NCBI GenBank assembly: GCA_008973525.1
Contig: WACJ01000106.1
Span: 558,001-622,000, forward strand
Direction of reading: 5' to 3'
Source of the DNA: Stenopsyche tienmushanensis
Lineage: Eukaryota; Arthropoda; Insecta; Trichoptera; Stenopsychidae
Length of the DNA: 64,000 nucleotides
The translations under genes were made by a program, and so were the position numbers. Shown piece after piece: positions 1 through 64,000 of this stretch. Each line of letters starts with the position of its first letter. The first letter of the stretch is position 1. The notes under the pieces were generated by a model. It was not told where the DNA came from. It saw only the letters and a list, made by a program, of their open reading frames with translations, and searched no databases.

Positions 1-860
1 GGAAAGGGGTTACATCCATTTCGTCTGTATCATACATTCACCTCCTCATTCGACTCGATATGAAGGTAGCATTACCACCGAGTTTTATTTGAACGCTCAC
101 CCAACGGGTATCCTGAGTGAACGTATTGACGAACACTTTCGCGAACGTCTCGATAAGGAGTTTGGGGGGTTTGTAAAGACTGAGTAGTTTTCATAGGGAG
201 ATGGTGGAAAACTACTCTAGACGACCTTTTTGACTCTACTGGAAAGGGCTTTCTGGAGTACAAGGAGTCCAGTCCCCCCTTTCCTCGCTAGGGCGTTGCC
301 GGGGTAGGGTGAAGACATACGAGACGCTTAAGTGCATCTCGGATTCGCTCCTACACCAACTGAGGGTGTCTCCCCGTCACCGTACAACTTACCCGAGCGA
401 ATTCGAAACTGAGTGGTTTCGCCATTTTTTCAGGTTGCCCCTCTCAGTTCGGCGATTACAAAACGATATAGAAGTCAACGGAAGACAATGTTGTTGCATA
501 AAATATAGACAAACAAATCTTTATTTTTGTATATTAGATTAAGCATGTCATTTGCGCAATCCTCAATATGTGTAAACTGTACATATTTTCGCCTTCTGGA
601 GAAAGAAAAATATGCACAAAATAAAGAAGTTATGTATTTCCGTCGCTGCAGATGAATAATACCTTGATGTAATTCGTAATTATATTACGGAGGTATACAA
701 AAATTGTAGTGTAGTGTAGTGATGAGTCGACAACATGTCACAAAGTGGGTTATGTTGTTCAGAGAAGACCACACTTAGGCAAAGAAGAAAAAGGATGCAA
801 GCATCAGTGGTTTTTGATAATTTTATACCGGTTGAAAAAAAAAGATACATTTAAATGGTA
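1..860. other. No recognisable gene; repeat scraps
   Basis: The first 470 bases are less AT-rich than the rest, and I recognise no family in them; the short open frames lack splice context or similarity I can name. Around 480-640 there are scraps shared with other places: the 'caaatctttatttttgtatattag' type of repeat end, and a piece resembling 46020-46080. Around 640-720 a scrap resembles the 5' region of the piggyBac-derived genes. Confidence 0.5.
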
Positions 861-930
861 CCAGTTGTATTTTAGGTGGTTGGGTCCATTTTGAAGCGTA
901 AATACAATTTTCGTACGATGTAAATCCGTT

Positions 931-1118
931 CATATCATCGAATGTCAATGGACATATTTATATTTGTTAGGGCCGAAATCTCGTTTGACGTTTGTTTGAA
1001 GTGGTTTTACCTACACCGGCAAAACAACAACATTGTTATTGTTAAAGAATTCTCGACACAAATTCAATTCCTGATGCTTAGTTCACATGTAAAATAAATT
1101 TAAAAATATACTTAAATA
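931..1118 (+). promoter_or_regulatory. Conserved upstream block and 5' UTR of unit 1
   Basis: The stretch at 931-1005 contains the block found upstream of every unit: ATCATCGAA, GTCAATGG, then TTTGTTAGGGCC and TCGTTTGACGTTTGT. It lies about 115-190 bases before the first-exon ATG. Repeated conservation suggests a core promoter or transcribed leader; no function is shown directly. Confidence 0.6.
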
Positions 1119-2360
1119 ATGTCAAAACGATTTGGTTAGAAGAATGTTCATGGTGTGGAGTTTAATAAAATAGTAGAAGAGTTGCAAGGTAAATGATAAC
1201 CTAAAGGAAGATAAAGATTAATGCAGAATGACATTAACTGAATATTTCTATTTATTCAAGGAATTTATGAATATTAACTCATCGCCTAAGGCTATCCGTT
1301 CTGATATGGAAGTTGATAATGTTGTCAGAATTATAAAGACTGAACCTGAAGATAAAATGGATTTGCCTATAAATTTGCCTCCTTGTGAGTTCATTCAATT
1401 GAAAGAAGAACCTGTGTTGAAAGAGGTTTTTTTTTAAATTACAGAGCAATAAATAAATTTTATAAATAAACGTACAACTACATTAATAGATTATTACTTT
1501 TTTCTCTAGGAATGTAAAGAAATTAAGGTGTCTTCTGGTGACGAGGCTCATTCAGATATTGAAATTGTTCATGAAATCGATAACATTGCTAGAATTATTA
1601 AAGAAGAATCTGTTACGTCAGATGAAGGTGACTCAGAGAACAATTTGGATGCCAATAAATCCACACACTCAACTGACGAATTATCATCCGACGTGGTTTG
1701 TTTTTTTTTTTCATCATAAGGATAAAAAAATGAAATTAGAATTCTAAGAACTTTTATCAATCAGTGCATGATTCAAATTTTAAACGAATAGTGAAGGTTT
1801 CCTGTGACCAAATTCTTGTCAATTGTAAAATTATTGGTAATATGAGTAAAATTAGTGTTTCGTACTCATCTATGTGTACTTATGCTGTGCATTTTATGAG
1901 GATATTATCAGATCTCTACAATATTTAATAAATACACATATTGCTTATATTGCTGAGGGCGATTCAGGTGTAATATGGAATTTTGCTGTACAAATTTATT
2001 TATGTTATATAAAAATATAAATGTAGTATCTTATTTTTCTGCATTGCGCAACAGAGCATGCTACGGTGTATCGGAGTAGCAAATGTATTTGTTAAGTCTG
2101 TATGTGGGGACATCTCTTCTCCAAGCTCCTAACTACTGATTTTCTAACGCCCTGAGCTGTTGATCTGTCATTAAAATAAAGCAAAATTTCGGGTTATACT
2201 TCAGTGGCCTTCGTTTGTTTATGTATTATTTTGATTTTTACATTGATAAATATTATATATATATTTGATGTGGAATTTCAGACGACACCCATTGGTCAAA
2301 AATCGGATTTTGATAATCGTAAAAAAATTGTCAAAAAGCAGAATATAAAGACAACTCAGG
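1119..2360 (+). pseudogene. Unit 1: decayed Sp-like family gene, N-terminal exons
   Basis: The first-exon ATG is at 1119 but the seventh codon is a stop (TAG, 1137-1139), and the rest of the exon is frame-shifted against its paralogs. Exon 2 is 1261-1425 and exon 3 is 1510-1695; both are open and show the family's acidic repeats (IIKTEPE, LKEEPVL, IIKEESVTSDE). Exon 2 starts GAATTT rather than the usual GTGTTT, and the exon 3 donor reads GTTTGT. Exon 4 (from 2282) has lost the family frame within a few codons. The paralogs are nuclear-type acidic proteins linked to Sp/KLF fingers. A shorter protein from the ATG in exon 2 is conceivable, but I call this copy a pseudogene. Confidence 0.75.
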
Positions 2361-2504
2361 TATGTATGGATGTTATAGAACTGTGTGATATCTATTACAC
2401 GCACTTCTTCCGTGTCATTTACGACAAATATGCTTATAAAAATACAAGATTTCACTATAAAATATTAGTTACGAGTGAAATTTATCGTATTAATAGTATT
2501 GTAG

Positions 2505-2805
2505 TTTTTCATATGTATATCTGATCATTCAAATTATTGATCATAAGGCGAAACGGTCATATACAGCACGCAATCAAGTAGAGAAGAGTGGAGAGAACAT
2601 AATTAGACTCACGGCAAGACATTTTCTACATCCATTACCTGAAACGACTATGGGGTTCAGAGGTCGGAGGCATTGTTACGTATGCAAGAATTCAGAAATA
2701 CGACCCAAAAAAAGAAAGGATACGAGGTTTATCTGCATTGACTGTAATGTTTCATTGTGTGTGTATCCCTGTTTTGAGGAATATCACACAAAACTATACT
2801 TTTAG
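2505..2805 (+). CDS. piggyBac C-terminal cysteine-rich domain exon (unit 1)
   Basis: An open frame of 100 codons follows the acceptor AG at 2503-2504 and ends at TAG 2803-2805. It has no start codon at the head, so it reads as a spliced exon or a fragment. It carries the end of a piggyBac transposase: RLTARHFL, then the zinc-binding array CYVC, FICIDC, LCVYPC and FEEYH. The catalytic domain is absent. The acceptor is phase 2, as in units 3, 5, 7, 8 and 9. Exon 4 of this unit is decayed, so a productive fusion is doubtful. It could equally be a 3'-truncated piggyBac relic. Confidence 0.65.
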
Positions 2806-3660
2806 ATCCATATTCTCTCTTTTCTTATAAGTAAGTTTCATTTCATATTGCTTTTTTTTTAAGATATTCAAATCATTTTCATTATTGTAATAATAATTTA
2901 ATTTGTTCCCGTTAGTCCTCTACTATGTATCATAATCATCATAGTGCAGCCACAAACAGTCCATTGCAGAACAATGAGCTATAAACTATAAAGATAAAGA
3001 ATTGATAAACATCGTTCTCATGCACTGAGACCAAAAAGGATCTGAGCAAACTTAAAAAAATAAATGTTGGATCATAATTATTATAATTCTTCTTATTTTG
3101 TATGATGATGATGATTTTTGGTAAGTAATTATTAAATGTTGATAATGAATGATTTTGTTTTACTACGTACAATCAAATGTTATATGAGGTGGATTCTGTG
3201 GGGGGGTAATATATATAAAAACGAATGGCGTATCTTATTTTTCTACATATTTCCATCCATTAGAAAAAAAATCCATTGAATAGGAAGCTTCTTGATCCTC
3301 GTCACTGAAGAAAAAAGGTGAGAAGTAGCATCCTCTGTTGCGCAATGCGTAATTATAGGTGGTCGCTAACACATATAAAGCACTACTAACCGTCGATTTG
3401 TTATTATTTAAGTGTTCGATCTTCGGTGGACTATGCCGGTGAGGCGGTAACACACAAACGTCAACATTTTAATTCACATCAATTCGTTTGGCGAAAACGT
3501 ATTCGAGTCACTTCTAAATTCAATATTTGGCCTCCATCACATTGTTTATAAATGCTTGTTTATGTTAAAAATAAACCAATGAATAATTCTTGTATTTTTA
3601 AAATAAAATAATATATATATTCATGCATGAGTTTTTGTTATTTTAAGAGGATTTATAAGA
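2806..3660. repeat. Shared 3' module of the units, no gene
   Basis: The part from about 2960 to 3190 (CTCATGCACYRA, AATGTTGGATCATAATT, TTTTTGGTAAGTAATTA) recurs after unit 2 (about 6150-6400) and unit 7 (about 51000-51250), so it belongs to the duplicated unit. I see no coding frame in it. Positions 3190-3660 hold nothing I recognise apart from the beginning of the next unit's upstream homology. Confidence 0.55.
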
Positions 3661-3718
3661 AAGCAAAATGGTTGGGTTCATTTAATAAATATATTTTTTG
3701 TAATAAATACATTCGCCC

Positions 3719-3885
3719 GTATCATCGAACGTCAATGGATGAATTTAAATTTGTTAGGGCCAAATTCTTGTTTGACATTTGTTTAAGTTTCACTTCGGTT
3801 AATTGACAAGATTATTGTTTTTAAAGTGTTCTCTACCCAAACTCTATTCATAAGTCTTATTAAAATAAAGTAATATATTTAAATA
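3719..3885 (+). promoter_or_regulatory. Conserved upstream block and leader of unit 2
   Basis: Same block as in the other units (ATCATCGAACGTCAATGG, TTTGTTAGGGCC, TTTGACATTTGT), about 100-170 bases before the ATG. The leader ends TATTTAAATAATG, as in the paralogs. Confidence 0.6.
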
Positions 3886-5502
3886 ATGTCAAAACGCCTT
3901 GGTAAAAAGAAAGTTTTGGGTGTGGAGTTTAATAAAAGCGCAAAAAAGAGTCGCAAGAAAAATGATAACCTGAAGGAAGGTCCTCCATTTGAAGGGGTAC
4001 TCCATTTTTCTGAAATATAGAATGAATAAAATTGATTCATAATGAAATTAATCGATTATTTATATTTTTTCAAGGTGTTTATTAACATTAAATCATCACC
4101 TAAAGATATCCATTCGGATATGGAAGTTCATGAAGTTGATAACGTTGCTAAAACGATGAAGAATGAACCTGCTTCATCAGATGAAAATGCATCATCCGAT
4201 GAGGTTCATTCAAATATAGAAATCGTTCATGAAATCAATAACATTGCCGAAACTATGAAAGACGAACCGGTTTCATCGGATGAAATTGACTCCAAGAATA
4301 ATTCGAATGCCAATAAATTCACCCCGTCAAATGACAAAAGTGAAGAGCTAAAAGGTCATCCAAATGCTGCGCCTAAATGTCAGCACTGTATAATGTTTAC
4401 GCGCGACGTCCTTTCAAATGATATGAAACATTTCGTTTTAGTAGAAAATAGTGCAATTTCAACTGCGGACAAGTATACAGTGCAACAACGCGTTCACATT
4501 ATTCAAACGTACTATGAAAACGGACATTCTTTGAAAAATACTCATAACAAAATTCGCGATTTCTTCGGTGTAAATAATCGGCCGAATCAGGCTTTAATCC
4601 AAAGATTAGTGAACGAATTCAAAGAGACTGGTTGTGTTATTGACAAACCAAAAAGTGCAAGACCGACAAATGTGCGCACGGATGAAAACATTGCTGCCGG
4701 AAGCGTTGAAAACGAACGTTCGCAAGAATCGTACGGTCCTTTATGGAGGATTTTGCACAAAGATTTGCATTTACACGCGTATAAAATTCAATTGACGCAG
4801 GAATTGAGAGAAAGCGATCATTCACATCGTCGTGATTTCGCCGCTTGGACTATTGAACGACGAACGAGAGATGCGTTATTTTCTGGCAAAATTTTGTTCA
4901 GCGGTGAAGCTCATTTCGCGATGGACGGATACGTAAATAAACAAAATTGTCGCATATGGGGCGATGAAAATCCTCGCGTCGTTCAGGAAAGAAGTCCGCA
5001 CCCAAATAAAGTTATTGTTTGGTGTGCATTTTGGGCGAATGGAATCATCGGGCCGCATTTCTTCGAAGATGGTGTCGATTTGAACGCTGAGCGATATCAA
5101 TCAGTGCTGCGTGACTTTTTATGGCCGCAATTGAATCGTATCGATGTGTCCGATGTCTTTTTCCAGCAAGACGACGCTGCATATCACACGACCTGTGAAA
5201 ATGTTGCGTTTTTGCAGTCGAAATTTCCTCAACGTGTCATTTCACAGAGTGCGGATTTCAATTGGCCTTCGAGATCATGTGATCTAACGCCGTTGGATTT
5301 TTTTTTGTGGGGTTTTTTGAAAAGTCGAGTGTATGCAAACAAGCCGCAGACGATTCACGATCTGAAGAACAACATTCAAGTCGCAGTTCACGAAATAACT
5401 CCAGCGATATGTCGAAAGGTCGTTGAAAATTTTGATATTCGAATCGATGCCTGTAGACGCAGTCGCGGTGGACATTTAAATGACATTCTGTTCCACGTAT
5501 AA
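3886..5502 (+). CDS. Unit 2: Sp-like N-terminal module fused to mariner-like transposase
   Basis: Exon 1 is 3886-3996 (37 codons, lysine-rich, KKSRKKN, nuclear-localisation-like). Exon 2 is 4075-5502; both splice sites are canonical and phase 0, giving about 512 residues. Residues 38 to about 127 are the family's acidic module (TMKNEPASSDE, TMKDEPVSSDE). The exon 3 donor seen in paralogs is missing: where they read GAAGAG|GTATGT, this copy reads GAAGAG|CTAAAA and runs on in frame. After a linker (KGHPNAAPKCQHC) comes a Tc1/mariner-superfamily transposase with a helix-turn-helix (YTVQQRVHII), a shortened second DNA-binding part, and the catalytic fold (NCRIWG, FFQQD, SCDLTPLDFFLWG, RRSRGGHLND). 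The first catalytic aspartate is glycine (FSGEAHF, residue 314); the other two are kept (403, 440). I expect a DNA-binding but not transposing protein. An old insertion that happens to be in frame is the alternative. Confidence 0.8.
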
Positions 5503-6930
5503 TTGTAATGTTTATGGTATGTGCGAGGCTTGTCCAGAGCGTAAGAGTACTCTATATATTTTAAATCGAAAAGGCAATATGCTTATGAAAATGTACACGG
5601 AATACGGACATAGTCTTTCTTCTCAATGCACTTTATCAGCCGAGGAATAAGCTTACAAATACCTTCGTTTTGGCCAATTATTTGGATCCCATCGTCAGTA
5701 TAAAAACCTTTTTCCACCCATAAACAACTTCAGAGAGATGAAAAGATCTGAAAGTGTCTGATCAGAATAAAGACACTCATTTCAACACATTTTACAGTTG
5801 ATTGAGACAAATAACCCTGCATTCTCCTCCCAACACCATAGCCTCGAATGCAGTTTTGTCGACACTGTCGAAAATAAAAACCACAGAGCTTCAGTACACT
5901 TACTTTGTGGATACGTCTCGTACGTATGGATATTTGGATATTATAGAACTTTGTGGTATTTATTCTATATCGTTTATAACGCATATTTTTATAAAAATAC
6001 AAGGTTACATGATAAAACAAGTATTTATATATTTCAATCCATGAAAACAGCAGGGTGTTGGTAAAGATCAAAAGACAATCGGGCGAATTCAACTCCTGAC
6101 AAGCCCAAAATTACACCGTCTACGATAAAACCATTTGTCTTAACTGTGTGCAGTTTCAATGTTATAATAATTTCAGTTGTTCCTGTTCGTCTTCCACTAT
6201 TTTTAAAGATAAATATCTTCCTCGTGCACCAAAGACAAAAAGAATCCAAACAAATTTAAAAAATGTTAGATCATTATTCTTATTTTATATAATTTATTAA
6301 TGTATTTTTTTAACTTTTGGTAAGTAATTAAATCATAAATGTTCAGAATTAATGGTTTTGTTGTACTATTTTACTTTATTTCACTTGATGTTTAAACATT
6401 AAGTTAGAAAACATAGAAATTTGAGATGTCCTGAAAAAATGTGTATTATGAGATTCCGACAAGTTGAAACAAGGCAACTTCTTCATATATTTTTAGAATA
6501 ACTGAAAAGTTATACACTACAATCTAAATCTTTAGATTAACGACAGGAGGTCGGTGAGAAATGATTTAATTATTGAAGAAAAGTATTCTATTATCAAATA
6601 TTAAAAAACGAGCTTTCTGTTCTATATTCGTGTTTAGAATTTGCAAAAAACCCTGTATCTATTATATTTCATATTGATATTCCTATTATTTGCGTTGAGG
6701 TGTAGTTAATACATCACCGGGAAGGTAAGGTTAAAAACATTTTTTTTAAAATAAAATGTACGATTAACCACAGCGCCTTTCTATAAATGATTTTTATTTC
6801 AGAGTAAAATAACATAATTGACTAAAAATAATTACTTTTATGCATAAATTTTAATTTTTCCAAACATATTATTTGCGAACAATAACGCACTCTTGAATTT
6901 TATTAAAAGGCGGATGTAATTTTTGAGCAT
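5503..6930. other. Unit 2 downstream remnants, no intact gene
   Basis: Positions 5930-6020 match 2363-2480 behind unit 1 (TATGGATRTTATAGAACT). Positions 6054-6122 keep the second half of a family exon 4 (GGTAAAGATCAAAAGACAAT, then CTCCTGACAAGCCCAAAATT), cut off from its acceptor. Positions 6150-6400 are the shared 3' module. The remainder is AT-rich, with upstream homology to the next unit from about 6720. Confidence 0.5.
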
Positions 6931-7002
6931 TTAATAAATAAAAACTAGTTGGTTGGATCCATTTTGAGGCATAAATATAAATTTTGTTTTATTTAAAATC
7001 GA

Positions 7003-7149
7003 CCGTGTCGTCGAAAGTCAATGGTCGTATTTTGATTTGTTAGGGCCGAAATCTCGTTTGACGTTTGTTTAAAGTTTTACTTGAATTGTCAAATCGACAA
7101 TATTGTTATTCTTCACATAAAGTAATATATTTAAAAACATATTTAAGTA
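7003..7149 (+). promoter_or_regulatory. Conserved upstream block and leader of unit 3
   Basis: The block GTCGAAAGTCAATGG, TTTGTTAGGGCCGAAATCT, GTTTGACGTTTGT lies at 7003-7070, followed by an AT-rich leader to the ATG. Confidence 0.6.
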
Positions 7150-8951
7150 ATGTCAAAACGCCTTGGTAAAAAGAAAGTTCATGCTGTGGAATTTAATAAA
7201 AAAGTAAAAAAGAGTCGCAAGAAGAATCATAACCTCAAAGAAGATCCTCCAATTGAAGGGGTACATTTATCTGAATTATAGAATTATTAAAATTAATTCA
7301 TAATGAAACTAATTGATTATATTCATTTTTCAAGGTGTTTATTAGCATTAAATCATCACCTAAGGATTCCGATATGGAAGTTTTTTATGAAATTGACAAT
7401 GTTGCTAAAATGACGAAGAAGGAGCCTGCTTCGTCAGATGAAGGCGATAATGCTGTTAAAATTATAAAAAACGAACTTGTTTCATCAGATGAAAATGTAT
7501 CACCCGATGAGATTCATTCGGATATTGATGTTGTTTATGAAATCGAAAATGTTGCTAAAATGATAAAAGATGAACCTGTTTTGTCGGATGGAAACCCCAA
7601 GAATAATTCGGATGCCAATAAATACATCCAGTCAAATGACAAATCTTCACGTGAAAAGGTATGTTCTTGTGTGTCATAATGATAATGTGTTGTATGTGTA
7701 TTTATGGGTATTATTGTATTAAAAAATATTCTGTAGGCTGATAAATATTATATCTGATTACAGACAATACCTATCCATCAAATATCGGGATTGGGAAAAC
7801 ATAGAAAAAATTCTACAAAGCGAAATCCACGAAAAAAGCCGAGTATCGGCAAAGAATTAGCGATGACTCAGTCGAAATCAACTCATGACAAACCCAAAAT
7901 TGCACCATGTACTACTGCTGAGTAAGTAAACACGTATCTGTAGTGTATACAGATACCATGATTTGCTCGTCTCTGATCAAATATTGTGCGTTTCATTCTC
8001 ATTTATGCTTTATGTGGATATATACATGAATGGAAGTAGACGGACGTCGAAAAAAAAGGCTCTTATATCAGATAATTTCTTTTTTAATCACAAGAGAGAG
8101 ATCTGGCTGCGGGAAGGACGTCTTCCCGCAGCCAAGGCTACCCGACGACTCCTCTCAAGTCCCGCCTCCTGCGCATCACCACCGAATCGGCAACGGTGCA
8201 CAGGCAAAAAGTGACTGGTATCGTTTCTCCAGATGATCTGATCCGCTTGGGTCTATTGCTATTACGGCCCGAATCCAAAATGGCTCGAAGGAACTGGCAT
8301 CTGTGTCAAATGGCCTACCAATTGGAGATGGTAGATTCGGACGCAATAAATGCTTCGCCGTACATGTCCATGACCTCACAATTGAACCTCGTGACTTCGG
8401 AGCCTGAGGTCTCGTCCCAGAGTGGTCTGAAATTTTAAATTTATTTATTGCTGGATGTAAATCTGGAATTATTGGAGGGAAAGACGGAGCCGGTTATATA
8501 TAAATTTTGTTTTATTGTTTGTTTTTTATAAGATGTGATTAATTTGGATTTCAGAAATCCTTCAAAGATGCCAATTACTCCAGCTCAAGTCGCACGGGCA
8601 GTGCTGCTTATTGAACAAGGTCGTACTCAGCGCGAGGTGGCTGCTACCCTGGCTGTACCACGTACGACGCTTCGATACGCCTTAAAACGGTATAAGCAGA
8701 CTGGCCTCTACACTAGAAAACCTGGAAGTGGTGGCACAAAATGCACATCGGCTCGCGATGATCGGTTTATCATCTTAGAAGTCTTGCGAAATCGGTTTCT
8801 CACCGCCGTTGAGATTAAGCAGCGTCTTCAATCGATAAGAGGTGTCAATGTGAGCGAGCGGACGATAAGAAGAAGAATGAAAGAGAGAGATTTACACGCC
8901 AGAAGACCGGCACGTGAGCCTGAACTCCTCAAGCAGCATCGTGTTGCTTGA
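7150..8951 (+). CDS. Unit 3: Sp-like N-terminal module spliced to Tc1 DNA-binding domain
   Basis: Predicted exons: 7150-7260, 7335-7658, 7764-7921 and 8555-8951. The first three give the lysine-rich exon, a fused exon 2/3 with no intron between ([32 protein letters not shown]), and the basic exon 4 ([10 protein letters not shown]). Exon 4 ends GCTGA|GTAAGT in phase 2. The acceptor TTTCAG at 8551-8554 opens an exon in the matching phase that reads NPSKMPITPAQVARAV. This is the paired-type helix-turn-helix region of a Tc1 transposase (TQREVAATLAVPRTTLRYAL, then a second HTH ending TIRRRMKERDLHA). The frame stops at 8949-8951, just before the catalytic domain, which follows in decayed form. Exon 4 lacks the Buttonhead box. 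The product would be about 335 residues. Alternatively the Tc1 fragment has its own ATG (8570) and is unrelated to the unit. Confidence 0.7.
8105..8133. repeat. Perfect 12-bp inverted repeat with 5-base loop
   Basis: GGCTGCGGGAAG and CTTCCCGCAGCC flank GACGT inside the last intron of unit 3. It would form a strong hairpin in RNA. It may be an end-to-end scar of a small inverted element; no function is visible. Confidence 0.7.
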
Positions 8952-9300
8952 TTAAGACTATGAACATGCCAATTGGATGAATGACCAATGGAGCAAAGTT
9001 TTATTCTCTGATGAATAGAGTGGTTTTGAAGACTCCAGATGGTCGTGAGCGAGCCCATAGAAGAAGTGGAGAGTGCTTTATTACCATAACTACCAGATAA
9101 ACTTTTGCGAGGAATCTGTGATGGTATGGGGCGGCATAAGTTCTGAAGCACATACATAGTTGGCAGTCATCGATAGTAGTCTGACAACTGAGTGGTACAT
9201 TGAAGAGCTTCTTCAAGAACATGTTGTGCCTTACAATTTTTTTTGAGGTGGCTTTTAGCTATCTTTTTTTATGGGACCATTGCCAACCATTTTTTTTAAA
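8952..9300 (+). pseudogene. Decayed Tc1 catalytic domain
   Basis: Directly downstream of the Tc1 DNA-binding exon, recognisable pieces of the catalytic domain appear in broken frames: YEHANWMNDQWSKVLFSDE followed at once by a stop, later VMVWGGIS, then LQEHVVPYNF. Several stops and shifts interrupt it. The contrast with the open DNA-binding part next to it is noteworthy. Confidence 0.75.
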
Positions 9301-9324
9301 ATATGGTGCTTTACATTGGCAGTA

Positions 9325-9690
9325 CAGTTGAGGCCGTACTAGCTACCAAGACAAACAGCGCAGTGGTTGACTAACCACCCCAGAAATGGCGAAGAAAATC
9401 CACAAAATGGTATTGGATGACCGTCAACCGTAAGTGCGAGGGCTAGTTAGACATGGTAAAAAAAATGAGACAAAGGAACATGACAACCCTCCACTGACCC
9501 GAGCTGTTTATTGATCACGCTATTCGGGACTATGCCACCCTGCTCAACAAAAGTGTACGGCAAGGCAGATCATGGATAATGCTGCAAAAAGCACCATAAA
9601 AGAAGATGGAGTGGCCAATAGGTCTGTGTATCCAACCGGTCTGCTTTTCAGACCGCCGACACGACGAATACAAATCGAAAAGGTCGAAAA
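9325..9690. repeat. Mariner scrap and copy of a dispersed repeat
   Basis: Around 9390-9425 is a short sense scrap of a mariner helix-turn-helix region ([11 protein letters not shown]). Positions about 9575-9660 hold, in reverse, the dispersed repeat whose other strand reads GCGGACCGATTGGACACA and which recurs at 31, 35.6, 51.5, 54.4, 61.6 and 62 kb. Confidence 0.55.
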
Positions 9691-10639
9691 TATTGTTGTA
9701 TTTATTTTATTGTGGGCTTATGCCGGCTCGGTCGGCCCAAAGTTTAAACAATAGCGAAGAAGGATTAGACAACCTAGTATAGACCATCAAAGACCGAACT
9801 CTTGGTAAGCATACAACAAATCGACGGTTGCTATGTTTTTTTTCACCATAGCACTCTCACAAAACAATGATTGTGCTAATTTAAAAACCTTGATGGATAC
9901 ACGCCCAATAACTCACTAAAGTTTCACCGCAATTGGATAAATGATATAGGAATGTATACTCAGCAAGCTTGTTGATGTTTTTCTTCAAATTTAACAATTT
10001 ACATCTAAGATGGCCTGAATGAAAATATCGTTTTTTTTTAATGAAATAAAAATGTATTCATTCATTTCATACATATAATCTATTTTCTTTCAGTAGCCAC
10101 AACCATTTCCTATCCTAATATTAGTAAAGGCTGGAAAAGCACTTTAGATTACCTCAACGAAGTAAGCAATGCGACTGATAAAATTCCTTTCTGTTGACAC
10201 CCGCGCTAAAACATACAAAGCCCCCGATTTATCAACAAATGATTTATTTCCATCGCTGCAGATAAATAATTAGATATTAATTATATTACGGAGGAATACA
10301 AAAATTCTGAACGCCTGTATCTATTATATTTCATATCGATATCCCCATTATTAGAGTCGAGGTGTAGTAAATACATCATCGGTAGGGAAAGGATAAAAAA
10401 ATATAAATGAAATAAAATGCACAACTGACCACAGTGCAGCTCATTGAATGATTTTTATTTCAGAGTTAAAGAACATCATTGACTAAAAATAATTATTTTC
10501 AAGCGTTCATTTTAGTTTTTTCGAGCATTTTTAAATTTTATAAAAATGCGGATGTAATTTTTGAGCATTTAATAAATAAAAAAAGGTGTTTGGATCCATT
10601 TTTAAGCATAAATATAAATTTTGTTATATTTAAAATCGA
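9691..10639. other. Intergenic, with inverted copy of a piggyBac-gene 5' region
   Basis: Positions about 10110-10400 read, on the minus strand, like the 5' flank of the piggyBac-derived genes at 16-20 kb (GCTTTTCCAGCCTTTACTAAT, CTTCGTTGAGGT, ACAGAAAGGAATTTT, TATTCCTCCGTAATATAATT). No piggyBac coding sequence is attached. From about 10420 the upstream homology of unit 4 begins. I see nothing in 9691-10100. Confidence 0.5.
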
Positions 10640-10789
10640 CCGTGTCGTCGAAAGTCAATGGTAGTATTTTGATCTGTTAGTGTCGAAAACTTGTTTTGAC
10701 ATTTGTGTATACATAAATGGACAAAGATTGTTATCTTTAAAGTATTCACGACCCAAACTGTATTTCTGATAAATTCATATATTTAAATA
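10640..10789 (+). promoter_or_regulatory. Conserved upstream block and leader of unit 4
   Basis: The block GTGTCGTCGAAAGTCAATGG, then GATCTGTTAGTGTCGAAAAC and TTTTGACATTTGTGTA, precedes the ATG as in the other units. Confidence 0.6.
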
Positions 10790-11289
10790 ATGCCAAAACG
10801 AAATGTTAAGAAGGAAGACACGGGCGTGGTGGTTAATAAAAGAGCAAAGAAGAATCGTAAGGAAAATGCTAACCTGAAAGGAGATCCTCTGCGTGAAAGG
10901 GTACATTTTTCTGGAATATAAAATTATTGAAATGAATGCAGAATGGAATTAATTGATTATTTTTATTTTTTTTCAAGGTGTTTATTAAATCATCACCCAA
11001 GCATTCTGATACGGAAGACGTTAATGAAATTGACAATGTAACCAGAATTGTGAAGAAGGAACCCGCTTCATCAGATGATGTTGATAATGTTGTTAAAACG
11101 ATAAAGAAAGAACACGCTCCATCAGACGAAGAAATATTACCCGATGAGGTTCAATCAGATATTGATGTTGTGGATGAAATCGAAAATATTGCTAAAATAG
11201 TGAAAGACGAGCCTTTTTGGTCGGATGAAAACGACTCCACGGATGCCAACGAATACACCCAGTCAAATGGCGATCTGTTATGTGAACGG
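10790..11289 (+). CDS. Unit 4: Sp-like family N-terminal exons
   Basis: Exon 1 is 10790-10900 (37 codons, RAKKNRKEN) and exon 2/3 is 10978-11289, both phase 0 with GT-AG borders. The acidic module has three psi-K-x-E motifs ([33 protein letters not shown]). The donor CGG|GTATGT is intact. I cannot find exon 4 downstream. The nearest coding sequence in phase is the piggyBac cysteine-rich fragment starting near 12548. Frames are open throughout, so this copy may still be expressed, with an uncertain C terminus. Confidence 0.7.
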
Positions 11290-12496
11290 GTATGTTTTTT
11301 TGCATCATAACTCTTTATAGGACAATATTTGTGCCACGCCATTATTACAATACTAGTCAATATACATAATGTTTTGGCGTATTTAAACTTGCATCCCAGA
11401 TTTCGTCGCTTCCAGACCGATTTTTGTAATGAAAACGCGTGTGTTTTTTTTTCATTATTATTGTTTATATATTGCCAACATATAAACGATTTTTTTTAAT
11501 ATGCCGACTCGAAAAAATTGCCGTTGTATAATTTCACACTATGAGATGTTTATTTTATTTGATGCGTTTTAAAAATATTATTTATGTATATTAAACGTGA
11601 GCCATTGCACTCGAAAGGTGACTCACTCACCATATGATTTGATGCCGCAAATCGATGTGCGTATGATGAATGTATAATGAAATAAGCTCAAGTGAAGATG
11701 AGTTTGATTTAATGTTGCTTAAAGAGAAAATTACGTCTATACTCATAGAGTTTGATGATACAGCTGATGATAGTTACGAAGTAAGAGATGTAAAGAATAA
11801 TCTTAACAAATAGGAAGCATTTACCAAGACAAATTTAAAAAAATCAGCAAGAAATCGACAGTAGCATACCGCAAAAGAACATAAGTTTTGGCATGAAATT
11901 ATAAGAGGATTGTCACATACTTGACCAATTAGAACAATGCAGGAATGTCATGTAAACTGTTTTTCTTGAGTTTAGAAATTTTCCCATTAAATTCGTATAC
12001 CAATCTGATGTATAAAATTAATGTTTGTATGTTCGCATTTGATGCGCTGTCATAGCGTTCATCCGATTGCAATAAACTTTGCCAAACCGCATGTCATTCG
12101 CAGTTTATTGTGCATTATTGCAACACCAGCTGATGGAAAGTCTAAAGAAGAAGATGTGCTCATTTTCATCATTCCCATCCCGACTTGCATTTTCATCATT
12201 CCCGTTCGACTTGCATTTTCAATGACCATCAACGAGGCACTTCAATTGTGCCGTTTGAATCTAGAAAATCCATGTTTTTAACGTGGCCAGTTGCACGTTG
12301 CGTGCTAACGAGTTGCATAGCCAAAAAAATATTTGTTTTTGCTAAAGACGGACAAACAAAAAATAAAATAAATATCATTTAAACTTTTCCTTTATAAATC
12401 GTCCAATTTCAATAAATGTATTCATTATCGGAAAGAAAATAAATGTCATTCTTTCTATAATTCCTATTTAAGCAAGATAACTCTTTCAAATTTAAA
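11290..12496. other. Long intron or spacer with an unassigned coding-like scrap
   Basis: Positions about 11676-11815 keep an open acidic stretch (SSSEDEFDLMLLKEKITSIL, later FDDTADDSYEV) that ends at a stop. I do not recognise it; it could be a relic of a transposase N terminus. Positions about 12010-12090 carry the dispersed repeat with TGTTTGTATGTTCGCATTTGATGCGCTG. The rest shows nothing. Confidence 0.4.
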
Positions 12497-12547
12497 ATGA
12501 TATTTCTAGAATTATTTTTTCTGTGGCAGCAATGCGCCGGGTACCAG

Positions 12548-12886
12548 CTAATGCTATATAAAACGACTAAACAACAGAAACGAGAACAGCTGCTTAATCA
12601 CTTGCGGTATGTGAAAACTTTAGTCCACCAACTGACTGGAGATTGTCGCCAGCCACGCGATCGAGCCTCGACGTCGACCTCCGATTCCGAGGATATCCGC
12701 TTGAACGGAAAGCTGCATAATATTCTAACGGGAGTCAGGAAGGATTGCAAAGTGTGTTCTCAACGAAACAAAGCCGGCAAAAGACGTCAAACCACATATT
12801 ATTGTAATACGTGCCCCGACAAGCCGGGTATGCATCTCGGCAATTGTTTTATGAAATATCACACGCAGCAAAATTACAAAGACTAA
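12548..12886 (+). CDS. piggyBac C-terminal fragment with cysteine-rich domain
   Basis: The open frame runs to TAA at 12884-12886. It encodes a linker typical of piggyBac C termini (LLNHLRYVKTLVHQLTG, a serine-rich acidic stretch) and then the zinc-binding array CKVC, TYYCNTC, LGNCFMKYH. The catalytic core is missing. Acceptors at 12532 and 12546-12547 (ACCAG|CTA) are both phase 0, matching the phase-0 donor of unit 4. That makes a unit 4 fusion possible, but the acceptors lie in or beside a dispersed repeat, so this is weak. It could be only a transposon relic. Confidence 0.6.
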   Translation, partial: LMLYKTTKQQKREQLLNHLRYVKTLVHQLTGDCRQPRDRASTSTSDSEDIRLNGKLHNILTGVRKDCKVCSQRNKAGKRRQTTYYCNTCPDKPGMHLGNCFMKYHTQQNYKD

Positions 12887-13850
12887 TGTTTAAGAATTTA
12901 TATTCAAGAACGTGTAAAGATAGATGTTAAAATATAAAAGTTTTATATATTAATTTGTGTGTGTAGTGATTTTAAGTAGGGGTAATAAATTCGCCAAAAA
13001 TGCCGTATATGTCAATCTCTTATTTGTAAATAGGGTGTATTGATAGTGATCCATAGGACAAAAAGCCCTCATAATCCAGAAGACGGTTTCTATATCAACG
13101 GCAACGTTACACAGTGAGGATAACACTTATTTAAGATTCAGATTATATATATCCAAGAAAAACGGCAGCATTAGCATTACTCTTTGTATTTTTTAAAATG
13201 TAAAAATGATGTTACAATATAATATTTCAATTTTAAATTTGGTTTTATTCAATACTAGCCGATACCCAGCGCGTTTCCGCCTACAGAAGTAGTAATTCTA
13301 AAAATATCATTTGTTGGTTTTATTATAAATATGAACAAACATTGATTTTTATATATAAGAACTACTGTAAATTAATTTTACTATACCTATATTATTTGAG
13401 AGAGTGCAAACAATAAGTTGGCAAAGTTTTATCGCAATCGAATGAACGGTATAGGCAGCGCATTAAATACGTACAAACAAACATTGATTTTTATATATTA
13501 GACTATGCTTGTGTTACTCGCGGAATCTTCAGCAATAAGTGGACGAAGTTTTATTGCAATTCGATGATCGGTATGGCAGCGCATTACGAACGAACAAAAA
13601 CAATTCATTTTTATATATTAGATAAAGCATGTAAGCAATTATATTTCAATCGAAAAAATATATTTGCATCCATACGTAGTTAATTTGAACGCCTCATGAA
13701 GCTACGAAATCCGGGAATGCAATTGGTTTTCATCACAATTATTGTCATGTATATTGACTGCCGTCTAAATAAGTATTGTAATGTTCATTTTAAATTATGT
13801 GAATGTCTTATATGTAACGCTTTAGTCTTAAATGTGATTAAGTGTAGAAT
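12887..13850. repeat. Dispersed repeat cluster, no gene
   Basis: From about 13250 to 13640 there are three imperfect tandem copies of the repeat containing ACAAACATTGATTTTTATATA and GTTTTATCGCAATCGAATGA. The left edge reads ACTAGCCGATACCCAGCGCG, the reverse of the edge at 44280. Copies also lie at 12.0, 42.0, 44.0, 50.3 and 63.8 kb. The edges suggest a Helitron-like non-autonomous element, but I cannot confirm the class. Positions 12887-13250 hold nothing recognisable. Confidence 0.5.
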
Positions 13851-13923
13851 CAGATTATTATCCCGCTTCCAGCTATTACATTTGATTCATTTCGGTTCTT
13901 TCATTTAACAGAAAACTTTAACT

Positions 13924-15987
13924 ATGGCCTTGCATCCCCAAGAAATAAGCTTTGTGACTGTAAGTGAACTTCAACAGCTTAAGTTTTCTCAGCTGTCTCT
14001 GCATGAGAAAGTTACGGTTAAGAAAAGAGGTCGTTCAACACCTGATATACTAATATCTCAGCCAGGTATAAGTAACAACAAGAAATATATTCGTAGCTTT
14101 GATTCTGAATGGTACCGACGGAAAAGCTGGCTCTGCGGTTGTGAAGTAAAAAATGCACTATTTTGTTTCCCGTGTTTGCTGTTCGGAGGCGATGTAACAT
14201 GGACGAGAGACGGTTTTAAAAATATAAACAAAATGAAAGAAAAAACTGAAAGGCATGAAAAGTCAAGGAAGCACATCGATAATATAGTTTCGTTGTCACT
14301 TTTAGGTGACAACGAAACTGTAAGTATTAAGAAGAAACTCAGTGCGGCATACAGACTTTCAATCAACGAGCACAATACAAAGGTTAAAAAGAACCGTGAA
14401 ATTTTGTCCAAAATAATAGACTGCATTTTCTTCTGTGGAAATTTTGAAACTCCCTTACATGACGATTCAATAAATCCAGGAGTATTCAGAGGCTTAATAG
14501 ATTTTGCATCTAAATTAGATTCGGATCTGAAGAATCATTTGGATACCAATGCAGTCTTCAAAGACGTCTCTACGACCGTTCACAATGAAATACTCGACTG
14601 TCTGCTACAAATATACTGCGAGGAGATAAGGACGGAGATTGGAAAAGCTTCCTTCGTTGCAGCGATAGTCGATGACACGACGGATGTTTCGGAGCACGCT
14701 CAAATGGTTCTCGTTCTACGATACGTATTGAACGGAGAGATATTTGAGCGCTTCTTGGGATTCTTCATTCCGGAAAATCAAACCGCTGATGGCGTATCAA
14801 AATGTATTTTAGAACAATTGAACGCGATTCTTCAAGGAAACGAACCAAAACTGATAGCTCAGGCGTTTGACGGTGCAAATTTCATGAACGGAAAAAAAGC
14901 AGGAGTTCAAGAAAAAATAAAAGCAGTCTATAATAATGCAGATTTCATCCATTGTTATGCGCATCAACTTGATTTGATAATGAGAAATTCGGCAAACGTT
15001 ACGCGGAATGCAAGAATATTTTACTTTAACATTCTGGCTATTCCGGCGTTCTTCTCGAGATCACCGCAACGTGTGTACATCCTCAAGAAGCATATGGAAG
15101 TCGGAGTTTCAATGAAGTGGAACTTCAGCGTGCGGACCATAAACAAAGTGCATGAAAATTTGCAACCTTTAAAAGATTGTCTTATTGAAATTCAGTCAAC
15201 ATCAAATACAAATCAAACCGTTGCGGAAGCAACTGGAATATTAAAATGTTTGAATGATGATAATTTCAAGTTTTGGTTAGAGCTTTTTCATCAGATTATG
15301 TTTCATGTTGAAACGATTTACAACCAAATGCAATCTCGAGAAATTAACGCGTTTAAAATTAATGAATATATAACGAATTTCAAATATGCTATATTAGAAT
15401 TGAGAAATTCCAAGCACTGTGAAAATCCTTCAGAAACACTCATGGAAGAAGCTAAGAAAGTGTGTGACTGTATATGTGTTGATATAATGGACAGATATTC
15501 TTCAACTAAACATTTGGTAGCTGCCAAATTGTTCAACAAAAAATGCTTCACTAGATTCAAGAATAAACATCCCACGGAAGAGATAGCAATGATCACCGAA
15601 GCGTATCCCATGATTGACAAAGAAAAGCTTCAAACTGAACTGACAGTATTCTATTGTCGGTCTGATATTCATGAATATTGCAAATTGGTTGAGTTGCTTA
15701 AATTCATCCTGGAAAATCATCTAGATGATGTCTTCAGTGAAATTACAAAGCTGATAAAAATCCTCTTAACAATTCCCATGACCACATCAGAGACAGAACG
15801 CTGCTTTCCGACATTGAAAAGAATAAAAACATTTTTAAAATGCACTATGAATTCGCAAAGACTAAATGCGCTTGCAGTGCTTTCATTGGAGAAAAATTTC
15901 CTCAGTTATTATCCAGAGATCAAGGATAAAATCGTTAATCTTTTCGCGCAAATTAAAACAAGAAGAATGGATTTCATTTTTGAATGA
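13924..15987 (+). CDS. hAT-superfamily transposase, uninterrupted
   Basis: A single open frame encodes 687 residues. The ATG follows an acceptor-like TTTAACAG by about 15 bases. The N-terminal third holds a TTF-type zinc finger region (WLCGCEVKNALFCFPCLLFG, then HEKSRKH). The hAT catalytic parts follow in order: VDDTTDVSEHAQMVLVLRYV, FDGANFMNGKKAGVQ with HCYAHQLDLI, and the C-terminal dimerisation region with TTSETERCFPTLKRIKTFL. All three acidic catalytic positions appear to be present. The layout is that of the ZMYM/TTF-finger hAT group. Stubs of its 5' end occur at 17.8 and 20.0 kb beside the piggyBac-derived genes. It could be an active element or a recent domesticate; I did not find both termini and an 8-bp target duplication. 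Confidence 0.85.
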   Translation: MALHPQEISFVTVSELQQLKFSQLSLHEKVTVKKRGRSTPDILISQPGISNNKKYIRSFDSEWYRRKSWLCGCEVKNALFCFPCLLFGGDVTWTRDGFKNINKMKEKTERHEKSRKHIDNIVSLSLLGDNETVSIKKKLSAAYRLSINEHNTKVKKNREILSKIIDCIFFCGNFETPLHDDSINPGVFRGLIDFASKLDSDLKNHLDTNAVFKDVSTTVHNEILDCLLQIYCEEIRTEIGKASFVAAIVDDTTDVSEHAQMVLVLRYVLNGEIFERFLGFFIPENQTADGVSKCILEQLNAILQGNEPKLIAQAFDGANFMNGKKAGVQEKIKAVYNNADFIHCYAHQLDLIMRNSANVTRNARIFYFNILAIPAFFSRSPQRVYILKKHMEVGVSMKWNFSVRTINKVHENLQPLKDCLIEIQSTSNTNQTVAEATGILKCLNDDNFKFWLELFHQIMFHVETIYNQMQSREINAFKINEYITNFKYAILELRNSKHCENPSETLMEEAKKVCDCICVDIMDRYSSTKHLVAAKLFNKKCFTRFKNKHPTEEIAMITEAYPMIDKEKLQTELTVFYCRSDIHEYCKLVELLKFILENHLDDVFSEITKLIKILLTIPMTTSETERCFPTLKRIKTFLKCTMNSQRLNALAVLSLEKNFLSYYPEIKDKIVNLFAQIKTRRMDFIFE
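14286..14319. repeat. 14-bp perfect inverted repeat inside the hAT frame
   Basis: AGTTTCGTTGTCAC and GTGACAACGAAACT are separated by TTTTAG within coding sequence. It would form a stable RNA hairpin. It may be coincidental. Confidence 0.6.
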
Positions 15988-16019
15988 ACTTGAAACGTTA
16001 CAATTTTAATCTTTCCCTG

Positions 16020-16299
16020 TGAGATGTATTTACTACACATAGATTCTAATCGATATGTGTAATAAATACGGAATTTAGTATTTAATATAATTACTACGTC
16101 CTTAAAGTGACGGAAATAAATAAATTGTCGATAAATCCCCCCGATTTTGTATGTTTTAGCGTTTGTGTTAGCAGAAAGGAATTTTATGAATCGTATACAG
16201 CGTTTGCTAATAATTTTTATTTATCCTAATATTTGTTATGTGCTTTATTTAATTTTATTTATTATATTTAAATTCTTTCAATTTTAGAATAAATATAAA
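16020..16299 (+). promoter_or_regulatory. Shared 5' region of the piggyBac-derived genes (copy 1)
   Basis: This stretch (GTATTTACTACAC, GATAAATC, TTTTAGCGTTTGTGTTAGCA, GAAAGGAATTTTATGAA, then a 3' splice site AATTTTAG at 16280-16287) recurs before copies 2-4 at 18120-18429, 20240-20537 and 23030-23206. The acceptor just ahead of each ATG implies an intron in the 5' UTR. Confidence 0.55.
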
Positions 16300-17550
16300 A
16301 TGGATGGAAATATATCTATGAATGAACATAGTAGCGATGTCAAGTTAGAAATAAACAATGATATAACAGACATGGAAGGTTTTGTTGAAGATTTCGACAG
16401 TGTTAGTGAGAATGAAGACGAAGAAAACAGCGAGAATGAAGACGAAGAAGATACTGGACGCGAATGGAACTTACTACCACCGTTGTCTTCCAGACGTCGG
16501 ATATTAGATATTGTTATTGAAAATTCTGAACTTATAAACGGTAATGCCAGTGTAAACACAATGAAAGAAATGTTTGCTTTATTTATAACTGCAGACATGG
16601 TAAGAGATATATGTGAGGAAACGAACCGTTATATGCTTCGTTTGTCTTCAAATAAGAAGAAGCCGCTTTCTGAAGACGAATTATACGCTTTCATCGGAAT
16701 GATGCTTGCGTCGGGCAAAAATCAATCAAGGAAACTAGCTTTATTTGAATTGTGGACAAGCGATGGTCTTTTTTCTCAGCCTTTTTTCACGGCAGCTATG
16801 CCTCGAGATAGGTTTGTCAATATATTTCAACATATTCAGTTCGAAAAAAGAGAAACGAGGAAAGAGCAATACGTGGCTTCTTCGAATAAATTGGAACGGA
16901 TAAAGTCAATTTTCGACAAATTTGTAATTGCATGTCAAAAAAATTATTCACCGACTACTAAGATATCCATAGACGAGCGTAATTTGCATTGCAATAAAAC
17001 TATAGGCGTGGTAGACACAGGGGGCAAGACGACAGCAGAGTTTTCGTGCGTGAGGTCGACGAGTAGATGGCCTTTTCGTATCTTCATGGAGATTATAGAC
17101 ATGGCGGCACTAAATGCGTACTCGCTATGGACTCTCAATTATCCTGAATGGAAGAAAAATAGTAAAAGCCGCCAAAAATACTTTATCAGAGAGCTCAGCT
17201 TGGATTTGGCTAAATCTAACATTATAAAAAGAAAAAATAATGTGTTTAAATTGCATAAACCACAACTAATGGCAATTGACATGGCAATGATGTATTACCA
17301 GAAAATGTTACCAAAAACGGCTATAATAGATATTAAAAGCAATTCGCGGGGTGGCGTATCAACATCTAAAGTATCTCGACCGCAGACGAAAATTTGCAGG
17401 CTTTGCACTTATCCAATAAAAAAATGGAGCTCAATAGTTTGCAGTATTTGTGAGAAACCTGTTTGCACGACACACAGAAATACAATTGTTTTATGTCCTA
17501 ATTGTGAGAGAATGACAACAAACCAACTACTTCGTTTATATTTAGGTTAA
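16300..17550 (+). CDS. piggyBac-derived protein lacking the catalytic core, copy 1
   Basis: The frame encodes 416 residues. The N terminus is acidic (FVEDFDSVSENEDEE). Residues about 95-225 match the piggyBac N-terminal dimerisation/DNA-binding part (DELYAFIGMMLASG, ELWTSDGLFSQPFF, SRWPF further on). It reaches ISIDE, with the first catalytic aspartate at 225, and then jumps directly to GVVDTGG. Only 14 residues separate these two aspartates, against 192 in the intact copy at 48306-49796. The RNase H core, including the second catalytic aspartate, is therefore gone, and the last position (DTLD in the family) is DTGG. The C-terminal finger is complete (CRLC, CSIC, VCTTH, CPNC). Predicted role: nuclear DNA binding without transposition, perhaps a repressor of related elements. 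Its three neighbours share the same design. Confidence 0.85.
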   Translation: MDGNISMNEHSSDVKLEINNDITDMEGFVEDFDSVSENEDEENSENEDEEDTGREWNLLPPLSSRRRILDIVIENSELINGNASVNTMKEMFALFITADMVRDICEETNRYMLRLSSNKKKPLSEDELYAFIGMMLASGKNQSRKLALFELWTSDGLFSQPFFTAAMPRDRFVNIFQHIQFEKRETRKEQYVASSNKLERIKSIFDKFVIACQKNYSPTTKISIDERNLHCNKTIGVVDTGGKTTAEFSCVRSTSRWPFRIFMEIIDMAALNAYSLWTLNYPEWKKNSKSRQKYFIRELSLDLAKSNIIKRKNNVFKLHKPQLMAIDMAMMYYQKMLPKTAIIDIKSNSRGGVSTSKVSRPQTKICRLCTYPIKKWSSIVCSICEKPVCTTHRNTIVLCPNCERMTTNQLLRLYLG

Positions 17551-17774
17551 TTTATGTCTAATATCAGTCACATTATTTTTTTTAAAACATATTTGTGGTA
17601 TTCACACGCATTGTCTTGGTATTCAATGAGAAATATTATTAAAAATTTTGAAAAGACAGATCGACTTTTTTGTACTTGCAACTTGAGACCGCTTGACCAT
17701 TCAGTAGTAAACAAGTCGTTCGCTGCGATGGTCTTGCTTTCTATTTGCGATGCTTTTTTTGTTTGTTTACAGTG

Positions 17775-18110
17775 TAAGTGTATAATTAGATTATTATCCC
17801 GCTTCCAGCTATCCCATTTGATTCATTTCGGTTCTTTCATCAGATCAGAAATCTTTAACAATGACCTTGCATCCTCAAGAAATAAGCTTTGTGACTGTAA
17901 GTGAATTATAACAGCTTAAGTTTTCTCAGCTGTCTCTCCATGAGGAAGTTATGGTTAAGAAAAGAGGTCGTTCAACACTTGATATTCTAATATCTCAGCC
18001 AGGTATAAGTAACAACAAGAAATATATTCGCAGCTTTAATTCTGAACGGTACCGACATAATAGCTGACTCTGCGGCTGTGAATATCTTAAAAATGTATTT
18101 TAGAACAATT
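17775..18110 (+). pseudogene. hAT transposase 5' stub, copy 2
   Basis: The leader (ATTATCCCGCTTCCAGCTAT) and the first coding part of the hAT gene at 13.9 kb are repeated here. The frame breaks early: after VTVSEL comes a stop, and a deletion removes nearly everything after the first about 60 codons. It sits between piggyBac-derived copies 1 and 2, so the two genes were probably duplicated together. Confidence 0.8.
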
Positions 18111-18429
18111 GGAATGTCGATATGAAATATAATAAATACAGAATTCAGAATGTTTGTATTCTCCCATAATATAATTACGAATTACATCAAAGTATTATAA
18201 TATATAATTATTCATCTGCAACGACGGCAATAAATAATTCGTCAATAAATCAGGGGGTCAATAAATTAAGAAATATCATCAGTTGCATTGCTTACTTCGT
18301 TGATGTGAGTTACAGTGCTTTTACAGCGTTTGCTAATAATTTTTATTTCTCCTAATATTTGTTATGTGCCTTATTTAATTTTATTTATTATATAAATTTA
18401 AATTCTTTCAATTTTAGAATGAATATAAA

Positions 18430-19674
18430 ATGGATGGAAATATATCTATGAATGAATATTATAGCGACGACGAGATAGAAATGAACAATGAAATAACAGA
18501 CAGGGAAGGTTTTGTTGAAGATTTCGACAGTGTTAGTGAGAATGAAGACGAAGAAATCAGCGAGAATGAAGACGAAGAGTATACTGGACACGAATGTAAA
18601 TCGCTACCACCGTCGTCCACCAGATGTCGGATACTAAAAATTGTTATTGAAAATACTGAACTTATAAACGGTAATGCCAATGTAAACACAATGAGAGAAA
18701 TGTTTGCTTTATTTATAACTGCAGACATGGTAAGAGATATATGTGAGAAAACGAACCGTCATATGCTTCGTTTGTCTTCAAATAAGGAGGAGCCGCTTTC
18801 TGAAGACGAATTATACGCTTTCTTCGGAATAATGCTTGCGTCGGGCAGAAATCAATCGAGGAAACTAGCTTTATTTGAATTGTGGACAAGCGACTGTCTT
18901 TTTTCTCAGCCATTTTTCACGGCAGCTATGCCTCGAGATAGGTTTGTCAATATATTTCAACATATTCAGTTCGAAAAAAGAGAAACGAGGAAAGAGCGAT
19001 GCAAGCCTTCTTCGAATAAGTTGAAACCGATAAAGTCAATTTTCGACAAATTTGTAGTTGCATGTCAAAAAAATTATTCGACGATTACTAAGATATCCAT
19101 AGACGAACGTCATTTGCATCACAATAAAAATATAGGCGTGGTAGACACAGGGGACAAGAGGACGGCAGAGTTTTCGTGCGTGAGGTTGACGAGTAGATGG
19201 CCTTTTCGTGTCTTCATGGAGATGATAGACATGGCAGCACTAAATGCGTACTCGCTATGGACTCTCAATTATCCTGAATGGAAGAAAAATAATAAAAGTC
19301 GCCAAAAATACTTTATCAGAGAGCTCAGTTTGGATTTGGCTAAATCTAACATTATAAAAAGAAAAATTAGTGCGTTTAAATTGCATAAAGCACAACTAAC
19401 AGCAAATAACATGGCAATGATGTATTACCAGAAAATGTTACCAGAAACGGCTATAATAGATATTACGAGCAATTCGCGGGGGGGCGTATCAAAATCTAAA
19501 GTATCTCGACCGCAGACGAAAATTTGCAAGCTTTGCCCTTATTCAACAAAAAAATGGAGCTCAATAGTTTGCAGTATTTGTGAGAAACCTGTTTGCATTA
19601 CACACAGAAAAACATTTGCTTCATGTTCTAATTGTGAGAGAATGACCCGACTATTTCGTTTATATTTAGTTTAA
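18430..19674 (+). CDS. piggyBac-derived protein lacking the catalytic core, copy 2
   Basis: The frame encodes 414 residues, close to copy 1 along its length. It has the same acidic head, the same internal deletion junction (SIDERHLHHNKNIGVVD), and the same complete finger (CKLC, CSIC, VCITH, CSNC). Here the fourth catalytic position is kept as aspartate (DTGD), unlike copies 1 and 3, but the second is missing with the deleted core. The acceptor AATTTTAG lies just before the ATG. An open frame preserved among many substitutions suggests selection rather than neutral decay. Confidence 0.85.
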   Translation: MDGNISMNEYYSDDEIEMNNEITDREGFVEDFDSVSENEDEEISENEDEEYTGHECKSLPPSSTRCRILKIVIENTELINGNANVNTMREMFALFITADMVRDICEKTNRHMLRLSSNKEEPLSEDELYAFFGIMLASGRNQSRKLALFELWTSDCLFSQPFFTAAMPRDRFVNIFQHIQFEKRETRKERCKPSSNKLKPIKSIFDKFVVACQKNYSTITKISIDERHLHHNKNIGVVDTGDKRTAEFSCVRLTSRWPFRVFMEMIDMAALNAYSLWTLNYPEWKKNNKSRQKYFIRELSLDLAKSNIIKRKISAFKLHKAQLTANNMAMMYYQKMLPETAIIDITSNSRGGVSKSKVSRPQTKICKLCPYSTKKWSSIVCSICEKPVCITHRKTFASCSNCERMTRLFRLYLV

Positions 19675-20029
19675 TTTATGTCTAATATCAGTCACATTCA
19701 CACGCATTGTCTTGTTATTCAATGAGAAATAATATTAAAAAATTTGAAATCACAAATTGACTTTTTTGTATTTGCAACTTGAGACCACCTTACTATTAAT
19801 TTTTTCTTCTTATTAAAATACTGTTCATATGGTGTATAAAATACACATCGGAGCGCACATGCGTTTTTAGCACAGTAAGGGAAAGGTTAATAGAAACGAA
19901 GATTTTGTTCTTTTAGAATTTTATCATGCGTATGCATATATTTTAACAATGACTCAATCACTAAATGATGTGAAGGTCCTATATGCAGCGTTTTAATCTT
20001 AAAAGTGATAAAGTGTAGAATTAGATATT
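19675..20029. other. Spacer between piggyBac-derived copies 2 and 3
   Basis: Positions 19680-19790 repeat the 3' flank of copy 1 (GTCTAATATCAGTCACATT). The rest, with a run reading TATGGTGTATAAAATACACATC, contains no gene I can recognise. Confidence 0.5.
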
Positions 20030-20230
20030 ATCCCGCTATCCCATTTAATTCATTTCGGTTCTTTCGATTAACAGAAAACTATGACCTTGCATCCCCTAGA
20101 AATAAGTTCTGTGACTGAAAGGGAACTTCAACAGTTTAAGTTTTCACAGCTGCTCTCCATGAGAAGGTTTCAGATAAGAAAAGAGATCGTTCAACGCCTG
20201 ATATTCTAATATGCCAGTCAGGCATAAGCA
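20030..20230 (+). pseudogene. hAT transposase 5' stub, copy 3
   Basis: A shorter and more damaged repeat of the hAT leader and first codons (ATGACCTTGCATCCC at 20081) with indels, ending near 20230. It again lies directly upstream of a piggyBac-derived gene. Confidence 0.75.
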
Positions 20231-20537
20231 ATGATCTGTTTGTGATCTGATCAAAGTATTATAATATATAATTATTCATCTGTAACGACGAAAAATAAAT
20301 AACTTGTCGATAAATCGGGGGTTTTGCATTTTTTAGCGTTTGTGTCAGCTGAAAGGAGTTTCATCAGTTGCATTGCTTACTTCGTTGAGGTGATTTACAG
20401 TGCTTTTCCAGCCTTTACTAATTATTTTTATTTCACTAATACTCATTTGTTATGTCATTTTTATAATGTAACTGTGCTTTATTTCATTATATTTATTATA
20501 TAAATTCAAATTCTTTCAATTTTAGAAGAAATATAAA

Positions 20538-21755
20538 ATGGATGAAAATATAGCTATGAATGGATATTATAGCAACGTCGAGTTAGAAATAAACAATGAT
20601 ATAACAGACGTGGAAGGTTTTGTTGAAGATTTCGACAGTGTTAGTGAGAATGAAGACGAAGAAACCAGCGAGACTGAAGTCGAAGAATATACTGGACACG
20701 AATGGCACTCGCTACCGCCGTCGTCCTCCAGACGTCGGATACTAAATATTGTTATTGATAATACTGAACTTATAAACGTTAGTGCCAATGTAAACACAAT
20801 GAGAGAAATGTTTGCTTTATTTATAAATGCAGACATGGTAAGCGAGATATGTGAAAAAACAAACCATTATATGCTTCGTTTATCTAATAACAAGAAGGAG
20901 CCGCTTTCTGAAGACGAATTATACGCTTTCTTCGGAATAATGCTTGGGTCGGGCAGAAATCAATTACGGAAACTAAGTTTACATGAACTGTGGACTGTTG
21001 ACGGTCTTTTTTCTCAGCCGTTTTTCGCGGCAACAATGTCTCGAGATAGATTTATCAATATATATAAACATATTCGGTTCGACAATAGAGAAACGAAGAA
21101 AGACCAATATAACACTTCCTCAAACAAGTTTGAACCGATAGAGTCAATTTTTGAGCAATTTGTAGTTGCATGTCAAGAAAATTATTCACCGACTACTAAG
21201 ATATCCATAGACGAACGTCATTTGCATTACAATAAAACTATAGGCGTGGTAGACACAGGGAACAAAATGATGGCAGAGTTTTCGTGCGTGAGGTCGACGA
21301 GTAGATGGCCTTTTCGTATCTTCATGGAGATTATAGACATGGCGGCACTAAATGCGTACTCGCTATGGACTCTCAATTATCCTGAATGGAAGAAAAATAG
21401 TAAAAGTCGCCAAAAATACTTTATCAGAGAGCTCAGTTTGGATTTGGCCAAATCTAACATTATAAAAAGAAAAAATAGTGCGTTAAAATTGCATAAACCA
21501 CAACTAACGGCAATCGACATGGCAATGACATATTACCAGAAAATGTTACCAAAAACGGCTATAATAGATATTAAAAGCTATTCGCAGGGGGGCGTATCAA
21601 CATCTCGAGCGTCAGTGAGAACTTGTAGGTTTTGCCCCCATCCAACAAAAAAGAAGAGCACGCTAGTTTGCAATATTTGTAAAAAACCTGTATGCATGAC
21701 GCACAGAAAAACAATTGTTTCATGTCCTAATTGTAAGATAATGAACGCAAACTGA
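20538..21755 (+). CDS. piggyBac-derived protein lacking the catalytic core, copy 3
   Basis: The frame encodes 405 residues with the same layout: acidic head, DELYAFFGIMLGSG, ELWTVDGLFSQPFF, junction SIDERHLHYNKTIGVVD, then the finger CRFC, CNIC, VCMTH, CPNC. The fourth catalytic position is asparagine (DTGN). The C-terminal tail is shorter than in copies 1 and 2 and resembles copy 4 (MNAN), so copies 3 and 4 share a more recent C-terminal ancestor or exchanged ends. Confidence 0.85.
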   Translation: MDENIAMNGYYSNVELEINNDITDVEGFVEDFDSVSENEDEETSETEVEEYTGHEWHSLPPSSSRRRILNIVIDNTELINVSANVNTMREMFALFINADMVSEICEKTNHYMLRLSNNKKEPLSEDELYAFFGIMLGSGRNQLRKLSLHELWTVDGLFSQPFFAATMSRDRFINIYKHIRFDNRETKKDQYNTSSNKFEPIESIFEQFVVACQENYSPTTKISIDERHLHYNKTIGVVDTGNKMMAEFSCVRSTSRWPFRIFMEIIDMAALNAYSLWTLNYPEWKKNSKSRQKYFIRELSLDLAKSNIIKRKNSALKLHKPQLTAIDMAMTYYQKMLPKTAIIDIKSYSQGGVSTSRASVRTCRFCPHPTKKKSTLVCNICKKPVCMTHRKTIVSCPNCKIMNAN

Positions 21756-22383
21756 ATATTTCATTCGTATTTAGTTTAATTTATGTCTAATATCAGTCAC
21801 ATTATTTTTTTTTTATTACATATTTATGGTATTCACACGCATTGTCATGTTATTTATTGAGAAGTATTATTAAAAGTTTGAAACCACAGATTGATTTTTT
21901 TTTCAAGTTGTTCCCTGCGATGGTCTTGCTTTCTATTTGGGATGGTTTTTTTTCGTTTTCAGAGCCATCATTACAAAAATTGCTACATTTCAACCTAAAC
22001 TGTGTGTACCCAAACTTTTTAAAATCTGCTAATCTCTTTTCGAATTGATCCAATATTTTCTCCAATGCAGCAATATATTCTTCGTAATTATATAAATCTA
22101 CTTTTCGCCAATCTCTTAAATTATCCCCTTTTATGGGCGGATTCCACGAGCGTGGTTTATTGTGCATAGCATGCCGATTACTGCAGTGAAGTGACCCGAT
22201 AGTAATTAAGTCTGATTTTCATGAATATTGCAATAATTGAGCTGCTGAAATCTAGTTATTTTCAGAGCACAGTCCACATAAAAAAGCTATGGCGTTTAAG
22301 AAAGTACGGTATTATATTTTGGACGGCAAGACTGTAATAAGCGTATATAGACGCTCATGGCACTTAACTCCATAATAAACGGA
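21756..22383. other. Spacer after piggyBac-derived copy 3
   Basis: The shared 3' flank of the piggyBac-derived genes (GTCTAATATCAGTCACATT) is at 21785-21805. A fragment at 22200-22260 resembles a stretch of the hAT frame (TCTGATTTTCATGAATATTG). Otherwise there is nothing I can name. Confidence 0.4.
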
Positions 22384-22915
22384 ATAATTTTAAATAAATA
22401 GGTAATTAAAAAATATGAAATAAAATGTACGACTGATCACAGTGTGACTAAATAAATAATTTTTCTTTAGTAATATAACATTTTGAATAAAAATAATTGC
22501 TTTTATGTATTTTATTTTTTCCGAGCATATATTATTTACGAACCGGAACGCATTCTTAAATTGTATTAAGACGTGGATGTCACTTTAGAGCAGTGCTTCC
22601 TAATCTTTTCAGTATGGTTACCCCTATGGCCTATCAGGGAAACTGATTTTACCCCTCTTTAAAATTTGTGCTCAGCCACTTGGCGCTGATCTGCCATTTT
22701 ATTACCTACATACCAAAAATTACCAGCATGATTACCCCCGCAGAACACCTGTTTTACCCCCGCAGGGGTAATTTCCCCTAGGTTAGGAACCACTGCTTTA
22801 GAGGATTTACACAAAGACAAGATGGTTGGGTCCATTTTGCTCGTACATCGAACGTCAATGGACGTATTTTTATTTGTTATTGCCAAAATCTCGTTTGACA
22901 TTTGAAAATATACAA
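22384..22915 (+). promoter_or_regulatory. Orphan upstream region of an Sp-like unit
   Basis: The 5' homology of the units is present without any following exon 1: AAATATGAAATAAAATGTACGA, the ATTATTTACGAACC region, and at 22840-22905 the conserved block (ACATCGAACGTCAATGG, CTCGTTTGACATTTG). It is split by the MITE at 22591-22795. piggyBac-derived copy 4 begins 300 bases further on, so this region might drive it, but that is a guess. Confidence 0.65.
22591..22795. mobile_element. hAT-type MITE with 8-bp target duplication
   Basis: The 205-bp element begins CAGTGCTTCCTAATC and ends GGTTAGGAACCACTG, an imperfect terminal inverted repeat. It is flanked by perfect CTTTAGAG duplications at 22583-22590 and 22796-22803. 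The 8-bp duplication and CAGTG ends are typical of hAT elements. Confidence 0.9.
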
Positions 22916-23206
22916 TGGAAACCTGCATTTATTCGGAATGCATTTTTACTAGTTGAAACCAGTTTATACTAGATATCTTTGTTAAAAGCGATGTCGCATA
23001 ACCGCGTAATTGATCTTCCGGGTGTCTTTTAGCGCTTGTGTCAACAGAAAATACTTTTATTAGTTGCATTGCTTACTTCGTTGAGGTGACTTACAGTGCT
23101 TTTCAAGCCTTTGCTAATTATTTTTATTTCTCCCAATATTCGTTATGTGCATTATTTTATTTTATTTATTATATGAATTCAAATTCTTTTAATTTTAGAA
23201 GAAAAA

Positions 23207-24502
23207 ATGGATGGAAATGTATCTGCGAATGAACATGATAACGATATTGAGTTAGAAGTAAACGATGATTTAACAGACGCGGAAGGTTTTGTTGAAGATT
23301 TCGACAGTGTTGGTGAGAATGAAGATGAAGAATCCAGCGAGAATGAAGATGAAGAAGCTACTGAGAATGAAAACGGAGAAGCCAGCGAAACAAAAGTATT
23401 CCCATCGAGAAATGGACATGAACGGAACTCATTATCACCGTCGTCCCCGAAATTTCAAATAAAAAGTATTGTTACCGAGAATTCTGGACTTATAAATGGC
23501 AGTGTCGATGTAAACACAATGAGAGAAATGTTTGCTTTATTTATAACTACAGATATGGTAAAAGAGATATGTGAAAAAACTTGTCAAACGGATTGTTTAG
23601 TCGAAAATAAGATAAAGTCGCTTTCTGAAGACGAATTATACGCTTTCTTCGGAATAATGCTTGCGTCGGGCAGAAATCAATCATGGAAATTAAGTTTACG
23701 TGAATTATGGACAAGCGATGGTCTTTTTTCTCAGCCTTTTTTCACGGCAGCTATGTCACAAAATAGATTTACAAATATATATAACCATATTCGGTTTGAC
23801 GATAGAGAAATTAAACAAGAGCAATGTGACGCTTCTTCGAATGAGTTAGAACCGATAAAGTCAATTTTGGATAAATTTGTAGATGCATGTCAAAAAAATT
23901 ATTCGCCGACTAATAACATATCCGTGGATGAATATTTGGCCATATTTTTTGAAAATTGTCATTTGTATTATAATCAAAGTAAAGGTGTGGCAGACACAAG
24001 AGACAAGACGATGGCAGAGTATTCGTGCGTGAGATCGACGAGAAGATGGCCTTTTCGGATCTTCATGGATATTATAGACATGGCAGCACTAAATGCGTAC
24101 TCATTATGGATTTTTAAATATCCTGAATGGAAGAAAAATAGTAACACTCGCCGCCAAAAATACTTTATCAGAGAGCTCAGTTTGGATTTGGCCAAATCTA
24201 ACATTATAAAAAGGAAAACTTATGCGTTAAAATTGCATAAACTACAACTGGCCGCGATTGACTTGGCAATGTCACATTGCGTGAAAATGTTACCCGAAAT
24301 AGATATAATTGCAAGCAATTCAGAGGAGGGCGTATCAACATCTGCAGCTTCTCGAGCGAAGGCTAGAGCTTGTAGGTTTTGCCCTTTTAAAACAAAAAGA
24401 AGGAGCACGCTAGCGTGCAATATTTGTAAGAAACCTGTTTGCACGACACACAGAAAAACAATGATATCATGTTCTAATTGTGAGAAAATGAACGCAAACT
24501 AA
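23207..24502 (+). CDS. piggyBac-derived protein lacking the catalytic core, copy 4
   Basis: The frame encodes 431 residues and is the most divergent copy. The acidic head carries extra repeats (NEDEESSEN, NEDEEATEN, NGEASET). The internal junction is longer: after SVDE come eight extra residues (YLAIFFEN) before CHLYYNQSKGVADTRD, so 22 residues separate the two aspartates rather than 14. Position four is aspartate. The finger is complete (CRFC, CNIC, VCTTH, CSNC). This copy may keep an earlier stage of the deletion, or a small regain. Function as for the other copies is inferred. Confidence 0.85.
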   Translation: MDGNVSANEHDNDIELEVNDDLTDAEGFVEDFDSVGENEDEESSENEDEEATENENGEASETKVFPSRNGHERNSLSPSSPKFQIKSIVTENSGLINGSVDVNTMREMFALFITTDMVKEICEKTCQTDCLVENKIKSLSEDELYAFFGIMLASGRNQSWKLSLRELWTSDGLFSQPFFTAAMSQNRFTNIYNHIRFDDREIKQEQCDASSNELEPIKSILDKFVDACQKNYSPTNNISVDEYLAIFFENCHLYYNQSKGVADTRDKTMAEYSCVRSTRRWPFRIFMDIIDMAALNAYSLWIFKYPEWKKNSNTRRQKYFIRELSLDLAKSNIIKRKTYALKLHKLQLAAIDLAMSHCVKMLPEIDIIASNSEEGVSTSAASRAKARACRFCPFKTKRRSTLACNICKKPVCTTHRKTMISCSNCEKMNAN

Positions 24503-24775
24503 ATATGTCGTTTATATTTAGTTTAATTTATGTCTAATATCAGTCACATTATTTTTTTTTTAATACATATTTGTGGTATTCACACGCATTGTCTTGGTAT
24601 TCAATGAGAAATATTATTAAAAGATTTGAAACCACAGATAGACTTTTTTGTATTTGCACCTTGAGACCGCCTGACCATTCAGTAGTACACAAGTCGTTCC
24701 CTGCGATGGTCTTGCTTTCTATTTGGAATGTTTTTTTTTTCGTTTTCAGAGCTATCACTTGCATTTCAACGTTTA

Positions 24776-25070
24776 CATCGTTTTATTCAATTCAACAAAC
24801 AAAGCATTCTTACTCCGTTCTCTCAGGTTGAGTATCAAGAACAGTTACACGAAGAATTTGTTCGCCTAATTTGCCGGGTAGAATAACCAGCTCAGATTTT
24901 TTAAACACTATAATTAATTCCTGTAAAAAGAATTTCAATATATAATATTTAATACAAAAGTCCAGCTGAATTTGAATCCATTTAGCGGTACTAAAAGATT
25001 GCCAACTGCTATTTTATAATATTAACTATTTAGTTGCCAGGCATGAAAAACTGAACCGGACAAAAATTTC
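24776..25070. repeat. Segmental duplication, copy upstream of unit 5
   Basis: This stretch (CTCAGGTTGAGTATCAAGAA, AGTTACACGAAGAATTTG, GTTGCCAGGCATGAAAAACT) matches 51770-52070 upstream of unit 8. The match continues at 27679 after the 2.6 kb element and runs through exon 4 of both units. Confidence 0.8.
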
Positions 25071-27678
25071 GGGTATAATCCGATACAGTAAAATCGCTCA
25101 AACACTTTAGACCTGGCAACATTTTATGTTTTGTTCACACTGTTCACAAAATCGACAGAAATCGAGACAAAAATTTCAACTTTTGCCTGTCACCAGCAAG
25201 AATATCAATAGAGAATCCCAGTGTAAAATGGATAAAGGTTAAATCCTGTTAACGGGGGGCAAATTTATTGGTAAATTGAAAACGCCTTCATTTCGACACA
25301 ATGAAAACAAACAAACCTAACCTAACCAGATTTGAATTTAAATTTAATAAAAAAAAAACAAGAAAAAAATGAATAATTATTTTATTTAATAACAATATGT
25401 TGACGTTGAAATCAACAATAGATGGATTTCCTTTTTCATCGAAAACATTCAAAGCTCATACCAACGTCGTGCAAATTGGCGTGCAAGTGGGCGTGTCATT
25501 GCGGATCAATTGTGGGCGGGGTTACGGGTGGTTACGCGATAGACACGCCCACAAATGGGCGTGTCTAGTGGTTAACAGTCGCGAACGCAGCCCACAAGTG
25601 GGCGTGTCCAGACGCCCCGCAAGGACACGCCCACAAAGTGCAAGTTTTTTGTGAGCGGATCCAAGTGGGCGTGTCTTTAGTGGGCCATCTGGACACGCCC
25701 GCTTGGACCACGCCCACAACGTGGCACTAAGTGGGCGTGTCCAGATGGGCCGTAAAGGCACGCCCATTTTTTACCACGCCCACACCGCCACTATGTGGGC
25801 GCGGTCCAAGTGGGCGTGTCCAGATGGCCCGTAAAGAACCGCCCACTTGGACCACGCCCACAACGTGGCACTATGTGGGCGTGGTCAAAGTGGGCGTGTC
25901 CAGATGGCCCGTAAAGACACGCCCATTTTTTACCACGCCCACACCGGCACTATGTGGGCGTGGTCCAAGTGGGCGTGTCCAGATGGCCCGTAAAGAAACG
26001 CCCATTTTGACCACGCCCACAACGTGGCACTATGTGGGCGTGGTCCAAGTGGGCGTGTCCAGATGGCCCGTAAAGACACGCCCATTTTGACCACGCCCAC
26101 AACGGGCACTATGTGGGCGTGTCCAGATGACCGCTTGGACCACGCCCGATCCGGTCCAAGTAGGCGTGTCCAGATGGGCGTAAAGACACGCCCATTTTGA
26201 CCACGCCCACAACGGGCACTGTGTGGGCGTGGTCCAAGTGGGCGTGTCCAGATGGCCCGTAAAGACACGCCCATTTTTTTTACCACGACCACAAATTGGG
26301 CGTGGTTTTTGTGGACGTGGTCCAAGTGGGCGTGGCCAGATGCCGCGAAAGGACACGCCCATTTTGACCACGCCCAATTTGTGGGCGTGGAAAAAATGGC
26401 GTGTCCTTGCGGACCATTTGTGGGCGTGGTTAAGGCTGGTTACACGCTAGACACGTCCACAAATGGGCGTGTCTATAACTAAAACTATCGTAAACAATGC
26501 CCAAAAAGGGGGCGTGGTTCATGTGGGCGTTCCTACAAAGGCATGCCCAATTGTGGGCGTGCCTGGTGTGTAAAATCTATAGCAGGAGCGTCCAACCTTT
26601 TTTGTTTTGGGAGCTACTTCTAATATGATTCTTATAGGAAATTTATTTATTTTGTGTTTTGTATGTGGTTTGTGTGTGGTTTGTATGGATTTGTTGTTGT
26701 GGTTTAGAGTTTTTTTTAAACATTTTCTTTAATCCATTTAGTTTGGACTCGCATTATCCCCAACTGACTTTATAACCGTGCTGCTCCGTTAATAAAGCGA
26801 TGGTCTTCCATAATTTATTATGTCTATGGACCCCCGGTGTAAACTCTTCTTCATTTTCTTCACATTAAAACAAGAGTAGATGTATACACTGGGCGGTCCA
26901 TATAAATAATGAAGATTCATTTGTTTGCAATACATTGGGCTAGTGGTAAACTTTTTGTCTTCTTACATATAATTCTACATCTGTTATTTATTTCACTGAA
27001 TACTAATCTAACAATTACCTTTATTAGTTGTTCTTTGTTCAGACAGTGACGATATTGATGTTTGTAATTGAACTCTCCGTTCTTGCTCTGCATTTATTAA
27101 TGGCAGTAAAATTGCAGGCACTAAAATATAAATATTTATAGATGTAAATAGTACTTGTTTCCATTTCTTTCGTGCATCATTATTTAAGACAGAGAGGTAC
27201 TTATTGGCTGAATTCCAAAGCAGGCCAATACCTATTCATCCAGTAGAGCGCAAATTTTACCATAATCTGGCCCCTAACGTCAACATATCAGAGAACCAGA
27301 TTTAAAGTGAAATTCTTCATTTACTTACTGGATGAATGTCGCTTATTTTAATAAGCACTTACCACTCTGAGCTCGAATAGCGTCGGCGGGAAGAACTTTC
27401 AAATTGAGCAATTAATTGTTCTTCCAAAAAAAAAAACAGACACATCTAAATATTCAGCCATTGTAAAAATAATTTATGCGACTAATTTGTTTAAACTCAA
27501 CTAATTTCCGTTGATTTATCCAAGAAATAAGGTTGACGCCAATTTCGCGTCATGTTTTGACACAAAATGGCATCTGTCACTGTGAAAACTGTGAACAAAA
27601 CGTAAAAAGCGCATAGTGTTGTCAGGTCTTGGTGCGGTGTGAAAAGTTTTTAGCGTTTTATTCAATCGGATCACACCC
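25071..27678. mobile_element. 2.6 kb terminal-inverted-repeat element carrying Sp/KLF-site array
   Basis: The left end reads GGGTATAATCCGATACAGTA and the right end, reversed, GGGTGTGATCCGATTGAATA. The similarity of the inverted ends extends over about 100 bases with gaps (AGACCTGGCAACA against AGACCTGACAACA, then GTTTTGTTCACA on both). TTC is present on both sides (25068-25070, 27679-27681). The duplicated region at 52068-52071 has no insert, only a single TTC, so the empty site is visible. I find no transposase inside, so it is probably non-autonomous. Class unknown. The central part is the GC-rich minisatellite; 26580-27540 has nothing else I recognise. Confidence 0.8.
25487..26570. repeat. 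GC-rich minisatellite of GGGCGTGG / CCACGCCC palindromic units
   Basis: A unit of about 79 bases (GTGGGCGTGGTCCAAG, TGGGCGTGTCCAGATGGCCC, GTAAAGACACGCCCATTTT, GACCACGCCCAC) repeats in tandem, clearest from 25730 to 26280. Each unit carries the 7-mer GGGCGTG and its reverse CACGCCC, so the array is full of inverted pairs. By eye I count about 22 GGGCGTG and 18 CACGCCC in 1.1 kb, in a genome that is otherwise AT-rich. CCACGCCC is the known core site of Sp/KLF zinc fingers. The long open frames across it are products of the repeat, not genes. Confidence 0.9.
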
Positions 27679-28104
27679 TTCGAATTTCTCGCATATAAAC
27701 CTGAATACATACCAAATTGAACTAATATATATATTTGGACGTATTCAAACATATTACTAATGAAAAAAATATATATAAATAGAAAGCTTTTGATTGCGTC
27801 TGGAATGGACTGAAAAATTATTTTTTTTAATGAAATTCATTATTAAAAAATATGAAATAAAATGCAAAACTGATGCGCAAAAATGCGCTGCCCAAGAAAT
27901 GATTTTATTTTACAGAATAAAATAATATAATCGATAAAAAATAATTATTTTTATGCATGAATTTTAATTTTTCCAAATATATATTTTTTGTTGATCAAAA
28001 GGTACTCTTAAATTTAATAAAAATGCGTATATAATTTTTGAGCATTTAATAAATTAAAACAAAGTGGTTGGGTCTATTTTGAGGCGTGAATATAAATTTT
28101 TCGT

Positions 28105-28305
28105 CGTTCATATCATCGAGCGCCAATGGTCGTATTTTGATCTGTTAGTGCCAAAATCTCGTTTGACGTTTGTGTATATGGTCGAAGAAGTTTTACTTAA
28201 ATCGGTCCATCAACACAATTGTTATTTTTAACGTGTCCTCGACCCAAACTGTATTCCTGATGCTTAGTCCATATAAAATAATATATTTAAAAATATATTT
28301 AAATA
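28105..28305 (+). promoter_or_regulatory. Conserved upstream block and leader of unit 5
   Basis: ATCATCGAGCGCCAATGG, GTTAGTGCCAAAATCTCG and TTTGACGTTTGTG lie at 28113-28173, nearly the same as unit 8, followed by the leader ending TATTTAAATAATG. Confidence 0.6.
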
Positions 28306-29541
28306 ATGCCAAAACGACTTGGTAAAAAGAATGTCCTGGGTGTTGGATTTAAAAGAGCAAAGAAAAGTCGTAAGAAAAATGATAACCTGAAGGAAGATTC
28401 ACCATGTGAAGGGGTACATTTTTATGAAATATAGCAATAATAGACGCAATGAAATGAATGCAGAATAAAATTAACCGGTTATTTTTTAAGGTATTTATTG
28501 ACATTAAGTCACTACCTAAGGATGTCCATTCAGATATGGAAGTTGTCCATGAAGTTGATAATGCTGCTAAAATAATAAATACTGAACCCGCTTCATCGGA
28601 TGACGTTGATAATGTTGCTAAAATGATGAAGACTGAACCTACTTCATCGGATGAAAATGATTTGCCTGAAAATTTGTATCCTTGTGAATTTGTCCAATTG
28701 AAAGAAGAACCCCTGTGTAAAGAGGTATATTTTATATAGAGTTATAAATACATTTTATAAATAAATTTAAAGTTTAATAGATTATTATTTTCTCAACAGG
28801 AATATATCGAAATTAAGGTATCTCCTGATGAGGTTCAATCAGATTTTGAAGTTGTTCATGAAATCGATAATATTGCTAAAATGGTGAAAGATGAACCTGT
28901 TTCGTCGGATGAAATCGACTTCAAGAATAATTCCGATGCCAATAAATACACCCGGTCAAATTACGAATTTTCATATGAAGAGGTATGTTTTTTTGCATCA
29001 TACAGATAATAAAATGAAATAAGATTTCTAAGCACTTTTATCAAACTGTGCATGATTCAAATTTTATATTAATATTGAAGGTTTACTCGACTCGGTTTAA
29101 AGTGTAAATTCTTATCAATTATCAAATTATTGGTAAAATGTTTTGCCATGAGTAAAATTATTCTTTCATACTCGTGTGTATATATGCTGTGCATTTTATG
29201 AGGGTGTTATTCAGATATCTGCAATATTTAACACATACATACATTCCTTTATGGTATGTATGTATGGGTATTATTGTGTTAAAAAATATTCTGTAGACAT
29301 TTTGATTTTTACATTGATATTGTATGATGTGGGAAATTCAGACGATACCCAACCGTCAATTATCACAATTGGGAAAACATAGAATAATTGGCACAAAGCG
29401 GAATCCACGAAAAAAGCCGAGCGTTGGCAAAGATCAAGGGACAACTCAGGCGAATTCAACTCCTGACAAGCCCAAAATTGCACCTACTGAGAGAAAACCT
29501 CGTGTAGCTTGCACTTGTCCCAACTGTGCACATGGAGATAA
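28306..29541 (+). CDS. Unit 5: Sp-like N-terminal exons with Buttonhead box
   Basis: Exons: 28306-28413, 28491-28724, 28800-28982 and 29342-29541, all with GT-AG borders and matching phases (0, 0, 0, then 2). Exon 1 is lysine-rich ([10 protein letters not shown]). Exons 2 and 3 carry acidic repeats (MMKTEPTSSDE, LKEEPLCKE, MVKDEPVSSDE); in one repeat the acceptor lysine is lost (IINTEPASSD). Exon 4 is basic ([10 protein letters not shown]) and ends in a Buttonhead box (RVACTCPNC), a hallmark of Sp transcription factors placed just before the zinc fingers. No zinc-finger exon follows. The next in-phase acceptor, at 29776, opens the first exon of an Academ-like gene. The unit is otherwise colinear with unit 8, which does have fingers. 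Confidence 0.8.
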
Positions 29542-30360
29542 GTACGCATTTTAAAAGTTTAATAACACAGGCATTTTTTTGATTTATTCAGCCCTATCTA
29601 TATGTGTAAGCAAATGTCTGACTTTCGATAAGTTCTATAATATTCTTATATATTAGATAAAGGCAGAATTTAACCTCTTCTAGTTGCTTCTTGGATGTTT
29701 TATATTTCCTTTCATTGCGCAATAAAATGTAGCTTTAATGTTATGGTATAAATACAGTCCCTCTTCGTCTTTACAGCGACAAATCGAATGCCGCGTGGGG
29801 TCTTCACTCGCCGTGTACGAGAAAGCGTTTAGTAAGAAACATGAATTTCCAGCTGTACTGTTTCGTTTGCCACAAGAAGCCGAAAGATCAAGCGATTCTG
29901 CAGTTTACGCAAGAACGATTTGAAAAGTGCGTGGAGTTTTTGAAAATCAAAAGGAAATTCAAATTGGTATATAGCGATTTAACATTGCCGGCTCAATTGA
30001 GTGGACTCGAAGGATATCATTCCGAATGTTACAAACGTTTTACGGCATTGTCACAAATATACAGAAACTCTTTCCCCAAGGATGCTGAGCCTCGTGCAAG
30101 TTCAAGCACAAATGCACCTGCGAATGATTTAGCTACCTTTGCTGAGTAAGTAAACACGTATCTGCAGCATATACAGATGCTATGATCGCGCGTCTCTTCT
30201 TAATTTTGGCGCGTTTCACTCTCGCTTTATATATATTTGCGCTCCGTGGGTTATATATACTTCTCTATAAATACGTATATATTTTTAATTATAATAACGT
30301 AATTATTGAGAGGCAAATTTAAATCAAAATTTCATCTCTGTCCAATATTTCGAATCGACG

Positions 30361-30640
30361 ATGGGATCCACGGCAATAGTAAACATATTCATGACTGGAT
30401 TTGATGAAAAAGCTCTGGAAGAAGGCCGTTTAAAACAAAAAATGTGGATGAAATATGTTGATGACACCCTTGTCATATGGCCACATGAACAGACTGAACT
30501 TCAAAATTTCCTGTCTTTCAACTCCAGAAACAGCAATACAATTTGCCATGGAGACGAACATTCCTGGATACTTTCGCGCACACAGCCATCAAATAAAGAA
30601 AACAATAAAACGTCAATGAGATATTTAGGAAGATCTAAAT
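30361..30640 (+). pseudogene. Penelope-like reverse transcriptase fragment
   Basis: Inside an intron of the Academ-like gene. It keeps VNIFMTGFDEKALE and MKYVDDTLVIWPHEQTEL, the reverse-transcriptase YVDD region as found in Penelope-like retroelements, then degenerates. No endonuclease or terminal repeats are seen. Confidence 0.7.
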
Positions 30641-30924
30641 ATAAGTCCGATCCAGCTCTTAAATATAATAGATGCGAAATCAGTTGAAGTGTTCCCCGAT
30701 GAGAAGACACGGCATTTCATAGCGGCTGCAGCTCTACGAAGTAGCGCCTTAATTTGGGGAATATATCCTTAGAAGAATATTCAAGATGCACTGCAGCTCC
30801 CGGACAGCTCATAACCGTTATTATAGTGCACCTTAAGCTGTCACCGGGGCCGTAACTCGGAGGTGATAACCACCCACTACCCAAACAGTCTTCTTCAGAC
30901 AACTTCGTTTTGTAATGTTCGAAT

Positions 30925-31540
30925 ATGGCGTCCAATTGCGAAGCGCTCGTTCGTATTGTCAAGGGTCTGAAAAGCGGACCGGTTGGACACAAACTTTATG
31001 GTCACTCATCGTTTAGGGCATTTAGGGTTTATTGCATAAGTTATAGGGAGAAATGCATTCCCGAGGCTTTCTACGATCTTCATGATCATGGAAGCCCCCC
31101 CACCACCTACCCCCAGAGGCTAATATACATAAATGGCTTGGGCCAAATGAGGTCGACAGCCAGACTAGACTTGCCCTCACCCATAAAACTTATATATTTA
31201 CCTAGTTTTAATTTACAATATATATGTATATATATATTAGCTAGAAAAACTCTATTATATATTAGCTAGTTGTTCAGAAACTTTCGTTTAGTAATGAGAG
31301 TTCGTATTCGTTCTGTAAATATGTTCGAATATGGTGTCCGATTGCGAAGAGCTCGTTCGTCATGTCAGCGGTCTGAAAGTCGGACCGATTGGACACACAG
31401 ACTTTGTGGCCACTCTGTCCTCTTTTAAAGGCTTTTTGCAGCATTTAAATGCAAACCCGGTGCCTTTTGTATGATCATGGAAGCAAATGAGGTTAATACA
31501 AATTTAAGTTACAAAATCTAGTTTGTTTCTTCTCCACGCT
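30925..31540 (+). repeat. Two copies of a dispersed repeat (GCGGACCGATTGGACACA family)
   Basis: Copies at about 30925-31210 and 31320-31520 share GTCCGATTGCGAAG, GGTCTGAAAAGCGGACC, ATTGGACACACAGACTTTGT and GATCATGGAAGC. Related copies lie at 35.6, 51.45, 54.43, 61.6 and 61.97 kb, and in reverse at 9.58 kb. The class is unknown to me; no pol III promoter boxes were established. Confidence 0.6.
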
Positions 31541-32444
31541 CAGAGCGTAAGTGGTAAAATTGAGAATGAGCGTATCCTTGGGGACGTGGATATTAAATTC
31601 TGTTTTTTTTTTTTAAATTTAGTATTACATTATAATAATATTTAATATCTTGCATTTATAATAGTATTATTTAACTTTACGGGAGGGTGAGGTACAAATT
31701 AGATACTTGCCACAGCCGCTTCATACCCTCGTTACGGCTCTGGCTGTCACATGCTGCTATGACGGAAGTTTGTCAAAGCTTCCCCGTATACAAAGACGTG
31801 CAGTAAATCATGCAGATGGCTCTTCTCTGCCTTACAATGTCAGCGTCATCTCCAAGCTCATTATAGTAAACTACGCAGATATCCAATAGCGCCTTTATAG
31901 ACGGTGCCAGTAGATCAATGTCGTCTGCATGCAGTCCCTCTAAATAACGAGGAGAGATCGTCCTCGTACAGTCCTGTCTCACTCCGTACTTGGTGCGTAA
32001 TCTTGCTTAAATCTCCTGATCATTCATCAATCATTTTTTCTTACATAAAATGCACGTATGTGGCATTGGCACTATCTTTGGGACAGGTAAAAAGATAGGA
32101 TTTGGTAAGAAGAAGCGATAGAAGAGACAATGTGCCAATGACCAAAGCAAATAATTCGTCAGTGCAATCAAATATATTAAAACGGTCCAACTAGGCAACA
32201 CTGGATGGAGGAAGCTCACAAAAAGCATCACCGAGGCGACGGCAGCAGTCAATCCGCAACAGCATGAATCCGATAAGAGATTCGAAATATTGGATATAGG
32301 TAAAAATATTAATTTTTCCTTTCAAGCGATTACTAAACGTGATTAGATATCCGTTAAACGCTTTTAAAAATTCATAAAAAAATTATTCAAGTTTAAAACG
32401 CATGTATAAAATAGGAATAACATTTTTAAATTTATTTTTTCCAG
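31541..32444. other. Remainder of the Academ-like intron
   Basis: AT-rich sequence with a piece (CGCTTCATACCCTCGTTACGG) that recurs near 55080. I see no gene. It ends with the acceptor TTTTTTCCAG of the large exon at 32445. Confidence 0.4.
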
Positions 32445-34961
32445 TGAACAAATAAATGTATCGCGGGAGCCACAAAATTTAGATGAGAATTTAGAGGAAA
32501 ACGAAGATAAGTCTTATTTGGTGGAACGAGCGTCGATACCCGTGGAAGAGCGAGCGTTAGATCACGTCGAAAGCAGCCTAGAGCATCAAGTTTGTATCCT
32601 GTGTAATAAAGCGCGCAAGAGTCGCAAAGGCCGTCGAGAAAAACTTCACTTGGCGCATAAAATCGACACGCTCAATAGATTAAAATCTAAAGCTTTGGCA
32701 GTCAACAATATTGTTTTATACGAGGTCATCGAAAGTGCTCGTCTGAGAGAAGAACACATTTTCTATCACGGCTCCTGTAAAAATCAACTCGAAAGCACGA
32801 GCAAATCGATCTTCATGTCAAACACGCCACCGAACGATTGGTATAAGAAGCGCGATTTGAATGCGATCGTATTGAACAAAGTATGCAATTTCATCGAAGA
32901 AAACGTCATACGAAATAATAACTGTTATTTATTCAGTTTTGTTATGACGCTGTACAACAATAGCTTACAACGCGAGTACAGCAAAGTTGAAAGTTTATCA
33001 GAAGCCGCCGCATTTCGCTCCAGTCGCTTGGAAGAATATTTAAATAATATATTTAAAAATAAAATCAATATTGTTACTATCAATAAGAAAAAACTAGTAA
33101 AACCGCACGGTGCCGATTTATTGCCAGACGATTTTGAGATGCTTGAAAAGCGCGATATAATAGAACGTGCGGCTCTTATTTTAAGAGAAGAAATAAGATC
33201 AATTCAATGCAATAAATTGCCAGATAATATAACGGATAACAATTTAATTGCTGGAGAATGTCCCGAAGTTCCAAGAATTTTAGATGATTTTTATATCTCT
33301 TTATTATGCGGTTCCAATTATAAGCGTAAGCGCAGCTCCGGCTGTCAGAGATTAGCAAAATCATTGGGTCATGATCTGATTTATGGCGTCACAAATGGGG
33401 AAATTAAACCCTCTAAACATATTACTTTAGGCCTTGCGTTAAAAGGTTTAACTAACGGCAAAAAAGTCATCAATATAATTAATCGATACGGACATTGCTG
33501 CAGCTACAGGATGCTTGAAGAATTGGAAACGGAGTCAACTTTAGCAGCTTGTAAACAAACCGATATATGTCCGGAGGATATTATTCGCACATCAAATTTA
33601 TGTACAGGAATAGCCTGGAATACTTTTGAACGATTTGTTGATACAACTTCAGGTAAAGACATCGTCGGTATAATTTTTCAAGATGTTTTAGATTCAGAGA
33701 ATAATAATCATACTCTTGAAAATGCACGCACAGACAACATGGTCGATATTCCTGACAATATGTTGATTGATAACGATAATACTCGGGAAACAGAATGTTC
33801 GTCAGCCAATGCTATGACAACGACGAAAAGAAGCTGCGATTTAGTGACGTTGGATTTGCAACCGGTCGCAAAAAAAAGATTAACGACTCAGTATTCGCTA
33901 CCTGCAAATCGTCCCGCAACTCCATTAAATATCGACTCTTTTAAACACGTAAATTTTGCCTGGATGCTTTCTCATGCGTTACAAATTCCGAAAACACCCA
34001 TGTGGATCGGATATAACAGCTCAATTCGTAGAGATACATCCTGCAAAACAAAAAATGTCTCATTTGACGACAACAAATTCGTCACGTACGTATACAACAG
34101 CCGTAAAAGAAACGATGCAGCAGAGTATGCAAGCGGCTAATGAATGCGGCCAAAAATACATGCAGGTAACATACGATTTGACGAATGCGAAAATCGCTAT
34201 GCAGATACAAGCGAACGAAAACGACGAAGAACTGAACTTCGCTCATCTTTTTGTGCATTTAGGCAGTTTTCACATCCAGCTCGCGTATTTCAAAGCCGTA
34301 GGCGAATTTATAGACAATAACGGTATCACGAACATAATGTCCGATGGCGGAATTCTGGCCGGACGTTCAATAAACGGGTTCATTCAAGGAAAACATTTCA
34401 ATCGCTGTAAGAGACTGCATCCGATGGTTACGCTGGCAATACAAATTTTGCATTTTGAAAGCTTTTTAAACGCGGAGAGCGATCTACGATCGACCGAAAT
34501 TAAAAACTGTTTAGCGGATTTTACAAAGGAAAAGTCGGAGAAACCGATGTTGCGAGAGCGCGTATTAATTGAATTATTTACGAAGTATGAAGCGTATAAA
34601 AAAGACACTCTTGAAGGCAAACACGGAAAAACGCCTCGGTATTACATGACTTATGTTCAATTGATCGATTATTTCCTTATGTTAAGTTTGAGCGTAAGAA
34701 CGGGAGATTTTGATTTGTTTATGTGTGTTTTGCCCAAAATTGCAAATTTATTTTTTATATTCAATCTGCAAAATTACTCGAGATGCTTGATAAAGTATCA
34801 TGACAATTTATCGAAAGTCAACAATACACATCCAGGACTGCTGGATGATTTCAAGAGGGGATCTTTCGGTATCAAAAGAACTGATAATCCCTGCTCCAGG
34901 CAGCCCGTAGATCTAACGCTTGAGCAGACCGTAAATGCTGATGCGGCAAACAAATTGTCAG

Positions 34962-35921
34962 GTAATTAAATTTACGAGGGTAGTCCCAGCTCGATACACT
35001 TTTCCCCAGCGACATTCAACAGCGTTTTACTCTACGATGCTAGCTACGCCAGATGCCAGACGCCGGGTCGCCAGATCTCTGTGCCCCATGGGCCCCTCAC
35101 ATGGTCCACGATCGGTACAGTGCATGGGCAATCCGTGCGATTCGACAGCCCAAGTCCCATAAGGTGAGCATTAAAATGGCGGTGTCCTGTCAAAAACTGT
35201 GTCGTCCAATGACCATCCGAAAAACAAAAAGAGATGGTGTTCCTTCGGGGACTCAGACCACCTTTCCTGCCATGCCCGGGTGGCCGCGCTCATTGCCCAC
35301 TTCTTGAAGGCATCCTTATCCTCCAGCTCTCTGGGTTGGTCCTCCACCAGTGAGTTCAGTCCCACTGAGAGCGACGTCCCACACATTAACAGCGACATCT
35401 TATATCTATCTACAGGTGCAATGTGTTATTTTAACAGCGCCATCTCTTGTGGCCCTGTGGAGACATCGCCTTCCATCCAAAATGCTCAACATTCACAACC
35501 CGCCGATTCTGACACCAATGTAACATTAAGACGGATTAGATAATTTCGTTTTGCAATGAGTTTGTAATCATTCTGTAGCGTCCGATCGTAAGACATTCTT
35601 TCGTCATGTCAGCGATCTGAAAAGCGGACCAGTTGGAAACACAGACATTGTGGCCACTCTAATAATCTAATAACAATGAATACCAATATGAAATATAATA
35701 GATATAGGATTCAGAGTTCCATATGGTGTACTAAATACATATCATGGTAGCGCGTGGCTGTTTTTTATTTAGATTTTTTTTAAAAAGAATAACGTCTATA
35801 CGTCAGATCGGATAATTCTGGGACTACCTTCGTACATCGAATATCATCATAAAAATCAATTGAAAAAGAAAAATCTTTTTTACATACATAAAATTTCATA
35901 TCACTATTTATATATTTACAG
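34962..35921. other. Intron of the Academ-like gene with antisense LINE scrap
   Basis: Bounded by G|GTAATT and TTTACAG|GT in phase 1. On the minus strand about 35400-35170 reads AMSAATRAWQERWSESPKEHH, which resembles the RNase H-distal tail of insect non-LTR retrotransposons (low certainty). A copy of the GCGGACC dispersed repeat lies at about 35580-35660. Confidence 0.45.
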
Positions 35922-37994
35922 GTATTTCGTGTGCCACAAATTCCTCAGAATTGGATCGACAACGGTGGTGTAAAGGCCGCAGTATCCGCACAAAAATAAT
36001 TAGCTACGTCATGGAAGAAACTGGTTTGAGAACAAAACAAGACGTAACGGCAGATTTACACGAAAATAGAATACGAAAGAGTCGTTCGCAGCTTCAAAAA
36101 TTGATACGCATCATTAAAGAAAGTGTTAATCCTTTTGATGGTACCTTAGACGAGGATTTAGTATTTAATATATCTAACGGTCAAGCGGCAGACGATAACG
36201 TCGCTGATTTTTTGCTCAATGTCGAGAAAAAAGGAGAAGAGTTGCGAAACACGTTTATTAACGAATGCACCCTAGATGAAGATAGATTTGATCGTAGTTT
36301 GAAAATTAATAAAATCAATAATTTTGCATCGTTACGGAGCAAAAACATAGTTTTGCAACGAGACTTATTCGGACAAATTCTAGGCATTGCTCTTGATAAA
36401 CAATTAGATATTCGGGAGGTTTTAACGTATCCTTTGACACCCATCCCATTTTCTCTATGTCATCCCGATGGAAGTATTTGCAAAACTGAAAAAGGCGCTT
36501 TACTTAAATTACTAGAAAAGGAAATGGATAGCAACTTGCCACACAAAGCAAATGTGCGAATTTATGATGGATTTTTCTTTTTACATTTGATGAAAGAAAT
36601 ACCGGCTACGTATGATAGCATATCTATGATATTACTACAAATGTTTTTGAGCGACGACGCACAGTACGTTATTATAGTATTCGACACTTATAAGTCGCCT
36701 TCGATCAAGGATAAGGAGCACGCTTTGAGAGGAATCAACAGAGGTCGTAAGATTGAGATACGGGGATCGTCGACGAGTCCGTCTGATTTTTCAGCCGAAT
36801 TGAAAAACGTCACGTTTAAAGAGGACTTGATCGAGTATCTTTTAATCAGCTGGGAGCGCAAAGAAATGGCACCGTATTTTGGCAATAAAATAGTGTACGT
36901 TAATCATAATGAATGTTATAAATACCAAGTCATCAACGATGAAGTTGTTAAAATCGTGGAGCAAAGTCAATCGTGTTCGTTACACGAAGAAGCCGATAGC
37001 AAGATGATTTATCACGTTTGTAACTTTGAGGAGATGCAACCGCCTTATAACGTTGTGCTAAGATGCGCGGATACCGACGTATTGGTCATAATGTTGGGTA
37101 ATATGAAGTTTGTACAACAACAAGTGGAAGTTTGGATGGAAGTAGGCGTCGGTAAATCGCAAAGAATTATCAACGTAAGCAAATTGTATGAATCGTTAGG
37201 GTCGCGTGTATGCGATGCCCTGCCTGCGTTCCATGCGCTGACCGGCTGCGATTTCAATCCGGCTTTCGTCCGAATGGGGAAAAAGCGTCCGTTTATTCTG
37301 TTGAGGGACTCTGATAAATACGTGGACGCTTTAACAAATTTGAGTGCTTATCCCGAATTGCAACTGATGAAGTGTTCGAAGCCGTGGAAGAATTTGTATG
37401 TCGAGCGTACTGGTTACAAAAGTATCAACGACGTCAACGAAATTAGATCGGTCGTGTTTTCGAAAGCGTGCGATGCTACGAACGATGAAATCTTTTGTCG
37501 AAAAGTGAAGCGTTTTGATGCGTCTGCTATGCCAGCCTTGTCGATCGGAGCTCCGAGAGCATGTACGCAGGACGGCGTACATTTCACAAATTTGGAGCAA
37601 CGCTCATTTGAAAGAGCTTACGAATTTATCTCCCCTCGATTGTGGATGGAAAGTCGATGAGAATGAAAAATATTGTTTTAATTGGTTTAGCGGGCGACCA
37701 ATTGCCCCAGTCTATTGATGATATTACGTTTGATCAACGCGACGATAAAGATTCAGGTACGTTTATTCGCATTTTAATTTATATCTGCGTAATATAATAA
37801 TTTTTAGTTATTTATTATTATTTGCAAACACAGAAACGCTGGACGAATTTGCTGAAATTTTTACCGATGACAATCGTGCTAGATTTTTGAAAGAAAACGA
37901 CGGTGTTTACTACGACAAAGACTGCGAGGATGAAGATAGCGATGAAGATGAAGAAAGCGACGAGGAATCGAATATCAGTAGCGATGACGAATGA

Positions 37995-39169
37995 CGAAAA
38001 TAATCAATAATAAAGATTTATTTTTTATACGCTTAATTTTTAATCGTAATGTCATTATTCTCATTTATATGATCAATAACTACTATAATTTATTCCCAGT
38101 TTTTAAACCGTATCCTAGGTTCGTGTTATTTAATATTATTATGGCTAATATTTATACTAACGCCATTGTATTATCATTGATCAATTATTCATTGTAATGC
38201 AAATTGACTGATGAACCCGAATCCTCATTTTTCTAAACTTTAAAAGCATCGTCAAGTCACCGACTTTGATATTTACTGTGAACTTTAATCCTTTGAATCT
38301 CCTATTTTATATAAATAGTCGGTGCCTCGATGATGCATAAGCATTCCCTTTTCGTAAATCACACATAAAGCATTCCCTAATTATTATATATAAAATATTT
38401 CATTATCGTCGTTTACTCATAAAACTTATCAACATTTGCTCAATTTATTCCCTAGGATCTCTTTTAGATATATCTTACGACGGCATTTAGACTGGGTCAC
38501 TGTCGTAATTGTGTATTAATATAATTATTATATTAAATAAATGACTTGAAGAACAATTATAGCTTTTAAATATTCAACCAGAACATTCTTTAAATCAAGG
38601 GTGTCAAACTCACAGCCCTCAATGATATTTTTTTCGTTTTCAGAGCTCTAAAATTACAAAATTTGTAACATTTCAACCTCAACTATAGTCAATAAAGGCA
38701 ATAGTTATGAATATTCAATTTTTTCCGGTTTTAAAATCACTTAAATATTGGGTATTGAATCACCATAGCTCTCGGGTGTTTTTAAAGGTAAGTAAAGGAA
38801 AAGTTAACAAACTGAGCACGTTCAAGGTCATTTAAAATTCAAAAAAGGAAACAAAAATTAAATTACTAATTTCTTTCAAATCAACCAAATTTTGTTTAGG
38901 AGCTTAATTTTATATAGCATTTTATTCGGTAGCGCGGTCCCTATCTCGACGCTATAGAAGGGTTAATTATTTTTATTTAATATTATTTTTATGCATGAGT
39001 TTTAATTTTTTCAAACATATATTATTTGTGTACCAGAAGGCACTCTTAAATTTTATAAAGAGGCGGATGTGATTTTTAAGGATTTAATAAAAAAGCGGAT
39101 GTGATTTTTAAGGCGTAAATATAAATTTTGTTGTGTTGTATTGTAAAAATTGTAATATTTAAATCCGTT
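37995..39169. other. Intergenic; Tigger right-end scrap and upstream homology of unit 6
   Basis: At 38941-38966 is ATCTCGACGCTATAGAAGGGTT, the right terminal repeat of the Tigger family seen complete at 44396-44417. From about 38970 the upstream homology shared by the units begins (TTTTTTCAAACATATATTATTTG). I see no gene in 37995-38900. Confidence 0.5.
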
Positions 39170-39367
39170 CGTATCATCGAAGGTCAATGGCCGTATTTTG
39201 ATTTGTTAGGGCCAATAATTTGTTTGACGTTTGTGTACATGGTTGCTGGAGTTTTACTATCGACAGATTGGCGAGATTGTTGTTTTTAAAGTATTCTCGA
39301 CCCAAACTGTATTTCTGATGCTTAATTAATATATAGTAATAAATTTATTAATATTTATATTTAAATA
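39170..39367 (+). promoter_or_regulatory. Conserved upstream block and leader of unit 6
   Basis: ATCATCGAAGGTCAATGG, TTTGTTAGGGCCAATAATTT and GTTTGACGTTTGTG at 39173-39236, then the AT-rich leader ending AAATAATG. Confidence 0.6.
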
Positions 39368-40137
39368 ATGCCTAAACGAGTTGTTAAAAAGAAAGTCCCG
39401 GGCACGGAAAATAATAAAAGATTAAAGAAGAGTCGTAAGGAAAATGCTAACCTGACGGAATGCCCCCCATGTGAAGGGGTACGTTTTTCTGAAATATACA
39501 ATTAATAAAATTAATGCATAATAAAATAAAATTATTCTATTTTTTCAAGGTGTTTATTAGCATTAAATCATCACCCAAGTATTACAATTCAGATATGGAA
39601 GATGCTTATGGAATTGACAATGTCGCTAAAATTATAAAGAAAGAACCCGCTTCGTCAGATGACGTTGATAATGTCGTTAAAACAATAAAGAAAGAACACG
39701 CTCCAGACGAAAAAATATTACCCGATGAGGGTCAATCAGAAATTGAGGTCGTCTATGAAATCGACAATATTGCTAAGATCGTAAAAAATGAACCCGTTAT
39801 GTCGGAAGAATTCAAGAATAATTTCGACGCCAATGAATACTCCCAGTCAAATGATGAATTTTCATGCGAAGAGGTATGTTTTTATGCATTTTAAGGACTT
39901 ATATACATACGTTATGCATCTTATATATGTATATCTGATGTAGGGATTTCAGACGGTGCCCGTCCGTCAAATATCAGGCTTGGCAAAACATAGAAAAAAC
40001 GGCACAAAGCAGAATCCACGGAAAAAGTCGAACACCGGCAAAGAACATGCGATAATTCAGGCGAATTCAACTACTGATAAGGCCAAAATTGTACCAACCA
40101 CTTCTACAACAGCGAATGATTTTTCTACCACTGCCGA
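39368..40137 (+). CDS. Unit 6: Sp-like family N-terminal exons
   Basis: Exons: 39368-39478, 39550-39873 and 39953-40137, all open with GT-AG borders. Exon 1 is basic (RLKKSRKEN). The fused exon 2/3 has [21 protein letters not shown] and IVKNEPVMSE. Exon 4 (TKQNPRKKSN) has no Buttonhead box and ends NDFSTTA plus GA|GTAAGT, phase 2. This tail resembles the end of the Academ-like first exon of unit 5 (NDLATFA, GA|GTAAGT). If unspliced, the frame ends immediately at TAA, so a short protein of about 206 residues is also possible. Downstream, Tigger-type insertions have landed, and I cannot find the original C-terminal exon. Confidence 0.75.
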
Positions 40138-40211
40138 GTAAGTCATCGCATATTTACATAGACGTCACGATTTAAGCGTTTTATCGCGTTTCACTCTCGT
40201 TTTATATAGAT

Positions 40212-41457
40212 ACGGTAAACTCTCGATTATCCGCGTGCGGATTATCTGTGCTGACTGAATTACAACAGTCATCTCGCAGACACATTTTAGACTATTAAAA
40301 AAAGGGGTTTGGACGATTCATGCTGGTTCTGACTGGAGCTGCTTTACACCGGAATAATTAATCTATTATTATATCCAATGCCAATCAATTGTCCTGATGA
40401 GTCTACATTTAACAAAAATGGAAGGAGTAGACTACGAAGTTCATTGTAGAATCCTACTTCCGCATATTTGGTGCCAAGACTGTTTGAATGCGTAGGGACC
40501 AGCCATTAGATCTGTGTGTCCAACACGTTCTGAAGCGGAACCTCTGACACATCGCAGGAGAACTTCCCGATCGGCCTCCATGCCCAGACATGACCATAAT
40601 ACCTGATGAGATAGATAGATGCTTTGAATAGTCCGTATCCCTTGACGAACTGAGAAGTCCAATAACATGGAACAACCCAACGACACGACAAACGATATTT
40701 AATGGAGCTTAAAAACTTGTATAAATGTCTTCCAACTTTCTTGCAATGCAGTGTTACACGCAACAAGTGTTTTTAGTGATTTCAAATCGGATTCTAAACA
40801 GGGTTCGAGGTCATCCAGAAGGGATGTGTCAATGCAATTGTTGTCAACAAAAATCTGTGATCAATTCACAAACTCAGAACCTAGCGTCTTAAAATCTAGC
40901 GACAATAGACCAACCAGAACAGGCAGACCCGCAGTCGAAACAGCCCTCGAAAGAGCCCCTCTCTGTCCGGCACAGAGCATCCGCCGTAGCATTAAATTAA
41001 TGCCACAGTGCTTGGCTCAATCACAATTTAAATGATCCAGGTTTTAAACGCGCGGATGATGCACATATCACATCTTTTGTTTTCCGAGAGACTACAAACG
41101 AAGAAGATACCAGCGTTGAAACATTGCTAGATTATGCTGAACAAAGAGGATTTGAACGTAATGATGTAATAGATTTAAGAAAAATTCAAAGTGGTATTGA
41201 GAATTTGTTTAAAAAATCTCAATAAAAAGCAAACATTGCAGATTTTTTTAAAAATACATGTATATAAAGTCGACCCTCCTATAGTCACGGGGCATTAAAA
41301 TTGTTCATTATAGGAGGGACTGCCGCAAAAAAGCAGCGATTATATGAGGAAAAAGTAACTATAAAAATGTTGATTATAGCAGGGTCAACTGTATATATAC
41401 GCATATTTTGATAACGCTTACTCCCCAGCATTAGCCCCGGATAATCGAGAGTAGACT
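40212..41457 (+). mobile_element. Decayed pogo/Tigger-type element
   Basis: The ends are CGGTAAACTCTCGATTATCC on the left and, reversed, CAGTCTACTCTCGATTATCC on the right, the terminal-repeat type of pogo/Tigger elements. Near 41045-41245 a sense stretch reads like the transposase C terminus (LLDYAEQRGFER, LRKIQSGIENLFKKSQ, ending near IADFF). The DNA-binding and catalytic parts are not recognisable. Confidence 0.7.
41267..41391. mobile_element. Small Tigger-type MITE nested in the previous element
   Basis: About 125 bases with inverted ends AAGTCGACCCTCCTATAG and, reversed, CAGTTGACCCTGCTATAA, flanked by TA on both sides. Confidence 0.7.
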
Positions 41458-41589
41458 GTGTATACACGAAACATTCGCTCCGCGTTATAGTTGCTTCTTG
41501 GATGTACTATATTTACTTTAATTGCTCATTGTCGGTCTATATTTGTAAACCGGGCAACTCTTTGTCTCATTGCAATACGATATGAATTA

Positions 41590-43557
41590 CAGTCGACCCT
41601 TCTATAGCGTTCGCTTCAATGGGGTTTTTTCCTATAGCGTTTGCGGCGGTCTTTTCGTATAGCGGTCCCTTATAAGGCGTACATTTTACAAAACGGAATA
41701 TTTTCAAGGTCGCTAAACGTTTTTGGTGAATCGCGGGCGCACTGCTGCGGAAGAAGAATCCAGGGATATTCGTCGGAATACAGTAAGAAAATATTTTTCT
41801 ACTTGCATAGCCATTGAACAAATTACGATCAAGTAAATCGATGCGCACGTTTTTTTAGACCCGTCTGTCAATGAACGTTTCTATTACGTCCCGTCAATGA
41901 AAGCGGTCTAATTAGTTTAATGAGATGATTAGTTCTCTGGCTTAAATTCTTATAAACTACTAGTGATTATCTGGCATGCGTTGCAATGCCACGTCTCGCA
42001 TAACAAACAATATTTTTACTATGCCTATGTTATTCCCGCAGGTGTAAACGATAAGTTGACGAAGTTTTATCGCAATCGGATGAACGGTATGGCAACGCAT
42101 TAAATACAGACAAACAAACATTGATTTTTATATCCAATATATTGTTGAAAAAAGCTGCATCCATAACGTTAACATCTCCCTTGTGCTTGTAAATAACATT
42201 ACTTGCGGCTTTTGGGCTTCGTCGTCTGGCCAGACTATCTTATTGACAGAAGGGTTAACGCATTATGTATACACGTTTCAAGAGTTTTCAATCGTTCATT
42301 ATTTATTGATCTTAATTATAATATTATTTAATAACATAATAAAGCCGCTGTAACAATAATTCCGTGAGCGTCGATTTCTTTGATTTGTAATTAAATACTT
42401 CATGGTTTTTAAATTTTATTGAATTTATCCTTCCACACTGTGAAAGAAAATGATCAAATTATTTATGGATTTATTTTTATTTCTTAGCCATGTTGTCTAA
42501 CGGACCGAAGAAAATACAGAAAAGGAAACGTATATCGCTGGAACAAAAAGCACAAATTTTGGAACGCATAAAATGCGGAGAAAAGATCAATAAAATATCT
42601 GAAGAATTGCATCTGAGTAGGTCAACAATTTCTGGCATTCAAAAAAGGGAAGATAAAATACGAAAGAGGATCTCCATCGGATCGTCGGCCAGCATAAATC
42701 AAACTGCGCGTATAAAAAATAATCTATTAGCTAGGACGGAAAACAGTTTAATGAAATGGATTGAAAATGGTCGTCAGACGGATCTACCGCTGGATGGACA
42801 TCTGATTAAAAAAAAAGCAATCAAAGTGTTCGAGTATTTAAAAGCGAAAGAGGACGATTCCAGGGAAACGTTTGTCGCCAGCAATGGATGGTTCGAAGGG
42901 TTTAAGAGACGTTTTTCTTTGAACAACGCCAAAAGACGGGGCGAACGCTCTTCGGCCGATAATAACGACGCGGAATCGAATAAAGAATATTTGGTACCGC
43001 TGGTCGACGAAAAGGGTAATAATATTAGCGAAGAGAGCTCAGAGATAGTTCCTAACGAACACTACGAATGTTTGACTTTGGAAAAATTAAACGAAGGATT
43101 GCAATTGTTTAAAGCGTTAGAAACGCATTTTACTCAACACGATTGTTCAGCGGAGCGATTGGCCGAGTTTAAACAAAAATTAGAAATATGCCGAGCCCCG
43201 TATTATGAAATTCGAGAAAAAATGCAGGCGGAGGTTGGTTCCGATAATAAAGAAATTAGTCCAGTTAATAATCAGAGAGACGACGAAACTGAGCAAACGG
43301 TATTAAAAAAATCTCCATGGAAAGTGTTATTAATCGATAGTGATAGTAATTAAATGTTTACCTTTTTTTTTATTATAAATTTTAATTTTATATTAATATG
43401 TAAGCTAAAATAAAACATATTCCCTGAAAATGTTTTATAATTTATATTTACCTTTTTATTATTTATTCATCATATGCTAACGCATTTTAAAAAATTATCT
43501 AAAAAAAGGACAGCTGTCAGTCTTCTGATAAGAATTATTTTTTGTCCATATTATATA
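41590..43557 (+). mobile_element. Tigger element, left part with coding region
   Basis: Left terminal repeat CAGTCGACCCTTCTATAGCG at 41590 with TA before it. It contains the open frame at 42490-43353. Its own right end is not clear; the next Tigger-type element starts at 43558. Positions 41985-42150 carry a copy of the dispersed repeat with ACAAACATTGATTTTTATATC. Confidence 0.65.
42490..43353 (+). CDS. Tigger-derived protein with DNA-binding domains but no catalytic domain
   Basis: The frame encodes 287 residues. An N-terminal CENP-B/pogo-type helix-turn-helix (RKRISLEQKAQILERI, ISEELHLSRSTIS) is followed by the second CENP-B-type DNA-binding domain (LMKWIENGRQTDLPLDGHLI, FVASNGWFEGFKRRFSL). 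At about residue 155, where the related gene at 59.7 kb enters its DDE domain, this one passes straight into the C-terminal tail (LTLEKLNEGLQLFKALETHF). The frame is open. It starts two bases after an acceptor-like TTTCTTAG, which would be out of frame with unit 6, so I treat it as an independent start. Likely a nuclear DNA-binding protein. Confidence 0.75.
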   Translation: MLSNGPKKIQKRKRISLEQKAQILERIKCGEKINKISEELHLSRSTISGIQKREDKIRKRISIGSSASINQTARIKNNLLARTENSLMKWIENGRQTDLPLDGHLIKKKAIKVFEYLKAKEDDSRETFVASNGWFEGFKRRFSLNNAKRRGERSSADNNDAESNKEYLVPLVDEKGNNISEESSEIVPNEHYECLTLEKLNEGLQLFKALETHFTQHDCSAERLAEFKQKLEICRAPYYEIREKMQAEVGSDNKEISPVNNQRDDETEQTVLKKSPWKVLLIDSDSN

Positions 43558-44417
43558 CAGTCAACCCTTCTATAGAGTTTTTTCCCTATAGTATTTGCGA
43601 CGGTCTTTTCGTATAGCGATTCCTTCTATAGGATATTCTATTTGTATAGCCATGGTACAAATTATGATCAAGTAAATTCATAGTCATGTTGTTTAGTAGA
43701 CCCGAGGAAAGACTGAAAAGTAAGCTTATTTCGCTAGAACAAACATCACACATTTTGGAACCTATAAAATGCAGAAAAATAATGCGGAGAAATGAAGAAT
43801 TGAATATGAGTAGGTCTAAAATTAAATAAAAACTGTCATGTTGAATTCCCCTGGCTTGCCTGTTGCGAATGAAATAGACCAGGCAAAATACGTAAGGTCA
43901 GTGCGCGTTAGTTATGTATAAGGTCATCTAATATATAAAAATGAATTGGGTTTTGTTCGTTCAAAATGCGCTGCCATACCGTTCATTGGATTGCAATAAA
44001 ACTTCGTGCACTTATCGTTAAAGATTCTGCGAGTAACATAGGCATAGTCTAATTTATAAAAATTAATGTTTGTTCGTATTTAATACGCTGCCATACCATT
44101 CATTCTATTGCAATAAAAATTTGCCAACTTATTGTCTGTACTTTCTCAAATAATATAGGTATAGTACAATTAACTTACAGTAGATTTTATATATAAAAAT
44201 CAATGTTTGTATGTTTGTTCATATTTATAATAAAACCAACAAACAATATTTTTAGAATTATTACTTATGTGGCGGCAACGCGCCGGGTATCGGCTTCCTT
44301 CAGATCACAAAATACAATTAAAAAAACCTAAGCCCAAATTTTGTATGGATGCCTAATCTTCTATAATGATTTTTTCTATGCACGGTACCTATCTCGACGC
44401 TATAGAAGGGTTGACTG
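43558..44417. mobile_element. Internally deleted Tigger element with TA flanks
   Basis: The ends are CAGTCAACCCTTCTATAG and, reversed, CAGTCAACCCTTCTATAGCG, with TA at 43556-43557 and 44418-44419. Positions 43687-43828 repeat the first codons of the 42490 gene in broken form. Positions about 43925-44290 hold the dispersed repeat with GTTCGTATTTAATACGCTGCC. Confidence 0.75.
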
Positions 44418-44500
44418 TAATAGATGAATATTCCTCGTTTACGGCAAATAACTTTATTATATTTTGTGCTACAATGAAATCAAATTAAACAGACCCTCGG

Positions 44501-44533
44501 GGTCTGTTATGGTCCCTTGGGCCATAACAGACC
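44501..44533. repeat. 12-bp inverted repeat upstream of an open frame
   Basis: GGTCTGTTATGG and CCATAACAGACC flank about 9 bases, overlapping a second small palindrome (CAGACCC, GGGTCTG). This may be the edge of an element. Confidence 0.5.
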
Positions 44534-44609
44534 AGGGAGCTGTTTCCGCCTCTGGGTAACTGTTTTTATATATGTTTATCATTGTTTTAGATACGCATAT
44601 CTTGTGAGA

Positions 44610-45209
44610 ATGGCGCCAAGAAAGAGAAAACATTCCAAGGAAGATATTTTAAAGAAAAAAAGAGAAGCTGAGCGAAAAAGATATGAGCGTAACAAGAATG
44701 ACCCGCAGAAAAGGGAAGAATTTAGAGAGAAAGAACGTCTTAAATATATTAAAAAAAAAGAAAGAGGGACTAGGAAGCTCGTTAAGGATATGACTCCGCA
44801 AGAACACCGAGAAGCAAAGAGGAAGTGGAGGGAGCATTGCAACAAGTATCGCAATAAGAAAAAAGTGTCACAAGACGTAACGGGCTCGCATATTAAAGAA
44901 AATATGTCAGATTCGGAAGCATCTAATCCATCTCAACCGCCAATACCCGAAGTTGCTGAAATATATCCAAAGAAAAATAATAAAGAGCAATTGGTGAGAT
45001 ATAAAATAACTATGGATAAAGACGAAGAAATAAACTTTCTCAAAAAGGAACTGTTGAAGTACAAGAAACGCCTATCGAGATTAAAGAAGAAGGAAAATAC
45101 CAAGCCTAAAGATGCACCAATTAAAAAATTAGAGAATATGGCAATGGATACAAACGCTCCAGAACCTACGAAAGATCTAGTCAAAACGCACTATTTTGTG
45201 GGTTATTAA
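44610..45209 (+). CDS. Highly basic coiled-coil-like protein of a repetitive family
   Basis: About 199 residues, rich in Lys, Arg and Glu (KREAERKRYERNKNDPQKRE, MTPQEHREAKRKW, FLKKELLKYKKRLSRLKKK). I start it at the second ATG, 20 bases after the acceptor-like TTGTTTTAG at 44590; the frame is open back to 44517. This head resembles the N terminus of an uncharacterised repetitive animal gene, probably transposon-derived, whose long C-terminal part is missing here. Sequence after the stop (45210-45340) continues in another frame, suggesting a frameshift. Function unknown. Confidence 0.5.
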   Translation: MAPRKRKHSKEDILKKKREAERKRYERNKNDPQKREEFREKERLKYIKKKERGTRKLVKDMTPQEHREAKRKWREHCNKYRNKKKVSQDVTGSHIKENMSDSEASNPSQPPIPEVAEIYPKKNNKEQLVRYKITMDKDEEINFLKKELLKYKKRLSRLKKKENTKPKDAPIKKLENMAMDTNAPEPTKDLVKTHYFVGY

Positions 45210-46600
45210 AAGAACAATCGCAAGAGAATTTTTCAGAGATGAAAACGATAAAAGAAAAATGGCTTTCAACCAAAATAATATCAGAAAACGTTGATAAATC
45301 CAAGTTATGGGGAACGGAAGACACAGTTAACCTATAAAAGAGTAAAAAAGGGCAAAAATATCTCGTAGACTGCTAGAACAGTCGTGAATTTCTACGAGGA
45401 CGATTCCAATAAGACGGCAATTATCGAGCTGAATTTCAAACAAACCTTTTGTAGGCTGCGACCTTTTCGGATCGATGCACCCAAAACTGACGAACACGAT
45501 TCTTGTATATGATATGATACTTATAGCAAACATATTTCATAGTGATATTACGTTAAGATTACAAAGTTAGAATTTAGAATATAAAACAAGTTTAATTTTT
45601 TGTTATTTTATTGTTCAGTTATGTAATTATTAAACTCCAAAGTTTATGGAAATAAACAAATAAACTTAATTTTGCTACTAAAACTGTATTTTTCATTCAA
45701 ATACATAACACCCTGACATTCAAATAATGACAAATGGTGTTGAAGATATTTTAAATAATCCATTTTCAAAAAGAAATCGGATTAAATTGAAGATAATTAA
45801 AATTGGAAAACGATGTCCGCCGCTTCCAAATTTATCTAAGAAGCACAAAGACAATAAATGTGAACATACAAGACATTTTCAACATATGAACGGTCAATGA
45901 CGGCTGTGAAGTTGTGTTTATCCGAAGAAAATGACCGTAGGCTGATAAAAAACGATTTAATTATCGAAGAAATGTTTGCATTTGATCAACTATTCAATAC
46001 AATATTCAATGTCCAAATTGGAATATTTTCACCTTCCGGAGAAAGAAAAATATGCACAATACAAAGAGAACATTCCAAATACATTAATTAATAAAGTTAA
46101 AACATTCTATTGATCATTATTTGTATTATACTAGATTAAAATATTAATTTCTGCCCCACAATGCCAATCAAACAATATCAGTATTTTTATTTTGAAATAT
46201 AGCCAGATATGATTTGGGAATATTAATGTTGAACGCCCTTTTAGAAGATGATTTGAATAGCACAATCACAAAAGACAAATTTGTTTTAATCACTTAATAA
46301 CCCTATATATTTTTGAATGCATTCAGACATGTCATTAATGAATAAAATTTAAAAATAGACGTCTATCGCGTATATAGACGTCTATGGCACTTATGGAACT
46401 TGTTTATGACGGCAGAATTATTATTTCAAATAAATTAATTATTTAAAATAAAATGCATTATAAACTGATCACAGTGCAGCTCATTACAGTGTAAAATAAC
46501 ATAATTGATTAAAAATTATTGCATTTATGTATGAATTTAATTTTTTTCAAACATATATTATTTGTTAATCAGAAGGCACGCTATAAAATTATAAAAAGGC
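45210..46600. other. Intergenic remnants
   Basis: Positions 45210-45340 look like the frameshifted continuation of the basic protein. A stretch at 46020-46080 (TTTTCACCTTCCGGAGAAAG) also appears at 585-640. The upstream homology of unit 7 starts near 46430. I support no gene here. Confidence 0.4.
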
Positions 46601-46689
46601 GAATGTATTTTTTGAGGATTTAATAAAAAGGCAAGGTGATTGGTTTTATTTTAAGGCGTGAATATAAATTTTATAATATTTAAACCCGT

Positions 46690-46830
46690 ACGTATAATCG
46701 AACGTCAATGGTCGTATTTTGATTTGTTATTTCCAAATCTTGTTTTGACATTTGTGTATACAGTTAGAATCTAGTACATAGGCGTATCAATGATATTATT
46801 TTTAATGTATTATCGAATTAAATCAAAATA
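46690..46830 (+). promoter_or_regulatory. Conserved upstream block and leader of unit 7
   Basis: ATAATCGAACGTCAATGG, GATTTGTTATTTCCAAATCT and TTTTGACATTTGTGTA precede the ATG; the spacing is shorter than in other units. Confidence 0.55.
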
Positions 46831-49800
46831 ATGTCAAAACGCCTTAGTAAAAAGAAAGTCCTGGGGGTGGAATTTAATAAAAGGGTAAAAAAGAGTCGCA
46901 AGAAAAATGATAGCGTGAAGGAAGAACCCCCAAGCGAAGAGGTGCATTTTTTTAAATGGAATATATACGGACTTTTAAATGTTGCTCTAACAAAAAGGCC
47001 GCAATAACCTAATAAATTTCGAGATTCCATATTGAAAGATACTGTAGAATTAATAAAATGAATGCAGAACGAAATTAATTGATTATTTATATTTTTTTTA
47101 AAGGCGTTTATTAACATTAAGTCATCGCCTATGGATGTCCATTCAAATATGGAAGTTGCTAATGAAATCGATAATGTTTCTAAAATGATGAAGATCGAAC
47201 CCGCTTCGTCAGACGATGTAGATAATATTGCTAAAGTGATGAAGAACGAACCTGTTTCATCCGATGAAAATGATTTTCCTGAAAATTTGCCTCCTAGTGA
47301 ATTCTTTCAATTGAAAGAAGAACCCGCATGTAAAGAGGTATATTTTATATAGATTTATATATAAATTTTATAAATAAATTTACGCGTTTAATAGATTATT
47401 ATTTTTCTCTCCAGGAATATATTGAAATTAATGTACCTCCCGATGAAATGCATACAGATATTGATGTTGTTTATGAAATCGATAATATTGCCGGAATGAT
47501 GAAAAACGAACCTGTTTCGTCGGACGAAATTGACTCCAGGAATAACTCGGATGCTCATTCAAATGACGAATTTTCTTGCGATGAGGTATGTTTTCATGCG
47601 TCAAAATAAGCTCTTATTAATTAGTGCATGATATTTTAAATTAACCCATTTCTTCCCAATGTTGCGTGTATGCAACTTCATAAAATGCCGTCAAAATGAA
47701 CTTATTACGCGCGTTAAAAGGCATTTACAATACGCGTTAAAATATATTTATTTACAATATTCCTGAATATGTGGAATACACATGGACTTATATATCCGTT
47801 GCGTTAATGCAACGGTGGGAATTGCCCAGTTTATGCCCTGTGCAGTCAAAAATAAGACCTCGAAACGGTGCTAATGAAGTGTTCTACAGTCTAAAAGCTT
47901 TATAAGTATATTCTGTTATGACTTGTTATGATATTTAATTTGGCAAAAACATATTTGCATTTTTAGAATACATTATTTGCCCTATTTTTCAATTATAGAA
48001 CTTAGAAATGGCATTCTACAAAAAGCGATTACAAAAAGTCGATGAAGTTATATCCGTTCTTGAGGAGTTAGAGGCAGAAAAAGCGATCGACGCGGCCATC
48101 ATACCTCCCGACGTAGACGAACTTACCGACGAAGAACAAATAGAAGACGAACGTATGATTATTAATAACGAGGGTGACGGATTGCCGATAGACGTGGTGG
48201 GTACGTTTGAAATTCACGCTACTTTAGATGACAAAATAGATATAACGCACGCCTGAAACTATACAAAATACTTCCGAAGAACCCAAACAGAAAAAGAAGC
48301 GACATATGACAAAATGGCTGAAGCGCGTCCCAACTTATACGAACACGCCTAAAAACTGCGAAGTTAGACGCGTCGAAGAAATACAGAATAAGTTTGGAAA
48401 TCTGAGCCCCATACAGATGTTTGAGCTCTTTTTAGACAAAGCGATTTTGGATGAAATAATAGAGTTTTCGATCAAATACGCGCAGAGTAAAAACCATAAT
48501 TTTTTTTCGATGTCACGTACGGACTTGAAAAAATTTATCGGAATCCTTATATTCACCGGCTATCATTCTCTCCCCGAAATAAAATTTTATTGGAGCTTGG
48601 ATGAAGATAAAGGGATCCCGCTCATACGCAAAACAATGTCGCGGAATAGATTCGATGAAATAATGAAGTATATTCATCTTTCCGATAACGATAAGCTGGA
48701 CAAATCTGATAAGTTCTCCAAGTTAAGACCGTTTTTCGACGAATTAAATAAACGGTATATGCAATTTGGTGTGTTTTCCCATAAGATATCGATCGATGAA
48801 GAGATGGTACCGAATTTTGGACGTCATTCTGCCGATATGTTCATACGCGGGAAACCGGCGAGGTTCGGATATAAACTGTGGTGTATTGCCTCGGCCGGGG
48901 GATACGTTTATCAGTTCGATCCGTACGGTGGAGCTTCGCAGAAGACTAATGAAAATCTGAATTTAGGCGAAAGGGTTGTAATAAACTTGTTGAAAGTTGT
49001 TCACGATCCTGAGAATCACATCATATTTTTTGATAATTTCTTCATGAGCCATTACCTTCTTACCTTGTTGTCAGAAATGAAATTCTTTGCAACCGGTACT
49101 GTGAGAGAGACCCGACTGCCTTCTTGTCCGCTTCAAACGACGGAAGCGTTGGCGAAAGAACCGAGAGGAAAGTTTGATTATAGATTTGATGGCAACAATA
49201 AAATATTCGCTGTTAGGTGGCGCGACAATTCTGTTGTAACAGTCGTTACAAACTTTGGTACCCTCGAGCCAATAATGAATATAAAGAGATACAACCGGAA
49301 GGAAAAGAAATTCAAAATGATCCCCCAACCAAATGTTATCCATCAATACAACCAAGGCATGGGAGGTGTTGATTTACACGATAATGCCATTGCAGACTAT
49401 AGAATCAGAATCAGAGGTAAGAAATGGTGGTGGCCATTATTCTCCAATGGAATTGATAGTGCTATTGTCAATGCCTGGAAAATGTATCAACTGGCAACCG
49501 GATCCACTATCAGTCAAATTGACTTCAGATCTCAGATTGTATTATCTCTATTGAAAACTGAAGAGGAATCTGAACCGGAGGTAGAGCATCAATCTCAGAA
49601 AGGAAACAATGATCTTGGACACCCGAACAAAAACAAATTACCAGGAGCGGCGAAGGACAAAAGCGATCATATTTTAATCCGCAACGAAGAAAACGCAAGA
49701 AGGAGATGTAGGATATGCAAAAGCCAAACGATCTATATATGCAAGAAATGTAAGGTCCACCTTCATACAAAGTGTTTTTCAAAATTTCACGAGTGATATG

Positions 49801-50728
49801 ATAAAATTTATTTCAGTTTTTTCATACAATCCTGTACATTTTGAGCGAATAAAAGCATACGATCCAAATAATAAAAGGATTTTATTTTTTTACCAGGGAA
49901 TTCCCAGCGTTGCGCCAACACGCGCTGCTTAATTTTGATATTACCATATTTTATCATGATATTTGGGAAAAAATGGATTAATGCGTACATTCCTTGCGTT
50001 ACTTTGCAGTATGCGTGGGCATTCATTTGATTTTTACGCTGATAAATATGTATATATCTGTAGTGGGAACTTCAAACGACACCTATTCATCAATTGTCGG
50101 GATTGGAAAAGCGTAGGAAAATTGACGCAAAGCGGAATCCACGAAAAAAGCCGACAATATCAACTCCTGACAAGCTGAAAATTGCACCTATTACTATTGC
50201 GCCGGGGAACGATTTATCTACATCTGCCGAGTAAGTAAACAAGTATTCTCTTAACTCATATTTGATTATCCGGCATGCGTTGCAATACCACGTTTCGCAT
50301 AACAAACAATATTTTTACCATGCCTATGTTATTCCCGCAAGTGTAAACAATAAGCGGACGAAGTTTTATCGCAACCGGATGAACGGTATGGCAGCGCATT
50401 AAATGCGGACAAACAAACATTGTTTTTAATATATTGGATAATGATAATGTGTAATACACATTAGGCGTGTACGTCCGATACAAATTGTTTTTATGATTTT
50501 AGAAATCCGTTGATCAATGGTCCGTCTCTTGCACCGGCGAGGAATACAATACACCTTCCGTCGCTATTCGAAAAAGACAATAACGGAAGGACGAAAAGAA
50601 AGCGGTGCAAATATTGTTGGCATCTTGATCGTACGCGCAAAGACTCGATCTATTACTGCAAGGATTGTTCCAATAATCCTGGGTTTTGTCTGGAACCGTG
50701 CTTTAGACTATTTCATAAATATAATTAG
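46831..50728 (+). CDS. Unit 7: Sp-like N-terminal module spliced to a piggyBac cysteine-rich exon
   Basis: Predicted exons: 46831-46941, 47104-47337, 47415-47585, 50076-50230 and 50503-50728. Phases match throughout (0, 0, 0, 2). The acidic module has MMKIEPASSDD, VMKNEPVSSDE, LKEEPACKE and MMKNEPVSSDE. Exon 4 is shortened and ends NDLSTSA, GA|GTAAGT. The last exon follows TTTTAG, reads NPLINGPSLAPARN, and ends in a piggyBac cysteine-rich finger (CKYC, YYCKDC, GFCLEPC, FRLFHKYN). It has no ATG, so it can only be translated as a downstream exon. Weak points: the exon 4 acceptor has mutated from CAG to CAA (50073-50075), and the exon 1 donor is GTGCAT. A full piggyBac element sits in the third intron. 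Either the gene is dying or exon 4 is skipped or spliced elsewhere. Confidence 0.6.
48008..48256 (+). pseudogene. piggyBac transposase N-terminal part, frameshifted
   Basis: Starts eight bases after the acceptor-like AATTATAG. An acidic head (LEELEAEKAIDA, DVDELTDEEQIEDE) ends at TGA 48254-48256. The rest of the transposase continues directly in another frame, so a single-base change has split the gene. Confidence 0.75.
48306..49796 (+). CDS. piggyBac transposase core and C terminus
   Basis: 496 residues are open from the first ATG in this frame, which is itself open back to about 48255. The catalytic aspartates are visible at 164 (ISIDEE), 243 (IIFFDNFF), 356 and 359 (GGVDLHDN), and the C-terminal finger is complete (CRICK, IYICKKC, LHTKCFSKFHE). 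It would catalyse TTAA-specific cut-and-paste transposition if the upstream frameshift were absent. It serves as the intact reference for the four deleted copies at 16-24 kb, although it is from a clearly different piggyBac lineage. Confidence 0.9.
   Translation: MTKWLKRVPTYTNTPKNCEVRRVEEIQNKFGNLSPIQMFELFLDKAILDEIIEFSIKYAQSKNHNFFSMSRTDLKKFIGILIFTGYHSLPEIKFYWSLDEDKGIPLIRKTMSRNRFDEIMKYIHLSDNDKLDKSDKFSKLRPFFDELNKRYMQFGVFSHKISIDEEMVPNFGRHSADMFIRGKPARFGYKLWCIASAGGYVYQFDPYGGASQKTNENLNLGERVVINLLKVVHDPENHIIFFDNFFMSHYLLTLLSEMKFFATGTVRETRLPSCPLQTTEALAKEPRGKFDYRFDGNNKIFAVRWRDNSVVTVVTNFGTLEPIMNIKRYNRKEKKFKMIPQPNVIHQYNQGMGGVDLHDNAIADYRIRIRGKKWWWPLFSNGIDSAIVNAWKMYQLATGSTISQIDFRSQIVLSLLKTEEESEPEVEHQSQKGNNDLGHPNKNKLPGAAKDKSDHILIRNEENARRRCRICKSQTIYICKKCKVHLHTKCFSKFHE
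50265..50450. repeat. Dispersed repeat copy in the last intron of unit 7
   Basis: Contains TGGTATGGCAGCGCATTAAA-like and ACAAACATTGTTTTTAATAT sequence, the reverse-type copy of the family at 13.3, 42.0 and 44.1 kb. Confidence 0.55.
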
Positions 50729-50739
50729 TGTAATTGAGT

Positions 50740-50890
50740 GTGATCCAACGTGAAATGGACAGATGCTTGGAATTTATGGAAATAAAGTATATGGTAGGAT
50801 ATTGCATTTAAGGGCATATCTCCATCGGCACACCGGTGAAGGATCTTTCGTTCGCAATTGGATGTTTTATGGTAAAAGGTTCGTGAATTC
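50740..50890 (+). pseudogene. Relic of the first Sp/KLF zinc-finger exon (unit 7)
   Basis: The sequence parallels exon 5 of unit 8 (GGNKVYGR-like, LRAYLHRHTGE, NWMFYGKR). The zinc-binding cysteines are lost (VRNWMFYG instead of ICNWTFCG), and the beginning is out of frame. The finger exon therefore decayed in a unit that has a piggyBac finger exon just upstream of it. Confidence 0.8.
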
Positions 50891-52484
50891 TACTTTTTTT
50901 TTGGTAAACAAAGTGACTTTATAATATAAAATATCGATTAGTTAATATTTTGCTTTATTTTTCTTAAGATTTTCAATGTTTTCATAATAATATAATAATT
51001 TCAGTTTTTCCCGTTCGTCCTGCACTATGTTTAAAGATAAATCATCCTCCTCATGCACCAAAAGCAAGAATAATCTGAACAAATTTGAAAAAACAGAAAT
51101 GTTGGATCATAATTACTATAATTTTTATTATTTTGCATGATTTATTTATATACATATTTTTATTTTTGGTAAGTAATTAAATCAAAATATTGAGAATTAA
51201 TGATTTAGTTTGATTACTTTATTTTATTTCATTCGCTGACAGGGATACTACCTTATTTTAAAAGTGAATAATACTAACGGTATAAAAGAAATCGTTAATA
51301 CACTGAGATAGTCGAGTTTTGAAGAGTCTCTCCGCTCTTTCCAGCATATCAACGGGTACGTAATCGATAGCAGCTTGAATCACTAATTTTTCATGACAAT
51401 TTCTTCAAACAATTTCACTTTATAATTAGAGTTCTTAATCGTTCTGTAGATATGTCAGCGGTCCAAAAAGTAGACCGGTTGAACACACAGACCTTGTGGC
51501 CACTCCGTCTTATTTTAGGTCTTTGTGTGGCATTTTCTATGATCTGTATGATCACGGAAACTCCCTCAGAGGCTAACTTACATAGGTGGCTAGCACCAAA
51601 TGAGATCTCGAACGAGTTTAGACTTCCCTAAACTCAAAAAAAACTATATATTTATCTATCTTAGCTATTTTTTTAGTTTTAAGTTACAAAATCTAGTTAA
51701 TTTTCCCCCCGCATTTCAATCTTCAAAAATCAGATAATAACTACAATTAAAAATTCAGTGTTTTATTCAATTCAACCTGATGAAGTTACTAATATTACAA
51801 AGCATTCTTACTCTGTTCTCTCAGGGTTGAATATCAAGAACAGTTACACGAAGAATTTGTTCGCCTAATTTGCCGAGTAGAATAACCAACTCAGATTTTT
51901 TAAACATTATAATTATTTCCTCGAAAAAAGAATTTTAATATATAATATTTAACACAAAAGTCCAGCTGAATTTGAATCCATTTAGTGGTAGTAAAAGGTT
52001 GCCGACTGCTGTTTTATAATATTAATTATTTAGTTGCCAGGCATGAAAAACTGAACCGGGCAAGCATTTCGAATTTATCGCATGTAATACATACCAAATT
52101 GAACTAACATGTATTTTTAGACGTATTCAGACATATTAGTAATGAAAAAAAATATATAAATAGAAAGGCTTTAGATTGCGTCTGGAATGGACTGAAAAAA
52201 TATTATTTTTAATGAAATTCTTTATTAAAAAATATGAAATGAAAAACACAGCTTATGCGCAAAAATGCGCTGAGCAAGATTTTATTTAACAGAATAAAAT
52301 AATATAATTGATTAAAAAAATATATTTTTATGCAAGAATTTTAATTTTTTCAAACATATATTATTTGTTGGCCAGAAGGTGCTCTTAAATTTAATAAAAA
52401 TGCGGATATAATTTTTGAGCATTTAATAAATTGAAGCAATGTGGTTGGGTCTATTTTAAGGCGTGAATATAAATTTTTCGTCGT
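50891..52484. repeat. 3' module of unit 7, dispersed repeat, and duplication flanking unit 8
   Basis: 51000-51250 is the shared 3' module. 51440-51660 is a copy of the GCGGACC/GGTTGAACACACAGACCTTG dispersed repeat. 51770-52070 duplicates 24776-25070, and from 52068 the match jumps to 27679 onwards, marking the empty site of the 2.6 kb element. No gene. Confidence 0.7.
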
Positions 52485-52682
52485 TCATTTCATCGAGCGC
52501 TAATGGTCGTATTTTGATTTGTTAGTGCCAAAATTTCGTTTGACGTTTGTGTATATGGTCGAAGGAGTTTTACTTACATCGGCCTATCAACGAGATTGTT
52601 GTTTTTAACGTATCCTCGACCAAAACTTTATTCCTGATGCTTAGTTCACATAAAGTAATAGATTTAAAAATATATTTAAATA
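52485..52682 (+). promoter_or_regulatory. Conserved upstream block and leader of unit 8
   Basis: ATCGAGCGCTAATGG, GTTAGTGCCAAAATTTCG and TTTGACGTTTGTG, near-identical to unit 5, followed by the leader ending AAATAATG. Confidence 0.6.
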
Positions 52683-53992
52683 ATGCCAAAACGACTTGGT
52701 AAAAATAATGTCCTGGGTGTGGGATTTAAAAGAGCAAAGAAAAGTCGTAAGAAAAATGATAACCTGAAGGAAGATTCAACATGTGAAGGGGTACATTTTT
52801 ATGAAATATAGCAATAATAGACGCAATGAAATGAATGCGAAATAAAATTGACTGGGTTTTTTTTCAAGGTGTTTATCAACATGAAGTCATCGCCTAAGGA
52901 TGTCCATTCAGATATGGAAGTTGTTTATGAAATTGATAATGTTGCAAAAATGATGAAGAAGGAGCCGGCTTCATCAGATGAAGTTGATAATGTTGCTAAA
53001 ATGATGAAAAATGAACCTCTTTCATCAGATGAAATTGATTTCCCTGAAAATTTGCATCCTAGTGAATTCATCCAATTGAAAGAAGAACCCAAGTGTAAAG
53101 AGGTATATTTTATATAGAGTTATAAATACATTTTATAAATAAATTTAGGGTTTAATAGATTATTATTTTCTCAACAGGAATATATCGAAATTAATGTATC
53201 TCCCGGTGAGGTTCATTCAGATATTGAAGTGGTTCATGAAATCGATAATATTGCTGGTATGATGAAAAACGAACCTGTTTTGTTGGATGAAATTGATTTT
53301 AGGAATAATTCAGATGCCAATAAATACACCCATTCAAATGACGAATTTTCATGTGAAGAGGTATGTTTTTGCGCATCATAAGGATAATAAAATAAAATGA
53401 GCATTTTTACACTGATAAATATTATATTTATATATTTGATGTGGGAATTTCAGACGATACCTATCCGTCAAATATCTGGGTTGGTCAAACATAGAAAAAC
53501 TGGCACAAAGCGGAATCCACGAAAAAAGCAGAGCGTTGGCAACGATCAAGGGACAACTCAATCGAATTCAACTCCAGACAAGCCCAAAATTGCACCTATT
53601 AAAAGAAAACCTCGCGTAGCTTGCACTTGTCCTAACTGTGCACAAGGAGACAAGTACGTATTTTATTTATATTTGACTAAAATATAAAATAGTATTAACA
53701 GTTTGCGTTATAACATACTGGTGCATTTTATTTAGCGCGTATGGATCGAGAAGGAAACAGCATATTTGTCACGTGGCAGGATGTAATAAAGTATACGGTA
53801 GGACGTCACATTTAAGAGCACATCTCCGTCGGCACACTGGTGAAAGACCTTTCATTTGCAATTGGACGTTTTGTGGGAAAAGGTTTGTGAATTACAAATT
53901 TTTTTTTGGTGAACAATGTGACTTTATTATATAAAATCTCAATTCTTAAATAGGATTAATAATAGCAAACATGATGCCAAATAAAAATTATG

Positions 53993-54023
<31 letters not shown>

Positions 54024-55657
54024 ATGTTTTTAATTGAGGATCTAAAAACAGGTATTCAATTGCATTATGTTAATTTTGAGAGGTAAATTAAAATTACAGT
54101 AGACCCGCAGTAATTCAATAAATATTTTGCCAGTTTATAAAGTATTGCCCCCAAGCCCTCGTAGTCGGTGGATAATTTAAATTGAAAAGTAGCTCCCAAG
54201 ACAAAAAAGGTTGGACAACCCTGGCCTAGGCAAACAGGGGAGAACGGTTTTAGGCTGTTCGAATGGCGACTCGTCTCCATGGCTAGGTACTAAGATTGGC
54301 CGAACCGATCCAGTTAGTCGCTGTCTGTCGTCTGTATCTTGTTCTTTTGTCTTCTGCTAATCCGGAGATCGAACTCTTTAACTCGACTTGATTTGTGTTT
54401 ATCTGCTAATTTGAGTTTTAAGTTTGAAGAAAGGAAAAGCGATCTGAAAGGCGGACCGATTGGACACAAAGACTTTGTGGCCATTCCGTCCTCTTTTAGG
54501 GCTTTTTGCGACATTTTCGGGGATAAATGCGGTCTTCTATGATCTGCACGATCATGAAAGCCCCCTCAGAGGCTAACTTACATAGGTGACTTGCGGTAAA
54601 TGAGGTCGCGAACGAACCTAGACTTCCTCTCACCCATAAAAACTATATATTTCTCGATTATATACTCGATTGAAACATAATCACGACGCAGTTTTTGTTA
54701 CATCTTTCATTACGTCTTGCGCACAGTGGTGTACAGCATTTTTTGAAAGGCCTACCCTATCTGTTAGCTCGCACACTTACAGTCGACGGTCATCTAATAC
54801 CATTTTGTGGATCTTCTTCACCATTTCTTGGATGATTACTGCGCTGTTCGTCTTGGCAGTACGGCCTCGTCTAACATTTCATTTACTATGATGTATTTAC
54901 TACAACTCGAATCTAATAATAGGAATATTGATATGAAATATAATAGATACAGGGTATAGATTTTCATATGGTGTACCAAATATATATCATAGTATCGGGC
55001 GATTGTTTTTTATTTAGTATTTTTTTTAAGGCAACAACCATCATCTATACGTTTACTTAGATAATTGCCATGGGCGCTTTATACCCTCGTTACAGTTCTG
55101 CCGGATTAGACCGGGGCTGGATTACCGCAGGTCTGCTGTAGTGCATTGGTTAAAAATTATGGATTTTAAATAACAACTAAATAACCATTTTTTTCCACAG
55201 GCTGTTAGTTGTAATCAATTGACATGTTAAAAGAGGGGGAAAATCTGTTGATTCAGTTTAATTTATTTTAATTGTATCTTATTTTATGCAGATTTAAACT
55301 CTCATATGATTTAAAAAGGCATAAAAGAATACACACATGTGAAAAGCATTTCAATTGCCCACGTTGTTCGAGGAAATTTACCCGTAGCGATCATTTATCG
55401 AATCACGTAAGATCTCACGACAAAGGAAGAAAAAATGTAAGGACTAATTTATTTATCATATGGTTGATTTGAGAATATTTATATTGGATTTAAACGATTT
55501 TTATTAATAGGAATTAGCCACTTCTACTCGGTCAATATCTACCGACAGTGACAACGATAGTTGTGATGGTAAAATATTTATCACTATACATACAAAGCCT
55601 GGTCAAAATGAACTCATCATACCTGACGCCGTAGATGCCAGTTCCGACTTCAGCTAA
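52683..55657 (+). CDS. Unit 8: Sp/Buttonhead-like zinc-finger transcription factor
   Basis: Exons: 52683 to about 52791, 52869-53102, 53178-53360, 53454-53653, 53736-53882, 55292-55436 and 55511-55657. From exon 2 on, all splice phases fit. Exons 2-3 hold the acidic repeats ([42 protein letters not shown]). Exon 4 ends with the Buttonhead box RVACTCPNC. Exons 5-6 encode three C2H2 fingers of Sp/KLF type with all zinc ligands ([56 protein letters not shown]). Finger 2 lacks the usual RSDEL contact helix, so its specificity should differ from the GC box. Exon 7 ends in an acidic tail. Exon 1 has one extra A (five rather than four, near 52740), giving an early stop; translation may start at the ATG in exon 2 (52881). 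This is the ancestral-type member of the family. Confidence 0.8.
53990..54027. repeat. TA/TG microsatellite
   Basis: A (TA)n run passes into (TG)n in the fifth intron of unit 8. Confidence 0.9.
54300..54665 (+). repeat. Dispersed repeat copy (GCGGACCGATTGGACACA family)
   Basis: CTGAAAGGCGGACCGATTGG, ACAAAGACTTTGTGGCC and ATGAAAGCCCCCTCAG match the copies at 31 and 62 kb; it lies in the fifth intron of unit 8. Confidence 0.65.
54685..54890 (-). pseudogene. Mariner transposase fragment, antisense
   Basis: Minus-strand reading gives [11 protein letters not shown], then a helix-turn-helix like [16 protein letters not shown], the second DNA-binding subdomain of a mariner transposase, with stops and shifts. 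Confidence 0.65.
54891..55200. other. Rest of the fifth intron of unit 8
   Basis: Contains GATGTATTTACTACAACTCG and GAAATATAATAGATACAGGG, scraps shared with the 5' region of the piggyBac-derived genes and with 10.3 kb. No gene. Confidence 0.45.
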
Positions 55658-55899
55658 TAACCGTTAGCGTTGTTCGGACAATATTATAATTAGGTGTATT
55701 GAAAGTGAATAAATTATGTAGCTAGTTCAAAGTGACAATTGATTTTATTACTTAGAATAACAAAATGGATTACATAAAATTACTTAATTAATAAAATATT
55801 TGTGCCTTGTTATAGTATTATTTTATTATAATAAAATAAAATTATTAACGTTATATTGTACAGGGCCTTTCGATTGGGACGCTCGAAATTTATTAAGTT

Positions 55900-56135
55900 A
55901 TAAAGGCCATGTTATTAAAGCAACATCTATCAAAGCTGGTCACCAATTCAACGTCCTTAGACTTCTTCCTTTGGGGCTATCTTAAATGTATAAAACCGCA
56001 AACAATTGATGCCCTCAAAGTCAACATAACAAACGCCATCCAGCAAATTCAATCAGATTTACGCGATAGTCAGTCGAAAAGTGGACCTCCCGAATACGTG
56101 CCATCAAGCAAAGTCGCAGCGGACATTTGAACAAC
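55900..56135 (+). pseudogene. Mariner transposase C-terminal fragment
   Basis: Reads TSLDFFLWGYLK, KPQTIDALKVNITNAIQQIQ, then, in another frame, IRAIKQSRSGHLNNVI. This is the end of a mariner catalytic domain with a frameshift. A piece of the preceding intergenic DNA (55658-55900) shows nothing. Confidence 0.75.
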
Positions 56136-56339
56136 GTTATTGTGTTTTATTTGCATTTAAAAATCGAGCTTCCTTATTGTAAGACCCTATACATGGCCAT
56201 ACATCTTGACATTGTTATCTAAATCTATTTTTGTCCTGCATATTGTTGTATGTGCCATGAATTTGATATAATGTTTTAATATAGGTTGCAAGTTTGAAGG
56301 CTGAAACTGCAATGCAGCGAAATTCATTATTGTCGCCCT

Positions 56340-56400
56340 TTGATGCTATTTCGGCATTACGCGTTAATCCAATCAATGGATAAAGGCGTAATGCCGAATT
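56340..56400. repeat. Inverted repeat, 13-base arms
   Basis: TTCGGCATTACGC and GCGTAATGCCGAA are about 22 bases apart. Possibly part of a small foldback element. Confidence 0.5.
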
Positions 56401-56574
56401 TAAAAGCTTATCAGCGGTGGACATTGTTAATGTCGATTGATTTGTCGAGATAGCTAATAAAACAGGCACGGATGCGATTTAAAACTGATAGTCTTTCCAA
56501 CGACTATGCTTTACTATGGTGTATTTACTACACAGAAGTCGAGTTGTAGTAAAATTGTAATAATAGGAATTTTT

Positions 56575-56720
56575 ACAACATTACCAGGAGAGGCAAAATC
56601 TCAAGAAAGCTAATCATCCAGAGGCGGAGAAAGCTTTGTACGCGCGGTTTCTTCAGGAAAGAAACAGGTATACACCCGTTTTTGGGCCCATATTGGCGGC
56701 AATATGTTTATTTATGACGT
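56575..56720 (+). pseudogene. Tigger/CENP-B-type DNA-binding fragment
   Basis: The stretch QERQNLKKANHPEAEKALYA, then RFLQERNRYTPVFGPI, matches the second CENP-B-type domain of Tigger/jerky transposases. Neither end of the element is visible. Confidence 0.6.
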
Positions 56721-56946
56721 TAATAATCCGCACGATGTTGGGGATACGTTTTAATAAGTTTCGGCGCTAAACAAGGTCATTTTAACGCGCTAATAACGGA
56801 AAATATTACAGCGAATAAAAAAATAGATTGGTTTTATTTTGTAACATTTATTGTAAAATACTTATTTATCGTAATAATTAAATAATCACTTATTGCTAAT
56901 ATCGATATTTATTCATAACATTGTGTTTGTGACGGATATTCCTCCG

Positions 56947-57321
56947 TTATTTAGTTTTTCGCACCCACGATCCTTCCTTTTGTATCATTCCCAATGCTCT
57001 CAGACGCTTTGAAACGGTCGTTCGATCGACTCCTAATGATTTTGCAAGTTGTGTTTGCGTTAGACTTGGATCTTTATCGAGCAATGCTTCCAATTCTTTG
57101 TCTTTGAACGTTTTTGGTGCACCGCTGCGTTCTTTATCTTCGACGTCAAAATTATTATTTTTGAAGCGATTAAACCATTCCCTGCACGTTCTTTCTCCCA
57201 GAGCATGATCGCCATATATTTCAACAAGGAGTCTATGTGCTTCAGCTGCAGATTTCTTTTGAACAAAGTAATGCAATAAAACTCCCCGCAAATACGGTTT
57301 ACTTGGCACAAAATCCGACAT
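56947..57321 (-). CDS. Mariner transposase DNA-binding domain only, minus strand
   Basis: 124 residues, open from ATG to stop. Two helix-turn-helix subdomains are complete: LLVEIYGDHALGERTCREWF with RFKNNNFDVEDKERSGAPK, and TQTQLAKSLGVDRTTVSKRL with LGMIQKEGSWV. The frame stops at SWVRKTK, where the catalytic domain would begin, and no catalytic sequence follows. The 5' terminal repeat (TTGGGTGTGTGATTAAG) is about 150 bases upstream at 57458-57474. This is another case of a transposase kept as a DNA-binding part only. Confidence 0.8.
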   Translation of the reverse strand: MSDFVPSKPYLRGVLLHYFVQKKSAAEAHRLLVEIYGDHALGERTCREWFNRFKNNNFDVEDKERSGAPKTFKDKELEALLDKDPSLTQTQLAKSLGVDRTTVSKRLRALGMIQKEGSWVRKTK

Positions 57322-57474
57322 ATTTCACGCTAGGAATGTTTATGCTTTAACGAAATGATTTTAATGCTAGGTTATAGTACTTCAATATAGATGTGTCATC
57401 ACTTGAGCTATACGCACACAATTGCTATAACGCCATCTGATGGCGAAACGGCAGGAACTTAATCACACACCCAA

Positions 57475-58105
57475 TATGTCATTAACAAATATTTTTATTT
57501 ATGGACAATAAATGTCGGATCCAATTGTAATTAAATCTATTGAAAGAATTTAATCATACCAAAGCGTTATTTATTCAATGAAAAATATATTATTTATTTT
57601 TAAATTGAATGTTAAAACATTTATCTGCCATTTAATTTTGGCCGTAAAAGGGCGACTCTAAATATGATTAAAAATGTATGATAAAATTTATAAAAATGTA
57701 TTTCCAAATAAAAATATTAATTTTACAGTGTGCTCATGATTATAAATTATTAAATATGTTCATATTTATAAAAAAAAATGAATTTAATAAATTAAATGTG
57801 TATGTTGATAGTGGACATATTTTAGTGTGTTGTTGCCAAAATACGATTTGACGTCTCCATAGCGAGTCTGTTTGCGGTGTATCGCTTAAGAATAAGGCTT
57901 CTTTGCTACAGACGTCGCGTCTTTGAGCGTCCATCATTTAAATATACATAAATTCATCATGAAATTTCGAGAAACCGTTTCAAAAATGATCTCACGGTTT
58001 TATTACATCGGAAAACACTTTGCTTATTATTAGTGTGTTTTAGATAATAATAACTTCAAAATAATAAATTCAGTCAATACGCGTTAGAAAAATTGCATCG
58101 CGACG
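57475..58105 (+). promoter_or_regulatory. Upstream region of unit 9
   Basis: Positions 57808-57856 (GGACATATTTTAGTGTGTTG, TTGCCAAAATACGATTTGAC) are a diverged form of the block seen before the other units. The rest of 57475-57800 is AT-rich with no gene. Another likely leader segment runs to the ATG at 58106. Confidence 0.45.
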
Positions 58106-58602
58106 ATGGCGACGAGTCCCAAGAAAAAGAAAGCTCGCATGGATAAAGAATTTCGCTCGGATGAAGTCATCATAAAAAAGGAAGTCGAATTCGATGAAAA
58201 TTTCGATAGAAAAGATATAGATACAGATGCAGATCCGAACGAAGAATCTAAATTAAAACAGGTACTTATTTAAAATGTTTTCCATAAAGTGGGTACGCGT
58301 ATGATAAAATGTATTTATACGTTTTAATGCTTTTATTTTCTCAAGGAATATATTGAAATTGACATAAAGGCCGAGGATGCGTTCGAAACAAAAAAAGATT
58401 CAGACATCGATGAGGTCTTTGAACTCGATAAAATCGCCGATTTGAAGAACGATTCCGACCTGAAAAACGATTCCAATCTGAAAAACGATTCCGATCTGAA
58501 AAACGATTCCTACTCGCAAGAACGTCTCGAAATGCAAAAGCCTATCGTAGAAAAGAGTTCCGAGCCTGGATCGTCTAAGATTTACAAGCAGCCCACACCT
58601 AG
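58106..58602 (+). CDS. Unit 9: divergent Sp-like family N-terminal exons
   Basis: Exons 58106-58261 (52 codons) and 58346-58602, with GT-AG borders. Exon 1 starts MATSPKKKKARMDKE, nuclear-localisation-like, and has VIIKKEVEFDE. Exon 2 opens EYIEIDIKAEDAF, aligning with exon 3 of the other units (EYIEIKVSPDEV), so the counterpart of exon 2 is missing. It contains four tandem copies of a DLKNDS-type hexapeptide. It ends in phase 2 (PTPR, AG|GTAAAC). The next exon in phase is the Tigger transposase at 59704. Base composition is less AT-rich than in units 1-8. About a quarter of the predicted residues are acidic. Confidence 0.7.
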
Positions 58603-58875
58603 GTAAACATATTTAATTTATTATGTATAATAGCGCGACGGAGCATCGAATAAAACGTAGAGATTACGAACCAATCACGAAATTGCTTGATATTTGTGGA
58701 TCGAGCTTAATCGGCCGCAGATTTACACGAAAGCAATCCAATCCAGGTCTTCATATTTATATGAATTTTTAAAAGCGATGTTAACCGTCCCTTGATTTAT
58801 ATTGTTTGAAAATTTGAAAAACGCATTATTTTTATTTGTCTTATATTATTTAGTGTCAATTAAAATATTGTGAGA

Positions 58876-59545
58876 TTGGGTGTGTGAATAAGTTCCTGCC
58901 GTTTCGCCGTCGGACGACGGTATAAAAATTGTGCGCGTATCGCTCAAGTGTCAACGCATCTATATTGAAGTATTACGGCTTAAAATCAGTGTGCGTCATT
59001 CCATTAACGTGTAAACGATGTTTATTGATAGCGCGAATTTTGTGCCGAATAAATTGTATTTGCGGGGAATTTTATTGCACTATATTCAATGGAAATATGC
59101 AGCTGAAGCACGTAAGGTCTGGTGGAACGTGCATAAATTGGTTAAAACGCTTTAAAAATAATGGTTTTTGATGAGGCGCCTTACGACTTGAAGCCGAGAG
59201 ATGTGGAAAGGCGTCTTTTCGCAGGCGTAATGTATTATGAGCTGCTCCAATCCAACCAAATCATCACAGGCGATCTCTATTGAAAGCAATTGATGCGTTT
59301 GATCTGAGCATTGAAGGAAATAGCGGCCACAATATGCCAAAAGACACGACACGGTGATTTTGCAGAATGACGATGTTAGATCGCATGTCGTTTTTTTCGA
59401 TGTGGAATTCAAATGCTGCCGGAAAGATGGACAAAATAGTGACTAACGATGAGCAATACTTTAATTGACTTGCTTTTTTATTACTTTTTTTAAAATAAAG
59501 GATATATTTTCATGAAAAATGGCGAGGATTTATTCACACACCCAA
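58876..59545 (+). mobile_element. Deleted mariner element with terminal repeats, in the intron of unit 9
   Basis: The ends are TTGGGTGTGTGAATAAGTTC and, reversed, TTGGGTGTGTGAATAAATCC. The family is the same as the minus-strand mariner at 57.0-57.5 kb. It keeps broken pieces of the DNA-binding part (GEFYC, WLKRFKNNGF, then LRSNIV-like debris) and no catalytic domain. Confidence 0.75.
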
Positions 59546-59703
59546 TACAATTTTGGATCTTTGCTCCTATTGATCGAACAAATCGTTGTAGAAGGCTCAA
59601 TTTAGAGTTTGTACGGTTAACAAAAAGAATGTATGTGCATATCAGTAAATCTAATAGTTTATCCACGATATATTCTATGATTACATGCTTAAAAACTTTA
59701 CAG

Positions 59704-61405
59704 CGCAGTATCAGAGAAGACGGTCAAAAGAAGAGCTATTAGTTTGGATACAAAGATTCAAATTTTAGATTGCCTTCAGAAAGGGGAAAGAATGTCGACC
59801 ATAGCTAGGTGTTACGGAATGAACGAATCCACCATTCGGACTATAAAAAAGAACGAAATCATTATTAGAAAGAGCGTGAGTTCTGGCTCGATGACGAGTT
59901 CAAAAGTTTCCTCGTACGTTAGAGATAATGTGCTGCAATCCATGGAAAAGGCGTTGATAATCTGGATCGAAGACAGCACCCAAAAGAGAATACCCATCGA
60001 TATTAACGCGATAAAGCAAAAAGCTGTCCGAATATACAACCAAATCAAACAGCAGACTCAATTTTCATCATCGGATACTGCGTTGTACGAAAATCCTAAT
60101 TTTTGCGCAAGTAAAGGGTGGTTCGAGGGCTTTAAAAAACGACAATCGCTCTATAATCTCAAGAATAGATGCGATCTCGCTTCCGGTGACGAGTATGCTG
60201 CGAATCAATTTTTACCCGTATTCATGAATATAATCGAAGAAAACGCGTTCAATCCCGATCAGGTATTTAACGCCGACGAGACTAAACTGTACTGGAAAAA
60301 ATTACCGAGCAGAAAGCGCTGCAAGTCTGAAAAATCTCCCAGCGGATTCAAAGCGGCGAAGGAACGCGTGACATTATTGCTGTGCAGTAACGCGTCCGGC
60401 GATCGAATGATGAAACCGCTATTAATAAACCGAGCGCTCAAACCGCGATCCATGCGGGGCATAAACATGAACAACATTCCCGTGCATTGGATGGCCAACA
60501 AAAAAGCATGGATGACCACAAACATATTCACGGAATGGTTCCACAACTGTTTCATTCCGGAAGCCGAGAGCTACCTGAAAGAAAAAGATCTCCCATTTAA
60601 AATACTTTTACTCCTAGGCAACGCGCCCAGTCATCCGCACGATATACAACATCCAAACGTGAAAGTCGTATTTCTCCCGCCGAATACAACAGTCGCTGAT
60701 TCAACCGCTCGACCAAGGCATAATATCGACGTTCAAAACGCATTATATCAGGCGGACGCTGCAGGACATTTGGAGCAAAGCCGACGAAAACAAATCAATC
60801 GCGGTCCTCGAAATTTGCAAACGATTCACGATATTAAACTGTGCGAAACACGTCGCTTTGGCTTGCAACGAAATAGGCAAAACGACGTTAAACGCGTGCT
60901 GGAAACAAATATGGCCTCAAATCGTCGAACGAGATAACATTGTGCCGACGCGAGACGAAGAATTCTCCGATATTATAAATTTATCGAATTCATCTACTCG
61001 GAGACGGCTGCGAAAATATAAACAATCATGATATAGGCGAATTACTCGCCGATGAAGAATTAACCGAAGACGATTTAGTCAGCATGGTGTTAAGTCCCAA
61101 AGTTGAAAGCTGGCACTGCCAAACCGACAGTGTTGACTGCGGACAATTTGAGCGAAGTACTCGAGCTCGCTAAAAAGCTAGAAAAGCTCGTGATAGATAT
61201 CGATCCCAATACAGAGCGGGCGTTAAAATTTCAGCAGGATCTTAAAAATATTTACTCGCAGTATGAAGAGATTCACAAAGTCATCGCCAAGAAAAAAAAG
61301 AAAAAGAAAGCTATTTTAAAGGTGCCCAGTGAACAACACGAGAGTGATATCAAACCCAAAATATTAAACACGGTAAAAACTCAATTTAATGGATTTAGGA
61401 TTTAA
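59704..61405 (+). pseudogene. Tigger transposase exon(s) joined to unit 9, frameshifted
   Basis: The acceptor CTTTACAG at 59696-59703 opens an exon in phase 2 that reads AVSEKTVKRRAISLDTKIQI, the native head of a Tigger protein, without any ATG before the middle of the first helix-turn-helix (59792). Both DNA-binding domains are present (ARCYGMNESTIRTIKKN; NFCASKGWFEGFKKRQSL). The catalytic domain starts well (VFNADETKLYWKKLPS, ALKPRSMRGIN), but the second aspartate is glycine (LLLLGNAPSHP). Near 60695 the frame shifts by one base, and the C terminus continues in the new frame to a stop at about 61029. More C-terminal coding sequence lies at 61030-61405 (ELLADEELTEDDLVSMVL; LEKLVIDIDPNTERAL), again with shifts. 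The DNA-binding part is intact, the catalytic part is not. Confidence 0.75.
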
Positions 61406-61589
61406 TTTTGGACTGAATTTTAATAACGCAAAATGACGTTACACATCGAAGCAAACGTGTATCTTATAATGCATGATATTTAATATATTCGAATATAACT
61501 AAAACATTTGTCACTGAGAAATCATTGTTACGCGCTTCAAAATATACGGCCATCCAAATGTGACGCTGATGTTTTCTCGAGCCCCGATC

Positions 61590-62270
61590 GCGAGGCGCTC
61601 ATTTAAAGTGTCAGCGGTCTGAAAGGTGGACCGATTGGACACAAACCTTGTGGAGCCACTCATATTTTAGGATATTTAGAGTTTTTTGTGTGAATTATGA
61701 AGAGAAATGCATCCTCGAGGCTTTCTACGATCTCTATGATCACGGAAGCCCCCCCAGGGGCTAATTTACATAAGTGGATCGCTCCAAATGAGGTCGCGAG
61801 CAAGACTAAACTTCACCTCACCCATAAAACTTATATATATTTATCTATTTTACTTATTTATTTTATCTAGTCTTAATTTGCAATATATATGTATATATCT
61901 TAGCTGGTTCTTCGGACGACTTCGTTTTGTAATGAGAGTTCATAATCGTTCTATAGATATGTTTGAATATAGCGTCCGATTGCAAAGCGCTCGTTCGTCA
62001 TGTCAGCGGTCCGAAAAGCAGACCGGTTGGACACACAGACTTTGTGGCCACTCCGTCCTCTTTTAGGGCTTTATGCGACATTTTCGGGGATAAATGTGGC
62101 CTTCTATGATCTGCACGATCATGAAAGCCCCCTCAGTGGCTAACTTACATAGGCGACTTGCGGTAAATGAGGTCGCGAACGAACTTAGACTTCCTCTCAC
62201 TTATAAAAACTATATATTTCTCGATTAAATACCCGATTGAAACATAATCACAACGCTATTTTTGTTACAT
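61590..62270 (+). repeat. Two copies of the GCGGACCGATTGGACACA dispersed repeat
   Basis: Copies at about 61605-61830 and 61960-62250 (GTCAGCGGTCCGAAAAGCAG, TTGGACACACAGACTTTGTG, ATCATGAAAGCCCCCTCA) match those at 31, 51.5 and 54.4 kb. Confidence 0.65.
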
Positions 62271-62274
62271 TGTG

Positions 62275-62440
62275 AGCAAACGCGGCACCCATCTTGCGCA
62301 CAGCTTCTCATGTCCAAATTTTCAATCATAATGCGTCGTACGGCACTTTTTAAAATGCCTACTATATCTGCTAGCTCGCGCGCTTATGCCAGGTCGGAAA
62401 CTCCTCGGACTACCCTTGTAGGTGTCGCATTTGGATGACC
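62275..62440 (-). pseudogene. Mariner fragment, antisense
   Basis: The minus strand reads KGHPNATPTRVVRGV, then ARELADIVGILKSAVRRI and ENLDMRSCAQDG, part of a mariner DNA-binding region. The KGHPNA stretch resembles the linker that joins the Sp-like module to the transposase in unit 2 (KGHPNAAP). Confidence 0.6.
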
Positions 62441-64000
62441 TTCATATAATTTGTTATTTAACAGGTTTTTATTTCGTAGGCTGTTTATAGACGTTTATTT
62501 AATGATTTAACAAATACGCTCTGCGGCTAATTAGTCTGATAAGTTGATGTTTTACTATATTCTAGTGATGTTACAATTATAGTGATTATGAAGAAGATTT
62601 ATATTATAAATGGCTTTATAATATTGAAACTAAAAGAGTGATTTTAATAAATTTTATTTATTACAATAAATAGTTGTCAATTTATAGTTTATATTTCTTG
62701 AGCTCAAATATACCTATTTGAAATGTGCTTGACTTGCGGTGAATATTGTTTAATGTGAACTTAACATAAATGTTTAATATATTTTGGTTCCGACATAATG
62801 CTATGTAAATGTATATGTTCATTAATTTTAACATGAAAGGATTTCGCATTACAGAAGGACGTTGATATTTACCAGCTGCAACATAGTAACCCAATTATTC
62901 AATCTTTTGGTTTAACGATATGGACGACATGATAATAAACGATATTTTAGCTTACAATCAGGTAAATGAATTGGAATATCCACTGCCGTTATATTTATTT
63001 TTATAAATGATGTGTTGTCGTGTTAAATAATGTTCACTGCGAAGTCAAATATAAGCTCAGGAAAGTGTTTTAAAGTGGTAATTTATAAACCTCTTTTGGA
63101 GGTGTAAAAAGCTAGTAATTTGTAAATAAAAATTATGCTGTATATAGGAACATGATATGAATAAATTCTCTATTATTCTAATAATCTTTTTTTATTATTT
63201 GTGCTATGCAGTTTTTCACGTAACATATCAAACACAATGTAAATCGAGGGATGAGTTGATTTGATTATTTGTTATTATTGTGAAAAATATGCCCTCGTCA
63301 AATAAAAACCTTACAAAATAGCGACGTATACCAGTATTAACGTATTAGGGGGACCCGAAAATATTTGTACATTTTGAGACCATATGTTTGTGTCCAGATA
63401 CAGTGTCTTTGTAAATGATTTTTTTGTAGTCTTATTGTTAAACATTATTTTTGTGTAACAGATTTTTTTTTATTGATAAGGATAAAATGTCCAAATCCTG
63501 AAACTACCAAATATTTTGATTGGAGTGCCCATAAAGCCAATAAAAAACTAAATCCCTAATCAAATCGGATCCAAGGCAAAAAATCGATGAGTTTTCGCAA
63601 AGACTGGGATCCTTGTGGATCACTGAAAACATATTTATAATCGGCAAAACTAATAAGATGGGTGTTATAGCAACGAAACTCGTGCTACTTCTCAAAAAGA
63701 GCCTCCCAATTGAATAACGAATAGATTTTATAATCTAGTATATAAAAATCAATGTTGTTTGTCCGTATTTAATGCGCTTCCATACCGTTCATCCGATTGC
63801 GATAAAACTTTGTCAACTTACTGTTTACTCTTGTGAGAATAACATGACATTGCAACACATGCCGGGTATTCGTTAGTTTGGTATATATTCAAATACTTTT
63901 GGGTCTCCCTGATAGTTTACATACATGAATTAAAGATTTGAAAATATCTCTCATCAAAGTTAATGAGTTTATCATTAAAAATCACACTTGACTGACGATA
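62441..64000. other. AT-rich end of the window, no clear gene
   Basis: A 14-codon open stretch at 62920-62961 (MDDMIINDILAYNQ, then GTAAAT) could be a first exon, but nothing downstream supports it. Positions about 63735-63880 hold the dispersed repeat with GTATTTAATGCGCTTCCATA and an edge near CACATGCCGGGTATTCGTTAG. I see no other feature. Confidence 0.4.

Follow-up and report, generated by a model that had tools for sequence, protein, structure and literature searches.

The locus raises the question of whether a duplicated front end of a gene can repeatedly obtain new DNA-binding parts from transposons residing next to it. The original prediction described nine tandem units, each starting with an Sp-derived N-terminal module and mostly ending in a different transposon-derived C-terminus. 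Self-BLAST of the window (the whole 64-kb stretch of DNA that was analysed) confirmed that units 1-8 have a promoter block and exons in common, and that unit 9 is a diverged relative of these (Table 1). While those nine units are real, the array is larger: it occupies about 130 kb of a single contig and comprises 18 units and the diverged unit 9, with ten further units upstream of the window, starting from window position -70.7k (labelled m70, m63, m57, m54, m51, m47, m15, m12, m10 and m4). Among the matches listed for the shared front end in the 451-Mb genome, all (41/41) lie on the array contig and none elsewhere; relatives of the module were likewise not found among 5.8 billion proteins, a set that seems to be without near kin of the host species. 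We consider it probable that the array is a tandem family in which one coding front end is followed by different C-terminal DNA-binding parts, mostly from transposases, predicted to be joined to it by splicing or by translation reading on.

Table 1. Exons and tails of the nine units in the window (window coordinates)
Unit	Feature	Position	Strand
1	exon 1, in-frame stop inside	1120..1212	+
1	exon 2, acidic, psiKxEP motifs	1261..1425	+
1	exon 3	1510..1695	+
1	exon 4, shortened, without Btd box	2282..2359	+
1	tail, piggyBac-type zinc finger A, phase 0	2548..2805	+
2	exon 1	3886..3996	+
2	acidic exon reading stop-free into DUF4817-type mariner transposase	4075..5502	+
3	exon 1	7150..7260	+
3	exon 2/3, fused	7335..7658	+
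3	exon 4	7764..7921	+
3	tail, Tc1 DNA-binding region, open	8555..8951	+
4	exon 1	10790..10900	+
4	exon 2/3, fused	10978..11289	+
4	tail, piggyBac-type finger (zf-Tnp_2), phase 0	12530..12886	+
5	exon 1	28306..28413	+
5	exon 2	28491..28724	+
5	exon 3	28800..28982	+
5	exon 4, Sp Btd box (VACTCPNC)	29342..29541	+
5	Cys-rich exon, unclassified	29777..30145	+
6	exon 1	39368..39478	+
6	exon 2/3, fused	39550..39873	+
6	exon 4	39953..40137	+
7	exon 1	46831..46941	+
7	exon 2	47104..47337	+
7	exon 3	47415..47585	+
7	exon 4, acceptor probably 12 nt upstream	50076..50230	+
7	tail, piggyBac-type finger B (zf-Tnp_2)	50503..50728	+
7	Sp finger exon relic 3' of new tail, two Cys lost	50781..50881	+
8	exon 1	52683..52790	+
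8	exon 2	52869..53102	+
8	exon 3	53178..53360	+
8	exon 4, Btd box	53454..53653	+
8	Sp finger exon, finger 1 and half of finger 2	53736..53882	+
8	Sp finger exon, remainder of finger 2 and finger 3, GT donor at end	55292..55436	+
9	exon 1	58106..58261	+
9	acidic exon, diverged relative of exon 3	58346..58602	+
9	tail, Tigger transposase, frame break near 60.69k	59704..60937	+

Coding constraint in the array is clear: 1) Alignment gaps come in multiples of three in 36 of 41 cases in exons against 33 of 139 in noncoding DNA (Fisher p=1e-13), counts that are not independent because 15 pairs share units; in pairs from the window only the figures are 18/18 and 10/57. 2) The omega value is 0.42 for exon 2 (p=5e-9, 16 units) and 0.62 for exon 3 (p=0.012, 8 window units), while no value below 1 was supported for exon 3 when 17 rows were used (0.80, p=0.13), nor for exon 4 (0.87, p=0.43). 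3) Exon 2, exon 3 and five copies of finger A are without stops, an outcome seen in 0/300 neutral simulations.

The exons 3' of this front end point to an Sp/KLF transcription factor. An Sp gene adjoins the start of the array and is matched by exon 4 as well as by the finger exons found in units 8 and m54; only these two units have both the Btd box and three C2H2 fingers, as in Sp/KLF proteins, with a relic of the fingers in unit 7 and loss in the other units. The predicted continuation of unit 8 into Sp fingers thus held, with a further finger exon now added, and its last exon, beyond the GT donor at 55436, was not located. In contrast, exons 1-3 gave no match to the adjacent Sp gene and do not resemble an Sp-type N-terminal region, and hence the label 'Sp-derived' is only partly right. 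The front end carries one to five psiKxEP motifs per module in 13 of the 14 modules examined (of 19), unit 9 having none. These exceed shuffled sequences in 13 of the 14, an excess helped by internal repeats of the modules; for the general psiKx[ED] form, 7 of the same 14 had counts that did not exceed those of shuffles (P>0.05).

Transposase pieces make up 14 of the 19 C-terminal parts and come from four superfamilies, namely piggyBac (several), DUF4817-type mariner, Tc1 and Tigger. On a module tree of the 18 units, nine changes occur across nine tail types, as labelled by us. The tail assignments made earlier stood for units 1, 4 and 7 (piggyBac finger), unit 2 (mariner, in one continuous reading frame), unit 3 (Tc1) and unit 9 (Tigger, though broken in frame inside the tail). 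The 'Academ-like' label of unit 5 found no confirmation, as its Cys-rich exon matched no Pfam family at its cut-off and did not resemble the window ORF at 32.4k; it has one distant relative in the genome. The predicted junctions keep the frame in 11 of the 14 transposase tails (units 1, 2, 3, 4, 7, 9, m70, m47, m15, m10 and m4, the exon 4 frame of m10 being judged by eye), so that host exons and coding sequence derived from transposases share one frame, as in a host-transposase fusion gene with predicted splicing. The junctions 7921/8555, 29541/29777, 50230/50503 and 58602/59704 all have GT..AG borders and preserve the frame. Six acceptors had been assigned to phase 2, which is correct for units 3, 5, 7, 8 and 9, but the unit 1 tail joins at phase 0, as does that of unit 4. 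In unit 2 the mariner insertion point coincides with the exon-3 donor.

Selection on the transposase part after capture was found in two cases. First, the Tc1 part of unit 3 is the sole stop-free one among the 13 matches of at least 100 residues that were listed, and all 12 of the Tc1 copies fetched for comparison contain stops; the unit 3 branch has an omega of 0.39 against a background of 1.34 (p=0.004; unit 3 against 1, p=0.022), and the catalytic half downstream of the open part has decayed. Second, finger A occurs in seven paralogous units, where the conserved class of sites includes seven Cys/His positions and other sites are under positive selection (M2a over M1a p=2.7e-4; 0/100 null simulations), so that a constant front end is combined with a diversifying DNA-binding part in tandem genes, as in KRAB-ZNF-like families. 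The unit 2 mariner has an omega of 0.28, which is on a par with its free sibling copies (0.24) and therefore gives no sign of selection after capture. A catalytic Asp is replaced by Gly in three captured transposases, the first Asp in unit 2, the second in unit 9 and one in m70. The predicted core of the locus, a duplicated front end gaining DNA-binding parts from transposons, stands in that the tails come from several superfamilies, are mostly in frame and are selected where testable, while a wholly Sp-derived front end does not. As far as the sequences go, this would best be read as a fast-evolving, functional family whose members gain new tails by capturing the DNA-binding parts of transposases.

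An alternative on the source of the tails is that already domesticated host genes supplied some of them, finger A at the least, with the array recombining domesticated DNA-binding domains instead of capturing live transposons. Outside the array, finger A is matched best by six piggyBac genes in tandem (C93), which are 56-64% identical and have open frames of 560-572 aa, with three shorter matches among them that have one stop each; the tandem genes lack stops where 0/200 neutral simulations were stop-free. In the one gene read (L043) the second and third catalytic Asp are Asn and Thr, and the position of the acceptor AG in m12 and its kin is occupied by a codon AAG. As two of its three catalytic Asp are missing, the finger A tail may stem from an already domesticated gene and not from an active transposon resident in the genome. 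Tigger genes, likewise, are in tandem at two loci (C164 and C38). However, the copies related to the unit 3 Tc1 and unit 2 mariner tails are dispersed as is typical for transposons, and the C93 genes could equally descend from the same donor; we regard this alternative as rather unlikely.

That the units are merely decaying tandem duplicates hit by transposons, with in-frame joins due to chance and no stable fusion protein, appears improbable. Several units are indeed broken: 1) exon 1 has a stop or has lost its start in units 1, m4, m10 and m15; 2) m57 has stops in exon 4 and in its finger exon; 3) m63 has a frame break in exon 3; 4) the m51 tail is out of frame with its obvious acceptor; 5) m12 has lost the acceptor AG of exon 3; and 6) no in-frame tail was found in unit 6, where a Tigger-type exon at 42.49k is out of frame (by eye). 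The aligned acceptor AG of exon 4 in unit 7 is also gone, and an AG 12 nt upstream would keep the frame (by eye). Decay would further fit the omega values near 1 in exons 3 and 4, and the similar identity of exons and noncoding DNA in close unit pairs. Against it stand the exon gaps in threes, the lack of stops, the open Tc1 part of unit 3 with stops in every fetched copy, and the conserved Cys/His positions of finger A.

About equally improbable is that capture serves the transposons, with piggyBac-type 3' exon traps using the shared promoter for their transposase. In its favour, piggyBac has been characterized as trapping exons naturally, through an acceptor located immediately in front of its reading frame (PMC2268245), and the intron of unit 7 contains a piggyBac that looks younger, has TTAA ends and, as judged by eye, retains three catalytic Asp. 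Against it, most of what was captured is either a DNA-binding end without the rest or catalytically altered, and the finger is positively selected across seven duplicated units.

If the array is a family that captures transposase parts, its history might be reconstructed as follows. An ancestral unit would have arisen when an acidic, lysine-rich front end was joined to exons from the 3' part of the neighbouring Sp gene, and the units would then have multiplied. Transposons or domesticated transposase pieces lying near the 3' end may have been trapped as new last exons, through cryptic acceptors in units 1, 3, 4, 7, 9, m70 and their kin, and in unit 2 through destruction of the donor, so that translation would read on. 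It is predicted that exon 1 brings the joined proteins into the nucleus, that the borrowed domain binds DNA and that SUMO-type psiKxEP sites mediate repression. Each capture would supply a ready-made specificity, plausibly toward the ends of the donor family. The proteins are predicted DNA-binding switches whose targets are possibly the transposons themselves. It is a tentative proposal, somewhat short of an even chance, that the locus is a self-renewing arsenal, in which a constant SUMO-baited repressor front end takes specificities whole from successive invading transposons. If true, this would be an arthropod counterpart of the KRAB zinc-finger clusters, armed with the invaders' own DNA-binding domains.

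To our knowledge, transposase captures described so far are single events in scattered genes. Cosby and colleagues reportedly documented KRAB-transposase and other host-transposase fusions in tetrapods in 2021, which resemble the array in that DNA-binding domains of transposases were captured repeatedly and placed behind a host effector domain. The tetrapod fusions are dispersed single genes, whereas here there is one local array and a front end of no assigned origin. The KRAB, FiNZ and ZAD zinc-finger families gain new specificity through changes in the fingers themselves, whereas in the array the whole DNA-binding domain is replaced by transposase pieces. These families are otherwise comparable in their constant front end, many copies, positive selection and supposed conflict with transposons, as portrayed in PMC10547256 and PMC9531945. 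The array would extend such conflict to a family changing specificity by whole-domain swaps. In the primate CSB-PGBD3 fusion a piggyBac is an alternative 3' terminal exon of the CSB gene (PMC2268245; PMC3459987), and host 5' exons are likewise in frame with a piggyBac last exon, the joins being predicted here; the cryptic acceptor mechanism described for it fits units 1, 7, m70 and kin (PMC2268245). That case, as presented there, is one gene with one insertion and a whole transposase, as against one front end recurring in 18 units, whose tails derive from four superfamilies and mostly consist of the DNA-binding part only. Caenorhabditis F-box genes also form a multicopy family with a captured Tc1/mariner HTH, described as a likely single fusion with one domain type at the N-terminus (PMC12062965), while the array has several events and several domain types at the C-terminus. 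From a common start, this one locus displays many outcomes: retention of the fingers (units 8 and m54), replacement of a finger exon whose relic is still visible (unit 7), capture through loss of a donor (unit 2) or through cryptic acceptors, an insert not captured, and one captured domain diversified in seven units. With these side by side, one could test directly how exons are captured, how frames are kept and how the captured parts diversify.

In the joined region C106:438001-682000 of the 451 Mb genome (549 contigs), of which the window takes up C106:558001-622000, a constant front end of exons 1-4 recurs with varied C-terminal ends, with coding selection on the one and catalytic change in transposase-derived forms of the other. 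The front end was found in 18 units over ~130 kb, namely units 1-8 and, to the left of the window and named by position (m70 lies at about -70.7k), m70, m63, m57, m54, m51, m47, m15, m12, m10 and m4; sequence comparison across this region also bore out unit 9 as a diverged relative of units 1-8. When exons 2-4 were compared with the genome, all 41 of the matches listed fell on contig C106, between 487,628 and 611,597. The module begins with a lysine-rich exon 1; exons 2 and 3 are acidic and carry repeated psiKxEP-SSDE motifs. Exon 4, its last part, extends in units 5 and 8 into the Btd box VACTCPNC and matches the exon of the Sp gene at the head of the array. The original prediction took the front end to be Sp-derived; this stands for exon 4, which matches the Sp exon, but is rejected for the front end as a whole, exons 1-3 having no match over the Sp gene. 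Against Pfam the module gave just two weak matches, below the cut-off, and six ORFs of the window gave no result against NCBIfam. Among 5.8 billion proteins no relatives of the module were found, which says little because L043, a piggyBac gene of the same genome on contig C93, itself found only 51% identity at best there.

Features in and around the array (window positions; negative values lie left of the window)
Feature	Position	Remarks
Sp gene, three fingers, head of array	Btd-box exon ~-76.9k; finger exons -75.9k, -75.5k	
hAT-type ORF, 692 aa, DUF4371 and hAT dimerisation domain	13909-15987	open throughout
Four tandem piggyBac-derived genes, between units 4 and 5	16288-24502	77-90% DNA identity; all open
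Tandem-repeat block, long open frames	25595-26439	minus strand
Tigger-type frame downstream of unit 6, but not in its frame	42486-43353	own ATG; DNA-binding part kept
piggyBac in unit 7 intron, TTAA ends and short inverted ends	47641-49981	three catalytic Asp by eye; frame break near 48246
KLF-like gene past array end	74.8-75.1k	

Three comparisons bear on coding constraint in the front end: 1) Gaps between paired units are multiples of three in 36 of 41 cases within exons versus 33 of 139 outside them (Fisher p=1e-13; 15 hand-chosen pairs from 14 units, with units shared between pairs), and in 18 of 18 versus 10 of 57 for pairs within the window. 2) Omega is 0.42 in exon 2 (p=5e-9; 16 units, without m63 and m54), where the psiKxEP motif residues Lys, Glu and Pro are among the most conserved sites, 0.63 in exon 1 (p=0.05, 9 units), 0.80 in exon 3 (p=0.13; 17 units, without m63), or 0.62 for the 8 window units (p=0.012), and 0.87 in exon 4 (p=0.43, 11 units). 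These and the other omega values come from one genome and a home-made program, whose site-model fits take their relative branch lengths from the one-ratio fit; gene conversion among units is possible and lies outside the codon model. 3) Exon 2, exon 3 and five copies of finger A, a piggyBac-type zinc finger tail, contain zero stops, against means of 16.8, 19.2 and 9.7 under neutral simulation on the fitted trees, and none of 300 simulations was stop-free. Zero stops in exons 1 and 4 carries no weight, because rows with lesions were left out beforehand: exon 1 is represented by 9 of 18 units, excluding m51 and m47 (other donor), m57 and m54 (truncated), m70 (exon absent) and units 1, m4, m10 and m15 (stop or lost start), and the 11 rows of exon 4 exclude m57 (stop), m70, m10, the relic in unit 2 and units lacking the exon.

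Most tails are as originally predicted: piggyBac fingers in units 1, 4 and 7, mariner in unit 2, Tc1 in unit 3, Tigger in unit 9 and Sp fingers in unit 8 (the remainder of finger 2, and finger 3 at 55292-55436); the last exon of unit 8 was not located. Sp fingers also occur in m54 and, broken, in m57. Finger A forms the tail of units 1, m4, m10, m15, m12, m47 and m51, and another piggyBac-type finger that of units 4, 7 and m63; in the last exon of m63 it is preceded by a short Tigger N-terminus resembling the Tigger of m70, which lies at 788-1798 of the m70 segment L024 and has an acceptor whose phase fits exon 3. Unit m70 is open from its first exon through the Btd-box exon and is then joined at phase 2 to its tail, a piggyBac transposase whose frame lacks a Met near the start. 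The tail of unit 5, earlier called 'Academ-like', is an unclassified Cys-rich exon, for which that label was not confirmed. Unit 6 has no in-frame tail; a Tigger tail was rejected as out of frame, and the Tigger-type frame in question has no DDE match in Pfam.

The predicted junctions keep the frame in 11 of 14 transposase tails, the exceptions being m51 (frame lost if the obvious acceptor is used), m12 (no AG before exon 3) and m63 (frame break in exon 3). Taken alone, the six shared phase-2 acceptors originally put forward make a weak argument: there is freedom in choosing acceptors, and unit 1 joins in phase 0. They are superseded by the tests on gaps, stops and branches. Unit 7 directly shows replacement of the Sp finger exon, a relic of which, with two cysteines lost, lies about 50-150 bases behind the new finger exon; the piggyBac in its intron is an insert that escaped capture. 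The final bases of exon 3 in unit 2 are followed by the mariner end, which leaves no donor and lets translation continue. The acceptor AG of finger A in m12 falls in the same AAG codon as in the frame of L043. The module tree offers no independent evidence, since shuffling the labels does not raise the number of tail-type changes on it (P=0.24) and the nine types were labelled by our own hand.

Tc1 has at least 124 matches in the genome, and among the 13 listed matches spanning at least 100 residues only that of unit 3 is stop-free (the counts are lower bounds). Twelve copies, hand-chosen near the top of the 124 listed matches for a branch test, contain 51 stops in 1,483 codons, with at least one in each. 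The unit 3 branch has an omega of 0.39 (p=0.022 versus 1), versus 1.34 elsewhere (p=0.004), a background that may stem from poor alignment of decayed copies; the unit's own Tc1 catalytic half is scattered over frames. Finger A in its seven units has a one-ratio omega of 0.87 (p=0.42 versus 1), and a model with positively selected sites fits better (2dl=16.4, p=2.7e-4, reached by 0 of 100 null simulations; p=0.002 without m51), its conserved class taking in the finger's seven Cys/His positions. The omega of 0.28 on the unit 2 branch was rejected as proof of selection after capture, as it does not differ from that of the free siblings. In the same mariner the first catalytic Asp is changed to Gly, while its siblings L041 and L042 keep Asp, as does Sleeping Beauty; two proteins of Anthophora bees, where the nearest named relatives lie (67-69% identity; one nearer relative at 76%), also have Gly there. 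These named relatives, together with the gene content, suggest an insect genome. The first Asp of m70 is likewise Gly on alignment to the piggyBac structure 6x67. In unit 9 the second Asp, kept in the Tigger of m70, is Gly, and a frame break precedes the third.

We infer that the tails were captured by splicing, as in CSB-PGBD3, where piggyBac has been termed a natural exon trap (PMC2268245). The unit proteins are predicted to be nuclear DNA-binding repressors that would act through SUMO-type sites. Among the 14 of 19 modules counted, psiKxEP occurs 1-5 times in each of 13 and not at all in unit 9, while the looser psiKx[ED] does not exceed shuffles in 7 of the 14. SUMO motifs are reported to be linked to repression, and SETMAR, a mariner fusion, reportedly binds transposon ends and represses bound loci (PMC8327481). 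Host gene-transposase fusions and transposon-driven finger families are already known; in the open-licence literature searched we found no array in which a single front end recurs with domains drawn from several superfamilies of transposons. Several units are broken, and the fusion units are predictions from the DNA of a single genome.

Between units 4 and 5, the four piggyBac-derived genes in tandem have zero stops versus 16.9 expected and resemble finger A in pattern, though less strongly (omega 0.84, p=0.18 versus 1; M2a p=0.017); the stretch with the second Asp is absent, as aligned for the first gene. Fragments of the unit promoter lie at 22471-22911, upstream of the fourth. The tandem-repeat block that follows is probably non-coding. 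Beyond the array, finger A is most closely related to six open tandem piggyBac genes at C93:2.049-2.072 Mb, one of which, L043 (C93:2052200-2054000), has two of three catalytic Asp replaced. Clusters of domesticated transposases seem to abound in this genome: Tigger-derived genes also stand in tandem, at C164:542-557k and C38:432-450k, and some of them match unit 9 over the DNA-binding part only.
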